DNA of 64,000 bases from Actinomycetospora lutea (GTDB lineage Bacteria > Actinomycetota > Actinomycetes > Mycobacteriales > Pseudonocardiaceae), in contig NZ_JAQZAL010000001.1 of NCBI RefSeq assembly GCF_028737205.1, positions 1 to 64,000 on the forward strand, read 5' to 3'. A model generated the notes under the pieces. It was not told the DNA's origin and searched no databases. It was given only the letters and a program-made list of their open reading frames with translations. Positions 1-64,000 of this stretch are shown here, piece by piece. Positions within the stretch are counted from its first letter, which is position 1. Every line of letters begins with the position of its first letter. A program made the translations under genes and the position numbers.

Positions 1-2
1 AG

Positions 3-116
3 GGCCTGCGCGACCTGATCACCATCCAGCTCGCCCGCATGACCCAGCACCCCGCGTGGGCCACACTGCGCCAGACCACCCACCCAACATCATCGACTTC
101 AAGATCAACCACTTGA
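3..116 (+). pseudogene. 3' remnant of an unrecognised ORF at the window edge
   Basis: An open frame enters from the left edge and stops at 114-116 (37 residues visible, including LRDLITIQLARMTQ). The next frame continues to 133 and ends in NIIDFKINHLKFNAG, a natural-looking C-terminus, so the two frames together suggest a frameshifted or decayed gene end. The last 50 bases are poorer in GC than the rest of the window, which fits acquired DNA. A transposase C-terminus is one possibility, but no catalytic motif is visible. Function unknown. Confidence 0.25.
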
Positions 117-146
117 AGTTCAACGCTGGCTGACGCTACCGAGCGG

Positions 147-1142
147 TCAGTCGACGCGGGTGCGAGCGAAGGCCCAGGCGTCCGCGACGATCCCGTCGAG
201 GTCGGTGTGGGTCGGCTTCCAGCCCAGCTCGTCGCGGGCGCGCGCGGCGGACGCGACGAGCACCCCGGGGTCGCCGGTGCGTCGCGGGGCCACGCGCGCC
301 GGGATCGGGTGGCCGGTGACCCGCCGGCACGCCTCGATCACCTCGAGCACGGAGAAGCCGGTGCCGTTGCCGAGGTTGCACACGAGGTGGCCGCCGTCGG
401 GGACCTCGCCCCCGGCGAGCAGGTCGAGCGCGAGCAGGTGTGCCTCGGCGAGGTCGTCGACGTGGATGTAGTCGCGCACGCAGGTGCCGTCCGCGGTGGG
501 CCAGTCGTCGCCGAAGATCGCGATCTCGTCGCGCCGCCCCAGGGCCACCTGGAGCACCAGCGGGATGAGGTGGGTCTCGACGGTGTGCCGCTCGCCGAGG
601 GCCGGACCGGTTCCGGCGTGGGCGCCGGCCACGTTGAAGTAGCGCAGGCTCACCGCGCGGAACTCCCCGTCCGACGCCGCGGCGTAGGTGCCGATGGCGT
701 GGTCGACGGCGAGCTTCGTGGCGCCGTAGGTGTTGGTCGGCCGGGTCGGCGCGTCCTCGGTGATCGGCGAGGACTCCGGCTCGCCGTAGGTCGCCGCCGT
801 CGACGAGAACACCAGGCGCGGCACGCGGTGACGGCGCAGGGCGTCGAGCAGCCGGACGGTGGTGACGACGTTGCCGTGCCAGTACTTCGCGGGCTCCACG
901 GCCGACTCGCCGACCAGCGAGCGGGCCGCGCAGTGGATCACTCCGTCGACACCGCCTGCGCCGAGGACCTCGTCGGCGACCTCCGCGACGTCGCCCACCA
1001 CCAGGCGCGCCCCCTCCGGGACGGCGTCGCGGTGCCCGGTGGACAGGTCGTCGACCACCACCACGTCCTGCCCCGCGTCGAGCAGGTGCTGCGCGCAGAC
1101 ACTGCCCACGTAGCCCGCCCCGCCCGTGACCACCAACGTCAT
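147..1142 (-). CDS. galE: UDP-glucose 4-epimerase
   Basis: Short-chain dehydrogenase-type epimerase that interconverts UDP-glucose and UDP-galactose in the cytoplasm for the Leloir pathway and cell-wall galactan supply. The 331-residue length is normal for the family. The N-terminus carries the NAD-binding glycine motif TGGAGYVGS (residues 6-14). The catalytic serine/threonine lies in [10 protein letters not shown] (about 113-115) and the YxxxK pair is Tyr139/Lys143 in NTYGATK. The ATG at 1142 starts directly at the Rossmann strand, so no extension is needed. It is followed on the same strand side by ideR, close to the order seen around mycobacterial ideR. No odd features. Confidence 0.94.
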
Positions 1143-1202
1143 GGGCGCCAGTGTGCCGGGCGGAGCCGGGCAGCTCCTGTGCGGGTGACCGTGCGGGGCG
1201 CG

Positions 1203-1931
1203 CTACTGCGCGCGCACCAGCACGGCGTGCGCGACAAGGGGGTCGACCTCCGAGCGGGCGCCCTTGTGCCCGACGCCCACGGCGTCCCCGAAGCGGGGGA
1301 TGGCGATGACGTCGACGTCGCTGCCGGGCAGCACGCCGGCGGACTTGAGGTGGGCCATGAGCGGCTCGTTGAGCTGGATGTGCTCGGCGATGCGGCGGAC
1401 CTCGACCTTGCCGCCGCCGCTGCGGGCGAACTCGTCGAGGCGCACGAGGCCGGCCTCGTCGGGCGTGGGGGTGCGCTGCGGGGCGGTGATCTCGCCGTCG
1501 ATGTCCGCGCCGCTGCGCAGGGACTCGAGGCCGGGGATCGGGTTGCCGTACGGCGACACCGAGGGCTCGCCGAGCAGCGTGAAGAGCTTGCGCTCGACCG
1601 CGTCGCTCATGACGTGCTCCCAGCGGCACGCCTCGACGTGGACGTGCTCCCACTCGAGGCCGATGACGTTGACGAGCAGCAGCTCGGCGAGGCGGTGCTT
1701 GCGCATGACGGCGACGGCCTTGGCGCGTCCGGCGGGGGTGAGCTCGAGATGGCGGTCGCCGGCCACGTGGACGAGACCGTCGCGCTCCATGCGCGCCACG
1801 GTCTGGCTCACGGTCGGCCCGCTCTGCTCCAGACGTTCGGCGATGCGGGCTCGGAGGGGGACGACCCCTTCCTCCTCGAGCTCGTAGATCGTCCGGAGGT
1901 ACATCTCGGTGGTGTCGATGAGGTCGTTCAT
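1203..1931 (-). CDS. ideR: Iron-dependent transcriptional repressor of the DtxR family
   Basis: Fe(II)-activated repressor of iron uptake and storage genes. The modelled protein is 242 residues: winged helix (about 5-60), dimerisation and metal-binding domain (about 70-140), C-terminal SH3-like domain (about 150-225). Both metal sites can be read at the classic positions: Met10, Cys102, Glu105 and His106 for the primary site, His79, Glu83 and His98 for the ancillary site. The ATG at 1931 is preferred because an AAAGGGGTGG ribosome site lies a few bases before it; an in-frame ATG at 1955 would only add MGGQKGVD. Divergent from sseA, with sigB about 6 kb away, echoing the mycobacterial sigB-ideR neighbourhood. 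Confidence 0.94.
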   Translation of the reverse strand: MNDLIDTTEMYLRTIYELEEEGVVPLRARIAERLEQSGPTVSQTVARMERDGLVHVAGDRHLELTPAGRAKAVAVMRKHRLAELLLVNVIGLEWEHVHVEACRWEHVMSDAVERKLFTLLGEPSVSPYGNPIPGLESLRSGADIDGEITAPQRTPTPDEAGLVRLDEFARSGGGKVEVRRIAEHIQLNEPLMAHLKSAGVLPGSDVDVIAIPRFGDAVGVGHKGARSEVDPLVAHAVLVRAQ

Positions 1932-2016
1932 GTCCACCCCTTTCTGTCCACCCATGGTACCGACGGCACCCGACACCGGGCGGCGGTCTCGCCGTGGGGC
2001 AGGGCACGATCGTCCC

Positions 2017-2979
2017 ATGGCCACCTCGCCGGGTCCCCTGCCCACACCCGTCGTGTCCGTCGCCTGGTTGCGCGACGCGCTGGAGCGCCCGGAGGGAGAC
2101 GAAGCGCAGCGGAGCTCGACCATCAAACGGCGACGTCCCGTGGTGCTCGACGTCCGCTGGACGCTGCGCCCGCCGCCCCGCACCGCGAAGGAGCGCAAGG
2201 CCGCCGCGCGGGAGGACCCGCCGGGTCTGGTCGAGCACGACGCGGGGCACATCCCGGGCGCGGTGTACGTCGACCTCGACACCGAGCTCGCCGGGCCGCC
2301 GGGGCCCGCGGGCCGCCACCCGCTGCCCGACCCCGACGTGCTCGAGGAGACGGTGCAGCGGGCCGGGGCCGACGCCGACTCCGAGATCGTGCTCTACGAC
2401 GGCGGCGACGGGATGGCGTCGGCGCGTGCCTGGTGGGTGCTGCGCTGGGGCGGCCTGAACCCCGGCCAGGTCGCGGTGCTCGACGGCGGCTGGCCGGCGT
2501 GGGTCGCGGCGGGCGGCGAGGTCGCGACCTCCTCGGGCGGTGTGCGCCGGCCCGGCGACCTGCGCCTCACGGCCGGGTCGATGCCGGTGCTCACCGCCGG
2601 GGACGCGGCCGGGATCGCCGCCGACGAGCAGGGCGTGCTGCTCGACGGCCGGGCCGCCGAGCGCTTCCGGGGCGAGACCGAGCCGCTCGACCCGATCGCG
2701 GGCCACGTGCCGGGCGCGGCCAACCTGCCCGCGGCGTCGCTGATCGCCGACGGGCACTGGCGCGACCCCGACGAGGCCGCCGCGCTGCTGGGCCCGCTGG
2801 TCGAGGACGCCGGGGCGGTCGGGGCGTACTGCGGGTCCGGGGTCAGCGCCGCGATGCTCGTGCTCGGGCTCGAGCACGCCGGGCTGCGCCCGCCCGAGGA
2901 CCCCGCCGGCCTCTACGTGGGCAGCTGGTCGCACTGGTGCGGGACGGGGCGTCCCGTCGAGACGGGAGACGCGGGATGA
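2017..2979 (+). CDS. sseA: Two-domain rhodanese sulfurtransferase carrying a repeat insertion
   Basis: Thiosulfate or 3-mercaptopyruvate sulfurtransferase, 320 residues, with two rhodanese domains. Only the C-terminal one has the active-site loop, with Cys272 in YCGSGVSA. The acidic/aromatic pattern HIPGAVYVDLD marks the first domain and HVPGAANLPA the second. The ATG at 2017 begins a protein that enters the first domain quickly (VVSVAWLRDAL). Unusually, residues about 27-38 (GDEAQRSSTIKR) are encoded by a copy of the interspersed repeat at 2094-2124, placed between WLRDALERPE and the conserved VVLDVRW strand without breaking the frame. Another repeat copy starts at the 3' end. Whether the substrate is thiosulfate or mercaptopyruvate cannot be told from sequence. 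Confidence 0.88.
   Translation: MATSPGPLPTPVVSVAWLRDALERPEGDEAQRSSTIKRRRPVVLDVRWTLRPPPRTAKERKAAAREDPPGLVEHDAGHIPGAVYVDLDTELAGPPGPAGRHPLPDPDVLEETVQRAGADADSEIVLYDGGDGMASARAWWVLRWGGLNPGQVAVLDGGWPAWVAAGGEVATSSGGVRRPGDLRLTAGSMPVLTAGDAAGIAADEQGVLLDGRAAERFRGETEPLDPIAGHVPGAANLPAASLIADGHWRDPDEAAALLGPLVEDAGAVGAYCGSGVSAAMLVLGLEHAGLRPPEDPAGLYVGSWSHWCGTGRPVETGDAG
2094..2124 (+). repeat. Interspersed mini-repeat, copy 1 (inside sseA)
   Basis: Begins GGGAGACGAAGCG and ends GCGGAGCTCGACC then ATC. It matches the copies at 47429, 48403 and (reverse strand) 63286. It lies in frame in sseA and encodes GDEAQRSST in a region where family members have a short loop. Confidence 0.8.
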
Positions 2980-3009
2980 GGGGAGCACGCCGGGAGGGGA
3001 GCTCGACCA
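2975..3009 (+). repeat. Interspersed mini-repeat, copy 2 (sseA 3' end)
   Basis: A 35-base copy running from GATGAGGGGAGCACGCCG to GGGGAGCTCGACCA. It is identical to the copy inside dtd at 9239-9273 except for one base. It starts at the last sseA codons (its TGA supplies the sseA stop) and runs into the sseA-acuC gap. It shares the GGAGCTCGACC core with the other copies but has a different left half, so it is a second subtype. Confidence 0.8.
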
Positions 3010-3040
3010 CGGAGAAGGGCGGAGGAACCGGGTCGGTCGG

Positions 3041-3046
3041 TAGGGT
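3041..3046 (+). promoter_or_regulatory. -10 element of a leaderless acuC transcript
   Basis: TAGGGT ends six bases before the acuC GTG and there is no ribosome site between. In actinobacteria a TANNNT box at this distance usually places the transcription start on the start codon itself. Inferred. Confidence 0.45.
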
Positions 3047-3052
3047 CCAGAC

Positions 3053-4252
3053 GTGACCAGCTCCGGTGCGCCGACCGTGGACCCGGCCCGCGTGGCCGTG
3101 GTGTGGGACGAGAGCCTGCTGGGCTACAAGCTCTCGGAGGACCACCCGCTGCACCCGGTGCGCCTCGACCTCACGATGCGCCTCGCGACCTCCCTCGGTG
3201 TGCTCGACGGGATCGAGCCGCTGGTGCCGTCGCCCGCCCCGGACGCGGAGGTCGAGCGCATCCACGTCGCGTCCTACCTCGACGCCGTGCGACGGGCCCC
3301 GTCCCACGGCGACGACCCGCGCCACCAGCTCGGCACCACCGACAACCCGATCTTCGAGGGCATGCACGAGGCGAGCGCGCTGGTGTGCGGCGGCTCGATC
3401 GCCGCCGCCCGCGAGATCGCCGAGGGGCGGGCCGACCGCGCGGTGAACATCGCCGGCGGCCTGCACCACGCGATGTCCGACCACGCCTGGGGCTTCTGCG
3501 TCTACAACGACTGCGCGGTCGCGATCTCGTGGTTGCTCGACCACGGTTACGAGCGCATCTGCTACATCGACACCGACGTGCACCACGGCGACGGCGTGCA
3601 GGCCGCGTTCTACGACGACGACCGGGTGCTGACGATCTCGATGCACCAGCACCCGCGCACGCTGTGGCCGGGCACCGGGTTCGCCTCGGAGCTCGGCAGC
3701 GGGCGCGCGTCGGGCAGCGCGGTGAACCTCGCGCTGCCGCCCGGCACCCGCGACGCCGGTTGGCTGCGCGCCTTCCACGCGGTGGTCCCCGGGCTGCTGC
3801 GGGCGTTCCGGCCGCAGATCCTGGTCACCCAGTGCGGCGTGGACACCCACCACGAGGACCCGCTGGCCGAGCTCTCGCTGACCGTCGACGGGCACCGCGC
3901 GATCTACCGGAGCCTGCGCTCGCTGGCCGCCGAGCACAGCGACGGCAAGTGGCTCGCGCTCGGCGGGGGCGGCTACGGGCTCTTCCGGGCGGTGCCGCGC
4001 TCCTGGACGCACCTGCTGGCCACGGTGCTCGACCGCGACGTCGAGCCACAGCGCACGATCCCGGCGGACTGGACCTCCTACGCGACCGGCAAGACCCGCC
4101 GGCCGCTGCCGACCTCGATGACCGAGGACGCGCCGACCGACTTCGAGCCGTGGGGCGGGTTCACCGAGGTGGAGGTCGACCCGTTCCTGCTCGAGACCCG
4201 CCGGGCGGTGTTCCCGCTGCACGGGCTCGACCCCGCGGACTCCCGCGACTGA
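3053..4252 (+). CDS. acuC: Acetoin utilization protein AcuC, class I-type deacetylase
   Basis: Zn-dependent lysine deacetylase of the histone-deacetylase/AcuC superfamily, 399 residues, cytoplasmic. In Bacillus the homologue removes acetyl groups from acetyl-CoA synthetase. Catalytic motifs are intact: GGLHHAM (about 137-143), the metal-binding DTDVHHGDG (about 174-182), QCGVDTHHEDPL, and the glycine loop LGGGGYG near the end, where the transition-state residue follows the glycines. The GTG at 3053 directly follows a -10 box, so translation is probably leaderless. It is immediately followed by the acetyltransferase at 4286, and acs lies 8 kb away, so writer, eraser and likely substrate are encoded close together. 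Confidence 0.92.
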   Translation: MTSSGAPTVDPARVAVVWDESLLGYKLSEDHPLHPVRLDLTMRLATSLGVLDGIEPLVPSPAPDAEVERIHVASYLDAVRRAPSHGDDPRHQLGTTDNPIFEGMHEASALVCGGSIAAAREIAEGRADRAVNIAGGLHHAMSDHAWGFCVYNDCAVAISWLLDHGYERICYIDTDVHHGDGVQAAFYDDDRVLTISMHQHPRTLWPGTGFASELGSGRASGSAVNLALPPGTRDAGWLRAFHAVVPGLLRAFRPQILVTQCGVDTHHEDPLAELSLTVDGHRAIYRSLRSLAAEHSDGKWLALGGGGYGLFRAVPRSWTHLLATVLDRDVEPQRTIPADWTSYATGKTRRPLPTSMTEDAPTDFEPWGGFTEVEVDPFLLETRRAVFPLHGLDPADSRD

Positions 4253-4285
4253 CCGGAGCAGGCCCCTGACTCCCCGAGGGCGACG

Positions 4286-6976
4286 ATGACCGACACGGCG
4301 GACCCCGACGCCACCACCGCAGAGGTCCGGGCGGTACCCGACGCCCCCTACCCCGCCCACTGGGAGGCCGACGTCGTCGCCTCCGACGGCGCGACGGCGC
4401 ACCTGCGCCCGATCTCCACCGACGACGCCGAGGCCGTGGTCGCGTTCCACGCCCGGCTCTCGGACCGGACCCGCTACTTCCGGTACTTCAGCCCCTACCC
4501 GCAGATCCCCGAGCGCGACCTCAAGAACTTCGTCGAGGTGGATCACCACGACCGGGTCGCCCTGGTCCTCTGGCTCGGGCGGGAGATCATCGCGATCGGG
4601 CGCTACGTGCGCCTCGCGGAGTCGACGGCGGCCGAGGTCGCGTTCGTCGTGCGCGACGACCACCAGGGGCGCGGGCTGGGCTCGATCCTGCTCGAGCACC
4701 TGGCGGCGGCCGCCCTCGAGTGCGGGCTGACGCGGTTCGTGGCCGAGGTGCTCACCGAGAACCACCAGATGGTGCGGGTGTTCCGCGACGCCGGGTTCGA
4801 GGTCAGCCGGGCGCTCGAGGGCTCGACGCTGCACCTGGAGATCGACGTCGCCTCGACCTCGCGCTCCCGCGAGGTGCAGCTCTCCCGCGAGCAGCGCGCC
4901 GAGGCCCGCAGCGTCGCCAACGTGCTCTCGCCGCGCTCGGTGGCGGTCGTGGGCGCCTCGCCGGACCCGACGAAGATCGGTCACGTGGTGTTCGCGAACC
5001 TGCTGCGCGGCGGGTTCACCGGCCCCGTCTACCCGGTGCACCCCGAGGCGCGCTCGGTGCGCGGCGTGCGGGCGTACCCGTCGGTCACCGACATCCCCGA
5101 CGACGTCGACCTCGCCGTGCTCGCGGTGCCGCCCGACGAGGTGCCCGGCGTGTTCGACGCCTGCCTGTCGAAGGGGGTGCGCGCGCTCGTCGTGATCACC
5201 TCGGGCTTCGGCGAGACGGGCCCGACCGGGCTCGCCGCGCAGCGCGAGCTGGTCACCGACGCGCGGGCGAACGGGATGCGGGTGGTGGGGCCGAGCGCGC
5301 TGGGCGTCATCAACCTCGACGCGAAGGTCTCGCTCAACGCGTCGCTGGCGCCGCACCTGCCGCCGCCGGGCCGGGTCGGCTTCTTCTGCCAGTCCGGCGC
5401 GCTGGGCATCCAGATCCTCGCCGCGGCGGCCGACCGCCGCCTCGGGCTCTCGTCGTTCGTGTCCGCCGGCAACCGCGCCGACCTCTCCGGCAACGACCTC
5501 ATGCAGTACTGGGACACCGACCCCGACACCGACGTCGTGCTGCTCTATCTCGAGTCCTTCGGCAACCCGCGCAAGTTCGCCCGGGTCGCCCGCCGGCTGG
5601 CCCGGCGGAAGCCCGTGATCGCGGTGAAGAGCGGCCGGCACGTCGCCGCGGCGCCGGGGCTCGCGGGGAGCGCGCAGCCGATCGACGAGGCCGCGGTGGG
5701 CGCGGTGTTCGACCAGTCCGGGGTCATCCGCGTCGACTCCGTCGACGAGCTCTTCGACGCCGCCCAGCTGCTGGCCCACCAGCCGCTGCCGCCGGGTCCG
5801 CGGGTCGGGATCGTCGGCAACTCGACCGCGCTCGGCATCCTCGCCGCCGACGTCGTGCTCGCCCAGGGACTGTTCCTCGCGCGCGACCCCGTCGACCTGG
5901 GCACGGCCGCGGGGCCGGAGGAGCTGCGGGCCGCGGTGGCCGACCTGCTGGCCGACGACCAGTGCGACTCCCTCGTCGTCGTGTTCGTCCCCGCGATCAC
6001 CACCGACCCGACCGACCACGCCCGCGCGCTGGCCGACGCCGTGCGCGGCGCCGAGAAGCCGGTGGTCTCGACGTTCCTCGCCTCCGAGGGCGTGCCCGAG
6101 GTGCTCACCGTGGCGGATGGGCACGCGGGGCCGGGGCGCGGCAGCATCCCGTCCTACCCGAGCCCGGAGCGCGCGGTGCTCGCCCTGTCCCGGGCGGTGC
6201 GCTACACGCAGTGGCGCTCGCGGCCGGTGGGCGACTTCGTCGTGCCCGAAGGGGTCGACGTCGAGGCCGCGCGGGCGCTCGTGGACGACATCGCGCCGGG
6301 ACCGCGCACGGTGCTCACCGACGAGCAGGCCGACGCGCTCCTGCGCTGCGCCGGGGTGGTAGTCGCCCCGTTCCGCCGGGTCCGCTCGGCGCAGGAGGCC
6401 GTCGACGTCGCGCGGGAGCTCGGCGGCGCGGTGGTGCTCAAGACCGCGGACCGCCGGTGGCGGCACCGCACCGACCTGCGCGGGGTGCACGTGGGGCTCA
6501 CCGAGTCCTCGGCGATCTCCAGCGCCTACGAGCAGCTCGTCGAGCTCTCCGGCGCCGACGAGGTGTACGTCCAGGTGCAGACCCCGCCGGGCATCCCGTG
6601 CGTCGTCGAGATCCGCGACGACCCCTCGTTCGGTTCGCTGGTGTCGTTCGGGCTCGCGGGCGTGGTCGGCGAGCTGCTCGGCGACCGGGCCTACCGGGCC
6701 ACCCCGCTGTCGACGATGGACGCCGCGACCCTGGTGCGCGCGCCCCGGGCGGCGCCGCTGCTCGACGGCTACCGGGGCGCCCGCCGCGCCGACCTACCGG
6801 CCCTCGAGGACCTCGTCCTGCGCATCGGCGTACTCGCCGACGCGGTCCCCGAGATCCGCTCGCTCGTGCTCGACCCCGTCCTCGCCGCGGACCGGGGCGC
6901 GCACGTCACGGGCGTGACGGTGATGCTCGGCCCGCCGCCCGGCCCGCGGGACGCCGGTCCGCGCCGGCTGCGCTGA
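4286..6976 (+). CDS. GNAT plus NDP-forming acyl-CoA-synthetase-like protein acetyltransferase (Pat type)
   Basis: 896 residues. An N-terminal GNAT domain (about 25-185, acyl-CoA loop DDHQGRGLGS near 125) is followed by a CoA-binding Rossmann domain (from about 205, VAVVGASPDPTKIG), succinyl-CoA-ligase-like domains (about 345-640) and an ATP-grasp domain (about 670-890). This order, GNAT first, is that of the Streptomyces protein acetyltransferases related to Salmonella Pat, in which the synthetase half is regulatory rather than catalytic. Expected role: acetylation of Acs and other AMP-forming ligases. Start ATG 4286 has a weak GAGGG upstream. It forms a likely operon with acuC (33-base gap), so opposing activities are co-expressed. 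Substrate is inferred. Confidence 0.87.
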   Translation: MTDTADPDATTAEVRAVPDAPYPAHWEADVVASDGATAHLRPISTDDAEAVVAFHARLSDRTRYFRYFSPYPQIPERDLKNFVEVDHHDRVALVLWLGREIIAIGRYVRLAESTAAEVAFVVRDDHQGRGLGSILLEHLAAAALECGLTRFVAEVLTENHQMVRVFRDAGFEVSRALEGSTLHLEIDVASTSRSREVQLSREQRAEARSVANVLSPRSVAVVGASPDPTKIGHVVFANLLRGGFTGPVYPVHPEARSVRGVRAYPSVTDIPDDVDLAVLAVPPDEVPGVFDACLSKGVRALVVITSGFGETGPTGLAAQRELVTDARANGMRVVGPSALGVINLDAKVSLNASLAPHLPPPGRVGFFCQSGALGIQILAAAADRRLGLSSFVSAGNRADLSGNDLMQYWDTDPDTDVVLLYLESFGNPRKFARVARRLARRKPVIAVKSGRHVAAAPGLAGSAQPIDEAAVGAVFDQSGVIRVDSVDELFDAAQLLAHQPLPPGPRVGIVGNSTALGILAADVVLAQGLFLARDPVDLGTAAGPEELRAAVADLLADDQCDSLVVVFVPAITTDPTDHARALADAVRGAEKPVVSTFLASEGVPEVLTVADGHAGPGRGSIPSYPSPERAVLALSRAVRYTQWRSRPVGDFVVPEGVDVEAARALVDDIAPGPRTVLTDEQADALLRCAGVVVAPFRRVRSAQEAVDVARELGGAVVLKTADRRWRHRTDLRGVHVGLTESSAISSAYEQLVELSGADEVYVQVQTPPGIPCVVEIRDDPSFGSLVSFGLAGVVGELLGDRAYRATPLSTMDAATLVRAPRAAPLLDGYRGARRADLPALEDLVLRIGVLADAVPEIRSLVLDPVLAADRGAHVTGVTVMLGPPPGPRDAGPRRLR

Positions 6977-7003
6977 CCGGCCGGGCGCCTCGAAGGAGTG
7001 ACC

Positions 7004-7561
7004 GTGTCGGGGCGGCGCCGGCGACGGGCGCGCCCTACGGTCGGTCGGACCATGCGCCCGATCCCGCCCCGCCGACGCGTCCTCCCGCCGACCCTGCGCC
7101 TCGGCCTGCTCGCGGCCGTGGTGCTGCTGGCGGCGGGTTGCGGGCAGCCGGACACGCCGCGGCCGGCGCCGGGCGCCCCGCCGACGATCCCGACCGACGC
7201 CCCGCCGCCGTCCCAGCGGCCGGTGCCGGCGGACCCCGACCCGCTCACGGCGTCGCCCCCGGCCGGGGGGACCGCGCTGCCCACGGGGCGGGTGGACGCG
7301 AGCGCGCTGCCCGCCGGGCTCCCGACGCTGGTCTGGACGCGCGGCGACTCGGTCGTCGGGGTGTACGGCCGCGCGGGCGGGTGTACCGACGCGCGACTGA
7401 CCGTGGTGGAACAGACCGCGGAGCGCGTCGTGCTGCGCGTGGAGCAGTTCAGCACCGGGCCGGGCCCGTGCACGCGGGAGCTGGTCTACCCGCCGCTGGA
7501 GGCGACCCTCCGGGCCCCACTGGGGGAGCGCCCGGTGGTCCTCACGGGTGCGGTGCCCTAG
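7004..7561 (+). CDS. Putative lipoprotein
   Basis: 185-residue protein with a basic N-terminus, a hydrophobic stretch (about 29-44) and a lipobox ending LLAAGC, followed by a proline-rich linker (about 48-85) and a small C-terminal domain with two further cysteines (GGCTDARL and GPCTREL) that could form a disulfide. This suggests export and lipid anchoring to the outer face of the membrane. GTG 7004 has GAAGGAG about six bases upstream; GTG 6998 and ATG 7052 are alternatives, and 7052 would give a more usual short signal peptide. I do not recognise the domain. It sits between the acetyltransferase and the convergent sigB. Confidence 0.62.
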   Translation: MSGRRRRRARPTVGRTMRPIPPRRRVLPPTLRLGLLAAVVLLAAGCGQPDTPRPAPGAPPTIPTDAPPPSQRPVPADPDPLTASPPAGGTALPTGRVDASALPAGLPTLVWTRGDSVVGVYGRAGGCTDARLTVVEQTAERVVLRVEQFSTGPGPCTRELVYPPLEATLRAPLGERPVVLTGAVP

Positions 7562-7651
7562 GGAGAGAAAGCCGGAAGACCGGGCCGGCCCCCGACCGTC
7601 CCGGTCTCCCGTCGCCGACGGGCGCTCGAGGCCCGTCTCGTGGTCATTGGC

Positions 7652-7693
7652 CGGGCCGGGTGACCCCACGTGAGTGGGGTCACATCCGGCCCG
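7652..7693. terminator. Hairpin between the lipoprotein gene and sigB
   Basis: Perfect 10-bp stem GTGACCCCAC/GTGGGGTCAC with a GTGA loop, extended by a further 8-bp pairing (CGGGCCGG/CCGGCCCG) across a two-base bulge. It lies between convergent genes, so it could stop transcription from both sides. No T tract, as is usual in this GC range. Confidence 0.6.
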
Positions 7694-7796
7694 TGCGGTT
7701 CAGACTGCCGTTACCGGCGAGTCACCGTCAATGCGTCGACCCGGTGGCCGCTGCGGGACCGATCCGGTCACGCAGCGTGCCGCGGGAGGTTCGCGC

Positions 7797-8807
7797 TCAG
7801 CTCGCGGCGTAGGCCTTGAGCCGGCGCGCCCGGTCGCCGTCGCGGAGCTTGACCATGACCTCGCGCTCGATCTGGCGCACCCGCTCGCGCGAGAGGCCGA
7901 ACTGGCGCCCGATCTGGTCGAGCGTGCGCGGCTGCCCGTCGTCGAGGCCGTAGCGCAGGCGGATGACGTTCTGCTCGCGGTCGTCGAGCGTCGCGATGAC
8001 GCGGCGCATGTCGTCGTGGAGCAGGCCGGAGATGACCGTCGACTCGGCGTCGGTGGCCTCGGCGTCCTCGATGAAGTCCCCGAGCGGGGCCTCCTCCTCG
8101 GACCCGACCGGCATGTCCAGGCTGACCGGGTCGCGGCTGTGATCGAGCAGGTCGGCGACCTTCTCGGGCGTCAGCCCCGACTCCTCCGCCAGCTCCTCGT
8201 GGGTGGCCTCGCGGCCGAGGGTCTGGTGCAGGTCGCGCTTGATGCGGGCCAGCTTGTTGACCTGCTCGACCAGGTGGACGGGCAGGCGGATGGTGCGGGC
8301 CTGGTCGGCCATGCCGCGGGTGATGGCCTGGCGGATCCACCACGTCGCGTAGGTCGAGAACTTGAAGCCCTTGGTGTAGTCGAACTTCTCCACGGCCCGG
8401 ATCAGACCCAGGTTCCCCTCCTGGATCAGGTCCAGCAGGGGCATGCCGCGTCCGGTGTACCGCTTGGCCAGCGAGACCACGAGGCGCAGGTTGGCCTCGA
8501 GCAGGTGCGCGCGGGCACGGCGGCCGTCGCGGGCCACCGCGCGGAGGTCGGCGGCGCGCTGCGGCTCGAGGTCGGGAGCGTCCGCGGAGCCGGACTCGTC
8601 GAGCAGATGCGCTGCGTACACACCGGCCTCGATGCGCTTCGCCAGCTCCACCTCGTCGGCGGCGGTCAGTAGCGCGGTCTTTCCGATACCGTTGAGGTAG
8701 ACGCGGACGAGGTCCGCCGCAGGGCCCTGGGCGTCGAGGTCGCTCTCAGCAGGCACCGAGGGCAGAGCAGCCTCGGACCCGGTCTGCGGTGCGAGTGTCG
8801 CCGTCAT
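7797..8807 (-). CDS. sigB: Sigma-70 family group 2 RNA polymerase sigma factor
   Basis: 336 residues with region 1.2 (about 29-60), region 2 with the RNAP-binding and -10-reading segment ([20 protein letters not shown] through [12 protein letters not shown]), region 3, and region 4 helix-turn-helix ([20 protein letters not shown]). It lacks the long acidic N-terminus of the housekeeping factor at 36902, so it is the group 2 SigB/HrdB-like paralogue used in stress and stationary phase. ATG 8807 has GGGAGGAAGCA just before it, a strong ribosome site; the open frame extends further upstream but without one. Neighbouring ideR and galE reproduce part of the mycobacterial sigB-ideR group. Confidence 0.93.
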
Positions 8808-8984
8808 TGCTTCCTCCCTGCGCGGCGCGAAGGTGCTGGGGCGCCGCGTCACTAGGTCGAACGCGCCGGGGTCGGCGTTCGTTCCCGCCGGGGCCGTCCG
8901 GTCACGGGTGCCCGCTGTGTCGTGCGTGACGCATGGCGGGCGCCACTCGCGGGCAACGCGGGACGCGAGTGAAGATCTCGGCGT

Positions 8985-9464
8985 TCAGACGTCGACGAGC
9001 ACCGTGAAGGGCCCGTCGTTGCTCGACTCAACGCGCATGTCGGCGCCGAACTTCCCGGTGGCGACGGGTGCGCCGCGCTCGCGCAGCGCGGCCACGACGG
9101 CGTCCACGGCGGCACGGGCGGCGTCCGGTGCCGCGGCCGCCGACCAGGACGGACGGCGGCCCTTGCGCGTGTCCCCGTAGAGCGTGAACTGGCTGACGAC
9201 GAGCAGGCCGGCGCCGGTGTCGGCGCAGGAGACGTAGCGATGAGGGGAGCACGCCGAGAGGGGAGCTCGACCATCGGGGTGTGCGCGCTCGTCGCGCAGG
9301 ACGCGCAGCTCGTGGAGCTTGCGGGCCATGACGCCCGGCGCCTCGGGGCCGTCGTCGCGGTGCACGCCGAGCAGCACGAGCAGCCCGGGCTCCTCGATCG
9401 CCCCGACGACCTCGTCCCCGACGACCACCCGGGCCCACGCGACCCGGCTGACCACCGCCCTCAC
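8985..9464 (-). CDS. dtd: D-aminoacyl-tRNA deacylase with in-frame repeat insertion
   Basis: Removes D-amino acids (and glycine from mischarged tRNA-Ala) from tRNA. 159 residues, against about 141-147 for the family. Both active-site signatures are present: SQFTLYGDTRKGRRPSW in the middle and the Gly-cisPro region NDGPFTVLV at the end. The extra length lies between LRDERAHP and the conserved LLVVSQFTLYG, where residues about 64-76 (DGRAPLSACSPHR) come from a repeat copy on the opposite strand. The GTG at 9464 overlaps the stop of the upstream methyltransferase as GTGA, indicating translational coupling. The active-site blocks are complete, so function is probably retained. Confidence 0.88.
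   Translation of the reverse strand: MRAVVSRVAWARVVVGDEVVGAIEEPGLLVLLGVHRDDGPEAPGVMARKLHELRVLRDERAHPDGRAPLSACSPHRYVSCADTGAGLLVVSQFTLYGDTRKGRRPSWSAAAAPDAARAAVDAVVAALRERGAPVATGKFGADMRVESSNDGPFTVLVDV
9239..9273 (+). repeat. Interspersed mini-repeat, copy 3 (inside dtd, opposite orientation)
   Basis: 35 bases from GATGAGGGGAGCACGCCG to GGGGAGCTCGACCA, one mismatch from copy 2. It is read antisense by dtd and keeps the reading frame open. Confidence 0.85.
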
Positions 9465-10957
9465 GCGGGCACCAGCATCCCGTGGTGGACCAGGTCGCGG
9501 ACGACGGGCAGCGCGGCGGCGGCGAGCTCGTCGGGGTCGCGGCCGTGGGCGACCGCCAGCAGCTCGACGAGGTCGCGCAGCGGCAGGTGGCCGCGGCAGC
9601 CCGCGAGCAGCGCCACGCCCAGCTCGTCGACGTCGTGGCGCCACTGGGGCCCGTCGAGGCGCACGAGGGTCGCGGCGACCGGCTCCCAGCCCTCGTCGGT
9701 GCCGACGAGCCCGCGCTCGAGGGCGACGGTGTCGGGCACGCGCAGGCGCGCGTCGAGCAGCGCGTCGCCGGGGTGCTGCGCCAGCCAGGCCGTGCGGTCG
9801 AGCCAGGCCTCGATCTCCGGGCCCAGGGGGTCGTCGTGGGACTGGCGCAGGTCCTCGCACACCACGGTGCCGGCGACGTCGGGGGCGGTCCGGCGCAGCG
9901 TGACGAACCCGAACCCGATCGCGTGCACGCCCTGCGCGGCCAGGAAGTCCAGCCACCGCTCCGACAGCGCGGCCCCCTCCGGGGAGGCGGGATCGACGCC
10001 GGCGTCGCGCAGCCAGGTCCCGACGTGCAGGGCCGGGTCGGCGACGTCGCGCTGCACCACCCAGGCGTCGAGCCCGCCGGGGGCGGCCGCGTGCCCGGCC
10101 TCGGCGAGCCAGGTGCGCGGGCGCTCGGTCCAGTCCTCGGAGGTGATCAGCCACGAGGCGAGCAGCTGCGCCACGCCGCCTTCGGTGAGGTGGGCGGGCA
10201 GGGCGCCGACGAGCAGCGCGCTCGCCCCGTCGCCGCCGAGCCCGGAGTCCCGGTAGACGTGGTCGACCTGCGGCGGCCCCGGCACGAACGGCGGGTTGCT
10301 GACGATCTGGTCGAAGCGCCGCCCGGCGACCGGCTCCAGCCACGGCCCGGGGAGCACCTCGACGTCGAGCCCGCACAGCGCGAACGTCACCCGCGCCATG
10401 TCCAGCGCGCGCTCGGAGACGTCGGTGGCGGTGATCTGCTCCGCGTGCCCCGACGCGTGCAACGCCTGCACCCCGCACCCTGTGCCGACGTCGAGCAGCG
10501 TCCCCACCGGCCGGCGCACGGTCGCCCGGGCCAGCGACAGCGACGCCGCCCCGGTGCCCAGGACGTGCTCGCGACCGGCGGTCCCCGTGGCGGGACCGAC
10601 CTCCAGGTCCGAGAGCACCCACCACGGCGCCGCGTCGGGGATCGCCGCGTCCCCGTGCGGGCGCAGGTCGAGCGCCGCCGCGACCTGCCCGTCCCGCGCG
10701 GTCAGCAGCCCGGCGACGACGGCCTCGTCGAGGTCGGCGGGGTCGAGGGCGGCCGCGGCCTCGGCGCGCGGGACGGCGTCGCCGAGCAGGAACAGGCGCA
10801 CCAGCGTGCCCGCGGTCCCCGCGTCGCGGGCCGCCCGGCGGGCGGGCGTGGTCTCGCCGCGGTCGAGGGCGGCGCGGGCGGTCGGGCCCAGGAGACCGGC
10901 GACCCGGTCGACGGTGAAGTCGCCGTCGGCCAACGCGGTGCGTAAGCCACGCCACAT
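9461..10957 (-). CDS. Large class I SAM-dependent methyltransferase (DUF7059/DUF7782 type)
   Basis: 498 residues. An N-terminal all-alpha region (about 1-115) precedes a Rossmann methyltransferase core with the SAM motif LLDVGTGCGVQALHA (about 145-160) and the substrate motif NPPF in IVSNPPFVPG, typical of enzymes that methylate an amide or exocyclic amine nitrogen (HemK/PrmC and rRNA N2-guanine types). A C-terminal 200-residue region has no motif I recognise. The start is uncertain: ATG 10957 is chosen, with GTG 11026 an in-frame alternative. It overlaps dtd by four bases. The target (protein glutamine or rRNA) is not determinable here. Confidence 0.8.
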   Translation of the reverse strand: MWRGLRTALADGDFTVDRVAGLLGPTARAALDRGETTPARRAARDAGTAGTLVRLFLLGDAVPRAEAAAALDPADLDEAVVAGLLTARDGQVAAALDLRPHGDAAIPDAAPWWVLSDLEVGPATGTAGREHVLGTGAASLSLARATVRRPVGTLLDVGTGCGVQALHASGHAEQITATDVSERALDMARVTFALCGLDVEVLPGPWLEPVAGRRFDQIVSNPPFVPGPPQVDHVYRDSGLGGDGASALLVGALPAHLTEGGVAQLLASWLITSEDWTERPRTWLAEAGHAAAPGGLDAWVVQRDVADPALHVGTWLRDAGVDPASPEGAALSERWLDFLAAQGVHAIGFGFVTLRRTAPDVAGTVVCEDLRQSHDDPLGPEIEAWLDRTAWLAQHPGDALLDARLRVPDTVALERGLVGTDEGWEPVAATLVRLDGPQWRHDVDELGVALLAGCRGHLPLRDLVELLAVAHGRDPDELAAAALPVVRDLVHHGMLVPA

Positions 10958-11200
10958 TCGGGCAACTGGAACGACGACACCGTCCGCATGACGACGTTCA
11001 GCGTCCGAAGGGTCGGGTCGGGGCACGCGCAGATCGTCACACTGCTTGCGCAGTCGGTCGTCGCCACCCTGTCCCGGACCTCTCCGAACGCACCGTTGTC
11101 ACCGGTCGGGTTGTGCAAGACGCTGCGCACACAGCAAGGGGGCACCCGGCGTCGACCGGCGCCGGCCGGTGCCCGAGGACCGACCGGGAGGCACACGCGG

Positions 11201-13138
11201 ATGTCGGAACAGACGGCCACCGAGGGGAAGACCTACGCGCCGGACCCGGAGCTGTCGAAGACGGCCAACGTGCGGCCGGAGATGAAGGAGCAGGACCTCC
11301 GGGAGTTCTGGGACGAGCAGGCCAAGGCGCGCCTGGACTGGTTCGAGGACTACGACGAGGTCCTGGACTGGCAGCTCCCGTACGCGAAATGGTTCGTCGG
11401 CGGGAAGCTCAACGCCTGCTACAACTGCGTCGACCGCCACGTCGAGGGCGGCAAGGGCGACAAGGTCGCCCTGCACGTGGTGCCCGATGACGGCCCCGAC
11501 TCGTCGGAGGCCCGGGACATCACCTACTCCGAGCTCCAGCGCGAGGTCGTGAAGCTCGCGAACGGGCTCAAGGAGCTCGGTGTCGGCAAGGGCGTGCCGG
11601 TCGGCATCTACATGCAGATGATCCCCGAGGCGGTCGTCGCGATGCTCGCGTGCGCCCGGCTCGGGGCGCCGCACACCGTGGTGTTCGGCGGGTTCTCGGG
11701 CAAGGCCGTGGCCGAGCGCTGCAACGACCTCGAGTGCAAGGTCCTGATCACCCAGGACGAGGCGATGCGTGGCGGCAAGGCCGGCGCGCAGAAGACGAAC
11801 GCCGACGAGGGGCTCGACGCCGGGCCGACCACGGTCGAGAAGGTCGTCGTGGTCAAGCGCTCCGGCGCGGACATCCCGATGAGCGACCGGGACGTCTACC
11901 TGCACGACCTCGTCGCGAACGTCTCCGACGACCCGGAGAGCTGCCCCTGCGAGCCGATGGACTCGGAGGACCTGCTCTTCCTGCTCTACACCTCGGGCTC
12001 GACGGGCAAGCCCAAGGGTGTCGTGCACACCACGGCCGGCTACCTGCTCGGCGTCGCGACGACCCACAACCTCGTCTTCGACGTCAAGGACGACTCGGTC
12101 TACTGGTGCGCCGCCGACGTCGGCTGGATCACCGGGCACAGCTACATCACCTACGGGCCGCTGGCCAACGGCGTCACGCAGGTGCTCTTCGAGGGCGTGC
12201 CCGGCTACCCGGACCAGGAGGTCTGGTGGCGGATCATCGAGAAGTACGGGGTCTCGATCCTGTACACCTCGCCCACCGCCATCCGCGCGCACATGAAGGC
12301 GGGCGAGAAGCACGCCGAGGCGCACGACCTGTCGTCGATCAAGATCCTCGGCAGCGTGGGCGAGCCGATCAACCCGGAGGCCTGGGAGTGGTACCGGGAG
12401 CACATCGGTGGCGGCAAGGCGCCGATCATGGACACCTGGTGGCAGACCGAGACCGGGCACATCCTCATCACGCCGCTGCCCGGCATCACCACGCTCAAGC
12501 CGGGCATGGCCCAGCAGCCGTTCCCGGGCGTGCGGCCGGAGATCCGTGACGACGAGGGCAACCAGGTGCCGGCGGAGACCACCGGCAACCTGGTCCTGAC
12601 CGAGCCGTGGCCGGGCATGATGCGCGGTCTGTACAACGACGACCAGCGGTTCCGCGAGAACTACTGGTCGAAGTACTCCGACGCGTACTTCGCCGGCGAC
12701 GGCGCCAAGTACGACGCCGACGGCGACATCATGCTGATGGGCCGCATCGACGACGTCGTCAACGTGTCCGGCCACCGTCTCTCGACCTTCGAGATCGAGA
12801 GCGCCCTGGTCGAGCACGCCGACGTCGCCGAGGCCGCGGTCGCGGCGAAGAAGGACCCCGACACCGGGCAGGCGATCGTCGCGTTCGTGTCTCTCATCGC
12901 GGACAAGCAGGGCACCGAGGAGCTGGAGCAGGCGCTGCGCGAGCAGGTGGCGCAGTCGATCGGCAAGCTCGCCCGCCCGGCCTCCGTGATCTTCGCGCAC
13001 GACCTGCCGAAGACCCGGTCGGGCAAGATCATGCGGCGTCTGCTGAAGAACATCGCCGAGGGCGAGGAGCTGGGCGACACCTCGACGCTCGTCGACGCCT
13101 CGGTCGTCGAGGAGATGCAGAAGCAGGTCAACGGCTAG
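11201..13138 (+). CDS. acs: Acetyl-CoA synthetase (AMP-forming)
   Basis: Activates acetate to acetyl-CoA through acetyl-AMP; cytoplasmic, 645 residues, normal length. Visible motifs: the P-loop-like YTSGSTGKPKG (about 262-272), the adenylation motif DTWWQTETGH, and the C-terminal catalytic lysine in PKTRSGKIMRR, which is Lys609 in this model. That lysine is the site acetylated by Pat and deacetylated by AcuC/CobB in other bacteria, and both counterpart genes lie at 3053-6976. ATG 11201 has CGGGAGG upstream; the open frame before it is non-coding. A possible promoter (TTGTCA at 11096, 17 bases, GACGCT) is weak. Followed by a perfect terminator. Confidence 0.96.
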   Translation: MSEQTATEGKTYAPDPELSKTANVRPEMKEQDLREFWDEQAKARLDWFEDYDEVLDWQLPYAKWFVGGKLNACYNCVDRHVEGGKGDKVALHVVPDDGPDSSEARDITYSELQREVVKLANGLKELGVGKGVPVGIYMQMIPEAVVAMLACARLGAPHTVVFGGFSGKAVAERCNDLECKVLITQDEAMRGGKAGAQKTNADEGLDAGPTTVEKVVVVKRSGADIPMSDRDVYLHDLVANVSDDPESCPCEPMDSEDLLFLLYTSGSTGKPKGVVHTTAGYLLGVATTHNLVFDVKDDSVYWCAADVGWITGHSYITYGPLANGVTQVLFEGVPGYPDQEVWWRIIEKYGVSILYTSPTAIRAHMKAGEKHAEAHDLSSIKILGSVGEPINPEAWEWYREHIGGGKAPIMDTWWQTETGHILITPLPGITTLKPGMAQQPFPGVRPEIRDDEGNQVPAETTGNLVLTEPWPGMMRGLYNDDQRFRENYWSKYSDAYFAGDGAKYDADGDIMLMGRIDDVVNVSGHRLSTFEIESALVEHADVAEAAVAAKKDPDTGQAIVAFVSLIADKQGTEELEQALREQVAQSIGKLARPASVIFAHDLPKTRSGKIMRRLLKNIAEGEELGDTSTLVDASVVEEMQKQVNG

Positions 13139-13150
13139 CCCGTGGGTGAT

Positions 13151-13195
13151 CGAAGGGCCCCCTCGCTCGGACGTTCCGAGCGAGGGGGCCCTTCG
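13151..13195. terminator. Strong intrinsic-type terminator between acs and plsC
   Basis: Perfect 21-bp stem (arms 13151-13171 and 13175-13195) with a three-base CGT loop; the inner arm reads CCCCCTCGCTCGGA. It lies 12 bases after acs and 17 before the end of the convergent acyltransferase gene, so it can serve both. Confidence 0.9.
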
Positions 13196-13212
13196 GTCGT
13201 TCCGGGGCGGGG

Positions 13213-14052
13213 TCAGCTCACGGCGGGCGGCTGCAGGTCGGCGGCCGGACGGGCGGGCTCCTGGGGGTCGGAGCGGGTCGGGGGCTCCTCGCCGCGCAGG
13301 ACCGCGAGCTGCTCGGTGATCCGGTCCATGATCCGGTCGGTGGCCTCCTGCAGGGCCTTGCGGCCGATGCGGCCCTCGCGCAGGTCCTCGAGGGCGACCG
13401 GCGGGCCCGCCAGCACCCGCAGGGTGGCGCGGGGGAACAGGGTCGGGCGTCTCGCGGTGGGCGGCAGCAGGTGGTTCGAGCCCCACTGACCGACCGGGAT
13501 GACCGGCGCGCCGGTCTCCAGGGCCATGCGCGCGACGCCGGTGCGGGCGGCGCGCGGCCAGCCGTCCGAGTGCTCGGCGAAGCCGCCCTCCGGGTAGACG
13601 ACGACGATCTCGCCGCGCTGGACCGCCTCGACTGCCGCACGGTAGGCCTCGATCCCGGAGGCCTTGCGGTCGACCGGGATGTGCCGGCCCCCGCGCAGGG
13701 GCGCACCGACCACCGTCCTGCCCCACAGCTCCTTCATCGCGAGGAAGCGGGGCACGCGGCCGTTCGCGAGCGTGTACGACACGAGGACGATCGGGTCGAC
13801 GTGCGAGAGGTGATTGACCGCGAGCAGCGCCCCGCCCCGGGTGGGCACCTGGCTCCCGCCGCGGAAGTCCCAGCGCGCCACGGCCATGAGCACCGGCCAG
13901 AGCAGGTCGATCGCGAACCCGTACCAGAAGCCGCGGTCGGTGCGGGGGTAGAGCACCCAGATCGCGAGCTTGCGCCAGAGCCGGATCGCCCGCCCCGAAC
14001 GCCGACGGTCGTGGGACTGGGAGATCCGCCGGAGTCGGTCCTGCCGCGCCAT
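13213..14052 (-). CDS. plsC: 1-acyl-sn-glycerol-3-phosphate acyltransferase family protein
   Basis: Membrane-associated acyltransferase of phospholipid synthesis, 279 residues. The HX4D catalytic motif is in NHLSHVD (about 80-86) and the glycerophosphate-binding motif is YPEGG (about 155). A hydrophobic segment near residues 35-60 could anchor it to the membrane. Start ATG 14052, with ATG 14064 four codons upstream as an alternative. The C-terminal 35 residues are proline-rich and probably disordered. It converges on acs across a shared terminator. Several PlsC paralogues usually exist in actinobacteria, so the exact acceptor is unknown. Confidence 0.85.
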   Translation of the reverse strand: MARQDRLRRISQSHDRRRSGRAIRLWRKLAIWVLYPRTDRGFWYGFAIDLLWPVLMAVARWDFRGGSQVPTRGGALLAVNHLSHVDPIVLVSYTLANGRVPRFLAMKELWGRTVVGAPLRGGRHIPVDRKASGIEAYRAAVEAVQRGEIVVVYPEGGFAEHSDGWPRAARTGVARMALETGAPVIPVGQWGSNHLLPPTARRPTLFPRATLRVLAGPPVALEDLREGRIGRKALQEATDRIMDRITEQLAVLRGEEPPTRSDPQEPARPAADLQPPAVS

Positions 14053-14108
14053 GCCCCGGATCATGTCTGGCCGGGGCGCGGCGTGCATGCGTGGGACTGC
14101 TCGGCGCG

Positions 14109-14834
14109 TCAGTCGCGCCCGGCCTCGATGATCTTCTGCGCGAGGAGGCCGGGGTTGGTGAACATGACCTCGTGGCTCCCGGGCAGCTGCACCAGCCGGT
14201 ACATGCCCAGGCGGCTCGACATCCGCGGGTGCCACGCCCACTCGCCGGGCGGCAGCGCGATGTCCTCGGTCGCGTTGATGTAGGAGCGCGGGATCTGCAG
14301 CTCGTAGAAGCGGGTCAGGGCGAGCTTGTCGCGGAAGGGCTGGGCCGGCTCGGGGGAGAGGAGCTCGTAGGTCGACTGCGCCAGCTCCAGCGGCGCGTCC
14401 TGGATGAACGCCTCCCGCCAGATCGGGAACGGCAGCATGATCGTGTCGTCGTCGGTCGACGCGGCCAGCTGCGCGAAGAGCTCCCGGTAGTGCGGCGGGG
14501 TCTCGTCGTCGAGGCAGTTGCCCGGCGCGGGCACGAACGCGTTCCAGAAGACCAGGCGCCGGATGCGGTCGGGGATCTCCTCGGCGACGCGGGCGATCAC
14601 GGTGCCGCCGAAGCTGTGCCCGAGCAGGACGATGTCGGACAGGTCCTGCCCGACGACGTGGTCGACGATCGAGGCGACGCAGTCGTCGTGGTTCACGGCC
14701 TTGTCGACGCCCTTGCCGTGCCCGGCGACGGTCGGTGTGTGCACGGTGTGGCCCTCGGCGCGGAGGGGTTCGGCCACCCCTTCCCAGAGGTCGCCGGTGT
14801 GCCAGGAGCCGTGGACCAGGACGTACGTGCTCAT
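14109..14834 (-). CDS. Alpha/beta hydrolase
   Basis: 241-residue cytoplasmic alpha/beta hydrolase without signal peptide. It has the oxyanion strand VLVHGSWHTGDLW at the N-terminus, the nucleophile elbow GHSFGG (Ser about 98) and the catalytic histidine in PGSHEVMF near the C-terminus; an acid is expected before ATEDIALPP. The protein resembles the salicylic-acid-binding-protein/methylesterase subgroup, which acts on small esters, but no substrate is fixed by sequence. ATG 14834 is followed directly by the first strand. It stands between plsC and the membrane protein at 14930, all on the minus strand. Confidence 0.8.
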   Translation of the reverse strand: MSTYVLVHGSWHTGDLWEGVAEPLRAEGHTVHTPTVAGHGKGVDKAVNHDDCVASIVDHVVGQDLSDIVLLGHSFGGTVIARVAEEIPDRIRRLVFWNAFVPAPGNCLDDETPPHYRELFAQLAASTDDDTIMLPFPIWREAFIQDAPLELAQSTYELLSPEPAQPFRDKLALTRFYELQIPRSYINATEDIALPPGEWAWHPRMSSRLGMYRLVQLPGSHEVMFTNPGLLAQKIIEAGRD

Positions 14835-14929
14835 CGGGGTGTCCTCCCGCGCGGTCGAGAGCTGCGTCCCCGGCGTCGTCGCCGAGTGCGACCGATCCTG
14901 CTGGGGTGCGGCGTGGCGCGGTAGTCCCG

Positions 14930-15607
14930 CTAACCGATCCCGTAGCCGGGACGGAGGAGGAGCTGGCCGCCGACGATCAGGGCGACGATCGCCACGACGA
15001 TCCACAGAAGACGCCACAGCAGGCCGGGGATCAGGGTCCTCCGCGGCAGGGTCTCGGAGGGCCCTTTGTCGGCGGGAATACGGAATGACCAGACCGCCCC
15101 TGCGAGGAGAAGGAACCACGCCACGAACGCGGCGGCGAACGCCTGCTGCTCCCCGCTGCCGTAGAGCAGGGCGAAGCCGAGGCCCACGACCACGAGCAGC
15201 GGGACCGTGAAGGCCAGCGGATTCCGGGCTACGAGGAGTGCGAGGAGCGAGAGGAAGACGGCGGCGAGGAGGACGGCCCACGGGTTCCCGGAGGCGATGA
15301 GGGCGGCGCCACCCAATCCGAGCAGAGGTGCTCCGAGGTACGAGGCGAGCGGAGCGAGCACCATGGTCGGCCATCCGCCGCTGCCCTCGATCTCGCTTCC
15401 CACCGAGCCCTCTCCGTACAGCCAGAATCCGCTGATGCGTCGCGCGAGACCGACACGCACAAGCAGTGACCCGCCGGCCGTGGCATAGAAGTAGAAGTAC
15501 CGCGCTACGTAGGTCGAGAAGCACACGACCAGCAGCGCGATGAACCCTGTCCCGTACGCGATCGGTTCTCCCACGATCGGGACGTCATTGACCCCCAGGC
15601 CCCCCAT
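14930..15607 (-). CDS. M50-like membrane protein lacking the zinc-protease motif
   Basis: 225 residues with about six hydrophobic segments (near 18-45, 84-105, 110-128, 132-148, 154-172, 196-216). Layout and several blocks (a GRR-like turn ARRISGFWLYGEG, then APLASYLGAPLLGLGGAAL, then LLAWFLLL-like AWFLLLAG) resemble actinobacterial M50B-type membrane metallopeptidases. Where those have HEAGH, this protein has TAGGS in FYATAGGSLLV, so both histidines and the glutamate are missing. Base composition is visibly less GC-rich than its neighbours. It may be a pseudoenzyme or a decaying, transferred gene. The family assignment is from memory and moderate. Confidence 0.6.
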   Translation of the reverse strand: MGGLGVNDVPIVGEPIAYGTGFIALLVVCFSTYVARYFYFYATAGGSLLVRVGLARRISGFWLYGEGSVGSEIEGSGGWPTMVLAPLASYLGAPLLGLGGAALIASGNPWAVLLAAVFLSLLALLVARNPLAFTVPLLVVVGLGFALLYGSGEQQAFAAAFVAWFLLLAGAVWSFRIPADKGPSETLPRRTLIPGLLWRLLWIVVAIVALIVGGQLLLRPGYGIG

Positions 15608-15691
15608 GGTGTGAATGTCACCACGTTCCGTAGGCAGCTCACCCGAACGACACGCCGCCTACATCTGATCGCGACCTCGCGGCTGTGACGG

Positions 15692-17092
15692 ATGCGCACC
15701 GGACGAACCGATCCCGGCCGCCGCCCGATGATGCTGCGACACGGGCGGAGGGAGATCGGCGTGGGTGCAGGCGCAGCTCAGCGGGTGGCGGGTGCGGTCG
15801 GGGCGTTCCTCGACGGACCGATCCCGGTGCGCATCCGGGCGTGGGACGGCAGCGAGGCCGGGGCGGCGCCGGGGCCTGGCGTGCCGACGGTGGTGCTGCG
15901 GTCGCGGCGGGCGCTGCGCCGCCTGCTCTGGGAGCCGGGGGAGATGGGGCTCGCGCACGCCTACGTCTCGGGCGACCTCGACGTCGACGGCGACCTCGCC
16001 GAGGGCCTCTCGGCGATGTGGGCGCTCGTGAACTCCGGGACGATCACGAAGCGCCGCCCCGGCGCCCGGGAGCTGCCGGGTCTGGCGGCGAGAGCAGCGA
16101 CCCTGGGCCTCCTCGGCCCGAAGCCCGCCCCGCCGCCCGAGGCGATCCGCATCCGGGGCCGCCGGCACAGCCGCCGGCGCGACCGCGACGTCATCGCCCA
16201 CCACTACGACGCCGGCAACGCCTTCTACGCCCTGCTGCTGGACGAGTCGATGGCGTACTCGTCGGGCTACTACACGGCGCCGGAGAACACCCTGGCGCAG
16301 GCCCAGCACGACAAGCTCGAGCTGGTCTGCCGCAAGCTCGACCTCGCGCCGGGCCGCCGCCTGCTCGACATCGGCTGCGGCTGGGGCTCGCTCGCCGTCC
16401 ACGCCGCCCGCGAGCACGGCGCCCAGGTGCGCGCGGTGACGATCTCCCGTGAGCAGCGCGATCAGGTCAACGCCCGCATCCGCGCCGAGGGCCTGGCCGG
16501 CAGGGTCCAGGTCGACCTGCTCGACTACCGCGACGTCGCCGAGCGCATCACCGCCGTCGACGGCCCGTTCGACGCCGTCAGCGCGATCGAGATGGGCGAG
16601 CACGTCGGCGACGAGTACTACCCGGTGTTCGCCGCGACGCTGCACGGCGCGCTGCGCCCGGGCGGGCGGGCGCTCGTGCAGCAGATGTCCCGCGGCGCGA
16701 ACGCCCCCGGTGGCGGGGCGTTCATCGAGACCTACGTGACGCCGGACATGGTCATGCGCCCCGTCGGCGACACGCTGACGTTCCTGCAGCACGCGGGTCT
16801 CGAGGTCCGCGACGTCCACGTCATGCGCGAGCACTACGTGCCGACCATCCGGGCATGGCTCGCCACGCTCGAGGAGCGCTTCGACGAGGCCGTCGCGCTG
16901 CTGGGGGAGCGCGGGGCGCGCATGTGGCGGCTCTACCTCGCCGGCGGGGCGCTCGCCTTCGAGGAGAACCGCATGGGCGTCGACCAGATCCTCCTGGTCC
17001 GGCCCACCGACCGCGGGCGCAGCGGGATGCCCGCGACGCGCGACGACTGGTCGGTGCCCGCGCGCGCCGACGCTGGTATCCCGGAGTCATGA
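15692..17092 (+). CDS. Cyclopropane-fatty-acyl-phospholipid synthase family methyltransferase
   Basis: 466-residue SAM-dependent enzyme that adds a methylene or methyl group to unsaturated acyl chains of membrane phospholipids. Features: N-terminal lipid-binding domain (about 30-130), the YSSGYY segment (about 190), the SAM motif LDIGCGWGSLA (about 225), and the active-site region EMGEHVGDEYY. Starts at 15692 (ATG), 15728/15731 and GTG 15761 are all possible; the first conserved block begins after residue 22, so the shorter forms are credible. It overlaps the DUF1295 gene by ATGA. In mycobacteria the related UfaA1/BfaB makes 10-methyl-stearate together with an FAD reductase; which product is made here is open. 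Confidence 0.87.
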   Translation: MRTGRTDPGRRPMMLRHGRREIGVGAGAAQRVAGAVGAFLDGPIPVRIRAWDGSEAGAAPGPGVPTVVLRSRRALRRLLWEPGEMGLAHAYVSGDLDVDGDLAEGLSAMWALVNSGTITKRRPGARELPGLAARAATLGLLGPKPAPPPEAIRIRGRRHSRRRDRDVIAHHYDAGNAFYALLLDESMAYSSGYYTAPENTLAQAQHDKLELVCRKLDLAPGRRLLDIGCGWGSLAVHAAREHGAQVRAVTISREQRDQVNARIRAEGLAGRVQVDLLDYRDVAERITAVDGPFDAVSAIEMGEHVGDEYYPVFAATLHGALRPGGRALVQQMSRGANAPGGGAFIETYVTPDMVMRPVGDTLTFLQHAGLEVRDVHVMREHYVPTIRAWLATLEERFDEAVALLGERGARMWRLYLAGGALAFEENRMGVDQILLVRPTDRGRSGMPATRDDWSVPARADAGIPES

Positions 17093-17919
17093 CCCCCGCG
17101 TTCGACCTCGCCGCCCTCGGGCTGCTGCTCGCGGGCGCCGTGGCGACGGTCGTGGCAGCGTTCAGCGTGACCCTCGCGATCGCCCGCGCCACGGGGCGCC
17201 ACAGCGTCGTCGACGTGACCTGGGGTCTCGGCTTCGTGGCCGTCGCCGTCGTCGCGTACGTGGTCTCGGGGGTGATGGAGGTCGGCGACGCCGTCGTGCG
17301 CACGGTGGTGCTCGCGCTCGTCGCGGTTTGGGGGCTGCGGCTGGCGATCTACATCGGCTGGCGCAACCACGGCAGGGGCGAGGACCCGCGCTACGCCGCG
17401 ATGCTCGGCGACGACCACGCGCCGGGCGCGGTGACGTCCACCGTGCTGCGGAAGGTCTACCTGCCCCAGGCGGGCGTGATGCTGGTCGTCTCGCTGCCGG
17501 TGCTCGCGGCCATGGTCCGGGCCTCGACGGTGCTGCCCGTGGTGATCGTCGGCGTGGTGCTGTGGCTCGTCGGGTTCGTCTTCGAGTCGGTCGGCGACGC
17601 GCAGCTGATGGCGTTCAAGGCGGACCCCGGCAACCAGGGCAAGGTCCTCGACTCGGGCCTGTGGCGGTGGACCCGTCACCCGAACTACTTCGGCGACGCC
17701 TGCGTCTGGTGGGGGATCTTCGTCGTGGCCGCCGGTCACCCGCTGGCGCTGGTCACCGTCGTCGGGCCGCTGCTGATGACCTACCTGCTGGTGTCGGTGA
17801 CCGGCAAGGAGCTCACCGAGAGGTCGATGGCGCAGCGGCCCGGGTACGACGAGTACGTCCGCCGCACGTCGGGGTTCCTGCCGCTGCCCCCGGGCTCGCG
17901 TCCGGCCCGCGCCACCTGA
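17089..17919 (+). CDS. DUF1295 integral membrane reductase-like protein
   Basis: 276 residues with about seven membrane segments. The C-terminal block WRWTRHPNYFGDACVWWG is the signature of the steroid-5-alpha-reductase/isoprenylcysteine-methyltransferase superfamily, where it binds cofactor near the membrane surface. The ATG overlaps the stop of the CFA-type gene, so the two are coupled. Members of this family commonly travel with CFA synthases, DUF1365 and FAD oxidoreductases in lipid-modification clusters; here the other two partners are 3 kb downstream. The reaction it performs is not established. Confidence 0.85.
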   Translation: MTPAFDLAALGLLLAGAVATVVAAFSVTLAIARATGRHSVVDVTWGLGFVAVAVVAYVVSGVMEVGDAVVRTVVLALVAVWGLRLAIYIGWRNHGRGEDPRYAAMLGDDHAPGAVTSTVLRKVYLPQAGVMLVVSLPVLAAMVRASTVLPVVIVGVVLWLVGFVFESVGDAQLMAFKADPGNQGKVLDSGLWRWTRHPNYFGDACVWWGIFVVAAGHPLALVTVVGPLLMTYLLVSVTGKELTERSMAQRPGYDEYVRRTSGFLPLPPGSRPARAT

Positions 17920-17935
17920 GCGCGGGCCGGGCGCG

Positions 17936-18397
17936 TCACGCGCCTTGACGCGAGCGGAGCAGCGCGAGGGCGTCGTCGGCGTGCTGGTCGAACTTCATCT
18001 CCCCGCCGATGACGCCGAGCACCGTGCGGTCGGTGTCGATGACGAAGGTCTTGCGCTTGACGGGAAGCGCCGGCAGCCACGAGCGCTTCGCGCCGAACTG
18101 CCGGGCGACGGCGCCGTCCGGGTCCGAGAGCAGCGGGTAGTCGAAGGAGTTCGCGCTCGAGAACGCGTGCTGCTTCTCGACGGAGTCGGCGCTGATGCCG
18201 ACGCGCCGGGCGCCGACCGCGGCGAACTCGCCGGCGAGATCCCGGAAGTGGCAGCTCTCCTGGGTGCAGCCGCCCGAGGAGGCCAGCGGGTAGAAGAACA
18301 GCACCACCGGGCCGTCGGCGAGGAGCGCGGACAGCGACCGGCGGGTGCCGGTGTCGTCGGCGAGCTCGAAGTCGGGGGCGGTGTCTCCGGTCTTCAT
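17936..18397 (-). CDS. Peroxiredoxin of the BCP/AhpC-TSA family
   Basis: 153-residue thiol peroxidase reducing hydrogen and organic hydroperoxides in the cytoplasm. Thioredoxin fold with the peroxidatic Cys44 in SGGCTQESC and Cys49 five residues later, the spacing of atypical 2-Cys BCP enzymes. The conserved arginine appears in PVKRKTFVID. The proline and threonine usually before the peroxidatic Cys (TxGC) read SGGC here, a mild departure. ATG 18397 precedes a normal N-terminus (MKTGDTAPDFEL). It converges with the DUF1295 gene (16-base gap) and is divergent from the AraC regulator. Confidence 0.9.
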   Translation of the reverse strand: MKTGDTAPDFELADDTGTRRSLSALLADGPVVLFFYPLASSGGCTQESCHFRDLAGEFAAVGARRVGISADSVEKQHAFSSANSFDYPLLSDPDGAVARQFGAKRSWLPALPVKRKTFVIDTDRTVLGVIGGEMKFDQHADDALALLRSRQGA

Positions 18398-18474
18398 GCG
18401 GTGTCGTCCTCCGGGTGTGCTGGGTCCGACCGCGTTCGCTGCCGGGCGACGAGCGGTTCGGCGATGATGGTGGT

Positions 18475-18918
18475 GTGCCCTCGCCGACCTCCCACCCGGT
18501 CGAGCGCCATCTCCTGCGCGCGCGGGACCTGGCCGACCGGTCCTACGCGGAGCCGCTCACGGTCGCCGACCTCGCGCGTGCCGCGGGCCTGAGCCCGGCG
18601 CACTTCAGCGCGCGCTTCGCCGCGGCGTTCGGGGTCACGCCGCACGCCTACCTGCTCACCCGCCGGCTCGAGCGCGCCGCGGCCCTGCTGCGCCACACCG
18701 ACCACTCGGTGGCCCGGATCGGCGCCGAGGTGGGGTGGAGCAGCGTCGGCAGCTTCACGGCCAGCTTCCGCCGGCTCTTCGGTCGCACGCCCACGGCGTA
18801 CCGGGCGGCCTTCCCGCCGGCCCACGACCACGCGCTGGTGCCCGGGTGCGTCGTGCGGTTCTTCGGCCGCCCGCAACACCGCAGTTTTCGAGAGGACCCG
18901 GCGCCGGCGGCTTCCTAG
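18475..18918 (+). CDS. AraC-type helix-turn-helix regulator
   Basis: 147 residues consisting almost wholly of the AraC DNA-binding domain: two helix-turn-helix units, the first around LTVADLARAAGLSPAHFSARFAA split over 20-45 and the second around VARIGAEVGWSSVGSFTASF with the FGRTPTAYR end. There is no ligand-binding domain, so it is of the short SoxS/MarA-like form. GTG 18475 is chosen as the first start close to the domain; the open frame continues upstream to 18415. The downstream VOC gene starts ten bases after its stop, and such AraC/VOC pairs are common, so it probably regulates its neighbour. Confidence 0.82.
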   Translation: MPSPTSHPVERHLLRARDLADRSYAEPLTVADLARAAGLSPAHFSARFAAAFGVTPHAYLLTRRLERAAALLRHTDHSVARIGAEVGWSSVGSFTASFRRLFGRTPTAYRAAFPPAHDHALVPGCVVRFFGRPQHRSFREDPAPAAS

Positions 18919-18921
18919 TCT
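18916..18921 (+). promoter_or_regulatory. -10 element overlapping the AraC stop codon
   Basis: TAGTCT, whose TAG is the stop of the AraC gene, ends six bases before the VOC-protein GTG. This allows a leaderless transcript starting at 18928 independent of the regulator gene. Inferred from spacing. Confidence 0.45.
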
Positions 18922-18927
18922 CGTCGT

Positions 18928-19359
18928 GTGCTCGCCGTCCACCGCGTCAACGTCTGGGTGCACGACCAGCAGGTCGCCGCCGAGTTCTGGACCGGCACGG
19001 TCGGGTTCGAGCTGCGCGCCGACGCGACCTTCCCCGAGCTCGGCGGGTTCCGGTGGCTGACCGTCGGGCCCCCGGGCCAGGCCGGGATCGAGCTCGTCCT
19101 CATGGCGATCCCCGAACCGCCGGTCGTGACCCGCGAGCAGAGCGAGCTGATCCGCGCGGTCACCGCCCAGGGCCTCGCGGGTGCGATCTACCTCGCCACC
19201 GACGACGTGCGGCGCGACCACGCGCTGCTCTCCGCGCGGGGTGTCGAGTTCACCGAGGAGCCCGAGGCGCGGCCCTACGGCCTCGACGCCGGCTTCCGCG
19301 ACCCGTCCGGCAACCAGGTCCGGCTCACCCAGGCACGGCAGGACGGAGACACGACATGA
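18928..19359 (+). CDS. VOC-fold (glyoxalase/dioxygenase superfamily) protein
   Basis: 143 residues with paired beta-alpha-beta-beta-beta modules. The N-terminal strand HRVNVWVHDQ carries the first metal-site position (His), RWLTVGPP and IELVLM the middle, and GFRDPSGNQVRLTQ ends the second module. No substrate-specific motif is visible, and the family ranges from isomerases to resistance proteins. The 3' end overlaps the next gene as ATGA, tying it to a mycothiol-type isomerase in one operon. It could be a small-molecule detoxification step under the adjacent AraC regulator; this is inference. Confidence 0.82.
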   Translation: MLAVHRVNVWVHDQQVAAEFWTGTVGFELRADATFPELGGFRWLTVGPPGQAGIELVLMAIPEPPVVTREQSELIRAVTAQGLAGAIYLATDDVRRDHALLSARGVEFTEEPEARPYGLDAGFRDPSGNQVRLTQARQDGDTT

Positions 19360-19943
19360 GCACTCTCGAGACCCTCGTCGCGGGCGAGTTCGCCGCGCTG
19401 GCGGACGCCCTCGCCCCGCTCGGCCCCGACGCGTGGGCGACCGGGTCGCTCTGCGCCGGCTGGAGCGTCGCCCACGTCGTCGCCCACCTGACGATGGCCG
19501 CGCGGTACCCGGCCGACCGCTTCACCGCCGAGCTGGCCGCCGACGGGTACGACTTCCGGCGCACCTCCGACCGTTTGGCCGCCGCCGGCGCGGCGCTGCC
19601 ACCGGCGGACCTGCTCGCCGACCTGCGCAGCGACACCATGGCGTCGTTCGCGCAGCCGGGCGGGGGCATGGCCGGGTCCCTGGCGCACGTGGTGATCCAC
19701 GGACTGGACGTGACGGTGCCGCTGGGGCTCGGCCGGGTGGGCGACGACGAGGCCGCGCGGACGGTGCTCGACCAGCTCGTCGCCACCGACGGTCGCACGG
19801 TCTTCGGGGTGGACACCGCCGGCACCGCGCTGCGCGCGACCGACCTCGACTGGGCGCACGGCGATGGGGAGCCCGTGAGCGGCACCGCCGCCGACCTCGT
19901 CCTCGCCCTGAGCGGTCGCCGCGGACCGGTCCTCGCGCGCTGA
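19356..19943 (+). CDS. Maleylpyruvate-isomerase-family mycothiol-dependent protein
   Basis: 195 residues with the DinB/MDMPI-like four-helix bundle. The N-terminal helix is followed by WSVAHVVAHLT (about 29-39), which holds metal-binding histidines, and a third histidine occurs in SLAHVVIHGLD (about 108-118). In actinobacteria this fold carries mycothiol-dependent isomerase or transferase activities. ATG 19356 overlaps the VOC stop. Together with the AraC and VOC genes it forms a compact three-gene unit, plausibly for electrophile detoxification, though no substrate can be named. Confidence 0.8.
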   Translation: MSTLETLVAGEFAALADALAPLGPDAWATGSLCAGWSVAHVVAHLTMAARYPADRFTAELAADGYDFRRTSDRLAAAGAALPPADLLADLRSDTMASFAQPGGGMAGSLAHVVIHGLDVTVPLGLGRVGDDEAARTVLDQLVATDGRTVFGVDTAGTALRATDLDWAHGDGEPVSGTAADLVLALSGRRGPVLAR

Positions 19944-19971
19944 CACGGGCCCGCGGCCGCAGGATGGACCC

Positions 19972-20670
19972 GTGACCCTGCCGCGCCTCGACCGCGTCCG
20001 TCCCGCGACCCGTCGGCCGGTGGTCGGGGCGGTGCTCGTGCTGCACGGCGGGCGTCCCGAGGGCCGCGACGCCGCGGACGGGCTGCGCCTGCCGTTCCTG
20101 CGCATGGTGCCGTTCGCCCGCAGCCTGGCCGCCGCCGGTGCCCGCCGCGGCGTCGAGGTCGGGCTGCTGCGCTACCGCTACCGGGGCTGGAACGCGCCCG
20201 ACCTCGATCCGGTGCAGGACGCCCGCTGGGCGCTGGGCGACGTGCGGGCGCGCCTCGGCGAGGTCCCCGTGGTGCTCGTCGGGCACTCGATGGGCGGGCG
20301 CGCGGCCCTGCGTGTCGGGGGCGACGACGGCGTGGCGGGCGTGGCCGCGCTGGCGCCCTGGCTGGAGCGCGGCGAGCCGTACGCCCAGCTCGCCGGGCAG
20401 ACCGTGCTCATCGCCCACGGTGACCGCGAGCGGATGACCGACCCGGGGGGCTCGCTCCGGTTCGCCCGGCGCGTGGCGACGGTGTCCGACCGGGTGGCCC
20501 GGTTCGACGTCCACGGCGACGGCCACGCCATGCTGCGCCGGGCCGGGGACTGGCACGACCTCGTCACGGGGTTCGCGCTCGGGGCCCTCGGGCTCGAACC
20601 GTTCACCGAGGCCGTCGCGAAGGCCATGGCGGCCGGGGATCCCGAGGGGCTCGAGGTCCCCCTGGACTGA
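19972..20670 (+). CDS. Alpha/beta hydrolase (dienelactone-hydrolase-like)
   Basis: 232 residues. The N-terminal strand GAVLVLHGGRPEG provides the oxyanion region, the nucleophile elbow is GHSMGG (Ser about 106), followed by an acid in IAHGDRERM and the histidine in HGDGHAMLRR. No signal peptide. GTG 19972 is preceded by AGGAT six bases upstream, possibly a -10 rather than a ribosome site. It precedes the FAD oxidoreductase by 12 bases and is likely cotranscribed with it and DUF1365. Substrate unknown. Confidence 0.78.
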   Translation: MTLPRLDRVRPATRRPVVGAVLVLHGGRPEGRDAADGLRLPFLRMVPFARSLAAAGARRGVEVGLLRYRYRGWNAPDLDPVQDARWALGDVRARLGEVPVVLVGHSMGGRAALRVGGDDGVAGVAALAPWLERGEPYAQLAGQTVLIAHGDRERMTDPGGSLRFARRVATVSDRVARFDVHGDGHAMLRRAGDWHDLVTGFALGALGLEPFTEAVAKAMAAGDPEGLEVPLD

Positions 20671-20682
20671 GGGAGTGGTGGC

Positions 20683-21924
20683 GTGCGGGAACGGGTCGCG
20701 GTCGTCGGTGCGGGCGTGTCGGGGCTGACGGCGGCGTACCTGCTGCAGCGGCGCTTCGACGTCACCCTGTTCGAGGCCGACGCCCGGCTCGGCGGCCACG
20801 CGCACACCCACGACGTCGGCCCGCTGGCCGTGGACTCCGGGTTCATCGTCCACAACGACGTCACCTACCCGCACCTGCTGCGGCTGTTCGCCGAGCTCGG
20901 GGTCGCCACCCAGGACTCCGAGATGAGCATGAGCGTGCGCGACGAGGTCACGGGCCTCGAGTACGCCGGCGCCCGCGGGGTCCGGGGCCTGTTCGCCCAG
21001 CCGCGCAACCTCGCGAACCCCCGCTACCTGCGCATGCTCGCCGAGGTCCTGCGGTTCCACCGCGCCGCGCGGGCCGTCGTCGACGGGACGTCGGAGCTGG
21101 GCGAGGACGTGACGTTCGGCGAGTTCCTCGACGCCGGCCGGTACTCGCGGTTCTTCGTCGAGACGTTCGCGGTCCCGGTGGTGTCCGCGGTGTGGTCGTC
21201 GGGACCGGAGCTGTCGCGGCAGTACCCGGCGCGCTACCTGTTCGCGTTCCTCGCCCACCACGGGATGCTCTCGGTGGGCGGCTCGCACCGGTGGCGCACG
21301 GTGGTCGGCGGCTCGCGCACCTACGTCGAGCGCGCCGTGAAGGGGCTGACGGCGGTCGAGGTGTCGACGCCGGTGCGGGCGCTGGTGCGCGCCGGCGACG
21401 AGGTGCTCGTGCGGGACGACGCCGACGTCGAGCGCCGCTTCGACCGCGCCGTCGTCGCCGTGCACGCCCCCGACGCCCTGCGGCTGCTGTTCGCACCGAC
21501 CCGCGACCAGGTGGACGTGCTCGGCGCGTTCCGCTACTCGCGCAACGAGACCTGGCTGCACACCGACACCTCGGTGCTCCCGCGCGCCGCCGGCGCCCGC
21601 GCGGCCTGGAACCTGCTGCGCGTGCCCGGGGAGGACCGCGTGCTGGTCAGCTACGACATGACCCGCCTGATGAATCTGCCCGGCACGGACACCCACGTCG
21701 TCACCCTCAACGCCACCGACCGGGTCGACCCGTCGACGGTGATCGCGCGGATGGTCTACGAGCACCCCACCTACACGCCCGCGTCGGTCGCCGCGCAGCG
21801 CCGGCTGCCGGAGCTGGACGACGACCGCCTCGCCTTCGCCGGCGCGTACCACGGCTGGGGGTTCCACGAGGACGGCTGCGCGTCCGGCGTCCGCGCCGCG
21901 GCAGCCCTCGGGGTGACGTGGTGA
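20683..21924 (+). CDS. FAD-dependent oxidoreductase of the amine-oxidase/desaturase fold
   Basis: 413 residues. The N-terminal dinucleotide motif VAVVGAGVSGLTAAYLL is followed by an acidic strand end (FEAD) and the second FAD-contact block LGGHAHTHDV with the conserved DSGFIVHN. A C-terminal GWGFHEDGC block precedes the final FAD-binding helix. Homologues occur next to CFA synthase and DUF1365 genes in many bacteria, including the mycobacterial cluster containing ufaA1. The expected substrate is an acyl chain or lipid intermediate. GTG 20683 starts just before the first strand. The stop overlaps the DUF1365 start (GTGA). Confidence 0.86.
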   Translation: MRERVAVVGAGVSGLTAAYLLQRRFDVTLFEADARLGGHAHTHDVGPLAVDSGFIVHNDVTYPHLLRLFAELGVATQDSEMSMSVRDEVTGLEYAGARGVRGLFAQPRNLANPRYLRMLAEVLRFHRAARAVVDGTSELGEDVTFGEFLDAGRYSRFFVETFAVPVVSAVWSSGPELSRQYPARYLFAFLAHHGMLSVGGSHRWRTVVGGSRTYVERAVKGLTAVEVSTPVRALVRAGDEVLVRDDADVERRFDRAVVAVHAPDALRLLFAPTRDQVDVLGAFRYSRNETWLHTDTSVLPRAAGARAAWNLLRVPGEDRVLVSYDMTRLMNLPGTDTHVVTLNATDRVDPSTVIARMVYEHPTYTPASVAAQRRLPELDDDRLAFAGAYHGWGFHEDGCASGVRAAAALGVTW

Positions 21925-22658
21925 CCGCGCCCGCGATCTACGAGGCCGAGGTCGGTCACCGCCGGACCGAGCGTCTCGACGACGCGTTCACCCACCGCCT
22001 CTACCTCTGGCTCGTCGACCTCGACGACCTGCCCCGCCTGCCCGCCCCGCTGCGGCCCTTCACCCGGTTCCGCGCGGCGGACCACATCGGCGACCCGCAG
22101 CGCACGCTGCGCGAGAACCTCGACGCGTTCCTCACCGCGCGGGGGGTCGCGCGCCCGGCGCGGGTGCTGATGCTCGCCCACGCGCGCGTGCTCGGGTACG
22201 TGTTCAACCCGCTCACGCTCTACTGGTGCCGCGACGCGGCCGGCGCGCTGACCGCCGTGGTCGCCGAGGTCCACAACACCTACGGCGGGCGCCACCACTA
22301 CCTCCTCGAGGTCGACGAGGACGGCCGGGCCCGGGTCGACAAGGACTTCTACGTCTCGCCGTTCTTCCCGGTCGACGGCGAGTACCGGATGCGCGTCCCC
22401 GAGCCCGGCGAGACGCTCGCCGCGACCGTCGTCCTGCGCCGCGAGGGGGCCACGGCCTTCGTCGCGACGCTGCGCGGGCGCCGCCGGGACGCGACCCCGC
22501 GCGCCGTCCTGGCCGCGCTGCTCCGCCACCCCGCGGTCACGCTGCGCGTCGCCGCCGCCATCCGGCACCGCGGGATCCGGCTCTGGGCTCGCGGCGTGCC
22601 CGTCGTCGCCCGCACACCCGCCGACACCGATCGCGGGCTGGGACAGCTGACCCGCTGA
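21921..22658 (+). CDS. DUF1365 family protein
   Basis: 245 residues with the hallmarks of the family: an N-terminal EAEVGHRRTERLDDAFTHRL region, the central FNPLTLYWC block, VHNTYGGRHHYLL, and KDFYVSPFFPVDGEY. No transmembrane helix is evident. Function unknown in general; it consistently accompanies an FAD oxidoreductase, a CFA-type methyltransferase and often DUF1295. The GTG at 21921 overlaps the oxidoreductase stop. In this genome the CFA and DUF1295 partners are separated from it by four kilobases of unrelated genes. Confidence 0.88.
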   Translation: MTAPAIYEAEVGHRRTERLDDAFTHRLYLWLVDLDDLPRLPAPLRPFTRFRAADHIGDPQRTLRENLDAFLTARGVARPARVLMLAHARVLGYVFNPLTLYWCRDAAGALTAVVAEVHNTYGGRHHYLLEVDEDGRARVDKDFYVSPFFPVDGEYRMRVPEPGETLAATVVLRREGATAFVATLRGRRRDATPRAVLAALLRHPAVTLRVAAAIRHRGIRLWARGVPVVARTPADTDRGLGQLTR

Positions 22659-22676
22659 CGGGCACACTGGGGCTCC

Positions 22677-23204
22677 GTGACCGCCTCTCTCACCGTCCGC
22701 GTCGCCGACGCCGCCGACGTCGACTCCCTGCTGGCCCTCGTCCACAGCGCCTACCGGGGACCGTCGGGCCGCGAGGGCTGGACCTCCGAGGCCGACCTCA
22801 TCGACGGCCCGCGCACCACCCGCGAGCTGCTCGCCGCCGACGTCGCCGACCCGTCCATCACGGTGCTCGTGGCGGGCGACCTCGTCGGGTGCGCGGCCGT
22901 CACCCTCGCCGAGGGCGCCACCACCGCCTCGTTCGGCATGTTCGCGGTGCGCCCCGGCGGGCAGCGCGGCGGCGTCGGGTCGACGTTGCTGGACGCCGCC
23001 GAGCAGACCGCCCGCGAGCGCGGGGCGCACACCCTGGAGATGTGCGTGATCGACCGGCGCACCGAGCTCATCGCCTGGTACGAGCGGCGGGGCTACGTGC
23101 GCACCGGCGAGTCCCGGCCCTTCCCGTACGGCGAGGAGGGCGTCGGGGTGCCGCGCGACGACGACTTCAGGTTCGCCGTGCTCGAGAAGGATCTGCGAGG
23201 CTGA
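22677..23204 (+). CDS. GNAT-family N-acetyltransferase
   Basis: 175 residues, single GNAT domain. The acetyl-CoA loop reads GGQRGGVGSTLLD (about 101-113), preceded by the beta-4 strand FGMFAVRP and followed by the C-terminal beta strands MCVIDRRTELIAWYERRGY. Substrate class is not predictable. GTG 22677 lies 18 bases after DUF1365 with no clear ribosome site. It is followed four bases later by the HhH-GPD gene. Confidence 0.85.
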   Translation: MTASLTVRVADAADVDSLLALVHSAYRGPSGREGWTSEADLIDGPRTTRELLAADVADPSITVLVAGDLVGCAAVTLAEGATTASFGMFAVRPGGQRGGVGSTLLDAAEQTARERGAHTLEMCVIDRRTELIAWYERRGYVRTGESRPFPYGEEGVGVPRDDDFRFAVLEKDLRG

Positions 23205-23208
23205 CACG

Positions 23209-23808
23209 GTGCCCGACCTGACCCTCGCCCAGGACGCCGACGCCGACGCGGTCCTGAGCGCCAACCCGCTGGCCCTGCTCATCGGCATGCTGCTCGACCA
23301 GCAGTTCCCGATGGAGCGCGCCTTCGCCTCGCCCGCCCTGCTCACCGAGCGCCTGGGCGGGCCGCTGACCGCCGCCGGCATCGCGGAGTACGACACCGAG
23401 GCGCTCGTCGCGGCGTTCACCGGCCCGCCGGCGCTGCACCGCTACCCGCGGTCGATGGCCGAGCGGGTGCAGGCGCTGTGCCGCCAGCTGGTCGAGGACT
23501 GGGGCGGCGAGGCCGAGCGCCTGTGGGTCGACGCGGCCTCGGGGCGCGAGGTGCTCGCGAACCTCCAGTCGCTGCCCGGCTTCGGCAAGCAGAAGGCCCA
23601 GATCTTCACCGCGCTGCTCGGCAAGCAGTGCGGCGTGCGGCCCGAGGGCTGGCGCGAGGCCGCGGGCTCCTACGGCGACGAGGGCTCGCGGCGCTCGATC
23701 GCCGACGTGGTCGACCCGGTGACGCTCGGCGAGGTCCGCGACTTCAAGCAGGCCCAGAAGAAGGCCGCGAAGGCCGCGAAGGCCGCGAAGGCCGAGGCCT
23801 CGTCCTGA
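23209..23808 (+). CDS. HhH-GPD-type base-excision DNA repair protein
   Basis: 199 residues. The helix-hairpin-helix is LQSLPGFGKQKAQIF (about 122-136), after a helical domain starting with ALLIGMLLDQQFPMERAF. The usual catalytic lysine/aspartate pair of EndoIII/AlkA glycosylases is not obvious, and the family is annotated in actinobacteria only as HhH-GPD-type repair protein. The C-terminus is a lysine/alanine-rich tail (repeats of KAA, about 183-196) that could help bind DNA. GTG 23209. Cotranscription with the GNAT gene is likely. Confidence 0.85.
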   Translation: MPDLTLAQDADADAVLSANPLALLIGMLLDQQFPMERAFASPALLTERLGGPLTAAGIAEYDTEALVAAFTGPPALHRYPRSMAERVQALCRQLVEDWGGEAERLWVDAASGREVLANLQSLPGFGKQKAQIFTALLGKQCGVRPEGWREAAGSYGDEGSRRSIADVVDPVTLGEVRDFKQAQKKAAKAAKAAKAEASS

Positions 23809-23912
23809 ACCGGACGTGACCCCGGGTCCCGGTGGCGCCGTCGCCGTCCGGGGTTCAAGGTGGTGTCCGAGGGCACCCCGTGGGGGCGGCCGGTGCCGAG
23901 GAGGCGACAGAC

Positions 23913-24368
23913 GTGGTGAACCGACGTCAGGACGACGACGGACAGCCGATCCTGATCACCCAGGCGGCGATCTCCTACGACGAGGAGTTCGCGGCCCGCA
24001 AGAAGCGCTACTCGCTGATCATGGCGTGCCGCATCCCGTGCCTGGTGCTCGCGGGCGTCGCGGGGATCGGGTTCGACCTGCCCTGGGTGGCGGTCGCCCT
24101 CATCGTGCTGTCGGTGCCGCTGCCGTGGGTCGCGGTGCTCATCGCCAACGACCGCCCGCCCAAGAAGGCCGAGAAGGCCAACCGCTACCGGCGCAGCCAC
24201 CGCGAGCTGGGCGCCGTGCCGGACGCGCAGATCATCGAGGCGGCCGAGATGCTCGACCGCCGCGACCAGCGCACCGAGTGGCCCCGCCAGTCGCCGCAGG
24301 ACGGGGCCGACCACGAGCCGCCGCGCACCGTCGACGCCGAGGCCCCCCGCACCGGCAGCGAGGGCTGA
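23913..24368 (+). CDS. DUF3099 membrane protein
   Basis: About 151 residues. A soluble N-terminus with PILITQAAISYDEEFAARK, the family signature, is followed by two adjacent transmembrane helices (about 40-60 and 65-85) separated by a short DLPW turn, then a charged cytoplasmic tail. Function unknown; conserved across actinobacteria near sigB and dtxR-type genes. Tandem GTG codons at 23913 and 23916 follow GGAGG by about 10 bases; the open frame extends to 23832 without a ribosome site. Confidence 0.82.
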   Translation: MVNRRQDDDGQPILITQAAISYDEEFAARKKRYSLIMACRIPCLVLAGVAGIGFDLPWVAVALIVLSVPLPWVAVLIANDRPPKKAEKANRYRRSHRELGAVPDAQIIEAAEMLDRRDQRTEWPRQSPQDGADHEPPRTVDAEAPRTGSEG

Positions 24369-24419
24369 CCGGCACCACGCGCGATACTCGCCCCACGGTC
24401 CGCGACCCGGGGGGTGCCG

Positions 24420-24875
24420 ATGACCATCGCGTTCGCGCGTCTCGGACGCTGGTTCCTGGCCGCCGCCGCGCTGTGCCTGGCCGCCCTCGTCGTCGTCGCG
24501 GTGCTGCTCGCGGGCCCCACGCGGTTCGCGACCGCGCTGGCCCTCGGGATCACCGGGGCCGTCCTGCTCGTCCAGGGCCTGGTGTGGACCGCGCTGCAGC
24601 GCCGCTGGTTCGGCAGCCCCGCGGCCCTGCGGCGCACGGCGCGGCGCGGGACGCCCGCGCTGGCCCGCATCGCCGGCGTCACCAGCACGACCAGCGCGAT
24701 CGGCAACGACGCGATCCCGGTGCTCGACCTCGACGTCAACGGGAGGGTGATGCGCCGCCGGGTGCGCGTGCCGTTCCACCACGCCGCCGACGTGCGGGTG
24801 GGGCGGATGCTGCCGATCCGCGTCGACCCCGAGGGCTCGCCGGTGATCGTCGTCGAGTGGGACGCGGTGCGCTGA
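24420..24875 (+). CDS. Small membrane protein with C-terminal beta domain (DUF3592-like)
   Basis: 151 residues with two transmembrane helices (about 9-32 and 38-58) and a soluble C-terminal domain that begins ALARIAGVTSTTSAIGNDAIPVLDLDV and ends VDPEGSPVIVVEW. This helix-helix-beta layout resembles DUF3592-type proteins, but the match is only by shape. ATG 24420 has GGGGGGTG just upstream; GTG 24414 is also possible. It converges with the DUF1996 gene with no gap. Confidence 0.7.
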   Translation: MTIAFARLGRWFLAAAALCLAALVVVAVLLAGPTRFATALALGITGAVLLVQGLVWTALQRRWFGSPAALRRTARRGTPALARIAGVTSTTSAIGNDAIPVLDLDVNGRVMRRRVRVPFHHAADVRVGRMLPIRVDPEGSPVIVVEWDAVR

Positions 24876-26471
24876 TCACGTGCCCCGCGCCACCCCGAGG
24901 GGCGCCGCGAGCCCCGGCAGGCGCGTGATCCCGGGCAGCGGCCCGAGCGCGTCCGAGGGATCGGCGACCGGGAGGCGCCCCGGCCCGCCCGCGGCCGGCG
25001 GTGCGGGCAGCGTCGCGGGCGGGGCCTGCGCCGCCGGGCCGTCGACGCCGGGGATACGGGCGACGGGCGCGAGCCCGGCACCGCGGCCGTGGCCCGCGCC
25101 GTGGTCCACGGGCCGCTGCCGGTGGGTGTCCGCGTGCGTCGCGAACGCGTGGGCGAAGGTCTGCGAGCGCGGCACGCGGTCGGCCGACGCGTTCGACCCC
25201 GACGCGGCCCCGTCCTGCTCGGGTCCCTGCACGCAGCGGCGGGCGGCGTTGATGCACTCGACGCCCTCCTGGGCGCGGCGCTCCGACGACAGGTACTCGA
25301 GCAGGGCGTGATCGGTGATCGGGTCGTGCTGCTGCTCGGGGAAGCTGTCGATGGCGAACTGGCGGCCCGGTGGCGGGTCGTCGTAGCTCACCGTGATCCG
25401 CAGCGCCGGGACCGGGACGAGGTCGTCGTCGCACTCGCCGTTCTCGTCGGGGTAGACGATGTGGGTGGTGTGGTCCTCGGAGTCGATGTCCTGGCCGTTC
25501 CAGCAGCTCGGGAAGTCGTAGATCCGCTGCAGTGACGACCCCGGCGGACACATCGGGTAGAGGTCGGTGAGCCGCCCACCCGCGCCGGTGCAGGTGTACT
25601 TGGCGTTCGCGCCCTCGCCGTCGTCGGTGCCCGCCTTGGCCGACCCGGTGACCAGCGCGATGTTCAGCGGCAGCGCCTCGGCGCGGCGGGTGCCGTGGCC
25701 GTGGAAGGTGAAGTCGACCGCCGTCGGCTCGACGATCGCGCCCACGTTGCCGTCGAGGCTGCCGCCGTCGACGCCGACGTCGGGGCCCGGGGCGCGCAGG
25801 TCGCGCAGCACGGGCCAGAAGATGGGGGAGCGGTCGCCGTTGGTGCAGGTGGTCGCCGTCTCCTCGAGGACCTCGCGCTCCGAGGCGAAGTTGGTGCCCT
25901 CGTTGCCGGCGTAGTCGTGCACGTGCTGGGCGCCGTTCCGCTTCCCGGGCGTGATCAGGTAGTTGTCGGAGTTCTTGTGGTCGCTGACCGCGCACCGGAT
26001 CGTGTAGCTGCCGCCCGAGAACGCCCCGCCCTCGCCCGAGAACGCGCCGCGCTGCACCCGCTGGATCTCGACGTACTCGTTCGCCGCGGCCCGCCCGATC
26101 TCGTCGCGGCCCGGGAACTCCTCGTCGTCCTCCTGACCGCCGCCCTGGTCGCCCTGGTCGCCCTGATCCCCCTGGTCGTCCTGCTCCTCCTGGTCCTGAT
26201 CGTCGCCGTCCTGCTGGCCGGCCCCGTCGCCGTCGCCGCCGCCGTCGCCCCCGTCGTCGCCCGACTCCTCGTCGTCGGCGACCGACACCAGCCCGCCGTG
26301 CGACACCACCGGGGTGCCGCCCGCCCCGAGGGCCACCCCGACGACCAGCACGGCGACCGCGAGGAGGCCCAGCAGCACCACGGGCACCCGGCGCGGACCG
26401 CGGCGTCGCCGGTCGAGCGCATCCCAGGGGCTCGCGGCCGGCGCCGACCCGCTCATCGCGCGCCGGCCCAT
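24876..26471 (-). CDS. DUF1996 domain protein with N-terminal membrane anchor
   Basis: 531 residues: a basic cytoplasmic start, one transmembrane helix (about 28-50), a long acidic low-complexity linker of Asp, Gly, Glu and Gln (about 66-116, with GDQ repeats), the DUF1996 domain (about 150-385: HVHDYAGN, ATTCTNGDRSPIFWPVL, LYPMCPPGS, FPSCWNG, HIVYPDENG), then a proline/alanine-rich tail. The cysteines around those motifs suggest extracellular disulfides. DUF1996 is best known from fungal secreted proteins and actinobacterial exported ones; activity unknown. ATG 26471 overlaps the stop of the upstream membrane gene, so the two are coupled. Confidence 0.87.
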   Translation of the reverse strand: MGRRAMSGSAPAASPWDALDRRRRGPRRVPVVLLGLLAVAVLVVGVALGAGGTPVVSHGGLVSVADDEESGDDGGDGGGDGDGAGQQDGDDQDQEEQDDQGDQGDQGDQGGGQEDDEEFPGRDEIGRAAANEYVEIQRVQRGAFSGEGGAFSGGSYTIRCAVSDHKNSDNYLITPGKRNGAQHVHDYAGNEGTNFASEREVLEETATTCTNGDRSPIFWPVLRDLRAPGPDVGVDGGSLDGNVGAIVEPTAVDFTFHGHGTRRAEALPLNIALVTGSAKAGTDDGEGANAKYTCTGAGGRLTDLYPMCPPGSSLQRIYDFPSCWNGQDIDSEDHTTHIVYPDENGECDDDLVPVPALRITVSYDDPPPGRQFAIDSFPEQQHDPITDHALLEYLSSERRAQEGVECINAARRCVQGPEQDGAASGSNASADRVPRSQTFAHAFATHADTHRQRPVDHGAGHGRGAGLAPVARIPGVDGPAAQAPPATLPAPPAAGGPGRLPVADPSDALGPLPGITRLPGLAAPLGVARGT

Positions 26472-27784
26472 CAGCTCACGCCCTCCGCGCGCGCCCGCCG
26501 ATCACGCCGCACCGACGCCGGCGCGCCGAGCCACGGGTCGGACCCCTCGCGGGGGACCGCGTGCGACCAGGGCCCCGTCACCGGCGGACGCGGCCCCGCG
26601 GGCCGGGCCGGCGCCGACCGGGCGACGGGCACGCCCGGCACCGGGAACGGGTGCGAGGGCGTGCCCACGACCCGGACCGGGCCCGACACGGGCTCGCGCC
26701 GCACGGGGACCGGACCGGAGTCGGGACCCACGGTCAGGGGTGCCGACGGCGGCGGGGTCCGGGAGGGCGAGCGGCCGGGCCGGCGCGGGACCGGGCGCTC
26801 GACACGGATCTCGGTGATCTCGCCGGGCGCCTCGGGGATCGCGGTGCGCTCCGCACCGCCGGTCCGCCCCCGCGCCGGGGCGGCGACGAGCGCGGGCGGG
26901 CCCCACCCGCGGTCGGCCGCCGCGCGGCCCGCCCCCGGGGGCGGGAGGGGCGCCGCCGCCACCCCGGCCCAGGGCCGGTCGAGCAGCGGGGGCCACGGCC
27001 AGCGCTCCTCGAGCCCCCGGCAGCGCGCACACCCCAGCCCGAGCACCAGCCCGAACACGAGGTGGCCCAGCAGGGAGAGCGTCACCGTGGTGACCGTCAG
27101 CGGGAACATCAGCTGCTCGCCCCGCGGCGCGACGGCGACCGTGGCGATGAGCCCCGTCCACACCGGGAAGACCGCGAACACGACGGCCGCGGCGACCGTG
27201 GCCCGCTCGCCCCACCGGCGCAGCCCGGTAGCGGCGACGAGCACGAAGAACACCACGCCGATGCCGCCGCCGTCGCCCACGTAGCGCCACAGGTAGCCGA
27301 CGATCGCGCCGACGGCGGTGGCCCCACCCTCGGCGCCCAGGATCCAGGTGCCGACCGTGGGGATGAAGTCGCCCCACCACCCCAGCAGGTAGACGGTGTC
27401 GAGGCGCACCGCGTCGTAGACGAGCGTCGCGATCACGCCCCAGACCGCGCCCGTCAGCACGATCCGGTCCTCGCCGACGGGGGAGAACACGGCCAGGAGC
27501 AGCACCGCGAGGGTCAGCGGCACCACGACCAGCCCGGCCGTCACGTTCATCGGGGCCAGGCCGAACACGTGCGCGGAGATCGCGAGCAGCGGCAGCGCGG
27601 CGACCAGGAGGTGCAGCCCCAGCCGGCCGAGGCGGGCCCGGTGCTCGCCGAGGAAGGCGAGCGCGTCGCGCCGGAGCGACCCGGGGTCGGCGGGCAGCTC
27701 CTCGGGCGGCACGGCGAGGGCGGCACGCCCGACGGCGGCGCCCCGCACGGCGGGGCGCCCGTGGGCGCGGGCCGGATGGGTCAC
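26471..27784 (-). CDS. Uncharacterised polytopic membrane protein with proline-rich tail
   Basis: 437 residues. About seven hydrophobic segments lie between residues 55 and 255, with the conserved-looking WGVIATLVYDAVRL, GWWGDFIPTVG and GYLWRYVGDGGG loops, then a CARC motif at the cytoplasmic edge and a 150-residue proline/arginine-rich, probably disordered tail. I do not recognise the family. GTG 27784 is chosen because GGAGGAGAGCTC precedes it at ideal spacing; the open frame reaches 27823. It is translationally coupled to the DUF1996 protein, so both may act in the same envelope process. Confidence 0.7.
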   Translation of the reverse strand: MTHPARAHGRPAVRGAAVGRAALAVPPEELPADPGSLRRDALAFLGEHRARLGRLGLHLLVAALPLLAISAHVFGLAPMNVTAGLVVVPLTLAVLLLAVFSPVGEDRIVLTGAVWGVIATLVYDAVRLDTVYLLGWWGDFIPTVGTWILGAEGGATAVGAIVGYLWRYVGDGGGIGVVFFVLVAATGLRRWGERATVAAAVVFAVFPVWTGLIATVAVAPRGEQLMFPLTVTTVTLSLLGHLVFGLVLGLGCARCRGLEERWPWPPLLDRPWAGVAAAPLPPPGAGRAAADRGWGPPALVAAPARGRTGGAERTAIPEAPGEITEIRVERPVPRRPGRSPSRTPPPSAPLTVGPDSGPVPVRREPVSGPVRVVGTPSHPFPVPGVPVARSAPARPAGPRPPVTGPWSHAVPREGSDPWLGAPASVRRDRRARAEGVS

Positions 27785-27944
27785 GAGCTCTCCTCCACGC
27801 CGCCGGACCGGGACTGCGGTCACCGTGACAGCAGCGGCGACGGCGTGGGTGCCGTTTCGCGGGATTGCCCGTGCACCCGGGAACGACGCGACGGGCCCCG
27901 CCCGGTGTGGGTCCCGTGTCGGGCGCGTGGGGCATCATGGGGAC

Positions 27945-28196
27945 ATGAGCCAGACCGCGGTGCTTCCCGACACCCGCCCGCAGGGGACCGACCGCACGGG
28001 CGACGACGACCCGAAGATGTTCCACTACGTCCGGAAGAACAAGGTGGCCGAGTCGGCGGTCACCGGTTCGATGGTGGTGGCGCTCTGCGGCGAGACCTTC
28101 CCGGTCACCCGCTCGCCCAAGCCCGGTTCTCCGGTCTGCCCGAAGTGCAAGGAGATCTTCAACAAGATGCCCCGCGGCGGTGACGACGGGGAGTAG
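27945..28196 (+). CDS. DUF3039 small zinc-ribbon-like protein
   Basis: 83 residues. The conserved core FHYVRKNKVAESAVTG is followed by ALCGETFPV and PVCPKCKEIF, giving Cys residues placed like a zinc ribbon. Function unknown, conserved in actinobacteria and typically directly upstream of a DEAD/DEAH helicase, as here (45-base gap). ATG 27945 is preceded six bases upstream by CATCAT, possibly a -10 of a leaderless message. Confidence 0.88.
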   Translation: MSQTAVLPDTRPQGTDRTGDDDPKMFHYVRKNKVAESAVTGSMVVALCGETFPVTRSPKPGSPVCPKCKEIFNKMPRGGDDGE

Positions 28197-28241
28197 GCCC
28201 ACGCCGGCCCCTGCCCCGTCCGACTCCGCCCCGGAGGGCCT

Positions 28242-30011
28242 TTGACCACCCGCGCGACCGGTAGCCCGACCAGCACCGATCCCTCGGGAGCACGACCGCT
28301 CCGACAGTGGCAGCGGCGCGCCCTGACCCGGTACCTCAGCGACCGGCCCCGCGACTTCCTGGCCGTCGCGACGCCCGGCGCCGGCAAGACGACGTTCGCG
28401 CTGCGGGCGGCCACCGAGCTCCTCGGCGACCGCACCGTCGACACCGTGACGATCGTCTGCCCCACCGAGCACCTCAAGCACCAGTGGGCCGAGGCGGCCC
28501 GGGGCGCGGGCCTGGCGATCGACCCCGAGTTCTCCAACAGCGTCGGACGCACCTCGACCGACTTCCAGGGCGTCGCGGTCACCTACGCGCAGGTCGCCGC
28601 GCACCCGGTGCTGCACATGAACCGCACCGAGGGCCGCCGCACCCTGGTGATCTTCGACGAGATCCACCACGCCGGCGACGCCAAGTCGTGGGGCGAGGCG
28701 ACGCGCGAGGCGTTCGCGGGCGCCACCCGCCGGCTCGCGCTCACCGGGACGCCGTTCCGGTCCGACGACAGCCCGATCCCGTTCATCACCTACGAGCCCG
28801 ACTCCGCGGGGGCCATGCGCTCGCGGCCGGACCACTCCTACGGCTACGCCGACGCGCTGGCCGACGGCGTCGTGCGCCCCGTGGTGTTCCTGGCCTACTC
28901 GGGGCAGGCGAGCTGGCGCACCAGCGCGGGCGAGGAGATGACCGCGCGGCTGGGCGAGCCCCTCACCCCCGAGCAGAACGCCCGCGCGTGGAAGACCGCC
29001 CTCGACCCCAAGGGCGAGTGGATGCCGGCCGTCCTGCAGGCCGCCGACACCCGGCTCACCCAGCTGCGCCAGGGCGGCGTGCCCGACGCCGGCGGCCTGG
29101 TGATCGCCACCGACCACACCACGGCCAAGGCCTACGCGGCCCTGCTGCGCCGGGTCGCCGGCGAGGAGCCGGTGGTCGTGCTCTCCGACGACCCGAAGGC
29201 GTCCGGGCGGATCGCCGAGTTCTCCCGCACGAACGACCGCTGGCTCGTGGCCGTGCGCATGGTCTCGGAGGGCGTCGACGTCCCCCGTCTCGCGGTGGGC
29301 GTCTACGCGACCAGCGCGTCCACGCCGCTGTTCTTCGCCCAGGCGGTCGGGCGCTTCGTCCGCTCGCGGCGCCCGGGCGAGACGGCCAGCGTGTTCCTGC
29401 CCAGCGTGCCGTCGCTGCTGGCCCTCGCCAGCGAGCTCGAGGTGCAGCGCGACCACGTGCTCGGCGAGCCCCACCGCCCGAAGGAGGGCTGGGAGGACGA
29501 CCTCCTCGAGGCGGCCAACCGCACCGAGGACGAGCCCGGCGAGCAGGAGAAGGCGTTCGAGGCCCTCTCGGCGGAGGCCGAGCTCGACCAGCTGATCTAC
29601 GACGGGTCCTCGTTCGGCACGGCTGCGGGCGCCGGGAGCGACGAGGAGCAGGACTACCTGGGGCTCCCGGGGCTGCTCGAGCCCGACCAGGTGCGCGCCC
29701 TGCTGCGCCGCCGCCAGAGCGAGCAGCTCGACCGCGAGGCCGCCCGCGAGGAGCCGGCCGCCGCGGTGACGACGGCCGAGCACCGGGCCGCGCCCGCCCG
29801 CGAGTTCCGCCGCGACGTCGGTGTGGCCGAGCGGCTCAAGGACCTCCGGCGCGAGCTCAACGCGCTCGTCGCGGCCCACCACCACCGCACCGGCAAGCCC
29901 CACGGGCAGATCCACGGGGATCTCCGCAAGTACTGCGGCGGCCCGGCGACCCCGATGGCGTCGCTCGAGCAGATCGAGGAGCGGATCGCGACCCTGCGGT
30001 CCTGGCGCTGA
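28242..30011 (+). CDS. Superfamily 2 DEAD/DEAH-box helicase
   Basis: 589 residues, of the XPB/UvsW-like group of restriction-type SF2 helicases. Motif I (Walker A) is TPGAGKTTF (about 44-52), motif Ia region VCPTEHLKHQW, motif II DEIHH (about 140), motif III LTGTPFRSD, and motif VI QAVGRFVRSRR (about 367). A C-terminal charged region (about 430-589) may bind nucleic acid. TTG 28242 is used as start because GGAGGG lies just before it and the next in-frame starts would cut conserved sequence. Cotranscribed with DUF3039. Its cellular role has not been assigned to my knowledge. Confidence 0.88.
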   Translation: MTTRATGSPTSTDPSGARPLRQWQRRALTRYLSDRPRDFLAVATPGAGKTTFALRAATELLGDRTVDTVTIVCPTEHLKHQWAEAARGAGLAIDPEFSNSVGRTSTDFQGVAVTYAQVAAHPVLHMNRTEGRRTLVIFDEIHHAGDAKSWGEATREAFAGATRRLALTGTPFRSDDSPIPFITYEPDSAGAMRSRPDHSYGYADALADGVVRPVVFLAYSGQASWRTSAGEEMTARLGEPLTPEQNARAWKTALDPKGEWMPAVLQAADTRLTQLRQGGVPDAGGLVIATDHTTAKAYAALLRRVAGEEPVVVLSDDPKASGRIAEFSRTNDRWLVAVRMVSEGVDVPRLAVGVYATSASTPLFFAQAVGRFVRSRRPGETASVFLPSVPSLLALASELEVQRDHVLGEPHRPKEGWEDDLLEAANRTEDEPGEQEKAFEALSAEAELDQLIYDGSSFGTAAGAGSDEEQDYLGLPGLLEPDQVRALLRRRQSEQLDREAAREEPAAAVTTAEHRAAPAREFRRDVGVAERLKDLRRELNALVAAHHHRTGKPHGQIHGDLRKYCGGPATPMASLEQIEERIATLRSWR

Positions 30012-30041
30012 TCGTCCACGCAGCGTGCTCGCGCGGTGACG

Positions 30042-30057
30042 TGTGGTGCACATCACA
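30042..30057. promoter_or_regulatory. CRP/GlxR-like palindromic site
   Basis: TGTGG-TGCACA-TCACA, one mismatch from the TGTGA-N6-TCACA pattern bound by cAMP-receptor-type regulators. It lies just past the helicase stop and not upstream of any recognised gene, which is unusual for such a site. Confidence 0.45.
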
Positions 30058-30338
30058 CACCGTGGTGTCCCACCGGTGTCGCCGCCGTCGCGGTCCGACA
30101 CGGCGACGACACTCCGTTCACCGCAGCGTCACGAACGGGTGATGACCGCACAGTCGGACCCTGGGTCGCGCCGGACGAAGCCGCTGGACCGGATGCGCAG
30201 CGGTCGAGGATCCGGGGGCGGACGAGCCGCCGCCGGCGGCTCCCGCCGCCGATCCGGGCAGATCGGACAACCGCTCGGGGCCGACCGACCCGGTCGTGAT
30301 CGCCGGCCACGGCGGGGACGATCCGGTCCGCGCACGAC

Positions 30339-30370
30339 GACGGGCGGGGACCCTGGGGTCCCCGCCCGTC
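30339..30370. terminator. Strong hairpin downstream of the DUF7455 gene
   Basis: Perfect 14-bp stem with arms GACGGGCGGGGACC and GGTCCCCGCCCGTC and a CTGG loop. It lies 55 bases after the DUF7455 stop on the minus strand, and on the plus strand is followed by GTTGGTCTCGTTGG, so it may act in both directions. Confidence 0.75.
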
Positions 30371-30424
30371 GCGGTGTTGGTCTCGTTGGTGCTCTTCTCG
30401 AAGAAACTGCTGGTCAGGCGGCCG

Positions 30425-30613
30425 TCATGCGGTCTCTCCAGCCTGCACGTCCACCGACAGCTCCTTCAACTTGGCCTCGTGGGCCCGGGCGTGGTGCCCG
30501 CAGAAGAGGAGTTCTCCACCGGAGGGCAGTACGGCGCGAACCTTCGCCGCTGCACCGCAGCGGTCGCAGCGGTCCGAGGCGGTGAGTTCTGGCCGGGTCA
30601 GGGTGCCGGGCAT
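30425..30613 (-). CDS. DUF7455 small zinc-finger protein
   Basis: 62 residues with the treble of metal ligands CDRCGAAAKV and LLFCGHHARAHE (two Cys, then Cys and His), the DUF7455 pattern of actinobacterial proteins. Function unknown; homologues lie near sigA/sigB in mycobacteria. ATG 30613 has GGAGGGAG at good spacing; ATG 30619, two codons upstream, sits too close to that ribosome site. Followed by a strong hairpin. Confidence 0.88.
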   Translation of the reverse strand: MPGTLTRPELTASDRCDRCGAAAKVRAVLPSGGELLFCGHHARAHEAKLKELSVDVQAGETA

Positions 30614-30951
30614 CGTCATCTCCCTCCGTCGAGGCGTCGGACGGAGGTCCGAGCCCGCGAGCTCCGGTCGAGCGACCGTCGCTTCTCCACTGTGTCAGAC
30701 GCCGACCGCGACCGCTCGTGTTCACGCGCCGCTTTGGCGTCCGTCACGAACCGCTCATCGGTGGTGAGGAACCGTTCGTTCCGGGGTATGGGGCGGGACC
30801 ACCCGATCGGGAGTCGATCTCGAGCGACGAGTGGTGGACGGCCGCGTGCGCGCCGCGCCGCGGACCCCGGTCACGCGCGGAGGCCACCGCCGGACCCGCG
30901 TCGCCCACTAGCCTGTGCGCCACCATGCGGCCGGGTGGAGGGGAGGCTCCT
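30614..30951. other. Intergenic region between divergent DUF7455 and glutamine-synthetase-like genes
   Basis: About 340 bases expected to hold both promoters. A short inverted repeat GGAAC-CGTTC-GTTCC lies near 30770, followed by GGGTATGG, a weak -10 candidate for the plus strand. Nothing else convincing; the open frame covering it is probably non-coding. Confidence 0.4.
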
Positions 30952-32328
30952 GTGGGCGACGACGGGGTGGGCGACATCGCAGAGCGCGCGGGGAGGCTCG
31001 CCGAGCAGCTGCGCGAGCAGGGCGTCGCGGGCGTGACGGTGGTCTGGGCGGACAACAACGGCATCCCGCGCTCGCGCACCGTGCCGGTGGCGTCGCTCCC
31101 GCAGGCGGCCCAGACCGGGATCGGCGTGAGCACCGTCTTCTCGATCTTCGACACCAACGACGGCATCCAGTACGGCGCGCCGGGACGCGAGACGCCCTCG
31201 GGCGATGTCCGCCTGGTGCCCGACCTCGACCGCCTCACGCCGCTGGCCGGCCAGCCGGGCCTCGCCTGGGCGCCGGGCACGCAGGTCACCGTCGACGGGT
31301 CGCCGTGGCCGTGGGACCAGCGCTCGCTGCTCGCGTCGACCGTGGAGGCGCTCGCCGGGCGCGGCTACTCGGCGCTGGTGGGCTACGAGCTCGAGTTCGC
31401 GGTGTCCCTGCCCAGCGAGGACGGGGCGGTCGTCCCCGCGTACCGCAGCCCCGCGTACAGCCCGCACGCCCTGCTGGAGATCGACGCGTTCGTCACCGAC
31501 GTCCTGCGCGACGCGGAGGCCAACGGGCTGCGCATCGGGCAGCTCCACGCCGAGTACGGGCCGGGCCAGGTCGAGCTCTCGCTGGGCGCGGCCGACCCGC
31601 TCAAGGCCGCGGACGACCAGCTCCTGGCCCGCCAGACCGTCCTCGCCGCCGCCGCGCGCCACGGGGTGCGGGTCAGTTTCGCGCCGCTGCCCTCGCTCAA
31701 CCTGGCGGGCAACGGATGGCACGCGCACACCTCGCTGTGGCGCGACGGGACCAACCTGCTCGCCGGCGGCGAGGAGGGCCCGGGCACGGCCGGCAGCGGG
31801 TACATCGCCGGGCTCCTGCGCGACCTGCCGGCCCTCGCGGCGATCACCGCGCCCTCGATCGGCTCGATGGCCCGGCTGCGGCCCGGCTTCTTCGCCGGCG
31901 CCTTCGGGTTCTGGGGGATCGAGAACCGCGAGGCGCCCGTGCGCTACGTGGCGGGCTCCCCGCTGCTCGGGCTGGACCACGCCAACGTCGAGCTCAAGGT
32001 CTCCGACGCCTCGGCGAACCCGTACCTCGCGCTGAGCGCGATCCTCACCGCCGGCGTCGCGGGCGTCGAGGAGAACCTCGTGCCGCCCGCCCCGATCGAC
32101 TCGGACCCCGGAACCTGGAAGAAGAAGGAGCGGGCCGCGGCGGGCCTCGAGATGCTCCCCACGACCCAGGCCGACCAGGAGGCCGCGCTGCTGGCCTGCC
32201 CGCGCCTGACCGATCTGCTGGGCCCCGAGCGGCTCGGTGCCTTCCTGGCGGTGCGCCGCTCGGACGCCGCGTTCGCCGCCGACCGCGAGACCGAGGACGT
32301 GCTCGCGGCCTGGCGCTGGCGCTACTAG
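30952..32328 (+). CDS. Glutamine-synthetase-family ligase
   Basis: 458 residues with the GS beta-grasp N-terminus (VTVVWADNNGIPRSRTVP) and catalytic barrel (YELEFAVSLP for a metal-binding Glu, HAEYGPGQVELSL, the His of NGWHAHTSLW, and the GIENREAPVRYV arginine region). It lacks the adenylylation loop and full length of canonical GlnA, and resembles the gamma-glutamyl-polyamine/amine ligases of actinobacteria. GTG 30952 is preferred because GGAGGGGAGG is six bases upstream; ATG 30925 is an alternative. The amine substrate is unknown. It stands alone between divergent DUF7455 and convergent cysQ. Confidence 0.85.
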   Translation: MGDDGVGDIAERAGRLAEQLREQGVAGVTVVWADNNGIPRSRTVPVASLPQAAQTGIGVSTVFSIFDTNDGIQYGAPGRETPSGDVRLVPDLDRLTPLAGQPGLAWAPGTQVTVDGSPWPWDQRSLLASTVEALAGRGYSALVGYELEFAVSLPSEDGAVVPAYRSPAYSPHALLEIDAFVTDVLRDAEANGLRIGQLHAEYGPGQVELSLGAADPLKAADDQLLARQTVLAAAARHGVRVSFAPLPSLNLAGNGWHAHTSLWRDGTNLLAGGEEGPGTAGSGYIAGLLRDLPALAAITAPSIGSMARLRPGFFAGAFGFWGIENREAPVRYVAGSPLLGLDHANVELKVSDASANPYLALSAILTAGVAGVEENLVPPAPIDSDPGTWKKKERAAAGLEMLPTTQADQEAALLACPRLTDLLGPERLGAFLAVRRSDAAFAADRETEDVLAAWRWRY

Positions 32329-32347
32329 ACGGCTCCGACGGTCCTGC

Positions 32348-33145
32348 TCAGCGCAGCAGGATGTCGAGGATCGCGTCGTGCACGGCGGGGCGGGCGATGA
32401 GCAGGTCGGGGGAGTAGGGGTCGTCCGCCCCGAACGGCAGCGGGCTGCCGTCGAGGCGGGTGACGCGCAGGCCGGCGCCGACGGCGACCGCGGCCGGGGC
32501 GGCGTTGTCCCACTCGTACTGCCCGCCCGAGTGCAGGTAGGCGTCCACCTGCCCGTCGACGACGGCCAGGGTCTTCACACCGGCCGCGGAGAGGGCGACC
32601 GTGCGCACCGGGAAGACGGCGGCGAGGCGGCGCAGCTCGGCGGGCGGCCGGGAGCGGCTCACGGTGATCGTCAGGCCGCGCTCGGGATCGACCGGCGTGT
32701 CCGCCAGCGGCGCCACCGTGTCCGAGTCGGCCAGCTCGCCGCGCGCGGGCAGCGCGACGGCGCCCGCGGCGAGGGCGCCGTCGACGACGAGCGCGACGTG
32801 CACGCCCCACTCGTCGCCGCCGCGGCCGTAGCCGCTCGACCCGTCGAGGGGGTCCACGATCCACAGCCGGTGCGCACCGCGGCGCGGCGCCGGGTCCTGG
32901 GTGCCCTCCTCGGAGAGCACGGCGTCGTCGGGGCGGTGGCGCTGCAGCGCGTCGACCAGGAACTCGTGCGCCTCGGCGTCGCCGCGGTACTCGCGGTCGA
33001 TGCCCGGAACGGTGTCGTCGCGGAGCTCCAGGAGCAGCGCCCCGGTGGCGTCGGCCAGCTCGCGGGCCAGCGCGGCGTCCTCGGCGACGGTGGGCTCGGC
33101 GGCGGTGGTCCCGCGGCCCGTCGGCTCTTCCCTCGCGGCACTCAC
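32348..33145 (-). CDS. cysQ: 3'(2'),5'-bisphosphate nucleotidase, inositol monophosphatase fold
   Basis: 265-residue Mg-dependent, Li-sensitive phosphatase expected to hydrolyse PAP from sulfate assimilation to AMP. Metal-binding motifs are intact: SEEG (about 82), DPLDGSSGY (about 100-108) and the C-terminal WDNAAPAAVAVGAG. The serine in DGSS rather than DGT, and this C-terminal form, match actinobacterial CysQ more than SuhB. GTG 33145 chosen, since the frame upstream to 33178 is unsupported. Fructose-1,6-bisphosphatase or inositol phosphatase side activity is possible, as in mycobacterial CysQ. Confidence 0.83.
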   Translation of the reverse strand: MSAAREEPTGRGTTAAEPTVAEDAALARELADATGALLLELRDDTVPGIDREYRGDAEAHEFLVDALQRHRPDDAVLSEEGTQDPAPRRGAHRLWIVDPLDGSSGYGRGGDEWGVHVALVVDGALAAGAVALPARGELADSDTVAPLADTPVDPERGLTITVSRSRPPAELRRLAAVFPVRTVALSAAGVKTLAVVDGQVDAYLHSGGQYEWDNAAPAAVAVGAGLRVTRLDGSPLPFGADDPYSPDLLIARPAVHDAILDILLR

Positions 33146-33212
33146 CCCCCGATCCTGCCCGACGGTCCGGGGCGGCACCGGGCGGGAAGGCGTGATCCGC
33201 GTCGGGGCCGGA

Positions 33213-33497
33213 TCAGGACTTCTCGGCGGCCGTCAGGACGCCGGCGAGCTCGTGCAGGACGGCGGCGCGCGCCTCGTCGGCGCCGGGGGCGGTGTCCTCG
33301 CGCTGGTCGAGCAGCAGCCGGGCCAGGCTGGCGAGGCTGATCACCTGCGCCGCGAACTCCTCGGGCCCGCCCAGCTCGCCCAGCAGGGCCCCCACGGCCT
33401 CGAGGTCACCGCCGTCCATGCCCTGGATCAGCGCCACGGAGCGTCGGTGGACCTCGGCGGGATCGGTGTCGGGGAAGGGCTGCACGGGGCCCAGCAT
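33213..33497 (-). CDS. Small hypothetical protein
   Basis: 94 residues, mostly helical and acidic: MLGPVQPFPDTDPAEVHRRS, then a leucine/alanine-rich helical segment (VISLASLARLLLDQRE). No cysteines, signal peptide or membrane segment. I do not recognise it. ATG 33497 has no obvious ribosome site; the frame extends to 33578 into the gvpJ 3' region. Codon use is normal for the genome. Confidence 0.5.
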   Translation of the reverse strand: MLGPVQPFPDTDPAEVHRRSVALIQGMDGGDLEAVGALLGELGGPEEFAAQVISLASLARLLLDQREDTAPGADEARAAVLHELAGVLTAAEKS

Positions 33498-33520
33498 GTC
33501 AGCCGGCCCGGGACCCGGTC

Positions 33521-33895
33521 CTACCCGCCGCGCCTGCGTCGCTTCTTCTCCTTGCGCTCCTCGCGCAGCTCCCGCCACGTCTCCTGCCCGGCGTCGAGCA
33601 CGCCCTTCGTGATCCCCTTCGCGGCGCCGTGGGTCACGTTCTCCGTCATGTGGCCCCCCAGCTCGGTCAGCCCCTTGCCGCCCTTCTCATGCAGGTCGAG
33701 GCGGTTGGTGGCCTCGGCGAAGCGCAGGTAGGTGTCGACGCTGGCGACCACGATGCGCGCATCGATGGTGACCAGCTCGATGCCGACGACCGAGATCTTG
33801 ACGAAGGCGTCGATCACCAGCCCCTTGTCGAGGATGAGGTCGAGCACCTCGGCCAGCCCGCCCTGGGGCGAGCGCCGGACAGCGGGGGAGGTCAC
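33521..33895 (-). CDS. gvpJ: Orphan gas vesicle protein GvpJ/GvpA-family
   Basis: 124 residues. The GvpA/J core is clear: [37 protein letters not shown] in pieces, then [16 protein letters not shown] (about 51-66). The family forms or nucleates the gas-vesicle wall. Unlike GvpA it has a long C-terminal extension (about 70-124) ending in a KKRRRRGG basic tail, the GvpJ/GvpM-like minor form. No gvpF, gvpN, gvpL, gvpK or gvpO gene is visible within 30 kb on either side, so it is an orphan here. GTG 33895 start. Confidence 0.85.
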
Positions 33896-34000
33896 GGCGA
33901 GGAGTGTAGGAACGCCGTGGCGAAGGTGACCATCGTCCGGACGGCCCCGTGCGCCCCGCCGACCGCCCGATGACGCGACCCGCCGGGCCCCCCGCTGCCG

Positions 34001-34186
34001 TCAGCAGCCCTCCTCGCCGTCGTCGCGCCGCTCCCGCGCCTCCTCCTCGAGCGCGTCGTCGAGCAGGCGCTCCAGCCCCTGGATGCTGCGGTGGGGGCCG
34101 CGGCGGTCGAGCACGACGGGTTCGTCGGGCTCACCCGCCGCGGCGAGCCCCTCCGTGATGTGATGAACTGTGTACAGACTGTGCAC
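34001..34186 (-). CDS. Possible acidic microprotein
   Basis: 61 residues from GTG 34186: VHSLYTVHHITEGLAAAGEP, then VVLDRRGPHRS and a highly charged C-terminal helix (LERLLDDALEEEARERR). GC-rich third positions are consistent with coding but also with composition artefact. The start codon lies within the direct-repeat element at 34167-34188. Not recognised; no ribosome site seen. Confidence 0.35.
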   Translation of the reverse strand: MHSLYTVHHITEGLAAAGEPDEPVVLDRRGPHRSIQGLERLLDDALEEEARERRDDGEEGC

Positions 34187-34188
34187 AC
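34167..34188. promoter_or_regulatory. Tandem 11-base direct repeats, operator candidate
   Basis: ACTGTGTACAG is followed immediately by ACTGTGCACAC (9 of 11 identical), i.e. same-face repeats one helical turn apart, within locally AT-richer DNA about 80 bases upstream of the zinc-ribbon gene. Regulator unknown. Confidence 0.35.
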
Positions 34189-34267
34189 CGGCGCGGTCGG
34201 CGGCGACGTGCCGCGGTGGGGGGACCCAGTCACGGGAGCGTGGATCCCGCTCGTCAGGAGCCTCGTC

Positions 34268-34423
34268 ATGGACCTCATCGTCAGCCACTGGCACTGCCCT
34301 CGCTGCGACGTCGGCGGTCGGGACCGCGAGCCCGAGCCGTCGTGCTGGAACTGCGGTGGGTCGGCGGTCGTCACCTCCCGCCCGCGGGTGGACGGTGACG
34401 AGCCGCCGGCCCTCACCCCATGA
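34268..34423 (+). CDS. Small zinc-ribbon protein
   Basis: 51 residues with two CxxC knuckles, WHCPRCDVGG and SCWNCGG, and a short charged tail. ATG 34268 has AGGAG eight bases upstream. Such mini rubredoxin/ribbon proteins often accompany amidase or redox genes; it converges with the formamidase gene with a nine-base gap, but on the opposite strand, so co-regulation is not implied. Function unknown. Confidence 0.6.
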   Translation: MDLIVSHWHCPRCDVGGRDREPEPSCWNCGGSAVVTSRPRVDGDEPPALTP

Positions 34424-34432
34424 GGATGCCGC

Positions 34433-35686
34433 TCAGCTGGTGACCGCCGACATCCCCCGGTCGGCACTGACCGGTCCGTCCGCCGACGGGCGGATGTCGA
34501 AGTCGAAGATCGACGTCGGCAGGTAGAGCGAGCAGCAGGCGTTCGGGATGTCCACCACGCCGCTGACCCGGCCCTCGATCGGCGCCGACCCGAGCAGCAG
34601 GTAGGCCTGCTCGCCGGTGTAGCCGAACTTCTTGAGGTACTCGACGGCGTTCAGGCACGCCCGCCGGTAGGCCAGCGTCGCGTCGAGGTACTCGTTGGTG
34701 TCGGTGTCGTGGTCGACCGAGATGCCGATGAACGTCAGGAACTCCGAGTAGCGGGGCTCGACGTTGCCCGGCATGAAGATCGGGTTCGTGCTGACCCCGT
34801 ACTTCTCCATCCCGCCCTTGATCAGGTCGACGCCGAAGTCGATGAAGCCGCCCATCTCGATGGCGCCGCAGAACGTGATCTCGCCGTCGCCCTGGCTGAA
34901 GTGCAGGTCGCCGCCGGAGAGCTTCGCGTCCGCGACGTGCACCGGGTAGTAGACCCGGCTGCCGCGGGTGAAGTTCTTGATGTCGTGGTTGCCGCCGTTC
35001 TCGCGGGCGGGCACGGTGCGCGCACCCTCCGCCGCGATCTGCTCGGCGAGCGAGCCGGTGGCCTGACCGCCCAGCGAGTTCTGGGACAGCGGCGGGAGCG
35101 CGAGCGGCGGCACGCGGTCCGGGTCGCGGTCGATCAGCGCCTGCTCACGGCGGTTCCAGCGCGCGAGCAGCTCCGCCGAGGGCGCCGTGCCGAACAGGCC
35201 GGGGTGCGTGATGCCGGTGTAGCGCACACCGGGCAGGTGGCGTGACGTCGCGACCTGGCCGTGGAAGTCCCAGATGGCCTTGGCCGCGTCGGGGAACGAG
35301 TCGGTGAGGAATCCGCCGCCGTTGTCCCGCGCGAAGATGCCCGTGTAGCCCCAGCCCTGCCCGGGCGCGTCGCCGTACTCCTGGGGCGGCTGGCAGGGGC
35401 CGAGATCGAGGATGTCGACGACGAGCAGGTCGCCCGGCTCGGCGCCCTCCACCCCGATGGGGCCGGACAGCATGTGCGCGTGGGAGAGGTCGACGTCGCG
35501 GACGTCGTTGGCGGAGTCGTTGTTGCCGAGCTGTGCGTCGGTCCATTCCCGGCACTCGACCCGGAACTCGCTCCCGGGCCGGACCATCGAGGCCAACGGG
35601 ATGTCCGGATGCCACCGGTTGTGGCCGGGCACGGCCTGGTCGCGCATGGACTTGGACTGGTCGACCTCGAACACGACCTCGGGCAC
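34433..35686 (-). CDS. fmdA: Formamidase/acetamidase
   Basis: 417-residue amidohydrolase of the FmdA/AmdA family releasing ammonia from formamide or short amides. Family blocks are present: HNRWHPDIP at the N-terminus, the GDLLVVDILDLGP segment, HPGLFGTAPS, the metal-binding region GGNHDIKNF, LHFSQGDGEITFCGAIEM, and a conserved C-terminal CCSLYLPTSIFDFDI. Length is normal (about 410). GTG 35686 begins MPEVVFEVD. It is the last gene of a three-gene minus-strand operon after the AmiS-like channel and the FmdB-type zinc ribbon, the classical amide-uptake and hydrolysis arrangement. Confidence 0.93.
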   Translation of the reverse strand: MPEVVFEVDQSKSMRDQAVPGHNRWHPDIPLASMVRPGSEFRVECREWTDAQLGNNDSANDVRDVDLSHAHMLSGPIGVEGAEPGDLLVVDILDLGPCQPPQEYGDAPGQGWGYTGIFARDNGGGFLTDSFPDAAKAIWDFHGQVATSRHLPGVRYTGITHPGLFGTAPSAELLARWNRREQALIDRDPDRVPPLALPPLSQNSLGGQATGSLAEQIAAEGARTVPARENGGNHDIKNFTRGSRVYYPVHVADAKLSGGDLHFSQGDGEITFCGAIEMGGFIDFGVDLIKGGMEKYGVSTNPIFMPGNVEPRYSEFLTFIGISVDHDTDTNEYLDATLAYRRACLNAVEYLKKFGYTGEQAYLLLGSAPIEGRVSGVVDIPNACCSLYLPTSIFDFDIRPSADGPVSADRGMSAVTS

Positions 35687-35754
35687 GGGCGATCACCTTC
35701 TCCGGGACGGGGCCGGCTCCTCGCCGACCGGGGGTTACGGGCGCAGGACGGGAA

Positions 35755-36393
35755 TCAGGTCCGGGTGTAGGCCTGGCCGGCCGCATCGGCGGGCGCGGGC
35801 TCCGCGCGGCGCGGGCGCAGCGTCGGGATGAGGACGACGAGCATCACGACGCCGATCGCGGCGAGGACGACCGCGGTCATCGTCGTCGTCGGCCACGTGC
35901 CGATGAGCAGCAGGAACCCGGGGATCGCGGCGGTCACCCAGGCCTCGATGAGCGTGACCCAGCCCGTGTAGCGGGTCAGCGCCTCACGCTTGAGCCCGAG
36001 CAGGAGGAAGAACAGGGTCCAGAGGACCGCCCAGTAGAGCCAGATGACGCCGAACGGGGCGTTCTCGAGCATCGTGAAGTTGACGTACGAGAACCCGAGC
36101 GCCGCGATGGCCACGAACAGCGAGAACCAGCCGACACCGGTGGTGTCGAGGTCGGCGAGCAGGCCGATGCCGACGTAGAGGTAGGTGAAACCGAAGAGGT
36201 ACAGGCCCCCGGCCAGGATGATCTGGTCGTTGTCACCGTTCGCGGTGAAGATCAGGTACGTCGGTGTGACGACCTGCAGCGTCCCGACGAACAGGTTCAT
36301 GATGGCTGCTGCCTTGCCCTCGATGAAGCCGAGCAGCAGCAGTCCGTTCACGAACAGGACCGCGCCGACGTAGAACAGGCCGACAGATGCCAT
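35755..36393 (-). CDS. AmiS/UreI-family amide or urea channel
   Basis: 212 residues, six to seven transmembrane helices with family motifs VGLFYVGAVLFVNGLLLLG at the N-terminus and FSYVNFTMLENAPFG and WLYWAVLWTLFF in the middle; these aromatic residues line the urea/amide pore of UreI. It passes short-chain amides or urea through the cytoplasmic membrane. Given the downstream formamidase, formamide or acetamide is the likely solute. ATG 36393 is preceded by GGGAGGGACC, a strong ribosome site. No urease genes are visible. Confidence 0.9.
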   Translation of the reverse strand: MASVGLFYVGAVLFVNGLLLLGFIEGKAAAIMNLFVGTLQVVTPTYLIFTANGDNDQIILAGGLYLFGFTYLYVGIGLLADLDTTGVGWFSLFVAIAALGFSYVNFTMLENAPFGVIWLYWAVLWTLFFLLLGLKREALTRYTGWVTLIEAWVTAAIPGFLLLIGTWPTTTMTAVVLAAIGVVMLVVLIPTLRPRRAEPAPADAAGQAYTRT

Positions 36394-36461
36394 GGGTCCC
36401 TCCCGGGCAGGACCGAGGGCGCCCCGGGCGCGGCGCGCGGCTCCGGGGCGTCACACGGGCG

Positions 36462-36698
36462 TCAGCGACGCGTGGTGCCCGAGGCGCGCACGACGACCTC
36501 GGGGGCGTCCTGGCTCTTCTCCTCCCGCGCGAGCGCCGACCGCAGCGCGGGGTTCATCTGGGCGAGCAGTGGAGCCGTCCACTGCCGCGGCGAGGACGCA
36601 GCGCAACGTGGACACGCCACGCGCTCCGGGGCCTCCCCCATCGGGCGGGTCTCATCGAACGTGCCGCAGGCGGGGCAGCGGTAGGCATATGTCGCCAT
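36462..36698 (-). CDS. FmdB-family zinc-ribbon regulatory protein
   Basis: 78 residues: MATYAYRCPACGTFDETRP, then VACPRCAASSPRQWTAP, giving the CxxC-CxxC ribbon of FmdB, a protein first linked to formamidase expression in Methylophilus. The C-terminal third is basic and unstructured. ATG 36698 is chosen from homology; ATG 36716 would add MPGRTR. It is the first gene of the amide operon and lies directly behind the TGGAAA palindrome at 36732. Confidence 0.85.
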   Translation of the reverse strand: MATYAYRCPACGTFDETRPMGEAPERVACPRCAASSPRQWTAPLLAQMNPALRSALAREEKSQDAPEVVVRASGTTRR

Positions 36699-36731
36699 GC
36701 GCGTCCTCCCCGGCACCGGTCCCGCACGAGA

Positions 36732-36746
36732 TGGAAATAGTTTCCA
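36732..36746. promoter_or_regulatory. Palindromic operator candidate for the fmdB-amiS-fmdA operon
   Basis: Perfect 6+6 inverted repeat TGGAAA-TAG-TTTCCA about 35 bases upstream of fmdB, inside a conspicuously AT-rich 60-base stretch. On the minus strand TTGCCC near 36769 could be a -35. The position suits control by a dimeric repressor or activator responding to amides. Confidence 0.55.
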
Positions 36747-36848
36747 CGCACGAATAACTGTCGGGCAAGGAGCAAAATCGCAGGTCCGGACGGCGGGCGA
36801 CCAGGTGCGGACCGCTCACGCCGTCCGGCCGAGTGGCACGAACGACGA

Positions 36849-36878
36849 ACGGCCCCCGAGCCGGAGCTCGGGGGCCGT
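36849..36878. terminator. Terminator hairpin of sigA
   Basis: Perfect 13-bp stem ACGGCCCCCGAGC/GCTCGGGGGCCGT with a CGGA loop, 24 bases after the sigA stop on the minus strand. A weaker 10-bp inverted repeat (CCGGACGGCG, 23-base loop) follows at 36786-36828. Confidence 0.85.
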
Positions 36879-36901
36879 CGCGACGTGCTCGGTACCGGGA
36901 C

Positions 36902-38281
36902 CTAGTCCAGGTAGTCGCGCAGGACCTGCGAGCGCGACGGGTGGCGCAGCTTCGACATCGTCTTCGACTCGATCTGACGGATGCGCTCGCGCGTCACGCC
37001 GTAGACCTGACCGATCTCGTCGAGGGTGCGCGGCTGGCCGTCGGTGAGGCCGAAGCGCAGGCGCACCACGCCGGCCTCGCGCTCCGAGAGCGTCGCGAGG
37101 ACCGACTGCAGCTGGTCCTGCAGCAGGGTGAAGGAGACCGCGTCGACGGCCACCACGGCCTCGGAGTCCTCGATGAAGTCGCCGAGCTGCGAGTCGCCCT
37201 CGTCGCCGATGGTCTGGTCGAGGCTGATGGGCTCCCGGGCGTACTGCTGGATCTCCAGCACCTTGTCCGGGGTGATGTCCATCTCCTTGGCGAGCTCCTC
37301 GGGCGTGGGCTCGCGGCCCAGGTCCTGGAGCAGCTCGCGCTGGATGCGACCGAGCTTGTTGATGACCTCGACCATGTGCACCGGGATGCGGATGGTGCGC
37401 GCCTGGTCGGCCATCGCGCGGGTGATGGCCTGGCGGATCCACCACGTCGCGTAGGTCGAGAACTTGTAGCCCTTGGTGTAGTCGAACTTCTCGACCGCGC
37501 GGATCAGACCGAGGTTGCCCTCCTGGATCAGGTCCAGGAACGCCATGCCGCGGCCGGTGTAGCGCTTGGCCAGCGAGACCACGAGGCGCAGGTTGGCCTC
37601 GAGGAGGTGGGACTTGGCGCGCTCGCCGTCACGGACGATCCACCGCAGGTCGCGCCGCATCTGCGTCGCGAGCTCCTGCTGGGCCTCGGCGACCTTGCGC
37701 AGCCGCTCGGAGGCGTAGAGGCCGGCCTCGATGCGCTTGGCGAGCTCGACCTCCTCCTCGGCGTTGAGCAGCGCCACCTTGCCGATCTGCTTGAGGTAGG
37801 CGCGGACCGAGTCGGCGGACGCGGTGAGCTCGGCGTCCTTGCGCGCCTGGCGCAGCGCCTCGGACTCCTCCTCGTCCCAGACGAAGTCGCCGGACTTCTT
37901 GTCCTCCTCCGTCGGCTCCTCGGTCTCGACCTCCGCGGCCTCGACCACCTCGGCGCCCAGCACGACGACGTCCTCGGTGAGCTCGGAGCTCGCGGCCTCG
38001 AGCTCGGGGCCCTCGAGCCCCTCGAGGTCGGCACCCTCGGGTCCGTCGGCGGCGTCGACCTCCTCGGCGCCCTCGGGCGCCTCGGGATCGGTCTTGGCCG
38101 CGCCCTTGCCCTTCGCGGGCGCCTTCTTGGCGCCCTTGGCGGAACGCGTCGCGGTCTTCTTCGCCGGCGCCTCGGTGGCATCCGGAGCAGCGACCACACC
38201 GACCGGGCCTCCCGCGGCGGCTGCTTCGGGGTCGGCGGCGTCGGCGACGCGGCGTCGGGTTGCGGACTTTGCGGCTGCCAC
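36902..38281 (-). CDS. sigA: Principal RNA polymerase sigma factor
   Basis: 459 residues. The lysine/alanine-rich then strongly acidic N-terminal region (about 1-145) replaces a classical region 1.1. Region 1.2 begins [16 protein letters not shown]; region 2 contains [20 protein letters not shown] and the -10-reading [12 protein letters not shown]; region 3 [19 protein letters not shown]; region 4 helix-turn-helix [20 protein letters not shown], ending DYLD. Length and ending match mycobacterial SigA and Streptomyces HrdB. GTG 38281 start. A TACAAT -10 box at 38411-38416 suggests a leader of about 120 bases. Divergent from suhB, as in mycobacteria. Confidence 0.96.
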
Positions 38282-38410
38282 AGACGACCTTTCGTGACGA
38301 ACGGCTGAACGGCGACGGAATCGACGACCCGGGTCGCCGGATGGCCACCCGAGCGCGGGACGACAGCGAGGGCCCCGGCCCCTCCCGGTGTACCGCCTCG
38401 GCTCGCGTCC

Positions 38411-38416
38411 ATTGTA
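38411..38416 (-). promoter_or_regulatory. -10 element of the sigA promoter
   Basis: TACAAT on the minus strand, a near-consensus housekeeping -10 and the most AT-rich point of the sigA-suhB gap. No good -35 at 17-18 bases. Predicted start near 38404, giving a long 5' leader. Confidence 0.55.
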
Positions 38417-38576
38417 ACGAGCGAGGGCGCCGGACGTCGCACCTCACGGCCGGGGGCCGCTCCCGTGGAGCTCCGACGCAGCCTACGGGATCGATTCCGA
38501 GGGGTCGCTGGGCGCGATCACCGCCCGGTGCCCCGCCCTTCGTCGGGTGGACACCCGGCTGTGGTCCGATGCCGCC

Positions 38577-39389
38577 ATGGACCCTGCCGAGCTCGAGGAG
38601 ATCGCGGTCGCCGTCGCGGGCGAGACCGCGGCGCTGGCGCTGTCGGTGCGCGAGCGGGTGGTCGGCCGCGACCGGCTCGACACCAAGAGCTCGGCCACCG
38701 ACGTCGTCACCGAGGGCGACACGGCGTGCGAGGCGCTGGTCCGCGAGCGGCTCGCCGCCGCCCGCCCGGACGACCTGGTCCTCGGCGAGGAGGGCGGCAC
38801 CAGCGGCACGCCCGCGCCCGGTCAGGTGCGCTGGGTCGTCGACCCCATCGACGGCACCGTGAACTACACCCACGGGCTGCCGTGGTTCTCGGTGTCGCTC
38901 GGCGCCGAGGTCGACGGGCGGATCGTCGCCGGGGCGGTGGTGGAGCCCGTCTCCGGCCGGGTGTGGCGGGCCGCCCGCGGGCACGGGGCGCGGTGCGACG
39001 GCGCCCGCCTGCACACCTCCACGCTCGAGGACCTGTCCCTCGCGGTGGTCGGGACCGGCCTGGGCTACGACCCCGGGCGCCGAGCCCGCCAGGCCGCCGT
39101 GCTGGCGCGCATCGCCGGACGGATCGGGGACGTGCGGCGGACCGGCTGCGCCTCGCTCGACCTCTGCGCGGTGGCGGCCGGCTGGCTCGACGGGTTCTAC
39201 GAGCACGGCCTGCACCCCTGGGACCACGCCGCGGGCGCGCTCATCGCCCAGGAGGCCGGGGCGGCCGTCCGGCTTCCGGGCGCCGACCCCGACGGCCTCG
39301 GGACCGGGGCCACGCTCGTCGCCGCCCCGGCGCTGGCGGCTCCGCTCACCGCCCTGCTCGTGGCCGAGGGCGCCGGCGCGATCGCCTGA
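38577..39389 (+). CDS. suhB: Inositol-1-monophosphatase family protein
   Basis: 270-residue Mg-dependent phosphatase that releases myo-inositol for phosphatidylinositol and mycothiol synthesis. Motifs: KSSATDVVTEGD (about 41-52), GEEGG, DPIDGTVNYTHGLPWF (about 95-110) and HPWDHAAGALIAQEAGA (about 214-230). The ATG at 38577 is the first start before the helical N-terminus; the open frame upstream lacks a ribosome site. Its position opposite sigA and beside cei copies the mycobacterial order (suhB is Rv2701c). Confidence 0.92.
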   Translation: MDPAELEEIAVAVAGETAALALSVRERVVGRDRLDTKSSATDVVTEGDTACEALVRERLAAARPDDLVLGEEGGTSGTPAPGQVRWVVDPIDGTVNYTHGLPWFSVSLGAEVDGRIVAGAVVEPVSGRVWRAARGHGARCDGARLHTSTLEDLSLAVVGTGLGYDPGRRARQAAVLARIAGRIGDVRRTGCASLDLCAVAAGWLDGFYEHGLHPWDHAAGALIAQEAGAAVRLPGADPDGLGTGATLVAAPALAAPLTALLVAEGAGAIA

Positions 39390-39401
39390 GACGGGCGCCG
39401 G

Positions 39402-40085
39402 TCAGCTGCTGCAGTCGACCGTGCGGAGGCTCGTCAGCATCGCGTTGTCCGGCACCTGCGCGGTGGTGCCCGAGCCGTCGGTGGCGGTCTGGCGGGCGAG
39501 CGCCCGCAGCGCCTCGGTGACCGGCTGGGGCGGGGAGATGTCGCGGAAGTCGTCGCCGAGGGCGAGGTCGACCTCGGTACCCGACCGGCCGTCGGAGACC
39601 AGCTCCGCGCACGGCACGACGAGGCTCAGCGTGCGGGCCGCGGACGCGCCCTCGGGGCCGTAGCGGATCTGGCCGACGCACGAGAGGTCCTGCGCGGGGT
39701 AGAGCGCGTCGTTGTCGGGCGGCGCCGCCTCGGCGATGCCCAGCTCGCCCAGCTCGGCGGCCGCCAGCTGCGCCTGGCCGCGCTGGCCCGCGCCGTTGAG
39801 CACCTTGACCCGCACGTCGCCGGGCGCCGCCGCCTGCTGGTCGTCCAGCGCGTCGGTCGACTGCGGTGTCCCGGCCCCGGCCACCGGCGAGGCGTTGCAG
39901 GACGTGACCGACCCGGCCGTCGAGTTGGTGAACACCACGGTCCACGTCACGATGCTCGCCACGGCGAGGACGACGACCAGCACCGTGGCCGGCACGAGGT
40001 TGCGCCGCCGGTAGACCTCGCGCACCCGCGACGTGCCCGCCTTGACCGAGCCGACCAACCGACGCCCCTCCCGAGAGACCCGCAC
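39402..40085 (-). CDS. cei: Envelope integrity protein Cei, LytR C-terminal domain
   Basis: 227 residues: basic cytoplasmic N-terminus, one transmembrane helix (about 31-53), then an extracytoplasmic LytR_C domain beginning VRVKVLNGAGQRGQAQLAAAEL in pieces (about 91-115). Paired cysteines (TSCNASP, LSCVGQI, VVPCAEL, TVDCSS) suggest disulfides. The mycobacterial homologue (Rv2700) is needed for envelope integrity and virulence. ATG 40085; convergent with suhB, 12-base gap, as in mycobacteria. Confidence 0.88.
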   Translation of the reverse strand: MRVSREGRRLVGSVKAGTSRVREVYRRRNLVPATVLVVVLAVASIVTWTVVFTNSTAGSVTSCNASPVAGAGTPQSTDALDDQQAAAPGDVRVKVLNGAGQRGQAQLAAAELGELGIAEAAPPDNDALYPAQDLSCVGQIRYGPEGASAARTLSLVVPCAELVSDGRSGTEVDLALGDDFRDISPPQPVTEALRALARQTATDGSGTTAQVPDNAMLTSLRTVDCSS

Positions 40086-40397
40086 CGCTTCGGCAGCAGG
40101 GTAGTGGTGCCCGGCCGCGGCGCCGACGGTCCGGCGGACCGTGGCGCGGCGACATCACGATCCCGACACTGGGCGGTCACTGCCCCGGGGCCAGCTGACC
40201 GCGCCGGGTCACGTGGGTTACCCTCCCGCCGCTCCGCAGCAGCGCGGACGTCGTCTCGTCCGTGCCGTGGGACCCCTGAGGTGAGACCCGGGTCACTTTC
40301 CCGGTCGGCACAAACGGTCGCCGTCCCGCGTTGTGCTGCCGCACGACAGAGACGGAACCGGGCAGGAACCGGGCACGACCGAGGGTGGGAAACCGCT
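40086..40397. other. Intergenic region between divergent cei and DUF4193 genes
   Basis: 312 bases. On the plus strand GGGTTACCCTCCC (near 40215) contains a possible -10, TACCCT, with CTGACC 18 bases before as a weak -35. A ribosome site is seen as GAGGGTGGGAAACCGCT before the DUF4193 ATG. No further gene. Confidence 0.4.
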
Positions 40398-40700
40398 ATG
40401 GCGACCGACTACGACGCCCCGCGCCGCAACGAGACCGACGAGATGGGCGAGGACTCCCTCGAGGAGCTCAAGGCCCGGCGCAACGAAGCGCAGTCCGCCG
40501 CCGTCGACGTCGACGAGACCGACACCGCCGAGAGCTTCGAGCTCCCGGGTGCCGACCTCTCCGGCGAGGAACTGACGGTGCGGGTGCTCCCGAAGCAGGC
40601 GGACGAGTTCACCTGCGGGAGCTGCTTCCTCGTGCACCACCGCAGCCGGCTGGCGGACCAGCGCGGCGGATTGTTCATCTGCCGCGACTGCGCGGCCTGA
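40398..40700 (+). CDS. DUF4193 zinc-ribbon protein
   Basis: 100 residues: an acidic N-terminal half (ETDEMGEDSLEELKARRNE) and a C-terminal ribbon with FTCGSCFLVHHRSRLA and FICRDCAA. Homologous to mycobacterial Rv2699c, a highly conserved small protein of unknown role, possibly acting on the transcription or translation machinery. ATG 40398 has GAGGGTGGGAAACCGCT upstream. Confidence 0.9.
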   Translation: MATDYDAPRRNETDEMGEDSLEELKARRNEAQSAAVDVDETDTAESFELPGADLSGEELTVRVLPKQADEFTCGSCFLVHHRSRLADQRGGLFICRDCAA

Positions 40701-40707
40701 TCGCCGG

Positions 40708-40743
40708 CGGAGTCCCTGACGGAGTCCCTAGCGGAGTCCCTCA
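40708..40743. repeat. Three tandem 12-base repeats
   Basis: CGGAGTCCCTGA, CGGAGTCCCTAG and CGGAGTCCCTCA in tandem, followed by a partial CGGAGG. Located just after DUF4193 and overlapping the last codons and stop of the minus-strand DUF3093 gene, with units readable as RDS/AGD-type triplets. Likely slippage product. Confidence 0.8.
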
Positions 40744-41237
40744 CGGAGGGCCGCGAGGAGCTCCTCGGGGCGGCGGGTGGACACGACCCAGTACGGGGTG
40801 GGGTCGTCCGGGTCGATGACCTCGATCCGGACGGCCGGACCCACCCACGGGCGGTGCAGGACGAACGCCTCGGGGTCGAGCTGGGGGCCGAGGGCCTCGC
40901 GCTTGGCCTCGCCGACCACGACGTCGACCCGCCCGATCTGCGACACCGGCAGGTGCGCGGGCCCCGCGCGCAGTTCACGCGCGCCCTCGGCCCCCCTGCC
41001 GTCCACGTCGACGCGCACGCGTCCCAGCCAGACCAGCAGGACGACGGCCAGCGGCAGCAGCAGGACGTAGGGCAGCCAGGCGCGCACGCCCGGGTGGCCC
41101 ATGTGCAGCTCCGCGGCCAGGAGGCCCGCCATGAGCAGGACCGGCGGCCACCACCACCACGGCACGACCAGGCGCTCGGCGTACGCCGGTGCGCGCGGGG
41201 TCGTGTCGGGTCCCGGTGAGGGGCGCGGGGTGCTCAC
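40728..41237 (-). CDS. DUF3093 membrane protein
   Basis: 169 residues with two transmembrane helices (about 26-45 and 51-72) preceded by the conserved [12 protein letters not shown] and followed by a PH-like soluble domain with the family end [19 protein letters not shown]. Homologue of mycobacterial Rv2698, of unknown function, divergent from dut as here. GTG 41237. Its 3' end lies in the 12-base tandem repeat. Confidence 0.88.
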
Positions 41238-41248
41238 GACACCCAGAG

Positions 41249-41254
41249 TAGTCT
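41249..41254 (+). promoter_or_regulatory. -10 element of a leaderless dut transcript
   Basis: TAGTCT ends eight bases before the dut GTG with no ribosome site between. Inferred leaderless start. Confidence 0.45.
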
Positions 41255-41262
41255 CGCCCGCT

Positions 41263-41766
41263 GTGTCGGAGGGTGTGGTGCAGGTCGACCTCGTCCGCCT
41301 CGACGCCGGGCTCCCCGTGCCGGCGCGGGCCCGCCCCGGTGACGCCGGCGCGGATCTCTGCGCGGCCCGCGACGTGACGCTCGCCCCGGGCGAGCGCGCC
41401 CTCGTGGGCACCGGCGTCGCGGTGGTGCTCCCCGCGGGCCACGCGGCGTTCGTGGTGCCGCGCTCGGGGCTCGCGGTGCGCGAGGGCATCGGCCTGCTGA
41501 ACTCGCCGGGCACGATCGACGCCGGGTACCGCGGCGAGATCCAGGTGTGCCTGGTCAACCACGACCCGTCGCGGACCGTGGCCATCCGCCGGGGCGACCG
41601 CGTGGCCCAGCTGGTGGTCCAGCGGATCGAGGAGACCGTGTTCCGGGTGCTCGAGGGTGTCGACGACCTCGAGACGCTCGCCGCCGTCGCGCCGACGGCA
41701 CGGGGGGCGGGGGGCTTCGGGTCGACCGGGGTCGCCGGCGTGACGGAAGGAGAGCAGCAGCCGTGA
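41263..41766 (+). CDS. dut: dUTP diphosphatase
   Basis: Trimeric dUTPase hydrolysing dUTP to dUMP, 167 residues. All five motifs are readable: [10 protein letters not shown] (motif 1), [11 protein letters not shown] (2), [17 protein letters not shown] (3), [13 protein letters not shown] (4) and [10 protein letters not shown] (5, the C-terminal arm). GTG 41263 is assumed; GTGs at 41275 and 41278 are also in frame and give a more usual N-terminus ([10 protein letters not shown]). The stop overlaps the DUF3710 start as GTGA. Confidence 0.95.
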
Positions 41767-42497
41767 GCGAGGACGGGCGCGGGGGACGGCACCGGCACCG
41801 GGCCGGGCGCGTCGCGCAGGTGTCGGTGGCCGCCGAGCCCGCGGGCCGGCGCCACCACCAGCGCCAGGGTCCGTGGGACGCCGAGGACGCGCCGCGCGAC
41901 GGGCGTCTGCGCCTGGACCTCGGGTCGGTGCAGCTCCCGATCCCGCGCGGCGCCCGTCTCAAGGCCGAGCCCGACCCGTCCGGCCCGCTGCGGGCGGTGC
42001 ACGCGCTGGTCCCCGAGGGCCGGCTGACAGTCAGCGCCTTCGCGGCGCCGCGCACCGGCGGGCTGTGGCCGGAGCTCGTCGAGGAGCTCGCGGCGCAGCT
42101 GCAGAAGGAGGGCGCGACGATCCGTCGCGACCGGGGGGAGTGGGGCCGCGAGCTGGTCGCCCGCAACGGCAACACCGTGGCCCGCGTCGTCGGCGTGGAG
42201 GGACCGCGCTGGATGCTGCGCGGGGTCGGCACCGGGCCGGTCGAGCACGCCCTCAAGCTGCACGGGATGCTGCGCGAGATGCTGCGCGGCACCGTCGTGG
42301 CGCGGTCGTCGGACCCGCTGCCGGTGCGCTCGCTCCTGCCGCTCGAGGTCCCCGAGGACGTGCCCGAGGAGTTCGCCGACTCGCTGGTCGAGTCGATGCC
42401 CACCAAACCCCGGCAGATCACCCGGCCCGAGGGACCGGTCATCCCGATGATGCTGCCCCAGCGCGCCGGAGCGGGTACCTCACCGGGGCGCACCTGA
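41763..42497 (+). CDS. DUF3710 family protein
   Basis: 244 residues. After a basic, histidine-rich N-terminal 35 residues comes the conserved domain: [35 protein letters not shown], the [16 protein letters not shown] region, and a C-terminal [13 protein letters not shown]. Homologous to mycobacterial Rv2696c; function unknown. Translationally coupled to dut and followed by a hairpin at 42499-42532. Confidence 0.9.
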
Positions 42498-42498
42498 G

Positions 42499-42532
42499 CC
42501 GGTGTCCGGCCCGTCTCAACGCGGGACACCGG
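42499..42532 (+). terminator. Hairpin after DUF3710
   Basis: 9-bp stem CCGGTGTCC/GGACACCGG with a 16-base loop starting right at the DUF3710 stop. Weak to moderate terminator; the following promoter suggests the next gene is separately transcribed. Confidence 0.45.
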
Positions 42533-42563
42533 CGCCACCGGTGGCGCACGATCGGATTATCCT
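42532..42563 (+). promoter_or_regulatory. 16-base palindrome and -10 box upstream of the OB-fold gene
   Basis: Perfect palindrome GCGCCACCGGTGGCGC (42532-42547) followed ten bases later by TATCCT (42558-42563), a good -10. The palindrome covers the usual -35 to spacer region, so it could be an operator. The start codon is about 70 bases downstream. Confidence 0.45.
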
Positions 42564-42631
42564 GGGCAGCGTCCGCGGTCGACGGCGCCCGACGGGGGCG
42601 ACGGCCGCGGGGACGTGCACGGGAGCACATG

Positions 42632-43006
42632 ATGAGTGCCGAGACCGGGTTCCTGCGTCGCATGGTCCGTCGCCTCACCTCCGACGTCGGCGACCTCGAC
42701 GCGGACGACCTGTCCGCCGAGGCCGTGCGGTCGGGGTGCGACCGGGCGTGCGACTCGAGCACGGGTGAGGCGGTCACCGTCAAGGGACGCCTGCGCTCGG
42801 TGGAGATCTGTCCGCGCGGATCGGTCGCCACCCTCGAGGCGGAGCTCTTCGACGGCACCGACGGCGTGACGCTGGTCTGGATGGGCCGCCGCCGCATCCC
42901 GGGCATCGAGCCGGGACGCACGGTGCGGGCGAGCGGGCGCGTGGCCATCCGCGACGGCCGCAAGGTGATCTACAACCCCTACTACGAGCTGCAGCGCGGG
43001 CACTGA
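42632..43006 (+). CDS. OB-fold nucleic-acid-binding domain protein
   Basis: 124 residues. The N-terminal helix (FLRRMVRRLT) precedes an OB fold with EAVTVKGRLRSVEICPRGS, VTLVWMGRRRIPGIEPG and VRASGRVAIRDGRKVIYNP. Homologous to mycobacterial Rv2694c and often called an OB-fold or single-strand-binding-like protein; the ligand is unknown. ATG 42632 lies six bases after GGGAG; ATG 42629 is adjacent but too close. Confidence 0.88.
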   Translation: MSAETGFLRRMVRRLTSDVGDLDADDLSAEAVRSGCDRACDSSTGEAVTVKGRLRSVEICPRGSVATLEAELFDGTDGVTLVWMGRRRIPGIEPGRTVRASGRVAIRDGRKVIYNPYYELQRGH

Positions 43007-43043
43007 GCGCGCGGGCCGGGCGACCGCCCTCCGGCCGGCGTCG

Positions 43044-43049
43044 TAGCGT
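43044..43049 (+). promoter_or_regulatory. -10 element upstream of DUF3159
   Basis: TAGCGT in CGTAGCGTGG, predicting a start around 43057. This would give a 52-base leader to the possible AUC start at 43109 or 172 bases to the GTG at 43229. Confidence 0.35.
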
Positions 43050-43228
43050 GGGCCCCACCGGCCGCCGGCCGGCGCGGGTCCCGCCCGCCGTCCCCCCGGG
43101 AGACCGCCATCCGACCCGAGACGCGCTCCACCGGCGACCCCGTCGACCCGCCGACCGGGCCGGTCGACCTGCGCCGCGCCGACCCGCCGACGGAGTCGTT
43201 CGAACCCGCCGCGCCGGCCGAGGTCGAC

Positions 43229-43867
43229 GTGGTCGAGGAGGACGCGGGCGGGAAGGACGCCCCGCCGCGGAAGAACCCGACGCTGATGGACCAGATGGGC
43301 GGCGTCTCCGGGATCATCGCCTCGGGCGTGCCCGTCGTCGTCTTCGTCGTGGCCCAGGCGCTGTTCGGCAACCTCGTCGCCTCGATCGCGGCGGCGGTCG
43401 GGTCCGCGGTGGCCGTCGCGATCTGGCGCTTCGCGCGCGGCGACGCGATCCAGCCCGCGCTCTCGGGCCTGCTCGGCGTCGCGGTCTGCGCGGTCATCGC
43501 GTGGCGCACCGGCGAGGCCAGGGGCTTCTTCCTGCTCGGGATCTGGACGAGCCTCGTCTACGGCGGCGTCTTCGTGCTCTCGGTCATCGCCCGGCGCCCG
43601 CTGGTCGGCGTGATCTGGCACCTCGTCAACGGCGAGGGCCAGGACTGGCGCCGCGACCCGCGGGTCCTGCGCGGCTACGACATCGCCTCGCTGGCCTGGG
43701 TCGCCGTCTTCGGCGCGCGCTTCGTGGTGCAGCGCTGGCTCTACGACTCGGTGTACGCCGACACCTGGCTCGGCTGGGTGCGCATCGCGATGGGCGTCCC
43801 GCTCGCCGCGATCGCCGCCGCCGTGACGGTGTGGGCGATCCGGCGCAGCCGCCGGCTCCTGAACTAG
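43229..43867 (+). CDS. DUF3159 membrane protein
   Basis: At least 212 residues with five or six transmembrane helices (about 25-45, 47-65, 75-92, 98-120, 150-172, 185-205) and the family motifs LMDQMGGVSGI and VNGEGQDWRRDPRVLRGY. Homologous to mycobacterial Rv2693c; function unknown. GTG 43229 is the only canonical start, with GAGG six bases upstream. The frame stays open further back and an AUC at 43109 has a better-placed GGGAGA, which would add a 40-residue proline-rich N-terminus. Ends two bases before the convergent trkB. Confidence 0.85.
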   Translation: MVEEDAGGKDAPPRKNPTLMDQMGGVSGIIASGVPVVVFVVAQALFGNLVASIAAAVGSAVAVAIWRFARGDAIQPALSGLLGVAVCAVIAWRTGEARGFFLLGIWTSLVYGGVFVLSVIARRPLVGVIWHLVNGEGQDWRRDPRVLRGYDIASLAWVAVFGARFVVQRWLYDSVYADTWLGWVRIAMGVPLAAIAAAVTVWAIRRSRRLLN

Positions 43868-43869
43868 CC

Positions 43870-44538
43870 CTACTCCTCCGGCTCGCCCTTGAGGACGCGC
43901 TGGATCTCCTCCTCGACGTCCTCACCGGCGACGAACATCATCTCGTCGCCCGGTTCGATCGGGTCGTCCGGCTGGGGCACGATGACGCGCCCGCCGCGCA
44001 GGATCGCGACGAGGGCGGCCTCGCGGGGCAGCGGCACCTCGCGCACCGCGCGCCCGGCCAGCGGGGTGTTGGCGGGCAGGGTGACCTCGACGAGGTTCGC
44101 GGTGCCCTGGCGCAGGGTCAGCAGGCGCACGAGGTCGCCGACCGACACCGCCTCCTCGACCATCGCGGCGAGCATGCGCGGGGTGGACACGGCGACGTCG
44201 ACGCCCCACGCGTCGGTGAAGAGCCACTCGTTGCGGGGGTCGTTGACCCGGGCGACGACGCGGCGCACCGCGAACTCGGTCTTGGCGAGCAGCGAGACGA
44301 CGAGGTTGACCTTGTCGTCGCCGGTGGCGGCGATGACGACGTCGCAGCCCTGCAGGCGCGCCTCTTCGAGCGAGGCGAGCTCACAGGCATCGGCGTGCAC
44401 CCACTCGGCCTGCGGCACGGCCTCGGGCTCGACATGGGCGAGGTCACGCTCGATGAGCATCACCTCGTGGTCGGCCTCGACGAGCTCGGCGGCGATCGAG
44501 CGTCCGACCGCCCCGGCCCCCGCCACGGTCACGCGCAT
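43870..44538 (-). CDS. trkB: TrkA-family potassium uptake regulatory subunit (CeoC/TrkB)
   Basis: 222 residues: RCK_N Rossmann domain (VTVAGAGAVGRSIAAEL, acidic IERD at the second strand, ATGDDKVN) and a C-terminal RCK_C domain (about 140-215). Cytosolic NAD(H)/nucleotide-sensing gating ring of Trk/Ktr-type or APC-type potassium systems. Homologous to mycobacterial CeoC (Rv2692). ATG 44538 has GGCGGAGTAGGG before it and follows trkA by two bases, so the pair is one transcript. No separate TrkH/KtrB pore gene is present here. Confidence 0.9.
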   Translation of the reverse strand: MRVTVAGAGAVGRSIAAELVEADHEVMLIERDLAHVEPEAVPQAEWVHADACELASLEEARLQGCDVVIAATGDDKVNLVVSLLAKTEFAVRRVVARVNDPRNEWLFTDAWGVDVAVSTPRMLAAMVEEAVSVGDLVRLLTLRQGTANLVEVTLPANTPLAGRAVREVPLPREAALVAILRGGRVIVPQPDDPIEPGDEMMFVAGEDVEEEIQRVLKGEPEE

Positions 44539-44540
44539 CC

Positions 44541-45206
44541 CTACTCCGCCCTCTCCGGCGAGGCCGCCGCGGCGGCGGTGACGGCGGCGACCGTGCCGCT
44601 GACGGCCGCGGCGTACACGACGTCCTCGGCCTGCAGGACGGTGTCGGCGGTGGGCAGCAGGCCGGTGCCGAACCGCACGATGAAGGCCACCCGGCTCCCC
44701 GTGGCCTCCTCGATCTCGGTGACGAGCCGGCCCGACCAGTCCTCCTGGAACTGCAGTTGCATGATCGCGACGGTGCCGGAGGGGTCGCGCCAGGCGGTGG
44801 CCACCCCGTCGGGCAACAGCATCCGCAGCAGGCGGTCGGTGGTCCACGGGACGGTCGCGACGGTCGGGATGCCGAGGCGCTCGTAGACCGCGGCGCGCTT
44901 GGCGTCGTAGATGCGGGCGACGACGTGCGAGACGCCGAAGGTCTCGCGGGCCACGCGCGCGGCGATGATGTTCGAGTTGTCGCCCGAGGAGACCGCGGCC
45001 AACGCCTCGGCGCGGTGGATGCCCGCGGCGGTCAGCGTCTCGCGGTCGAAGCCGACGCCCACGATCTCCTGCCCGTGGAAGTCGCTGCCGAGGCGCCGGA
45101 ACGCCTGCGGGTCACGATCGATCACGGCCACGTCGTGGCCCAGCCGCTCGAGCGCCAGCGCGAGGGACGACCCCACCCGCCCGCAGCCCATCACGACGAT
45201 GTGCAC
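44541..45206 (-). CDS. trkA: TrkA-family potassium uptake regulatory subunit (CeoB/TrkA)
   Basis: 221 residues with the same two-domain plan: MHIVVMGCGRVGSSLALAL NAD-binding motif, acidic VIDRD, SSGDNSNI, then an RCK_C domain with GSRVAFIVRFGTGLLP. Homologous to mycobacterial CeoB (Rv2691). ATG 45206. First gene of the trkA-trkB unit, divergent from the KimA-type importer at 45327; the shared 120-base gap implies coordinated control of potassium uptake. Confidence 0.9.
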   Translation of the reverse strand: MHIVVMGCGRVGSSLALALERLGHDVAVIDRDPQAFRRLGSDFHGQEIVGVGFDRETLTAAGIHRAEALAAVSSGDNSNIIAARVARETFGVSHVVARIYDAKRAAVYERLGIPTVATVPWTTDRLLRMLLPDGVATAWRDPSGTVAIMQLQFQEDWSGRLVTEIEEATGSRVAFIVRFGTGLLPTADTVLQAEDVVYAAAVSGTVAAVTAAAAASPERAE

Positions 45207-45314
45207 GCCGCCTCCCCGACTCCCTGGCTCCCCGACCCACCCTGCCCGTCGGCGCTGCGCACCGTATCGCCCGGAAACGCCTCACCGGGACGCGCCCGGG
45301 CCCATGGACACGCC

Positions 45315-45320
45315 TACGCT
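45315..45320 (+). promoter_or_regulatory. -10 element of a leaderless kimA-type transcript
   Basis: TACGCT ends exactly six bases (CTCTCC) before GTG 45327 with no purine-rich ribosome site. Inferred leaderless start. Confidence 0.45.
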
Positions 45321-45326
45321 CTCTCC

Positions 45327-47423
45327 GTGTCCAAGCTCGCCACGGCGACCAAGCGCCTCGTGCTCGGCCTGCCGTTCCGCAGCGACTCGCTGCAGGGCAC
45401 CCTGCTGCGCAAGCGCATCGCCCTGCCGGTGTTCGCCTCCGACGCCCTGTCGTCGGTGGCGTACGCCCCGCAGGAGGTGCTGATCACCCTGTCCCTGGCG
45501 GGGCTGGGCGCCTACGCCCTCTCCCCGTGGGTCGGGGCCGCGGTGATCGTCGTGCTGATCACCGTGATCGTCAGCTACCGCCAGAACGTGCACGCCTACC
45601 CCTCCGGGGGCGGCGACTACGAGATCGCCACGGTCAACCTGGGCCGCTATGCCGGGCTCGTCGTGGCGAGCGCCCTGCTCGTGGACTACACCCTCACCGT
45701 CGCGGTCTCGGTCTCCTCGGCGGCGGACAACCTCGGCGCGCTGGTGCCGTTCGTCGGCGACCACAAGGTGCTCTTCGCCGTCGCGGCGATCCTCGTGCTC
45801 ACCGCCATCAACCTGCGCGGGGTGCGGGAGTCGGGGATCACCTTCGCCATCCCGACCTACTGCTTCATCGTCTGCATGGTCGGGATGATCGTCTGGGGCG
45901 GGGTGCAGCTCGCGCTCGGCCAGGACCTCGTCGCTCCGAGCGCCGGCTTCGGCGTGCGGCCCGAGGGCGGGGGCGACTCCACGGACGACCTCACCCAGCT
46001 CGCCCTGGTGTTCCTGGTGCTGCGCTCGTTCACCCAGGGCTGCGCGGCGCTGACCGGGGTCGAGGCCATCAGCAACGGCGTCCCCGCCTTCCGCAAGCCC
46101 AAGTCGCGCAACGCGGCCACCACGCTCGCGATGCTCGGGCTGATCTCGGTGTTCCTCTTCTCCGGGATGATCGCGCTGGCCCGCTCGTCGGGCGTGGTCA
46201 TGGCCGAGCGGCCGGCCGAGCAGCTCGTCGGCGCCCCGCCGGGCTACCGCCAGGAGACGCTGATCGCGCAGGTCGCCCGCACGGTGTTCGACGGCTTCCC
46301 GCCCGGCTTCTGGGCCGTGACGATCTTCACGGCCCTCATCCTCGTGCTGGCCGCCAACACGGCCTTCAACGGCTTCCCGGTGCTCGGTTCGATCCTCGCC
46401 CAGGACCGCTACCTGCCCCGCCAGCTGCACACGCGCGGCGACCGGCTGGCCTTCTCGAACGGGATCCTGTTCCTGGCGTTCTTCGCGGTCGTGCTGGTCG
46501 TCGGCTTCGGCGCCGAGGTCACCGCGCTGATCCCGCTCTACACGGTCGGCGTGTTCGTGTCGTTCACGCTGAGCCAGTCCGGGATGGTCCGGCACTGGAC
46601 GCGCCTGCTGGGCACCGAGCGCGACGCGGGGGAGCGGGCGCGGCTGCGGCGCTCCCGCTGGATCAGCGGCTTCGGCACGGCGATGACCGGCACCGTGCTG
46701 CTCGTCGTGCTCGTGACGAAGTTCGTGGTCGGCGCCTGGATCGCGATCGTCGCCGGGGTGCTGGCGTTCCTCATGATGCTGTCGATCCGCAAGCACTACG
46801 ACCGGGTCAGCGAGGAGATCGCCGCCCCGGCGGTCATGACGAGCACGCTGCCCAGCCGCAACCACGCGATCGTGCTGGTCTCGCGGCTGCACATGCCGAC
46901 GCTGCGGGCGGTCGCCTACGCCCGCGCGACCCGGCCCGACGTGCTCGAGGCGCTGACGGTCAACGTCGACGACGCCGACACCCGCACGCTCGTCGCGGAG
47001 TGGGAGTCGCGGGACATCCCGGTGCCGCTCAAGGTCGTCGAGTCGCCCTACCGCGAGATCACCAAGCCGATCCTGCAGTACGTCAAGCGGATCCGGACCG
47101 ACAACCCCCGCGACGTGGTCACCGTGTTCATCCCCGAGTACGTGCTCGGGCGCTGGTGGGAGCAGCTGCTGCACAACCAGAGCGCGCTGCGCCTCAAGGG
47201 CCGGCTGCTCTTCCAGCCCGGCGTCATGGTCGTCAGCGTGCCGTGGCAGCTGGAGTCGTCGAAGCGGGCGGCCGCCCGCCGGCCCCCGGGCGCACCCGGC
47301 TCGGCGCGCCGCGGCTACGAGCCCCCGACGGGCGCCGGCGCGACCGCCTCCGCCCCGACCGACGCCGCCCCGGCCCCGCCACCCCGGAAGTCGCGGCCCG
47401 AGCCGGCGGGGCCGCCGCGATGA
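45327..47423 (+). CDS. KimA/KUP-type potassium importer of the APC superfamily
   Basis: 698 residues: about 12 transmembrane helices (about 25-470) and a cytosolic C-terminal domain (about 490-655), plus a proline/alanine-rich tail. Blocks FASDALSSVAYAPQEVLITL in two pieces, SYRQNVHAYPSGGGDYEIA, ALTGVEAISNGVPAF, NTAFNGFPVLGSILAQDRY and HNQSALRLKGRLLF match the Bacillus KimA (YdaO) layout, a proton-coupled K+ importer. Homologous to mycobacterial Rv2690c, generally listed as an amino-acid permease. Adjacent trkA/trkB support potassium. GTG 45327 directly follows a -10 box. Its stop overlaps the next ATG. Confidence 0.85.
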   Translation: MSKLATATKRLVLGLPFRSDSLQGTLLRKRIALPVFASDALSSVAYAPQEVLITLSLAGLGAYALSPWVGAAVIVVLITVIVSYRQNVHAYPSGGGDYEIATVNLGRYAGLVVASALLVDYTLTVAVSVSSAADNLGALVPFVGDHKVLFAVAAILVLTAINLRGVRESGITFAIPTYCFIVCMVGMIVWGGVQLALGQDLVAPSAGFGVRPEGGGDSTDDLTQLALVFLVLRSFTQGCAALTGVEAISNGVPAFRKPKSRNAATTLAMLGLISVFLFSGMIALARSSGVVMAERPAEQLVGAPPGYRQETLIAQVARTVFDGFPPGFWAVTIFTALILVLAANTAFNGFPVLGSILAQDRYLPRQLHTRGDRLAFSNGILFLAFFAVVLVVGFGAEVTALIPLYTVGVFVSFTLSQSGMVRHWTRLLGTERDAGERARLRRSRWISGFGTAMTGTVLLVVLVTKFVVGAWIAIVAGVLAFLMMLSIRKHYDRVSEEIAAPAVMTSTLPSRNHAIVLVSRLHMPTLRAVAYARATRPDVLEALTVNVDDADTRTLVAEWESRDIPVPLKVVESPYREITKPILQYVKRIRTDNPRDVVTVFIPEYVLGRWWEQLLHNQSALRLKGRLLFQPGVMVVSVPWQLESSKRAAARRPPGAPGSARRGYEPPTGAGATASAPTDAAPAPPPRKSRPEPAGPPR

Positions 47424-48688
47424 CCGCGGGGAGACGAAGCGAAGCGGAGCTCGACCCATCGATGCCGATCGACTGGACCGACCGCCTCCTCGAGGTCGAC
47501 GTCGGCGCCGTCGCCCACGGCGGGCACTGCGTCGCGCGCCACGAGGGGCGGGTGGTGTTCGTGCGCCACGCCCTGCCCGGCGAGCGGGTCCGCGCGGTGG
47601 TCACCGAGGACGGCGGCGGCTCGTTCTGCCGGGCGGACGCGGTGGCGGTGCTGACCGGATCGCCGGACCGCGTCGAGCCCGCGTGCGCCTGGGCCGGCCC
47701 CGGCGGGTGCGGCGGCTGCGACTGGCAGCACGCGACGCCCGCCGCGCAGCGGGCGCTCAAGGCCACGGTGATCGCCGAGCAGCTCGCGCGGCTGGCCGGC
47801 GTCGAGCGCGACGTGGTGGTCGAGGAGCTGCCCGGCGGCCCGCTGGAGTGGCGCACGCGGATGCGGATGGCGGTCACCGACGACGGGCGCCCGGGCCTGC
47901 GCGCCCACCGCAGCCACGAGGTGCTGCCCGTCGGCGACTGCCCGATCGCCGCGCCGGGCGCGCTGACGCCGGTGCTGGAACGGGCGTGGACGCCGACCGC
48001 GGAGGTCGAGATCGTCCGCGACGCGGCGGGCGAGGTGCACGCCGCCGAGCTGTTCGAGGGCGCCCGGCACCCCGAGCTGGGCAGCGGCACCGCCCACGAG
48101 CGGGCCGCGGGCCGCGACTGGGCGCTGCCCCCGGAGGCGTTCTGGCAGGTGCACCCGCACGCCGCCGACGCCGTCGTCGACGCGGTGCTCGAGGGCGTCG
48201 GGGAACTCGCGCCGGGCGCCTGCGCCTGGGACCTCTACGGCGGCGCCGGCCTCATCGCCGCCCCGCTGGCGCAGCGCGTGGGCGCCGGGGGCCGGGTGGT
48301 GCTCGTCGAGAACGACCCGGCGGCCGCCGCGGCGGCCGCGGAGTGCCTGGCCGACCTGCCCGCGGTGCAGGTGGTGCGCGGGCGGGTGGAGAAGGTGCTC
48401 GCGGGAGACGGAGCGCAGCGGAGCTCGACCCATCGGGGCGGTCTGCCCGGGCCGCCCGACGTGATCGTTGCCGACCCGCCGCGCAAGGGTCTCGGCCGCG
48501 GTCTCGCCGGCGCGCTCGCGCAGCACGGCGCCGCGCGGATCGTGCTCGTGGCCTGCGATCCCGCGGCGCTCGCCCGCGACGTCGCCGCGCTCGCCGAGCA
48601 CGGCCACCGGCTCGGGGCGCTGCGCGCCTTCGACGCCTTCCCGATGACCCACCACGTCGAATGTGTCGCAACCCTCCTCGCGCCGTGA
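47420..48688 (+). CDS. TRAM-domain 23S rRNA (uracil-5-)-methyltransferase-like enzyme with two repeat insertions
   Basis: 422 residues, TrmA/RumA family. N-terminal TRAM domain (about 16-75), iron-sulfur cysteines in CAWAGPGGCGGCDWQH (about 91, 99, 102), SAM motif DLYGGAGLIAAPL (about 274-286), ADPPRKGLG and the catalytic Cys in VACDPAALARD (about 379). Homologous to mycobacterial Rv2689c. Two oddities come from the interspersed repeat: residues 4-14 (GRRSEAELDPS) precede the natural start MPIDWTDRLLEVDV, and residues about 329-338 (GDGAQRSSTH) interrupt the segment between the AdoMet fold and the DPPRKG motif. ATG 47420 overlaps the importer stop; ATG 47462 could be the ancestral start. Confidence 0.88.
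   Translation: MTAGRRSEAELDPSMPIDWTDRLLEVDVGAVAHGGHCVARHEGRVVFVRHALPGERVRAVVTEDGGGSFCRADAVAVLTGSPDRVEPACAWAGPGGCGGCDWQHATPAAQRALKATVIAEQLARLAGVERDVVVEELPGGPLEWRTRMRMAVTDDGRPGLRAHRSHEVLPVGDCPIAAPGALTPVLERAWTPTAEVEIVRDAAGEVHAAELFEGARHPELGSGTAHERAAGRDWALPPEAFWQVHPHAADAVVDAVLEGVGELAPGACAWDLYGGAGLIAAPLAQRVGAGGRVVLVENDPAAAAAAAECLADLPAVQVVRGRVEKVLAGDGAQRSSTHRGGLPGPPDVIVADPPRKGLGRGLAGALAQHGAARIVLVACDPAALARDVAALAEHGHRLGALRAFDAFPMTHHVECVATLLAP
47429..47460 (+). repeat. Interspersed mini-repeat, copy 4 (start of the RNA methyltransferase)
   Basis: Starts GGGAGACGAAGCG and ends GCGGAGCTCGACC then CATC; two bases before ATG 47462. It separates the coupled ATG 47420 from the conserved protein start. Confidence 0.85.
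48403..48434 (+). repeat. Interspersed mini-repeat, copy 5 (inside the RNA methyltransferase)
   Basis: GGGAGACGGAGCG followed by the GCGGAGCTCGACC core and CATCGG. Same orientation and nearly the same sequence as copy 4, 970 bases apart, in frame. Confidence 0.85.
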
Positions 48689-48744
48689 CCGGCTCCGGTA
48701 CGAAGAACACGGCAGCGTCGGGGCGATGGTCGAGGGGATCACCG

Positions 48745-49926
48745 GTGAGCGGCAGCCTGGTCAGCGCAGGACTGGTGCCGGCCGGACCCGTGAGCTTCCT
48801 CGACGGCGTCCGGCTCGTCGACCACCACTGCCACAGCGTCGTCGCCGGGCCGCTCGACCGCCCCGGTTTCGAGGCCCTGCTCACCGAGGGCGCCGGCCCG
48901 GCCCCGGGCACGAGCAGCTTCGACTCCGCGCTGGGCTTCTCGGTGCGCCGCTGGTGCGCGCCCGCGCTCGACCTGCCCGCCCACACGGCGCCCGACGACT
49001 ACCTCGCGCGGCGCGCCGAGCTCGGCCCCGACGAGGTCACGCGGCGCTTCCTCGGCGGCGCCGGGGTGGGCGCGGTGCTCGTCGACCACGGGCTCGCCCC
49101 GGACGACCTGCTGCCCCCGCCGCTGCTCGGTGCCGCGGCCGGCGCGTCGGTGGGGGAGATCGTGCGCCTGGAGGCCGTCGCGGAGGACGTCGCGGACGCC
49201 GGCGTGGCCGCCGCCGACTACGGCGACGCGCTGGTCGAGGCCGTGACCGTGCGCACCACCGACGGGCGCCGCCCGGTGCCCGTGGCCTGCAAGAGCGTGC
49301 TCGCCTACCGCGCCGGGCTCGACGTCGACCCGACCCGCCCGGAGCCCGACGAGGTGCAGAAGGCCGCCGACGGGTGGCTGCGCCGCCGCGCGGCCACCGG
49401 CGAGCCGCTGCGCGACCCGGTGCTGCTGCGCCACGGGCTGTGGGCCGGCATCGACACCGGGCTGCCGCTGCAGCTGCACACCGGTTTCGGCGACGCCGAC
49501 GAGGACCTGCACCGCTCGAACCCGGCGCTGCTCGTGGGGCTGGCGCGCCTCGTCGAGCCGCTGGGCGTGCCCCTGATGCTGCTGCACTGCTACCCGTACC
49601 ACCGCGAGGCGGCGTGGCTCGCGCAGGTGTTCTCGGTGGTGCACGTCGACGTGGGCCTCGCCGTGCCCTACGTCGGCCCGCGCGCGGCGACGGTCATCGC
49701 CGAGCTGCTGGAGCTGGCGCCCTACGGCAAGGTGCTCTACTCCTCGGACGCCTTCGGGCTCCCCGAGCTGCACCTGCTGGGGGCGCTGCGCTTCCGGTCG
49801 GCGCTGGGTGGTCTGCTGGAGCACCTCTGCGCGACCGACGAGCTCGCGCCCGCCGACGCCGAACGGGTGGCCACCATGATCGGGACCGACAACGCACGCC
49901 GCGTCTACGGGCGGATGCCGGTGTGA
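48745..49926 (+). CDS. Amidohydrolase (metal-dependent, amidohydrolase-2 type)
   Basis: 393 residues, TIM-barrel hydrolase. Metal ligands are recognisable: DHHCH (first strand), the barrel lysine or histidine region, LHTGFGD, LHCYPYH and YSSDAFGLPE (last acidic ligand). Related enzymes decarboxylate or hydrolyse small aromatic or glutamyl amides (FluG-like). GTG 48745 has GAGGGG seven bases before it; GTG 48685 overlapping the methyltransferase stop is an alternative. It overlaps the following M20 gene as GTGTGA, indicating coupled expression and perhaps sequential action on an amide. Confidence 0.83.
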   Translation: MSGSLVSAGLVPAGPVSFLDGVRLVDHHCHSVVAGPLDRPGFEALLTEGAGPAPGTSSFDSALGFSVRRWCAPALDLPAHTAPDDYLARRAELGPDEVTRRFLGGAGVGAVLVDHGLAPDDLLPPPLLGAAAGASVGEIVRLEAVAEDVADAGVAAADYGDALVEAVTVRTTDGRRPVPVACKSVLAYRAGLDVDPTRPEPDEVQKAADGWLRRRAATGEPLRDPVLLRHGLWAGIDTGLPLQLHTGFGDADEDLHRSNPALLVGLARLVEPLGVPLMLLHCYPYHREAAWLAQVFSVVHVDVGLAVPYVGPRAATVIAELLELAPYGKVLYSSDAFGLPELHLLGALRFRSALGGLLEHLCATDELAPADAERVATMIGTDNARRVYGRMPV

Positions 49927-51248
49927 CCCGTCCCGGTTCCGGGGGTCCCGTCCCCGCCGACCCGCCCCGCATCGACCCCGCGCTGCGGGCCGCCCTCGAG
50001 GCCGAGCTGGACGACGCGGTCGCGCTGCGCCACGCCCTGCACCGCGACCCGCGGCTCTCGGGTGACGAGGCCGACAGTCGCGACCTGGTGCTCGCCGCGC
50101 TCGCCGACGTGGCCCCGGACACGCCCGAGCTGGTCGCCGACACCGGCGCGATGCTGCGCCTCGGCCCGCCGCCGGGGGCCGGGCGGCCCGCGGTCGCGGT
50201 GCGCGCCGAGCTCGACGCCCTGCCCGTGGTCGAGCGCACGGGCCTGCCGTACAGCGCCACCGGGCCCGCGGCGCACGTCTGCGGCCACGACGTGCACGTC
50301 GCCGCGCTGGTCGCGGTCGCGCGGGCGATGGCGCGCGTCGGGCCGGAGCACCACGGGCCCGCCCCGCTGCTCGCGGTGTTCCAGCCCCGCGAGGAGAAGG
50401 CGCCCTCGGGGGCCTCCGACGTGGCCGCCGACCCGCGGTTCGCCGCCCACGAGGTCGGCGCGGTGCTCGGCGTGCACGTCCAGCCCGAGCTGCCCCGCGG
50501 CACGGTCTCGGTGCGCGGCGGGCCGGTGAACGCCTCGGCGGACGAGATCGAGATCGAGGTGCACGGCCGCGGCGGGCACGGCGGCTACCCGCACCGCACG
50601 CGCGACCCCGTGCTGGCGCTGGCCCAGATCGTCGCCGGCGTGCACCACATCGTCTCCCGCCGCGTCGACCCCATGGCCGCGGGCGTGATCACGCTCGGGC
50701 AGATGGAGGCCGGGTCGGCGCCCAACATCGTCCCGGAGACCGCCACCGCGCGCGGCACCGTCCGGGCGCTGGACGCGTCGCGCGACGAGCTGCTCGCGGC
50801 GCTGCGCGAGGTCGTCGAGAGCACCGCGCGGGCCTACGGCTGCTCGGCGACGCTCACGGTGGTGCCCAACGAGCCGGCCGTCGTCAACGACGAGGCGCTG
50901 GCCCTCTCCGTCGCGCGGGCGCTGGGGTCGCGCGGGGCGACCGACGCGGTCGACGGGAGCGGTGAACCGGGGACGGACGGTCTCGTGCTCGACACCACCT
51001 TCCGGTCCTGCGGCGCCGATGACTTCTCCCACTACGGTGAGGTCCTGCCGTCGCTGATGCTGTTCGTCGGCACCGCCGCCGCCGGGACCACACCCGGCGC
51101 CGGCCCGGGGCTGCACCACCCGGAGTTCTCGCCGGACGACGCCATGGTCGGCGAGGTCGCCCGGGCCCTGCTCGCCGCCGTGATCGCGGCGGGCGCCGCG
51201 CTGGCGCCCTCCGCGGACCCGGTGACGGCGGCCGCCCCGAACGGGTAG
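49923..51248 (+). CDS. M20D-family amidohydrolase
   Basis: 441 residues of the IAA-amino-acid hydrolase/N-acyl-amino-acid deacylase group. N-terminal HALHRDPRLSG, metal-site motifs VRAELDALPV, CGHDVHVAAL, FQPREE (catalytic Glu) and the C-terminal CGADDFSHYGE; dimerisation lid around GRGGHGGYPHRTRDP. Acts on N-acyl or amide-linked amino acids in the cytoplasm. GTG 49923 overlaps the preceding stop. Together with the amidohydrolase before it, probably a catabolic pair; neither gene belongs to the mycobacterial order around it, so the pair looks lineage-specific. Confidence 0.88.
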   Translation: MTRPGSGGPVPADPPRIDPALRAALEAELDDAVALRHALHRDPRLSGDEADSRDLVLAALADVAPDTPELVADTGAMLRLGPPPGAGRPAVAVRAELDALPVVERTGLPYSATGPAAHVCGHDVHVAALVAVARAMARVGPEHHGPAPLLAVFQPREEKAPSGASDVAADPRFAAHEVGAVLGVHVQPELPRGTVSVRGGPVNASADEIEIEVHGRGGHGGYPHRTRDPVLALAQIVAGVHHIVSRRVDPMAAGVITLGQMEAGSAPNIVPETATARGTVRALDASRDELLAALREVVESTARAYGCSATLTVVPNEPAVVNDEALALSVARALGSRGATDAVDGSGEPGTDGLVLDTTFRSCGADDFSHYGEVLPSLMLFVGTAAAGTTPGAGPGLHHPEFSPDDAMVGEVARALLAAVIAAGAALAPSADPVTAAAPNG

Positions 51249-51292
51249 TCCCCGCCTCCCCGCCCCGCAGAGATCCCCACGGAGTACGAGTC

Positions 51293-51880
51293 GTGACCGA
51301 GATCCAGGCGTTCGCCCGCGAGTTCCTGCGCGACCCGCTCAACGTCGCCGCCCTGTTCCCCAGCCTCCCCCCGCTCTGCCGCCAGGCCGCCGCGCCGCTG
51401 CCCGAGACCGGCGACCCGGTGGTCCTCGACCTGGGCGCCGGCACCGGCCAGGTCACCGACGTGATCCAGGAGCGTCTCGGCGGCCGGGGACGCCACATCG
51501 CCGTCGAGTTCAACCCGCGCCTGGCCGCGGTCCTGGCCGAGCGCCACCCGAAGGTCGAGGTGATCTGCGACGACGCCCGCGCGGTGGTCGACCGGCTCCT
51601 CGCCGAGGGCGTGCGCTCCGACCTCACCGTCTCGGGCCTGCCGTGGCTCGCCACCGCCCCGCGCCGGGGCCGGACCATCTTCGAGCCGCTGGCCCGGCTG
51701 GCCGCCCCGAACGGTGCCGTGACGCAGCTCGCGCACGCCTGGATCCGGTTCTTCCCGGACGCGCGGAAGGTGCAGCGCAACCTCGAGGCCAACTTCGAGG
51801 AGGTCGTCGTGACGCGCACGGTGCTGGCGAACATCCCGCCGGCCGTCGTCTACGTGGCGCGCCGGCCGCGCATCCGGTGA
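51293..51880 (+). CDS. Class I SAM-dependent methyltransferase (phospholipid-methyltransferase-like)
   Basis: 195 residues. SAM motif VVLDLGAGTGQVTDVI (about 42-57), acidic strand AVEFNPRLAAVLAERHP, and VICDDARAVVDRL. The layout, with a short N-terminal FAREFLRDPLNVAALFPS helix, is that of the PmtA/KsgA-like group acting on lipids or small molecules. GTG 51293, weak ribosome site. It sits between the M20 gene and dxs on the same strand. Substrate unproven. Confidence 0.8.
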   Translation: MTEIQAFAREFLRDPLNVAALFPSLPPLCRQAAAPLPETGDPVVLDLGAGTGQVTDVIQERLGGRGRHIAVEFNPRLAAVLAERHPKVEVICDDARAVVDRLLAEGVRSDLTVSGLPWLATAPRRGRTIFEPLARLAAPNGAVTQLAHAWIRFFPDARKVQRNLEANFEEVVVTRTVLANIPPAVVYVARRPRIR

Positions 51881-51912
51881 CGCGCGCGGACTGCGGCTCC
51901 TGCCCGCGTCCG

Positions 51913-51918
51913 TAGACT
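51913..51918 (+). promoter_or_regulatory. Possible -10 element of dxs
   Basis: TAGACT with CTGCGG 16 bases upstream as a poor -35; about 45 bases before the dxs GTG. Low confidence. Confidence 0.3.
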
Positions 51919-51963
51919 GGCGTGCCGAACCGTCTTGACCGATTTCGCCAGTCGAGGTGACCC

Positions 51964-53952
51964 GTGACGTTGCTGGACCGTGTCCGCACCCCTGCGGATC
52001 TGCGGGGGCTCGACGCGGACGAGGTCGTGGCCCTCGCCGCGGAGATCCGAGCGTTCCTGGTGGACAAGGTGTGCCGCACGGGCGGTCACCTGGGCCCGAA
52101 CCTGGGCGTGGTCGAGCTGACCCTGGCGCTGCACCGGGTGTTCGACTCGCCGCGCGACGCGCTGATCTTCGACACGGGCCACCAGAGCTACGTCCACAAG
52201 ATCCTCACCGGGCGCTCCGGCGACTTCGACGGCCTGCGCCAGGGCGGGGGCCTGTCGGGCTACCCGAGCCGCGCGGAGAGCGAGCACGACCTCGTCGAGA
52301 ACTCCCACGCCTCGACGGCCCTGTCGTGGGCGGACGGGCTGGCCAAGGCCGACGCGCTGACCGGGCGCGACCGCTCCGTGGTGGCGATCGTCGGCGACGG
52401 CGCGCTCACCGGCGGGATGTGCTGGGAGGCGCTGAACAACATCGCCGCCGCCCCGGACCGGCCGGTCGTCATCGTCGTCAACGACAACGGGCGCTCCTAC
52501 TCGCCGACGATCGGCGGGCTCTCGCGCAAGCTCACCGCGCTGCGCCTGCTGCCTCGCTACGAGCAGGTGCTCGAGCACGGCAAGCGCGCGGTGCAGCGCG
52601 TGCCCGTCGTGGGCTCGACGCTCTACTCGGCGCTGCACGCGGCCAAGGCCGGGGTCAAGGACGCGCTGAGCCCGCAGCCGCTGTTCGCCGACCTCGGGCT
52701 GAAGTACCTCGGCCCGGTCGACGGCCACGACGTCGAGGCCCTGGAGCACGCCCTCGGGGTCGCCCGCGACTTCGGCGGGCCGGTCGTGGTGCACGCGGTC
52801 ACCGCCAAGGGCCGCGGGTTCGCCCCCGCCGAGGCCGACGAGGCCGACCTCATGCACTCCACCGGCGTGCTCGACCCGCAGACCGGGCTGCCGGTGGGCC
52901 CGAGCGCCCGCGACTGGACCACGGTGTTCACCGAGTCGATGCTCGAGCTGGGCCGGGAGCGCTCCGACATCGTGGCGATCACCGCGGCGATGCCCGGCCC
53001 GACCGGGCTCTCGGCGTTCGGCCAGGCCTACCCCGAGCGGCTCTTCGACGTCGGCATCGCCGAGCAGCACGCGATGACCTCCGCGGCCGGGCTCGCCGCG
53101 GGCGGGCTGCACCCCGTCGTCGCGATCTACTCGACGTTCCTCAACCGCGCGTTCGACCAGCTGCTCATGGACGTCGCGCTGCACCGGGCGCCGGTGACGA
53201 TCGCGCTCGACCGCGCCGGGGTCACCGGCAGCGACGGCGCGAGCCACAACGGCATGTGGGACCTGTCGATCCTCGGGATCGTGCCGGGCCTGCGGGTGGC
53301 CGCCCCGCGCGACGCGGTGACGCTGCGCGAGGAGCTGCGCGAGGCCGTCGGCATCGACGACGGCCCCACGGCGCTGCGCTGGTCGAAGGGCGCGGTCCCC
53401 GCCTCGGTGCCCGCGGTCCGCACGCTCGGACCGGCGAGCGGGCCCGGGCGCGTCGACGTCCTCGCCGAGCCCCAGCGCCCCTCGCGCGCCGCCCCGCGCC
53501 CCACCGCCGTCGAGCGGCTCGGCGAGGCGGCGCTGCCCGACGTCCCGGACGTCCTGCTCGTGTGCGTCGGCGGCTTCGGCGAGCTCGGGGTGCAGGCCGC
53601 CGAGCGCCTGACCGCCCAGGGGATCGGCGTCACCGTCGTCGACCCGCGCTGGGTGCAGCCGGTGCCCGAGGCGCTCGCGACCCTGGCCGGCGAGCACCGT
53701 CTCGTGGTCACCATCGAGGACGGCGGACGCCACGGCGGCGTGGGCTCGGCGCTCGCCGAGGTGCTCTCCGCGGCCGACGTGGACGTCCCCGTACGGCGCC
53801 TCGGCCTCGACCAGGAGTTCCTCGCACACGCCTCGCGCGGGCAGGTCCTGGCGGCCGCCGGGCTCACCGACGCCGACGTCGCCCGCCGCGTCACCGAGTG
53901 GGTCTCGGGGCGCGACGCGCTCACCGTCCCGGACGCGGATCTCGCACGCTGA
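51964..53952 (+). CDS. dxs: 1-deoxy-D-xylulose-5-phosphate synthase
   Basis: 662 residues, thiamine-diphosphate enzyme condensing pyruvate and glyceraldehyde 3-phosphate, first step of the MEP isoprenoid pathway. THDP motif GDGALTGGM (about 145-153) with the NDNG end; His in [11 protein letters not shown]; the catalytic Glu region [12 protein letters not shown] (about 361-372); transketolase C-terminal domain. Homologous to mycobacterial dxs1 (Rv2682c). An insertion of variable sequence (about 480-515) precedes the C-terminal domain. GTG 51964 is preceded by GAGGTGACCC. Not obviously in an operon with the response regulator behind it. Confidence 0.96.
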
Positions 53953-53963
53953 CCTGGGCTTCT

Positions 53964-53980
53964 CCTCAGCCAACCCTCAG
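53964..53980 (+). promoter_or_regulatory. Direct repeats upstream of the OmpR-type regulator
   Basis: CCTCAG-CCAAC-CCTCAG, two six-base repeats with an 11-base period in the 50-base gap between dxs and the regulator gene. Period and position suit self-recognition by an OmpR/PhoB-type response regulator bound head to tail. Confidence 0.45.
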
Positions 53981-54004
53981 GTGAGCTGTGGCACCGTGGA
54001 GGGC

Positions 54005-54676
54005 GTGCGAGTACTGATCGTGGAGGACGAGCAGGCCCTGGCCGACGCCCTGGCGCGAGGGCTGCGACGCGAGGGGATGGCCGTCGACGTCGCGTACGAC
54101 GGCGACGAGGGCAGCGAGAAGGTCGGCGTGACGCGCTACGACGTCGTCGTGCTCGACCGCGACCTGCCGGGGCGCTCGGGCGACGACCTGTGCGCCGAGA
54201 TCGTCGGCGGGGTCACCCGCGTCATCATGCTCACGGCGAGCGGCACGCTGCGCGACAAGGTCGAGGGCCTCGCCCTCGGGGCGGACGACTACCTGCCCAA
54301 GCCCTTCGACTTCCCCGAGCTGGTCGCCCGCGTGCGCGCCCTGGGCCGCCGGGCCACCCCGGCCGTGCCGCCGGTGCTGCGCGCCGGCGACGTCGTGCTC
54401 GACCCCGCCAAGCGCACGGTCACCCGCCGCGAGACCACGCTCGAGCTCACCCGCAAGGAGTTCGGGGTGCTCGAGGTGCTCATGGCCGCGGGCGGCGCCG
54501 TGGTCAGCTCCGAGGAGCTGCTCGAGCGCGTCTGGGACGAGAACGCCGACCCGTTCACCACCACCGTGCGCGTCACCGTCATGACGCTGCGCAAGAAGCT
54601 CGGCGAGCCCGGCATCATCGACACGGTCGTGGGCTCGGGCTACCGGGTGCCGGCGGGGACCCCCGCCACGGTCTGA
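54005..54676 (+). CDS. OmpR/PhoB-family response regulator
   Basis: 223 residues: receiver domain with acidic Glu7/Asp8, phosphoacceptor Asp51 in VLDRDLPG, Thr/Ser in LTASG and Lys in LPKPFD; then a winged-helix DNA-binding domain with LELTRKEFGVLEVL and VRVTVMTLRKKL, ending GSGYRVP. Notably the last receiver strand lacks a family-specific marker, so no particular regulon can be assigned. GTG 54005 has GGAGGGC before it; the frame to 53981 is open. It partners with the kinase 58 bases downstream. Confidence 0.92.
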   Translation: MRVLIVEDEQALADALARGLRREGMAVDVAYDGDEGSEKVGVTRYDVVVLDRDLPGRSGDDLCAEIVGGVTRVIMLTASGTLRDKVEGLALGADDYLPKPFDFPELVARVRALGRRATPAVPPVLRAGDVVLDPAKRTVTRRETTLELTRKEFGVLEVLMAAGGAVVSSEELLERVWDENADPFTTTVRVTVMTLRKKLGEPGIIDTVVGSGYRVPAGTPATV

Positions 54677-54720
54677 TCCCCGGGTCCGCCGCCCTTCACG
54701 GGGTGCTGCGGGCCGCCCCG

Positions 54721-54726
54721 TAGCGT
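54721..54726 (+). promoter_or_regulatory. -10 element before the histidine kinase
   Basis: TAGCGT seven bases before GTG 54734. It allows separate, leaderless transcription of the kinase in addition to read-through from the regulator. Confidence 0.4.
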
Positions 54727-54733
54727 CACCGGC

Positions 54734-55870
54734 GTGACCGGATCGCCCGCCCTGCGCCGCGGCCCGGGGCTGCGCGTCCGGCTGACGCTCCTGGCCACCG
54801 GGCTGGTCGCCCTGGTCGCCGTGCTGCTGGTCTGGCTCGGCTGGGTGCTGGTCGGTGAGGTCGCCGCCGGCGTCCCGCAGCTCCCGCCCGACACCCCGGT
54901 GATCGTCGACGGCGTGCGCGTGCCGGCCGGGCAGCTCGCCGACGCGCTGACGAAGTCGGCGCGCACCGAGGTGCTGCGGCTCGGGTCGGTGGCGTTCGCG
55001 ATGGTCGTCGTCGCGGCCGCGATCGTGTCCTGGGTGCTCGTGCGGCGCGTCCTGCGCCCGCTGCACGACGTCACGGCCACCGCGCGGCGGCTGTCGGCGG
55101 AGTCCCTCGACGCGCGCATCGGGGTCACCGGCCCCCGCGACGAGGTCGCCGAGCTGGCCGCGACCTTCGACGCCATGCTCGACCGGCTGCAGGCGGCGTT
55201 CGACGCCCAGCGCCGCTTCGTGGCCAACGCCAGCCACGAGCTGCGCACGCCGCTGGCCGTCCTGCGCACCGAGGTCGACGTGACGCTCGCCGACCCCGAC
55301 GCGGACGTCACCGAGCTGCGGCGCATGGGCGAGGTGATCCGCGACGCCACCCGCCGCGCCGAGGACCTCGTCGCGGGCCTGCTGCTGCTCGCCCGCACCG
55401 AGGCCGCCGAGTCGGTCGCCGCCGAGCCCGTCGACCTCGCCGACACCGTGCCCGGCGCGCTCGACGCCGTCCGCGCCGAGGCCCGCGACCGCGGCCTGTC
55501 CGTGCGCACCGACCTCGCCGCCGCCGCCGTCGCCGGCGACCCCGCCCTGCTCGGGCGCGTGGCCGGCAACCTGCTCGAGAACGCCGTGCGCCACAACGTC
55601 GAGGGCGGCTGGCTCGCGGTGCGCACCGGCGTCGAGAACGGGCACGCGGTGCTCTCGGTGGCCTCGTCGGGGCCCGTGGTCGCGCCCGCGATGGTCGCCG
55701 AGCTCTTCGAGCCGTTCCGCCGCGGCGCCGGGCGCACCGGCAGCGGCACCGGGCTGGGCCTGTCGATCGTGCGGGCCGTGGCCCAGGCGCACGGCGGGCG
55801 CGCGCTGGCCGAGCCCGTGGAGGGCGGGGGCCTCCGGGTCAGTGTGCTGCTGCCGCCTCAGGAGTCCTGA
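54734..55870 (+). CDS. Membrane sensor histidine kinase
   Basis: 378 residues: transmembrane helices at about 15-40 and 84-103 enclosing a short, roughly 40-residue extracytoplasmic loop; HAMP linker (about 104-157); HisKA with the phosphorylated His168 in ANASHELRTPL; HATPase with NLLENAVRHN (N box) and GTGLGLSIVRAV (G2 box). The small outer loop suggests sensing within or near the membrane. GTG 54734. The last 13 bases overlap the end of the convergent exonuclease gene. Confidence 0.92.
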   Translation: MTGSPALRRGPGLRVRLTLLATGLVALVAVLLVWLGWVLVGEVAAGVPQLPPDTPVIVDGVRVPAGQLADALTKSARTEVLRLGSVAFAMVVVAAAIVSWVLVRRVLRPLHDVTATARRLSAESLDARIGVTGPRDEVAELAATFDAMLDRLQAAFDAQRRFVANASHELRTPLAVLRTEVDVTLADPDADVTELRRMGEVIRDATRRAEDLVAGLLLLARTEAAESVAAEPVDLADTVPGALDAVRAEARDRGLSVRTDLAAAAVAGDPALLGRVAGNLLENAVRHNVEGGWLAVRTGVENGHAVLSVASSGPVVAPAMVAELFEPFRRGAGRTGSGTGLGLSIVRAVAQAHGGRALAEPVEGGGLRVSVLLPPQES

Positions 55871-57195
55871 GGGTCTCCGCCGTGGTCCCCGCTGTCCGGG
55901 TCGGCCTCCGGGGCCGGCACCCGCAACGCCTCGGCCAGCAGCGGGGCGGCGAGCTCCGCCTGCCAGGGACGCGCGCCCAGCTCGGCCAGCGCCGCCGCGA
56001 CGCCGTCGGCGTCGGCGTCGGCGTCCGGCGGCGGCGCCCAGCAGAGGCGGCGCACGAGGTCGGGGGTCACGAGGTTCTCCACCGGGGTGCCGGTGCGCTC
56101 CGAGAGCCCGGCGAGGGCGGCGCGGGCGGCGGCGAGGCGCGCGGCGGCCGCGGGGTCCTTGTCGCCCCACCGGTGGGCGGGCGGCGGGCCGTCGGGCGGC
56201 GGGGCGCTGGCCGGCCACCCCGTGCGGGGCAGCGCGCGGGCGCGCTCGATCGCCGACCACCAGCGGTCCGCGAGGCGGCGCTGCGCGCGGCCCCGGAACA
56301 CCGGCATCGCGACGAGGTCGTCGCGGCGGGCGGGCTCGCGCAGGGCGGCGTCGACGATCGCGGCGTCGGGCAGGAGCCGGCCCGGGGCGACGTCGCGGGT
56401 GGCGGCGAGCTCGTCGCGCGACCCCCACAGCTCGCGCACCACCGCCAGCGCGGCGGGTCGACGGATCTTGTGCACGCCGGAGGTGCGCCGCCACGGCTCG
56501 GCGCGCGGCGGCGGGGGAGGGGCGAGGCGCACGGCCTCGAACTCCTGCTGCGCCCAGGTGGTCTTGCCCTGGCGCTCGAGGTCGGCGGCCACCGCCTCGC
56601 GCAGCGGCACGAGCAGCTCGACGTCGAGGGCGGCGTAGGTCAGCCAGTCGTCGGGCAGGGGACGGCGCGACCAGTCGGCGGCGCCGTGGCCCTTCTGCAG
56701 CCGCACGCCCAGCAGGTGCTCGGTGAGCGGGCCGAGCCCGACGCGTGGGTAGCCGACGAGGCGCCCGGCGAGCTCGGTGTCGAACAGGGAGTCCGGGCGC
56801 ATGCCGACCTCGGCGAGGCACGCCAGGTCCTGGGAGGCGGCGTGCAGCACCCACTCGACGCCGCGCAGGGCCTCGTCGAGCACGCCGAGGTCGCCGCCGC
56901 AGGCGATGGGGTCGACGAGGAAGGTGCCCGCGCCCTCGCGGCGCAGCTGCACCAGGTAGGCGCGGGCGGAGTAGCGGTACCCCGACGCCCGCTCGGCGTC
57001 GACCGCGACCGGACCGTGACCCGAGTCCAGCGCAGCGGCGGCGTCCGAGAGCGCGGCGCGGTCCGCGACGAGTGGCGGTACGCCCTCCGCCGGCTCGAGC
57101 AGGTCGACGACGGCGGCGTCGTCGGCGGGGTCGTCGGCGGGGTCGCCCGGCGTGTCGTCCTGCCCGCGCCGCGCGGGGTCCGTGTCTGCCGTCAC
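55858..57195 (-). CDS. RNase D-like 3'-5' exonuclease with HRDC domain
   Basis: 445 residues. DEDDy exonuclease domain: VAVDAERASGYRYS (first D and E, about 70-80), HAASQDLACL (second D), and YAALDVELLVPL (Tyr and final Asp), with LFDTELAGRLVG between. An HRDC domain with ALAVVRELWGSRDELA follows (about 235-320), and then an alanine-rich C-terminal domain. Homologous to mycobacterial Rv2681, often listed as ribonuclease D-like. GTG 57195 is the start nearest the domain; the N-terminal 45 residues are acidic. Convergent overlap of 13 bases with the kinase gene. Confidence 0.87.
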   Translation of the reverse strand: MTADTDPARRGQDDTPGDPADDPADDAAVVDLLEPAEGVPPLVADRAALSDAAAALDSGHGPVAVDAERASGYRYSARAYLVQLRREGAGTFLVDPIACGGDLGVLDEALRGVEWVLHAASQDLACLAEVGMRPDSLFDTELAGRLVGYPRVGLGPLTEHLLGVRLQKGHGAADWSRRPLPDDWLTYAALDVELLVPLREAVAADLERQGKTTWAQQEFEAVRLAPPPPPRAEPWRRTSGVHKIRRPAALAVVRELWGSRDELAATRDVAPGRLLPDAAIVDAALREPARRDDLVAMPVFRGRAQRRLADRWWSAIERARALPRTGWPASAPPPDGPPPAHRWGDKDPAAAARLAAARAALAGLSERTGTPVENLVTPDLVRRLCWAPPPDADADADGVAAALAELGARPWQAELAAPLLAEALRVPAPEADPDSGDHGGDPQDS

Positions 57196-57386
57196 GAAGG
57201 AGGCAGTCTGCCGCGCGTCGCCCGCCTCCGCGCGAGATCCGGGCGAACTCGCGGGCGTGTCGCGCACCGATCCACGGTCCGTGGTCGGGTCACGGACCCC
57301 ACCGGCGTCACCGGCGGGGTCCGTGGACCGCACGACCGAGGCCGACCGCCCCGCAGCGGCGGTGGTCGACCTGCGTGCCCTCCCGC

Positions 57387-58103
57387 TCAGCGGATGACGC
57401 CGGCCCGCATGGCCAGCGCGACCATCTGCGCACGGTCGCCCGTGCCGAGCTTGCGCCCGATCCGCGAGAGGTGGCTCTTCACCGTCAGCGCCGAGAGGCT
57501 CAGCGCGTCGCCGATCTCCTTGTTGGAGCGCCCGTCGGCGACCAGCTGCAGCACCTCGACCTCGCGGGCCGAGAGCTCCCGCGGGGTGTTGTCGGTCGCC
57601 GGCACGCGCGTACCCGCCGCGAGCAGGGGAGCGACGGACGGGTCGGCGTAGAGGCCGCCCTCGAGGACCCGGCGCACGCCGTCGGTGACCACACCGGGCG
57701 ACGCCGACTTGAGCAGGTACGCCTGGGCGCCCGCCTGGAACGCCGCACGGACCGCCGACGGGTCGTCGGAGGCCGCCAGCACGACGACGCGGTTCCAGCC
57801 CTGGGCGCGGAGCTCCGCGATCAGGTCCAGGCCGCTGCCGTCCGGCAGTCCGAGGTCGAGGATCGCGAGATCGCACGGCCCGGAGGCCAGGGCTCGCGTC
57901 CGGGCCTCGGAGATCGAGGCCGCCTCGTGGACGGTGCCCGCGCCCATCGAGGAGAGCCGCTGCGCGATCGCTTCACGCAACAGCGGGTGGTCGTCGACCA
58001 CCAGCACGCTGAACATCTCTTCCCGCGGATGCGGGACCATGGCCGGCGGCAGCAGTCCGCTCGCGACGCCGCGAAGGGCCATGCCTGGGCCCACGGTTGC
58101 CAC
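57387..58103 (-). CDS. NarL/LuxR-family response regulator
   Basis: 238 residues. A 30-residue N-terminal extension precedes the receiver (VLVVDDHPLL, phosphoacceptor Asp83 in ILDLGLPDGSG, Lys in YLLKSASPG), followed by a LuxR-type helix-turn-helix (LSAREVEVLQLVADGRSNKEIGDALSLS in pieces). No histidine kinase is adjacent, so it is an orphan; homologues lie beside the same exonuclease and DUF3000 genes in related actinobacteria. GTG 58103 is supported by AGGAGGT seven bases upstream. Target genes unknown. Confidence 0.9.
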   Translation of the reverse strand: MATVGPGMALRGVASGLLPPAMVPHPREEMFSVLVVDDHPLLREAIAQRLSSMGAGTVHEAASISEARTRALASGPCDLAILDLGLPDGSGLDLIAELRAQGWNRVVVLAASDDPSAVRAAFQAGAQAYLLKSASPGVVTDGVRRVLEGGLYADPSVAPLLAAGTRVPATDNTPRELSAREVEVLQLVADGRSNKEIGDALSLSALTVKSHLSRIGRKLGTGDRAQMVALAMRAGVIR

Positions 58104-58539
58104 GTCGAGTACCTCCTAGAAGTCGGTCTTGCCCCCCGACATTCACGCACCGGGCCCCCGAACCATCGACCGCGCCGCCGATCGGACGAGGAAGTGCGTG
58201 CGAGAGAAGATATCCCCCCGGGCGAGTTAACGAGAGCATCAGGGCCAACTTCGCTCGGTGGAGTTTCCTGCGTTACGCGGTCGCGGTCACCCTTTGGAGT
58301 GGACAGACTCCTCGAAATCGTCTCGCAGTGACACTCGGTGTAACTGCGGCTACGGAGAGTGCCGAGTAGCGCCGACCGCTCCAGGGTCGCTGCAACCAAC
58401 GCCCCAACGCCTCCGCGTGACGGTCGCAGTGGCAGCGGGCTGATCGGACGTGACCCTGTGCATCCCCCTGAGAGCGAGGGATGACCTGCGAAAGTGCGAA
58501 AGTAATTCCGACAGCGATACCGGTGGTACCGGGAGAATG
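58104..58539. other. 436-base AT-richer intergenic region
   Basis: Between the LuxR regulator (start) and DUF3000 (stop), both on the minus strand, so it is the regulator's promoter region. Markedly less GC-rich than its surroundings. Contains GATATC and GTTAAC steps near 58210-58230, tandem GCGAAAGT-GCGAAAGT at 58488-58503 and a TACCGG-TGG-TACCGG repeat near 58517-58533. No confident -35/-10 pair and no credible gene. Confidence 0.45.
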
Positions 58540-59145
58540 TCAGCCGGAACGGCCGGCGCGACGAGCACCGAGCGTCGTGACGCCCTCCGGCGGAAGTCCC
58601 GCCGCGATGGCCAGGACGGCCGCGAACGCGTCACCGTGAGCCGTCAGGATCTCTTCGGTGGGTGTCCACGACGCGCGCAGCTCGAGGTCGTTCGCGTGGG
58701 TCGGCCCGCTGATGTCGCCGAAGCGGACCGAGGCCGTCTGGGTCACCGTGCCGCCCAGCGCCGTCCACGCCGCGCCCGAGTCGTCGAGCGCGCCGGTGAG
58801 CCACGACCACGCGACCTCGGGCAGCATCGGGTCGCCCGCGTGCTCCGGGTCGAGCTCGGCGCGTACGAACGACACCACGCGCAACGTGCCGTCCCAGGCG
58901 TCCTGGCCGTCCGGGTCGTGCAGGAGCACCAGGCGCCCCGTGACCACGACCTCGGCGTCGTCGACCTCGCCCGTGCCGGGCGGCAGGGGCGTCGCCAGCA
59001 CCTCGGCGCTCCACGCCGCCGAGTACGGCGCCAGGCGCTGCGGCGGGCGCATCGTGCGCAGCTCGATCTCCGCGCGCGTCTGCAGCTCGCCGAGGGAGTC
59101 CACCGCGCGCCGGAACGTCTCGGGGTGGGTGGTGGGCGCCGTCAC
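58540..59145 (-). CDS. DUF3000 family protein
   Basis: 201 residues, soluble, mixed alpha/beta: [20 protein letters not shown] at the N-terminus, then [30 protein letters not shown] and [20 protein letters not shown]. Homologous to mycobacterial Rv2680; function unknown. GTG 59145 lies seven bases behind TACTGT, so it is probably translated without a leader. It neighbours hemE divergently, as in related genomes. Confidence 0.88.
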
Positions 59146-59152
59146 CTCGATG

Positions 59153-59158
59153 ACAGTA
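59153..59158 (-). promoter_or_regulatory. -10 element of a leaderless DUF3000 transcript
   Basis: TACTGT on the minus strand followed by CATCGAG and then GTG 59145. Spacing places the transcription start at the start codon. Confidence 0.45.
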
Positions 59159-59250
59159 GGCCGAACGGGTTCCGACGTGTACCTCCCACGCCGGGGCACC
59201 CCGGTCGGGCGCGGGCGCGGGGGCGGGGTGCGGGGGCCGGTGCGGGCGAG

Positions 59251-59341
59251 GGCGTCCCTCGCTGCGTCCCACGCACTCAAGGGGTCCCTCGCTCCGGTCA
59301 CCACGCATCCGGGGCGTCCCTCGCTCCGATCACGGCGCCGC
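59251..59341. repeat. Three imperfect tandem 30-base repeats upstream of hemE
   Basis: GTCCCTCGCT recurs at 59254, 59284 and 59316, each within a 30-32 base unit whose second half ends in CACGCA or similar (CCCACGCACTCAA, CACCACGCATCC, then CGATCACGG). Located between the DUF3000 start and hemE. Read on the minus strand the units carry GGAGCGAGGGAC, loosely related in style to the interspersed repeats. Confidence 0.75.
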
Positions 59342-59370
59342 CGCGGGGGCCGTGGGAGGATGGACCCATC

Positions 59371-60441
59371 ATGAGCAGGGCAGGGACCGTGGGCATCGAT
59401 CAGCACCGTCGTGACCTCCCCAGGTCGCCCTTCCTGGCCGCCGCGCGGGGCGAGCGGCCCGCGCGCCACCCCGTCTGGTTCATGCGCCAGGCCGGGCGCT
59501 CGCTGCCCGAGTACCGGAAGGTCCGCCAGGGCACCGCGATGCTCGAGGCCTGCCTGACCCCGGACCTCGCCTGCGAGATCACGCTGCAGCCGGTGCGGCG
59601 CTACGGGGTCGACGCGGCGATCCTCTTCTCGGACATCGTGGTGCCGCTGAAGGCCGCCGGGGTCGGGGTCGACATCGTCACCGGTACCGGGCCCGTCGTG
59701 GAGCGCCCGGTGCGCTCGGCCGCCGACGTCGCGGCCCTGCCGGCGCTCGACGCCGACGGTGTCGCCCCGGTCGCCGAGGCGGTCCGCCTGCTCGTCCGCG
59801 AGCTCGGCGACACCCCGCTCATCGGGTTCGCCGGCGCGCCCTTCACGCTCGCCTCGTACCTCGTCGAGGGGGGCCCGAGCCGCAACCACGAGCGCACCAA
59901 GGCGCTGATGCACGCCGAGCCCGACACCTGGCACGCGCTGTGCTCCGCGCTGGCCGACACCACGCTGACCTTCCTGCGCGCCCAGATCGCCGCCGGCGTC
60001 GACGCCGTGCAGCTCTTCGACTCCTGGGCCGGGGCGCTCTCCGAGCGCGACTACCGCGAGCTGGTCATGCCGCACTCGGCGCGGGTGCTGGCCGGCCTCG
60101 CCGACGCCGGCGTGCCGCGCATCCACTTCGGGGTCGGCACCGGCGAGCTGCTCGGCGCGATGGGCGAGGCGGGCGCCGACGTCGTCGGGGTCGACTGGCG
60201 GGTGCCGCTCGACGTCGCCGCCGGGCGGGTCCCGCCCGGTACGGCCCTGCAGGGCAACCTCGACCCCGCGCTGCTCTTCGCCGGCCCGGACGTCGTCGAG
60301 CGCGAGGTCCGGCGGATCCTCGCCGAGGGAGCGGCCGCCCCGGGCCACGTGTTCAACCTCGGCCACGGCGTCCTGCCCGAGACCGATCCCGACGCGCTGG
60401 CGCGGGTGGTCGACCTCGTGCACGGGGTCGACCCGGCGTGA
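59371..60441 (+). CDS. hemE: Uroporphyrinogen decarboxylase
   Basis: 356 residues; converts uroporphyrinogen III to coproporphyrinogen III. N-terminal signature [17 protein letters not shown] (about 31-47) with the catalytic arginines, ILFSDIVVP (catalytic Asp), [17 protein letters not shown] and the C-terminal [16 protein letters not shown] 59371 has GGGAGGATGG upstream. Its stop overlaps the cgoX start as GTGA. Homologous to mycobacterial Rv2678c, with the same downstream order apart from the DUF2252 insertion. Confidence 0.96.
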
Positions 60442-61883
60442 CCCGCGTCCTCGTCGTCGGCGGCGGGGTGTCCGGGCTCGCCGCGGCCCACCGCCTGCGC
60501 ACGCTGCTCGGGCCCGACGCGGACGTCGTCGTCGTGGAGGCCGCCCGCGCGCTCGGCGGCAAGCTCTCCGCCCTCGAGATCGGCGGCCGCCGGGTCGACG
60601 TCGGCGCCGAGGCGTTCCTGGCGCGGCGCCCCGAGGCCGTCGGGCGCATCGCCGAGCTCGGCCTGGGCGGCGATCTCGTGCACCCCGGCCGGGCGGCGTC
60701 GTCGCTGCAGGTCGGCGGGCGCGGGGTGGCGCTGCCCCCGCGCACGGTGATGGGGGTGCCCGGCGACCCCGACGTCGCCGCGCCCGCGCTGTCGCCGGCC
60801 GGGCTCGCCGCGCTGCGCGAGGACCGCCCGGGGGCCTGGGAACCGGGCGGGGACGTCGCGGTGGGCGCACTGGTGCGGGAACGGCTGGGCGACGAGGTCG
60901 CCGACCGGCTCGTCGACCCCCTGCTCGGCGGCGTCTACGCCGGGCGCGCCGACGGGCTGGGCCTGCGCGCCACCGTGCCCGCGCTGGCCGCCGCGCTCGA
61001 CGCCGACCCGCGCTCGCTGCTCGCCGCCGCCCGCTCCTGCCTGCCCGCCGCGCCGGTCGAGGGGGCGGCGCCGAGCCCGGTGTTCGGGACCCTGCGCGGC
61101 GGTCTCGCCGACCTGCCCGCCACCCTCGCGCTCGCCGCCCGCGCCGACCTGCGCCTGGGCCGCACGGTCACCGGCCTCGAGCGCACCCCCACGGGCTGGC
61201 GCGCCACCATCGCCGATGCCGCCCCGATCGACGCCGACGCGGTGGTGCTCGCCGTGCCCGCCCCGGGCCTGCGCCGCCTGCTCGCCGACCACGCGCCCGG
61301 CGCCGCCCGGGCCGCCGGGGAGATCGAGCTGGCGTCCACCGCGCTCGTCGTCCTCGCCCTGCCCGCCGCCGCGGCGGCCCCGCTCGCCGGACGCTCCGGC
61401 GTGCTCGTCGGGGCGGGGGAGCGGCGCCCCGACGGCCTGCCCTGGACGATCAAGGCGGCCACCTTCAGCTCCGAGAAGTGGCCCCACCTCGCGCCCGGCC
61501 CCGCGTCCCGTCGAGACCCAGACGCCACCGCGGTGCTCCGGCTCTCGATCGGCCGCCACGGCGACGCGGGCTCGCTCGCCGCGCTGCGCCGTGACGACGA
61601 CGACCTGGTCAGCGCGGCCCGCAGCGACCTCGCCGCGCTCACCGGTATCGAGGAGGTCCCCGTCGAGAGCGCGGTCGTGCGCTGGCCCGGCGGGCTGCCC
61701 CAGTACGGCGTCGGGCATCTCGACCGCGTCGCCGCCCTCGAGGGCGGGGTGGCCGCCCTGCCCGGGCTCGCGGTCGCCGGGGCGACGCTGCACGGGGTCG
61801 GCATCCCGGCCTGCCTGGCCACCGCCGACGCCGCGGCCCGCCGCGTCGCCGACCACCTCGCGGCGGCGGCGCACCGGCCCTGA
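60438..61883 (+). CDS. cgoX: Coproporphyrinogen III oxidase (HemY/HemG type)
   Basis: 481-residue FAD enzyme oxidising coproporphyrinogen III to coproporphyrin III in the haem pathway of actinobacteria and Firmicutes. FAD motif [17 protein letters not shown] (about 4-20), acidic [27 protein letters not shown] in pieces, [15 protein letters not shown], and the C-terminal FAD contact [18 protein letters not shown]. The presence of hemQ downstream supports the coproporphyrin route over the protoporphyrin one. GTG 60438 overlaps the hemE stop. Tail ends AAAAHRP. Confidence 0.93.
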
Positions 61884-61918
61884 GCGGAGGCCCGGCGTGA
61901 CCAGGGCACACTGCGCCC

Positions 61919-63283
61919 ATGACCGACCTCGCCCCCGACCTCGTCACCGCGCTCGGGGCCCACGACGACGAGGAACGCACCCGCGTCGTCGTCGACACGC
62001 TCGCGGAGGCGTTCGCCGACCTGATGACGTCGGCGCCCGCGGCGTTCCGCAACAAGTTCCGCAAGATGGCCGCCGAGCCGTTCGCGTTCTATCGCGGCAG
62101 CGCGCCGCTGTACTACGCCGACGTCGCCCGCCTCGACGACCCGTGGGTCGACGAGCGCACGCGGCGGGTCTGGATCCAGGGCGACCTGCACGCCGAGAAC
62201 TTCGGCACCTACCTCGACGGCGACGGCGTGCTCGTCTTCGACGTCAACGACTTCGACGAGGCCTACGTGGCGCCGTGGACGTGGGACCTGCGGCGCCTGG
62301 TCGCGAGCGTCGCCCTGCTCGGCTGGTCGAAGGCGTTCTCCGACGCGGACATCGACGCGCTGAACGCCGCCTACCTGCGGGCCTACCTCGGCGCCGTGCG
62401 CTCGTTCTCCGGCGGCTCGGGCGAGCAGGAGTTCGCGCTGACCCGCCGCACCACCGACGGCCCGATCCACCACGCCCTGCAGCGCTCGCGGGAGAGCAGC
62501 CGGCGGGCCCTGCTCGACGGGCTGACCGAGATCGAGGGCGAGGACCGGGTGTTCCGCGCCGGGCCGGGCGTGCGCCGCCTCGACGACGACGAGTGCGCCG
62601 AGGTCGTCGCCGCCTACGAGGCCTATCTCGACACGATCCCGCCCGCGAAGCGCTGGCCCGGGCCGGCGTACGCCGTGCACGACGTCGTCGGGCGCAGCGG
62701 CTTCGGCATCGGCAGCGCGGGCCTGCCCGCCTACAACGTGCTCATCGAGGGGCCGACCGAGGCGCTCGACAACGACATCGTCCTGTCGATGAAGCAGGCC
62801 GTGCGCGCCGCGCCGAGCCGCGTGGTCGACGACCCCGAGATCGCGGCCTCGTTCCACCACCACGGGCACCGCACCGCCCTGTCGCGCCGGGCGCTGCAGG
62901 CGCACGCCGACCGGTTGCTCGGCTGGACCGAGATGCGCGGCGTGGGCTACGTCGTCAGCGAGCTCTCGCCGTACGAGAACGACCTCGACTGGGACGACCT
63001 CACCGAGCCCCGGGAGCTGCGCGACGTCCTGCACCACCTCGGGCGGGCCACCGCGCGGGCGCACTGCGTCTCCGACGCCGACGCCGATCAGGGCCTGGTC
63101 ACGGCGCAGGTCGAGGACGCGATCCTGGCCGTGGTCGGCGACCGGGAGGACGCGTTCGTCGAGGACCTCGTCGCCTTCGGCCGGGGCTACGCCGGCGTGG
63201 TGCGCGACGACCACCGCCGCTTCGTCGAGGCCTTCCGCGCCGACCGTGTGCCGGGCGTCTCGAGCACGGAGGAATCGCTCTAG
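61919..63283 (+). CDS. DUF2252 family protein, kinase-like fold
   Basis: 454 residues. [20 protein letters not shown] (about 84-103) and [22 protein letters not shown] in pieces (about 106-127) resemble the catalytic and metal-binding loops (HxxN, DxD) of aminoglycoside-phosphotransferase-like kinases, and [17 protein letters not shown] begins the domain. Activity unproven. ATG 61919, no clear ribosome site. It is inserted between cgoX and hemQ, genes that adjoin each other in mycobacteria, with 35 and 56 base gaps. It may be unrelated to haem. Confidence 0.87.
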
Positions 63284-63285
63284 TC

Positions 63286-63318
63286 GACGGGTCGAGCTCT
63301 CGCTCCGCTTCGTCTCCC
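63286..63318 (-). repeat. Interspersed mini-repeat, copy 6 (upstream of hemQ)
   Basis: On the minus strand GGGAGACGAAGCGGAGCG followed by AGAGCTCGACCCGTC, a slightly altered copy. It fills most of the DUF2252-hemQ gap, directly after the DUF2252 stop. Confidence 0.8.
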
Positions 63319-63339
63319 GCCGCTGGCAGGATGGGACAC

Positions 63340-64000
63340 GTGGCCAGGCTGAACTACGACGAGCTGAACTCGACGATCCGCTACGCCATGTGGTCGGTGT
63401 TCCGCACCGACCCGGCGCGCCTGCCCGAGGACCGCGCGGCCCTCGGCGAGGAGGTCGCGGGCGTGCTCGACCAGGCCGAGGGCAAGGGTGTGGTCACCCG
63501 CGGGCTCTACGACCTCGCCGGCATGCGCGCCGACGCCGACTGGATGGTCTGGACCCACGCGCCGGACATCGAGTCGCTGCAGGCCACCTACACCGCGCTG
63601 CGGCGCACCGCGCTGGGGCGCGCGTCCACCCCGGTGTGGTCGTCGACGGCGCTGCACCGGCCCGCCGAGTTCAACAAGAGCCACCTGCCGGCGTTCATCG
63701 CGGGGGAGGAGCCCAAGGGCTACCTGTGCCTCTACCCGTTCGTCCGCTCGCTGGACTGGTACCTGCTGCCCGACGAGGAGCGGCGCACCATGCTCGCCGA
63801 CCACGGCAAGGCGGCCCGCGGCTACGCCGACGTGCGCGCCAACACCGTGCCGGCCTTCGCACTCGGCGACTACGAGTGGATCCTCGCCTTCGAGTCCGAC
63901 CAGCTCGACCGCATCGTCGACCTCATGCGCGACCTGCGGGCCACCGAGGCCCGGCGGCACGTGCGCGAGGAGGTGCCCTTCTTCACCGGCCCGCGCGTCT
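63340..64000 (+). CDS. hemQ: Coproheme decarboxylase HemQ (partial, runs off the window)
   Basis: Chlorite-dismutase-family enzyme performing the last step of haem b synthesis, decarboxylating coproheme with peroxide. 220 residues visible. Start region [37 protein letters not shown] holds the catalytic tyrosine, DHGKAARGY the proximal haem histidine, and [16 protein letters not shown] is the family block. GTG 63340 is preferred because homologues begin MARL; ATG 63331 would add three residues. CAGGAT ends seven bases before the GTG, so the message could be leaderless. The 3' end, probably about ten codons, is beyond the window. Confidence 0.93.

Follow-up and report, generated by a model that had tools for sequence, protein, structure and literature searches.

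Rickettsia is the best-known case of mobile repeats that insert in frame into functioning proteins. In actinobacteria, the MIRU of mycobacteria are small repeats that form tandem arrays and often lie between the genes of operons; they are longer than the Actinomycetospora repeat described here and mainly intergenic. The Rickettsia palindromic elements (RPE) measure 105–146 bp and carry long stem-loops, according to the available text of PMC2229807. In the available text of PMC3733652, the GTAG- and CGTC-tagged REP families are 20–40 bp long, show complementary changes in their arms and include some intragenic copies; the short RPE-4 and RPE-6 are counted there among the CGTC-tagged REPs, have copies inside genes and lack a known transposase. 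Neither "actinobacteria" nor "mycobacteri" occurs in the main text of PMC3733652.

The window, which is the whole 64-kb stretch of DNA analysed here, contained the six copies with a shared core reported by the first-pass annotation. All six were recovered and they formed the two subtypes announced, type A (2094, 47429, 48403 and 63290) and type B (2975 and 9239), the type B pair showing one mismatch over 35 bases. The copies and the genes around them, called with our own simple gene caller, are as follows:

1909–2979, plus strand: sseA-like rhodanese/mercaptopyruvate sulfurtransferase, start uncertain
2094–2121, plus strand: type A core in sseA, sense, peptide GDEAQRSST, net insert of 36 bp
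2964–3008, plus strand: type B copy at the 3' end of sseA, giving the stop codon TGA (2977–2979)
8985–9455, minus strand: dtd, D-aminoacyl-tRNA deacylase (Pfam Tyr_Deacylase)
9227–9272, plus strand: type B copy within dtd, antisense, in frame, net insert of 54 bp
47420–48688, plus strand: TRAM-domain RNA (uracil-5) methyltransferase
47429–47456, plus strand: type A core at the N-terminal end of the methyltransferase, frame 0, GRRSEAELDPS
48403–48430, plus strand: type A core in the interior of the methyltransferase, sense frame 2, AGDGAQRSSTHRGG, net 36 bp
63290–63318, minus strand: type A copy with one extra base, intergenic, just 3' of a DUF2252 gene

The element is indeed a short interspersed repeat, but the extent of 31–35 bp first given to it had to be revised: the core has 28 bases and the net insertion is approximately 36 bases, including about eight variable bases besides the core. 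The type A copies at 2094, 47429 and 48403 matched the core exactly; the minus-strand copy carried, besides its extra base, AGAGCTCGACC. The 5' end of type A was GGGAG or GGGAC and its centre was exactly GCGNAGC. Type B covered about 46 bases and began approximately 11 bases further to the left. Both arms were common to the two types, the left arm being GGGAGACG, and the repeat copies began and ended with the same bases. With at most one mismatch, the window contained 22 occurrences of GGAGCTCGACC, five of them exact, compared to 5.67 expected, and none of 100 shuffled windows reached this number.

At three mismatches or fewer, the type A core was found at 121 places of the genome, over 100 of them beyond the window, and a reversed-pattern control gave none. 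The opinion that the copies exceed chance is upheld by these counts. Type B was found at 14 places. Type A was present in 18/18 Actinomycetospora genomes at 1 to 146 copies each, G009 holding 146 and G005 a single one with the flanks of the compared sites 87–98% identical. It was absent from 43/43 genomes of other genera in a first comparison set, and in 397 genomes sampled from the order, two outside Actinomycetospora held one copy each. The absence from other genera holds in these sets with two exceptions; the sequence nonetheless extends beyond Actinomycetospora, as seven Williamsia genomes contained 22–55 type A copies. No exact match to the repeat was present in viral contigs and a 47-base query gave no match in plasmids or phages, so that carriage by either was rejected. 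The matches listed by a literature text search with the letters of the repeat were all unrelated as far as their titles or abstracts tell.

Four copies had been placed in frame inside sseA, dtd and the methyltransferase gene without breaking them. This was confirmed for 2094, 9239, 48403 and, only if translation of the methyltransferase begins at 47420 in the ATGA overlap, for 47429; the G011 genome supports that start. Relatives with an empty site were found for all three genes, as looked for in the comparison of orthologues with and without insert. The site of the 36-base in-frame insert of sseA was empty in 12/12 congeners aligned, with a net length of 36 bp against nine of the ten loci passing the filters and 34 bp against the tenth. 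In the aligned congeners, the site at the 3' end of sseA (copy 2975) either was empty or had a different content. In dtd, 11/17 congeners were empty (net 54) and 6/17 held other repeats at the same point. The 48403 site was empty in G011, G005 and G012 (net 36 bp), G009 had a degenerate copy there and L138 was without the repeat (net 27). At 47429, G011 lacked the repeat (net 27 bp) and four other places were too rearranged to be called. The intergenic site at 63290 was empty in G011 and G005, and G009 and G012 had copies of their own. A Williamsia gene carried a 33-base in-frame insert, the site being empty in 6/6 relatives. The inserted length in genes clustered at 36, net lengths being unclear for several filled and empty pairs. 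A few sites were common to several species, many others being unshared between relatives. Because so many relatives are empty, the direction of change was probably insertion and not precise loss. Shuffles, the reversed control, the absence from the 43 genomes of other genera and the empty orthologues of sseA and dtd rule out chance or ordinary coding sequence.

Of the 71 clusters of the G000 genome, 50 lay inside genes and 20 were intergenic; 13 were antisense. Both orientations occurred inside genes, as had been claimed, but unequally: the interior in-gene clusters were 22 in sense and 8 in antisense (p 0.016), and 15 of the 22 sense clusters were in frame 2 (p 0.0009, one-sided), which encodes GDxAxRSST. 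Among 45 Williamsia copies, 27 were intergenic, two lay on gene edges, 16 were sense and none antisense; the sense copies, seven in frame 2 and nine in frame 1, did not favour frame 2. The tandem arrays were arranged head-to-tail, not as head-to-head dimers. In Actinomycetospora, the spacing of array copies was a multiple of three in 31/31 cases inside genes and in 14/15 intergenic cases; since the intergenic arrays show the same multiples, the spacing says nothing on frame selection and was dropped as a sign of it.

Co-variation of the arms was analysed on 150 places listed among 221 in which base 5 was not G. Among the type A places listed, C at base 5 was accompanied by G at base 24 in 144/147, G6 by C23 in 78/80, and A6 by T23 in 59/69. 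In type B, all ten copies changed at base 42 were C5/G42, and 3/13 copies changed at base 5 were unchanged at base 42; Williamsia holds one C5/G42 type B copy. As the arms co-vary, the element may be read as a palindrome or a hairpin. The intermediates at pair 6–23 were more often A-C (10) than G-T (2), which is at odds with a top-strand RNA structure. The co-variation can equally well be described as matching dinucleotides of two half-sites (GA/GA, CA/CA or CG/CG). Energy folding predicted no type A hairpin better than shuffled sequences (z 0.16 to 0.88), and the type B top strand was only slightly better than shuffles (z -0.57 and -0.80). A Watson–Crick stem of 5–13 bp was not found, the co-variation showing only the pairs 5–24 and 6–23; since folding gives no support to a hairpin, the structural proposal is drawn from the co-variation. 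The centre of type A coincides exactly with the d(GCGNAGC) mini-hairpin, of which the GCGAAGC form reportedly melts at 78 °C and resists nucleases; in the available text of PMC4686876, this is a synthetic motif and not the centre of a genomic repeat.

The resemblance to RPEs that had been pointed out holds for the way of working, namely a dispersion between genes together with in-frame inserts in conserved protein genes, absent from orthologues. It does not extend to membership. As far as the available texts describe the RPEs, their long stem-loop contrasts with a 28-base core here that has no significant fold, the Actinomycetospora and Williamsia repeat has many head-to-tail arrays and another sequence, and it has neither the end tag of the short stems of RPE-4 and RPE-6 nor a long stem.

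We propose that the repeat is probably a non-autonomous mobile mini-repeat. In this model, the 28-base imperfect palindrome would be copied, with the variable bases, to new places of the genome, where it would sometimes be amplified into tandem arrays. It would be kept where it does little harm, that is, between genes, or inside genes when its length keeps the frame and its peptide is tolerated. The arms would be read by a putative trans-acting factor, either as a hairpin, probably of single-stranded DNA with G-A pairs around the GCGNAGC mini-hairpin, or as symmetric half-sites.

If the repeat were an REP element of the kind that RAYT (Y1) transposases move in gamma-Proteobacteria, this would account for the short size, the high copy number, the palindromic arms with compensatory changes and the location in and between genes. 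However, Pfam searches found Y1_Tnp in 0/18 Actinomycetospora genomes, three of them under 90% complete, compared to 5/14 control genomes. The conserved unpaired GTAG or CGTC end tag is also absent, base 5 itself varying and CGTC being internal and on the other strand, and the direct arrays and missing stem differ from the mainly head-to-head dimers and 5–13 bp stems of REPs in the available text of PMC3733652. This origin is very unlikely and largely refuted, unless Pfam fails to recognise a strongly diverged enzyme or the assemblies lack the parts that encode it. The distributions of reverse transcriptase and of IS110 did not track the copy number either, and all three enzyme families compared were rejected as movers because none does. 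A MITE derived from an insertion sequence would be expected to leave a target site duplication, and none was visible in the filled and empty pairs compared. An 8 bp duplication was similarly rejected as the source of the eight extra bases. CGG was enriched at bases 37–39 (18% against 5.4%), but it was uncorrelated with a left-edge CGG (the two occurred together 17 times for 15.5 expected) and is therefore not a duplication. The failure of these enzymes to provide a mobiliser and the missing duplication would suit a chance capture of repeat-derived fragments in end joining, or template switching at the repeats, with no dedicated enzyme. We regard this as unlikely given the clustering of in-gene lengths, the common first and last bases and the persistent complementarity of the arm pairs, which random capture need not keep.

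The repeat could instead be the binding site of a dimeric nucleoid or regulatory protein, kept by selection, with the same dinucleotide in both half-sites. The co-variation fits identical half-sites as well as a hairpin, the hairpin is without support from folding, and some sites are common to several species. Such a function is nonetheless improbable, as a needed site should scarcely come and go between relatives, vary from 1 to 146 copies per genome or lie inside genes in 50 of the 71 clusters of G000. Under the preferred reading of a mobile repeat, the half-sites may be the way in which the mobiliser recognises it. Finally, the peptide GDxAxRSST could be useful and have spread through selection, in keeping with the favoured frame 2 in G000. 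Base 14, where T would create a TAG stop in this frame, was T in 0/209 Actinomycetospora copies and in 15 among the 149 Williamsia places listed. The latter contrast is lost in the Williamsia loci of the frame analysis (0/44), and in Actinomycetospora T is missing from intergenic and antisense copies as well. Intergenic and antisense clusters and other frames all exist, frame 1 is as common in Williamsia, the host proteins are mutually unrelated, and purging of harmful insertions accounts for the strand and frame bias. Selected peptide tags are thus extremely unlikely.

A wider form of the mobile-repeat model can be offered tentatively. The repeats would form a class of actinobacterial mobile DNA hairpins that is new, folded as single strands by G-A pairs around GCGNAGC and moved by an enzyme other than the known Y1 transposases. 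The related families A, B and GGGCGAGCGNAGCGACGGGG would share their target loops in proteins, as dtd exemplifies, and be a steady source of in-frame peptides, and horizontal transfer would explain their sharing by Actinomycetospora and Williamsia. The group offers named cultured strains, several genomes with more than 100 copies, relatives ranging from 1 to 146, clean empty sites and co-varying arms; the mover of such tiny repeats, and how often repeats seed new protein segments, are therefore testable in it. The repeats also disturb the comparison of orthologues and the calling of gene starts in Actinomycetospora and Williamsia. Our gene caller put the start of the methyltransferase downstream of the 47429 repeat.

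All six copies of the repeat that the first-pass annotation had reported in the window, and had likened to Rickettsia palindromic elements, were present, and the two subtypes that it distinguished are both real. Type A is a 28-base core, GGGAGACGNAGCGNAGCGGAGCTCGACC. Type B, GGGAGACGNAGCNATNAGGGGAGCACGCCGATAGGGGAGCTCGACC, covers approximately 46 bases and has both arms in common with type A, with a longer middle. The window sites are the following:

2094, type A, in sseA
2964, type B, at the end of sseA
9227, type B, in dtd
47429, type A, in the gene of a TRAM-domain RNA methyltransferase
48403, type A, in the same methyltransferase gene
63290, type A, reverse, 3' of a DUF2252 gene

In the proposed pattern search of the whole assembly (6.53 Mb, 106 contigs), type A had 121 places when as many as three mismatches were allowed, and none when its pattern was read backwards; type B had 14 places. 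With up to two mismatches, type A was present in 18 of 18 Actinomycetospora genomes, with 1 to 146 copies each, and in none of 43 genomes from other genera, which argues against a coding sequence conserved in distant genera, one of the outcomes named by the annotation as a refutation. Among the matches listed in named genome contigs (at least 112 stretches), at least 89 were from Actinomycetospora, at least 22 from Williamsia and at least one from Mycobacterium pinniadriaticum. Seven Williamsia genomes, including two W. muralis strains and one record flagged as unverified, contained 25, 52, 55, 35, 52, 25 and 22 type A copies. An order-wide draw of 397 genomes, a sample apparently without Williamsia and not a census, produced four matching genomes: two of Actinomycetospora, and two from a single further genus that each held one copy; no many-copy genome outside Actinomycetospora was drawn.

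The orthologue comparison that had been suggested revealed empty places at sseA, dtd, 48403 and 63290. At position 2094 in sseA, the window was 36 bases longer than its congeners; the alignments at this position covered 12 of the 17 congeners, all of them without a repeat. The net insertion across the 10 loci passing the filter described below was 36 bases in nine and 34 in one. The 48403 site was empty in the congeners G011, G005 and G012 (net 36), with a degenerate copy in G009; one locus, L138, differed by 27 bases without any repeat. At 63290, reverse type A copies existed in the window, G009 and G012, and none in G011 and G005. For 47429, G011 was the only clean comparison (net 27).

The dtd place at 9227 was comparable in all 17 congeners. 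Eleven were empty, each exactly 54 bases shorter than the window, and G011 showed a type-A-like insert with four mismatches and was 36 bases longer than the empty form. The five others carried a third repeat family, GGGCGAGCGNAGCGACGGGG, at the same place, with net lengths relative to the window of 24 (G017, G002 and G015), 27 (G013) and 23 (G014), the last not being a multiple of three by the net-length measure. The dtd gene is therefore a hot spot. Compared to the E. coli enzyme, the window Dtd protein needs 13 extra residues across the insert stretch. The third family (L260 of G017; L259 of G039, a genome of another family) has a GCGNAGC centre like type A. With at most one mismatch it was found in 18 of 18 Actinomycetospora genomes (2–98 copies), in G039 (19 copies, with period-30 arrays) and in G043 (6 copies).

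Over all loci compared, 59 of 185 clusters of neighbouring copies had some orthologous place, a figure including copies common to several species and some same-genome loci compared with themselves. Requiring an empty partner and a flank identity of at least 78% left 31 filled/empty listings. For single copies inside genes the commonest net length was 36 (seven sense listings, two of them being one place twice, and one antisense); the remaining values were 39, 35 and 30, apart from four unclear sense listings (1, 1, 15 and -8). Intergenic values spread wider, from 2 to 56; the window copies at 2094 and 47429 were counted there because the gene caller starts both genes too late. A clean, independent case from another genus is a Williamsia soli gene that is longer by 33 bases, which encode GDEAKRSSTVN and are lacking in all six other Williamsia genomes compared, the nearest being 92% identical across the region. 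Judged from these alignments, the repeat copies appear to be insertions rather than conserved sequence.

Gene locations were taken from a codon-based gene caller, with 91% of the sequence coding. The 78 copies with at most one mismatch in the window's genome formed 71 clusters: 37 sense, 13 antisense, 20 intergenic and one at a gene edge. Genes hold most copies yet receive fewer than expected. The frame and orientation bias that the annotation proposed to look for was visible among clusters lying further than 60 bases from a gene end: 22 were sense versus 8 antisense (p 0.016), with 15 of these 22 in frame 2 (p 0.0009). The frame 2 peptide is GDxAxRSST, with hosts such as biotin carboxylase and acyl-CoA dehydrogenase; a molybdopterin enzyme carries it with one change, and an MgsA-like ATPase has the frame 0 peptide instead. 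The 45 Williamsia copies comprised 27 intergenic, 16 sense (seven in frame 2, nine in frame 1), no antisense and two edge copies. A T at base 14, which would give TAG in frame 2, occurred in none of 209 Actinomycetospora copies at any location and none of 44 Williamsia copies at loci, but in 15 of 149 among the Williamsia places listed. The missing T fits filtering by selection in Actinomycetospora; lineage history could produce the same pattern.

The arms co-vary. Among 267 copies, base 5 was changed in 11 and base 24 in 11, the 10 common to both all being C5/G24. Across 48 type B copies, the matching base 42 was altered in 10, every one of them C5/G42, while base 5 was altered in 13, of which three had an unaltered base 42. 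A search that excluded G at base 5 and put no constraint on bases 6, 23 and 24 yielded 221 places across 25 genomes. The arms of the 150 places listed were CG/CG (75), CA/TG (57), CA/CG (10) and others (8), with C5 paired with G24 in 144 of 147, G6 with C23 in 78 of 80 and A6 with T23 in 59 of 69, counts that include related copies and arrays and hence are not independent. The three arm types are spread over many genomes, and the arm change occurred in type A and type B alike, with one case in Williamsia. We read the rest of the hairpin as G-A pairs around the GCGNAGC centre. This centre matches a DNA mini-hairpin whose melting temperature is reported as 78 C when the middle base is A (PMC4686876). 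Energy folding gave no support for a hairpin. The same arm co-variation would be seen if the arms were symmetric half-sites read by a dimer.

No Y1 transposase was found in the 18 Actinomycetospora genomes. Reverse transcriptase, present in four and not found in 14, was rejected as the mover, as the searches detected none in G009 and G014, the genomes with the most copies; the window's genome has three such genes (C11:45404, C43:25310 and C18:177452). IS110, present in 14 of 18, was rejected as it was not found in G011 despite 75 type A copies. Phages, plasmids and viral contigs gave no repeat match. G005, with one type A copy versus 146 in its relative G009, offers a natural comparison for finding the mover. 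According to two reports, Rickettsia elements and tagged REPs both have intragenic copies, and CGTC-tagged REPs, RPE-4 and RPE-6 included, have no transposase (PMC2229807, PMC3733652); the present repeats resemble the latter in their intragenic copies and in that no Y1 transposase was found here. Among the open-licence papers listed, titles and abstract openings contained no description of the repeat, or of such an element in Actinomycetospora or Williamsia.

The type B insertion supplies the sseA stop codon (window 2977–2979), thereby changing the protein C-terminus. The sseA 3' spacer of the congener G015 (L099) contains a long inverted repeat of about 100 bases, CACGAGGGGACTCTTCGTAC...GTACGAAGGGTCCCCTCGTG, a possible MITE. 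Two 300-base stretches of the window, 8158–8457 and 37260–37559, are 84% identical; the two minus-strand genes that contain them are separated by 29 kb, and the similarity suggests that a gene was duplicated.
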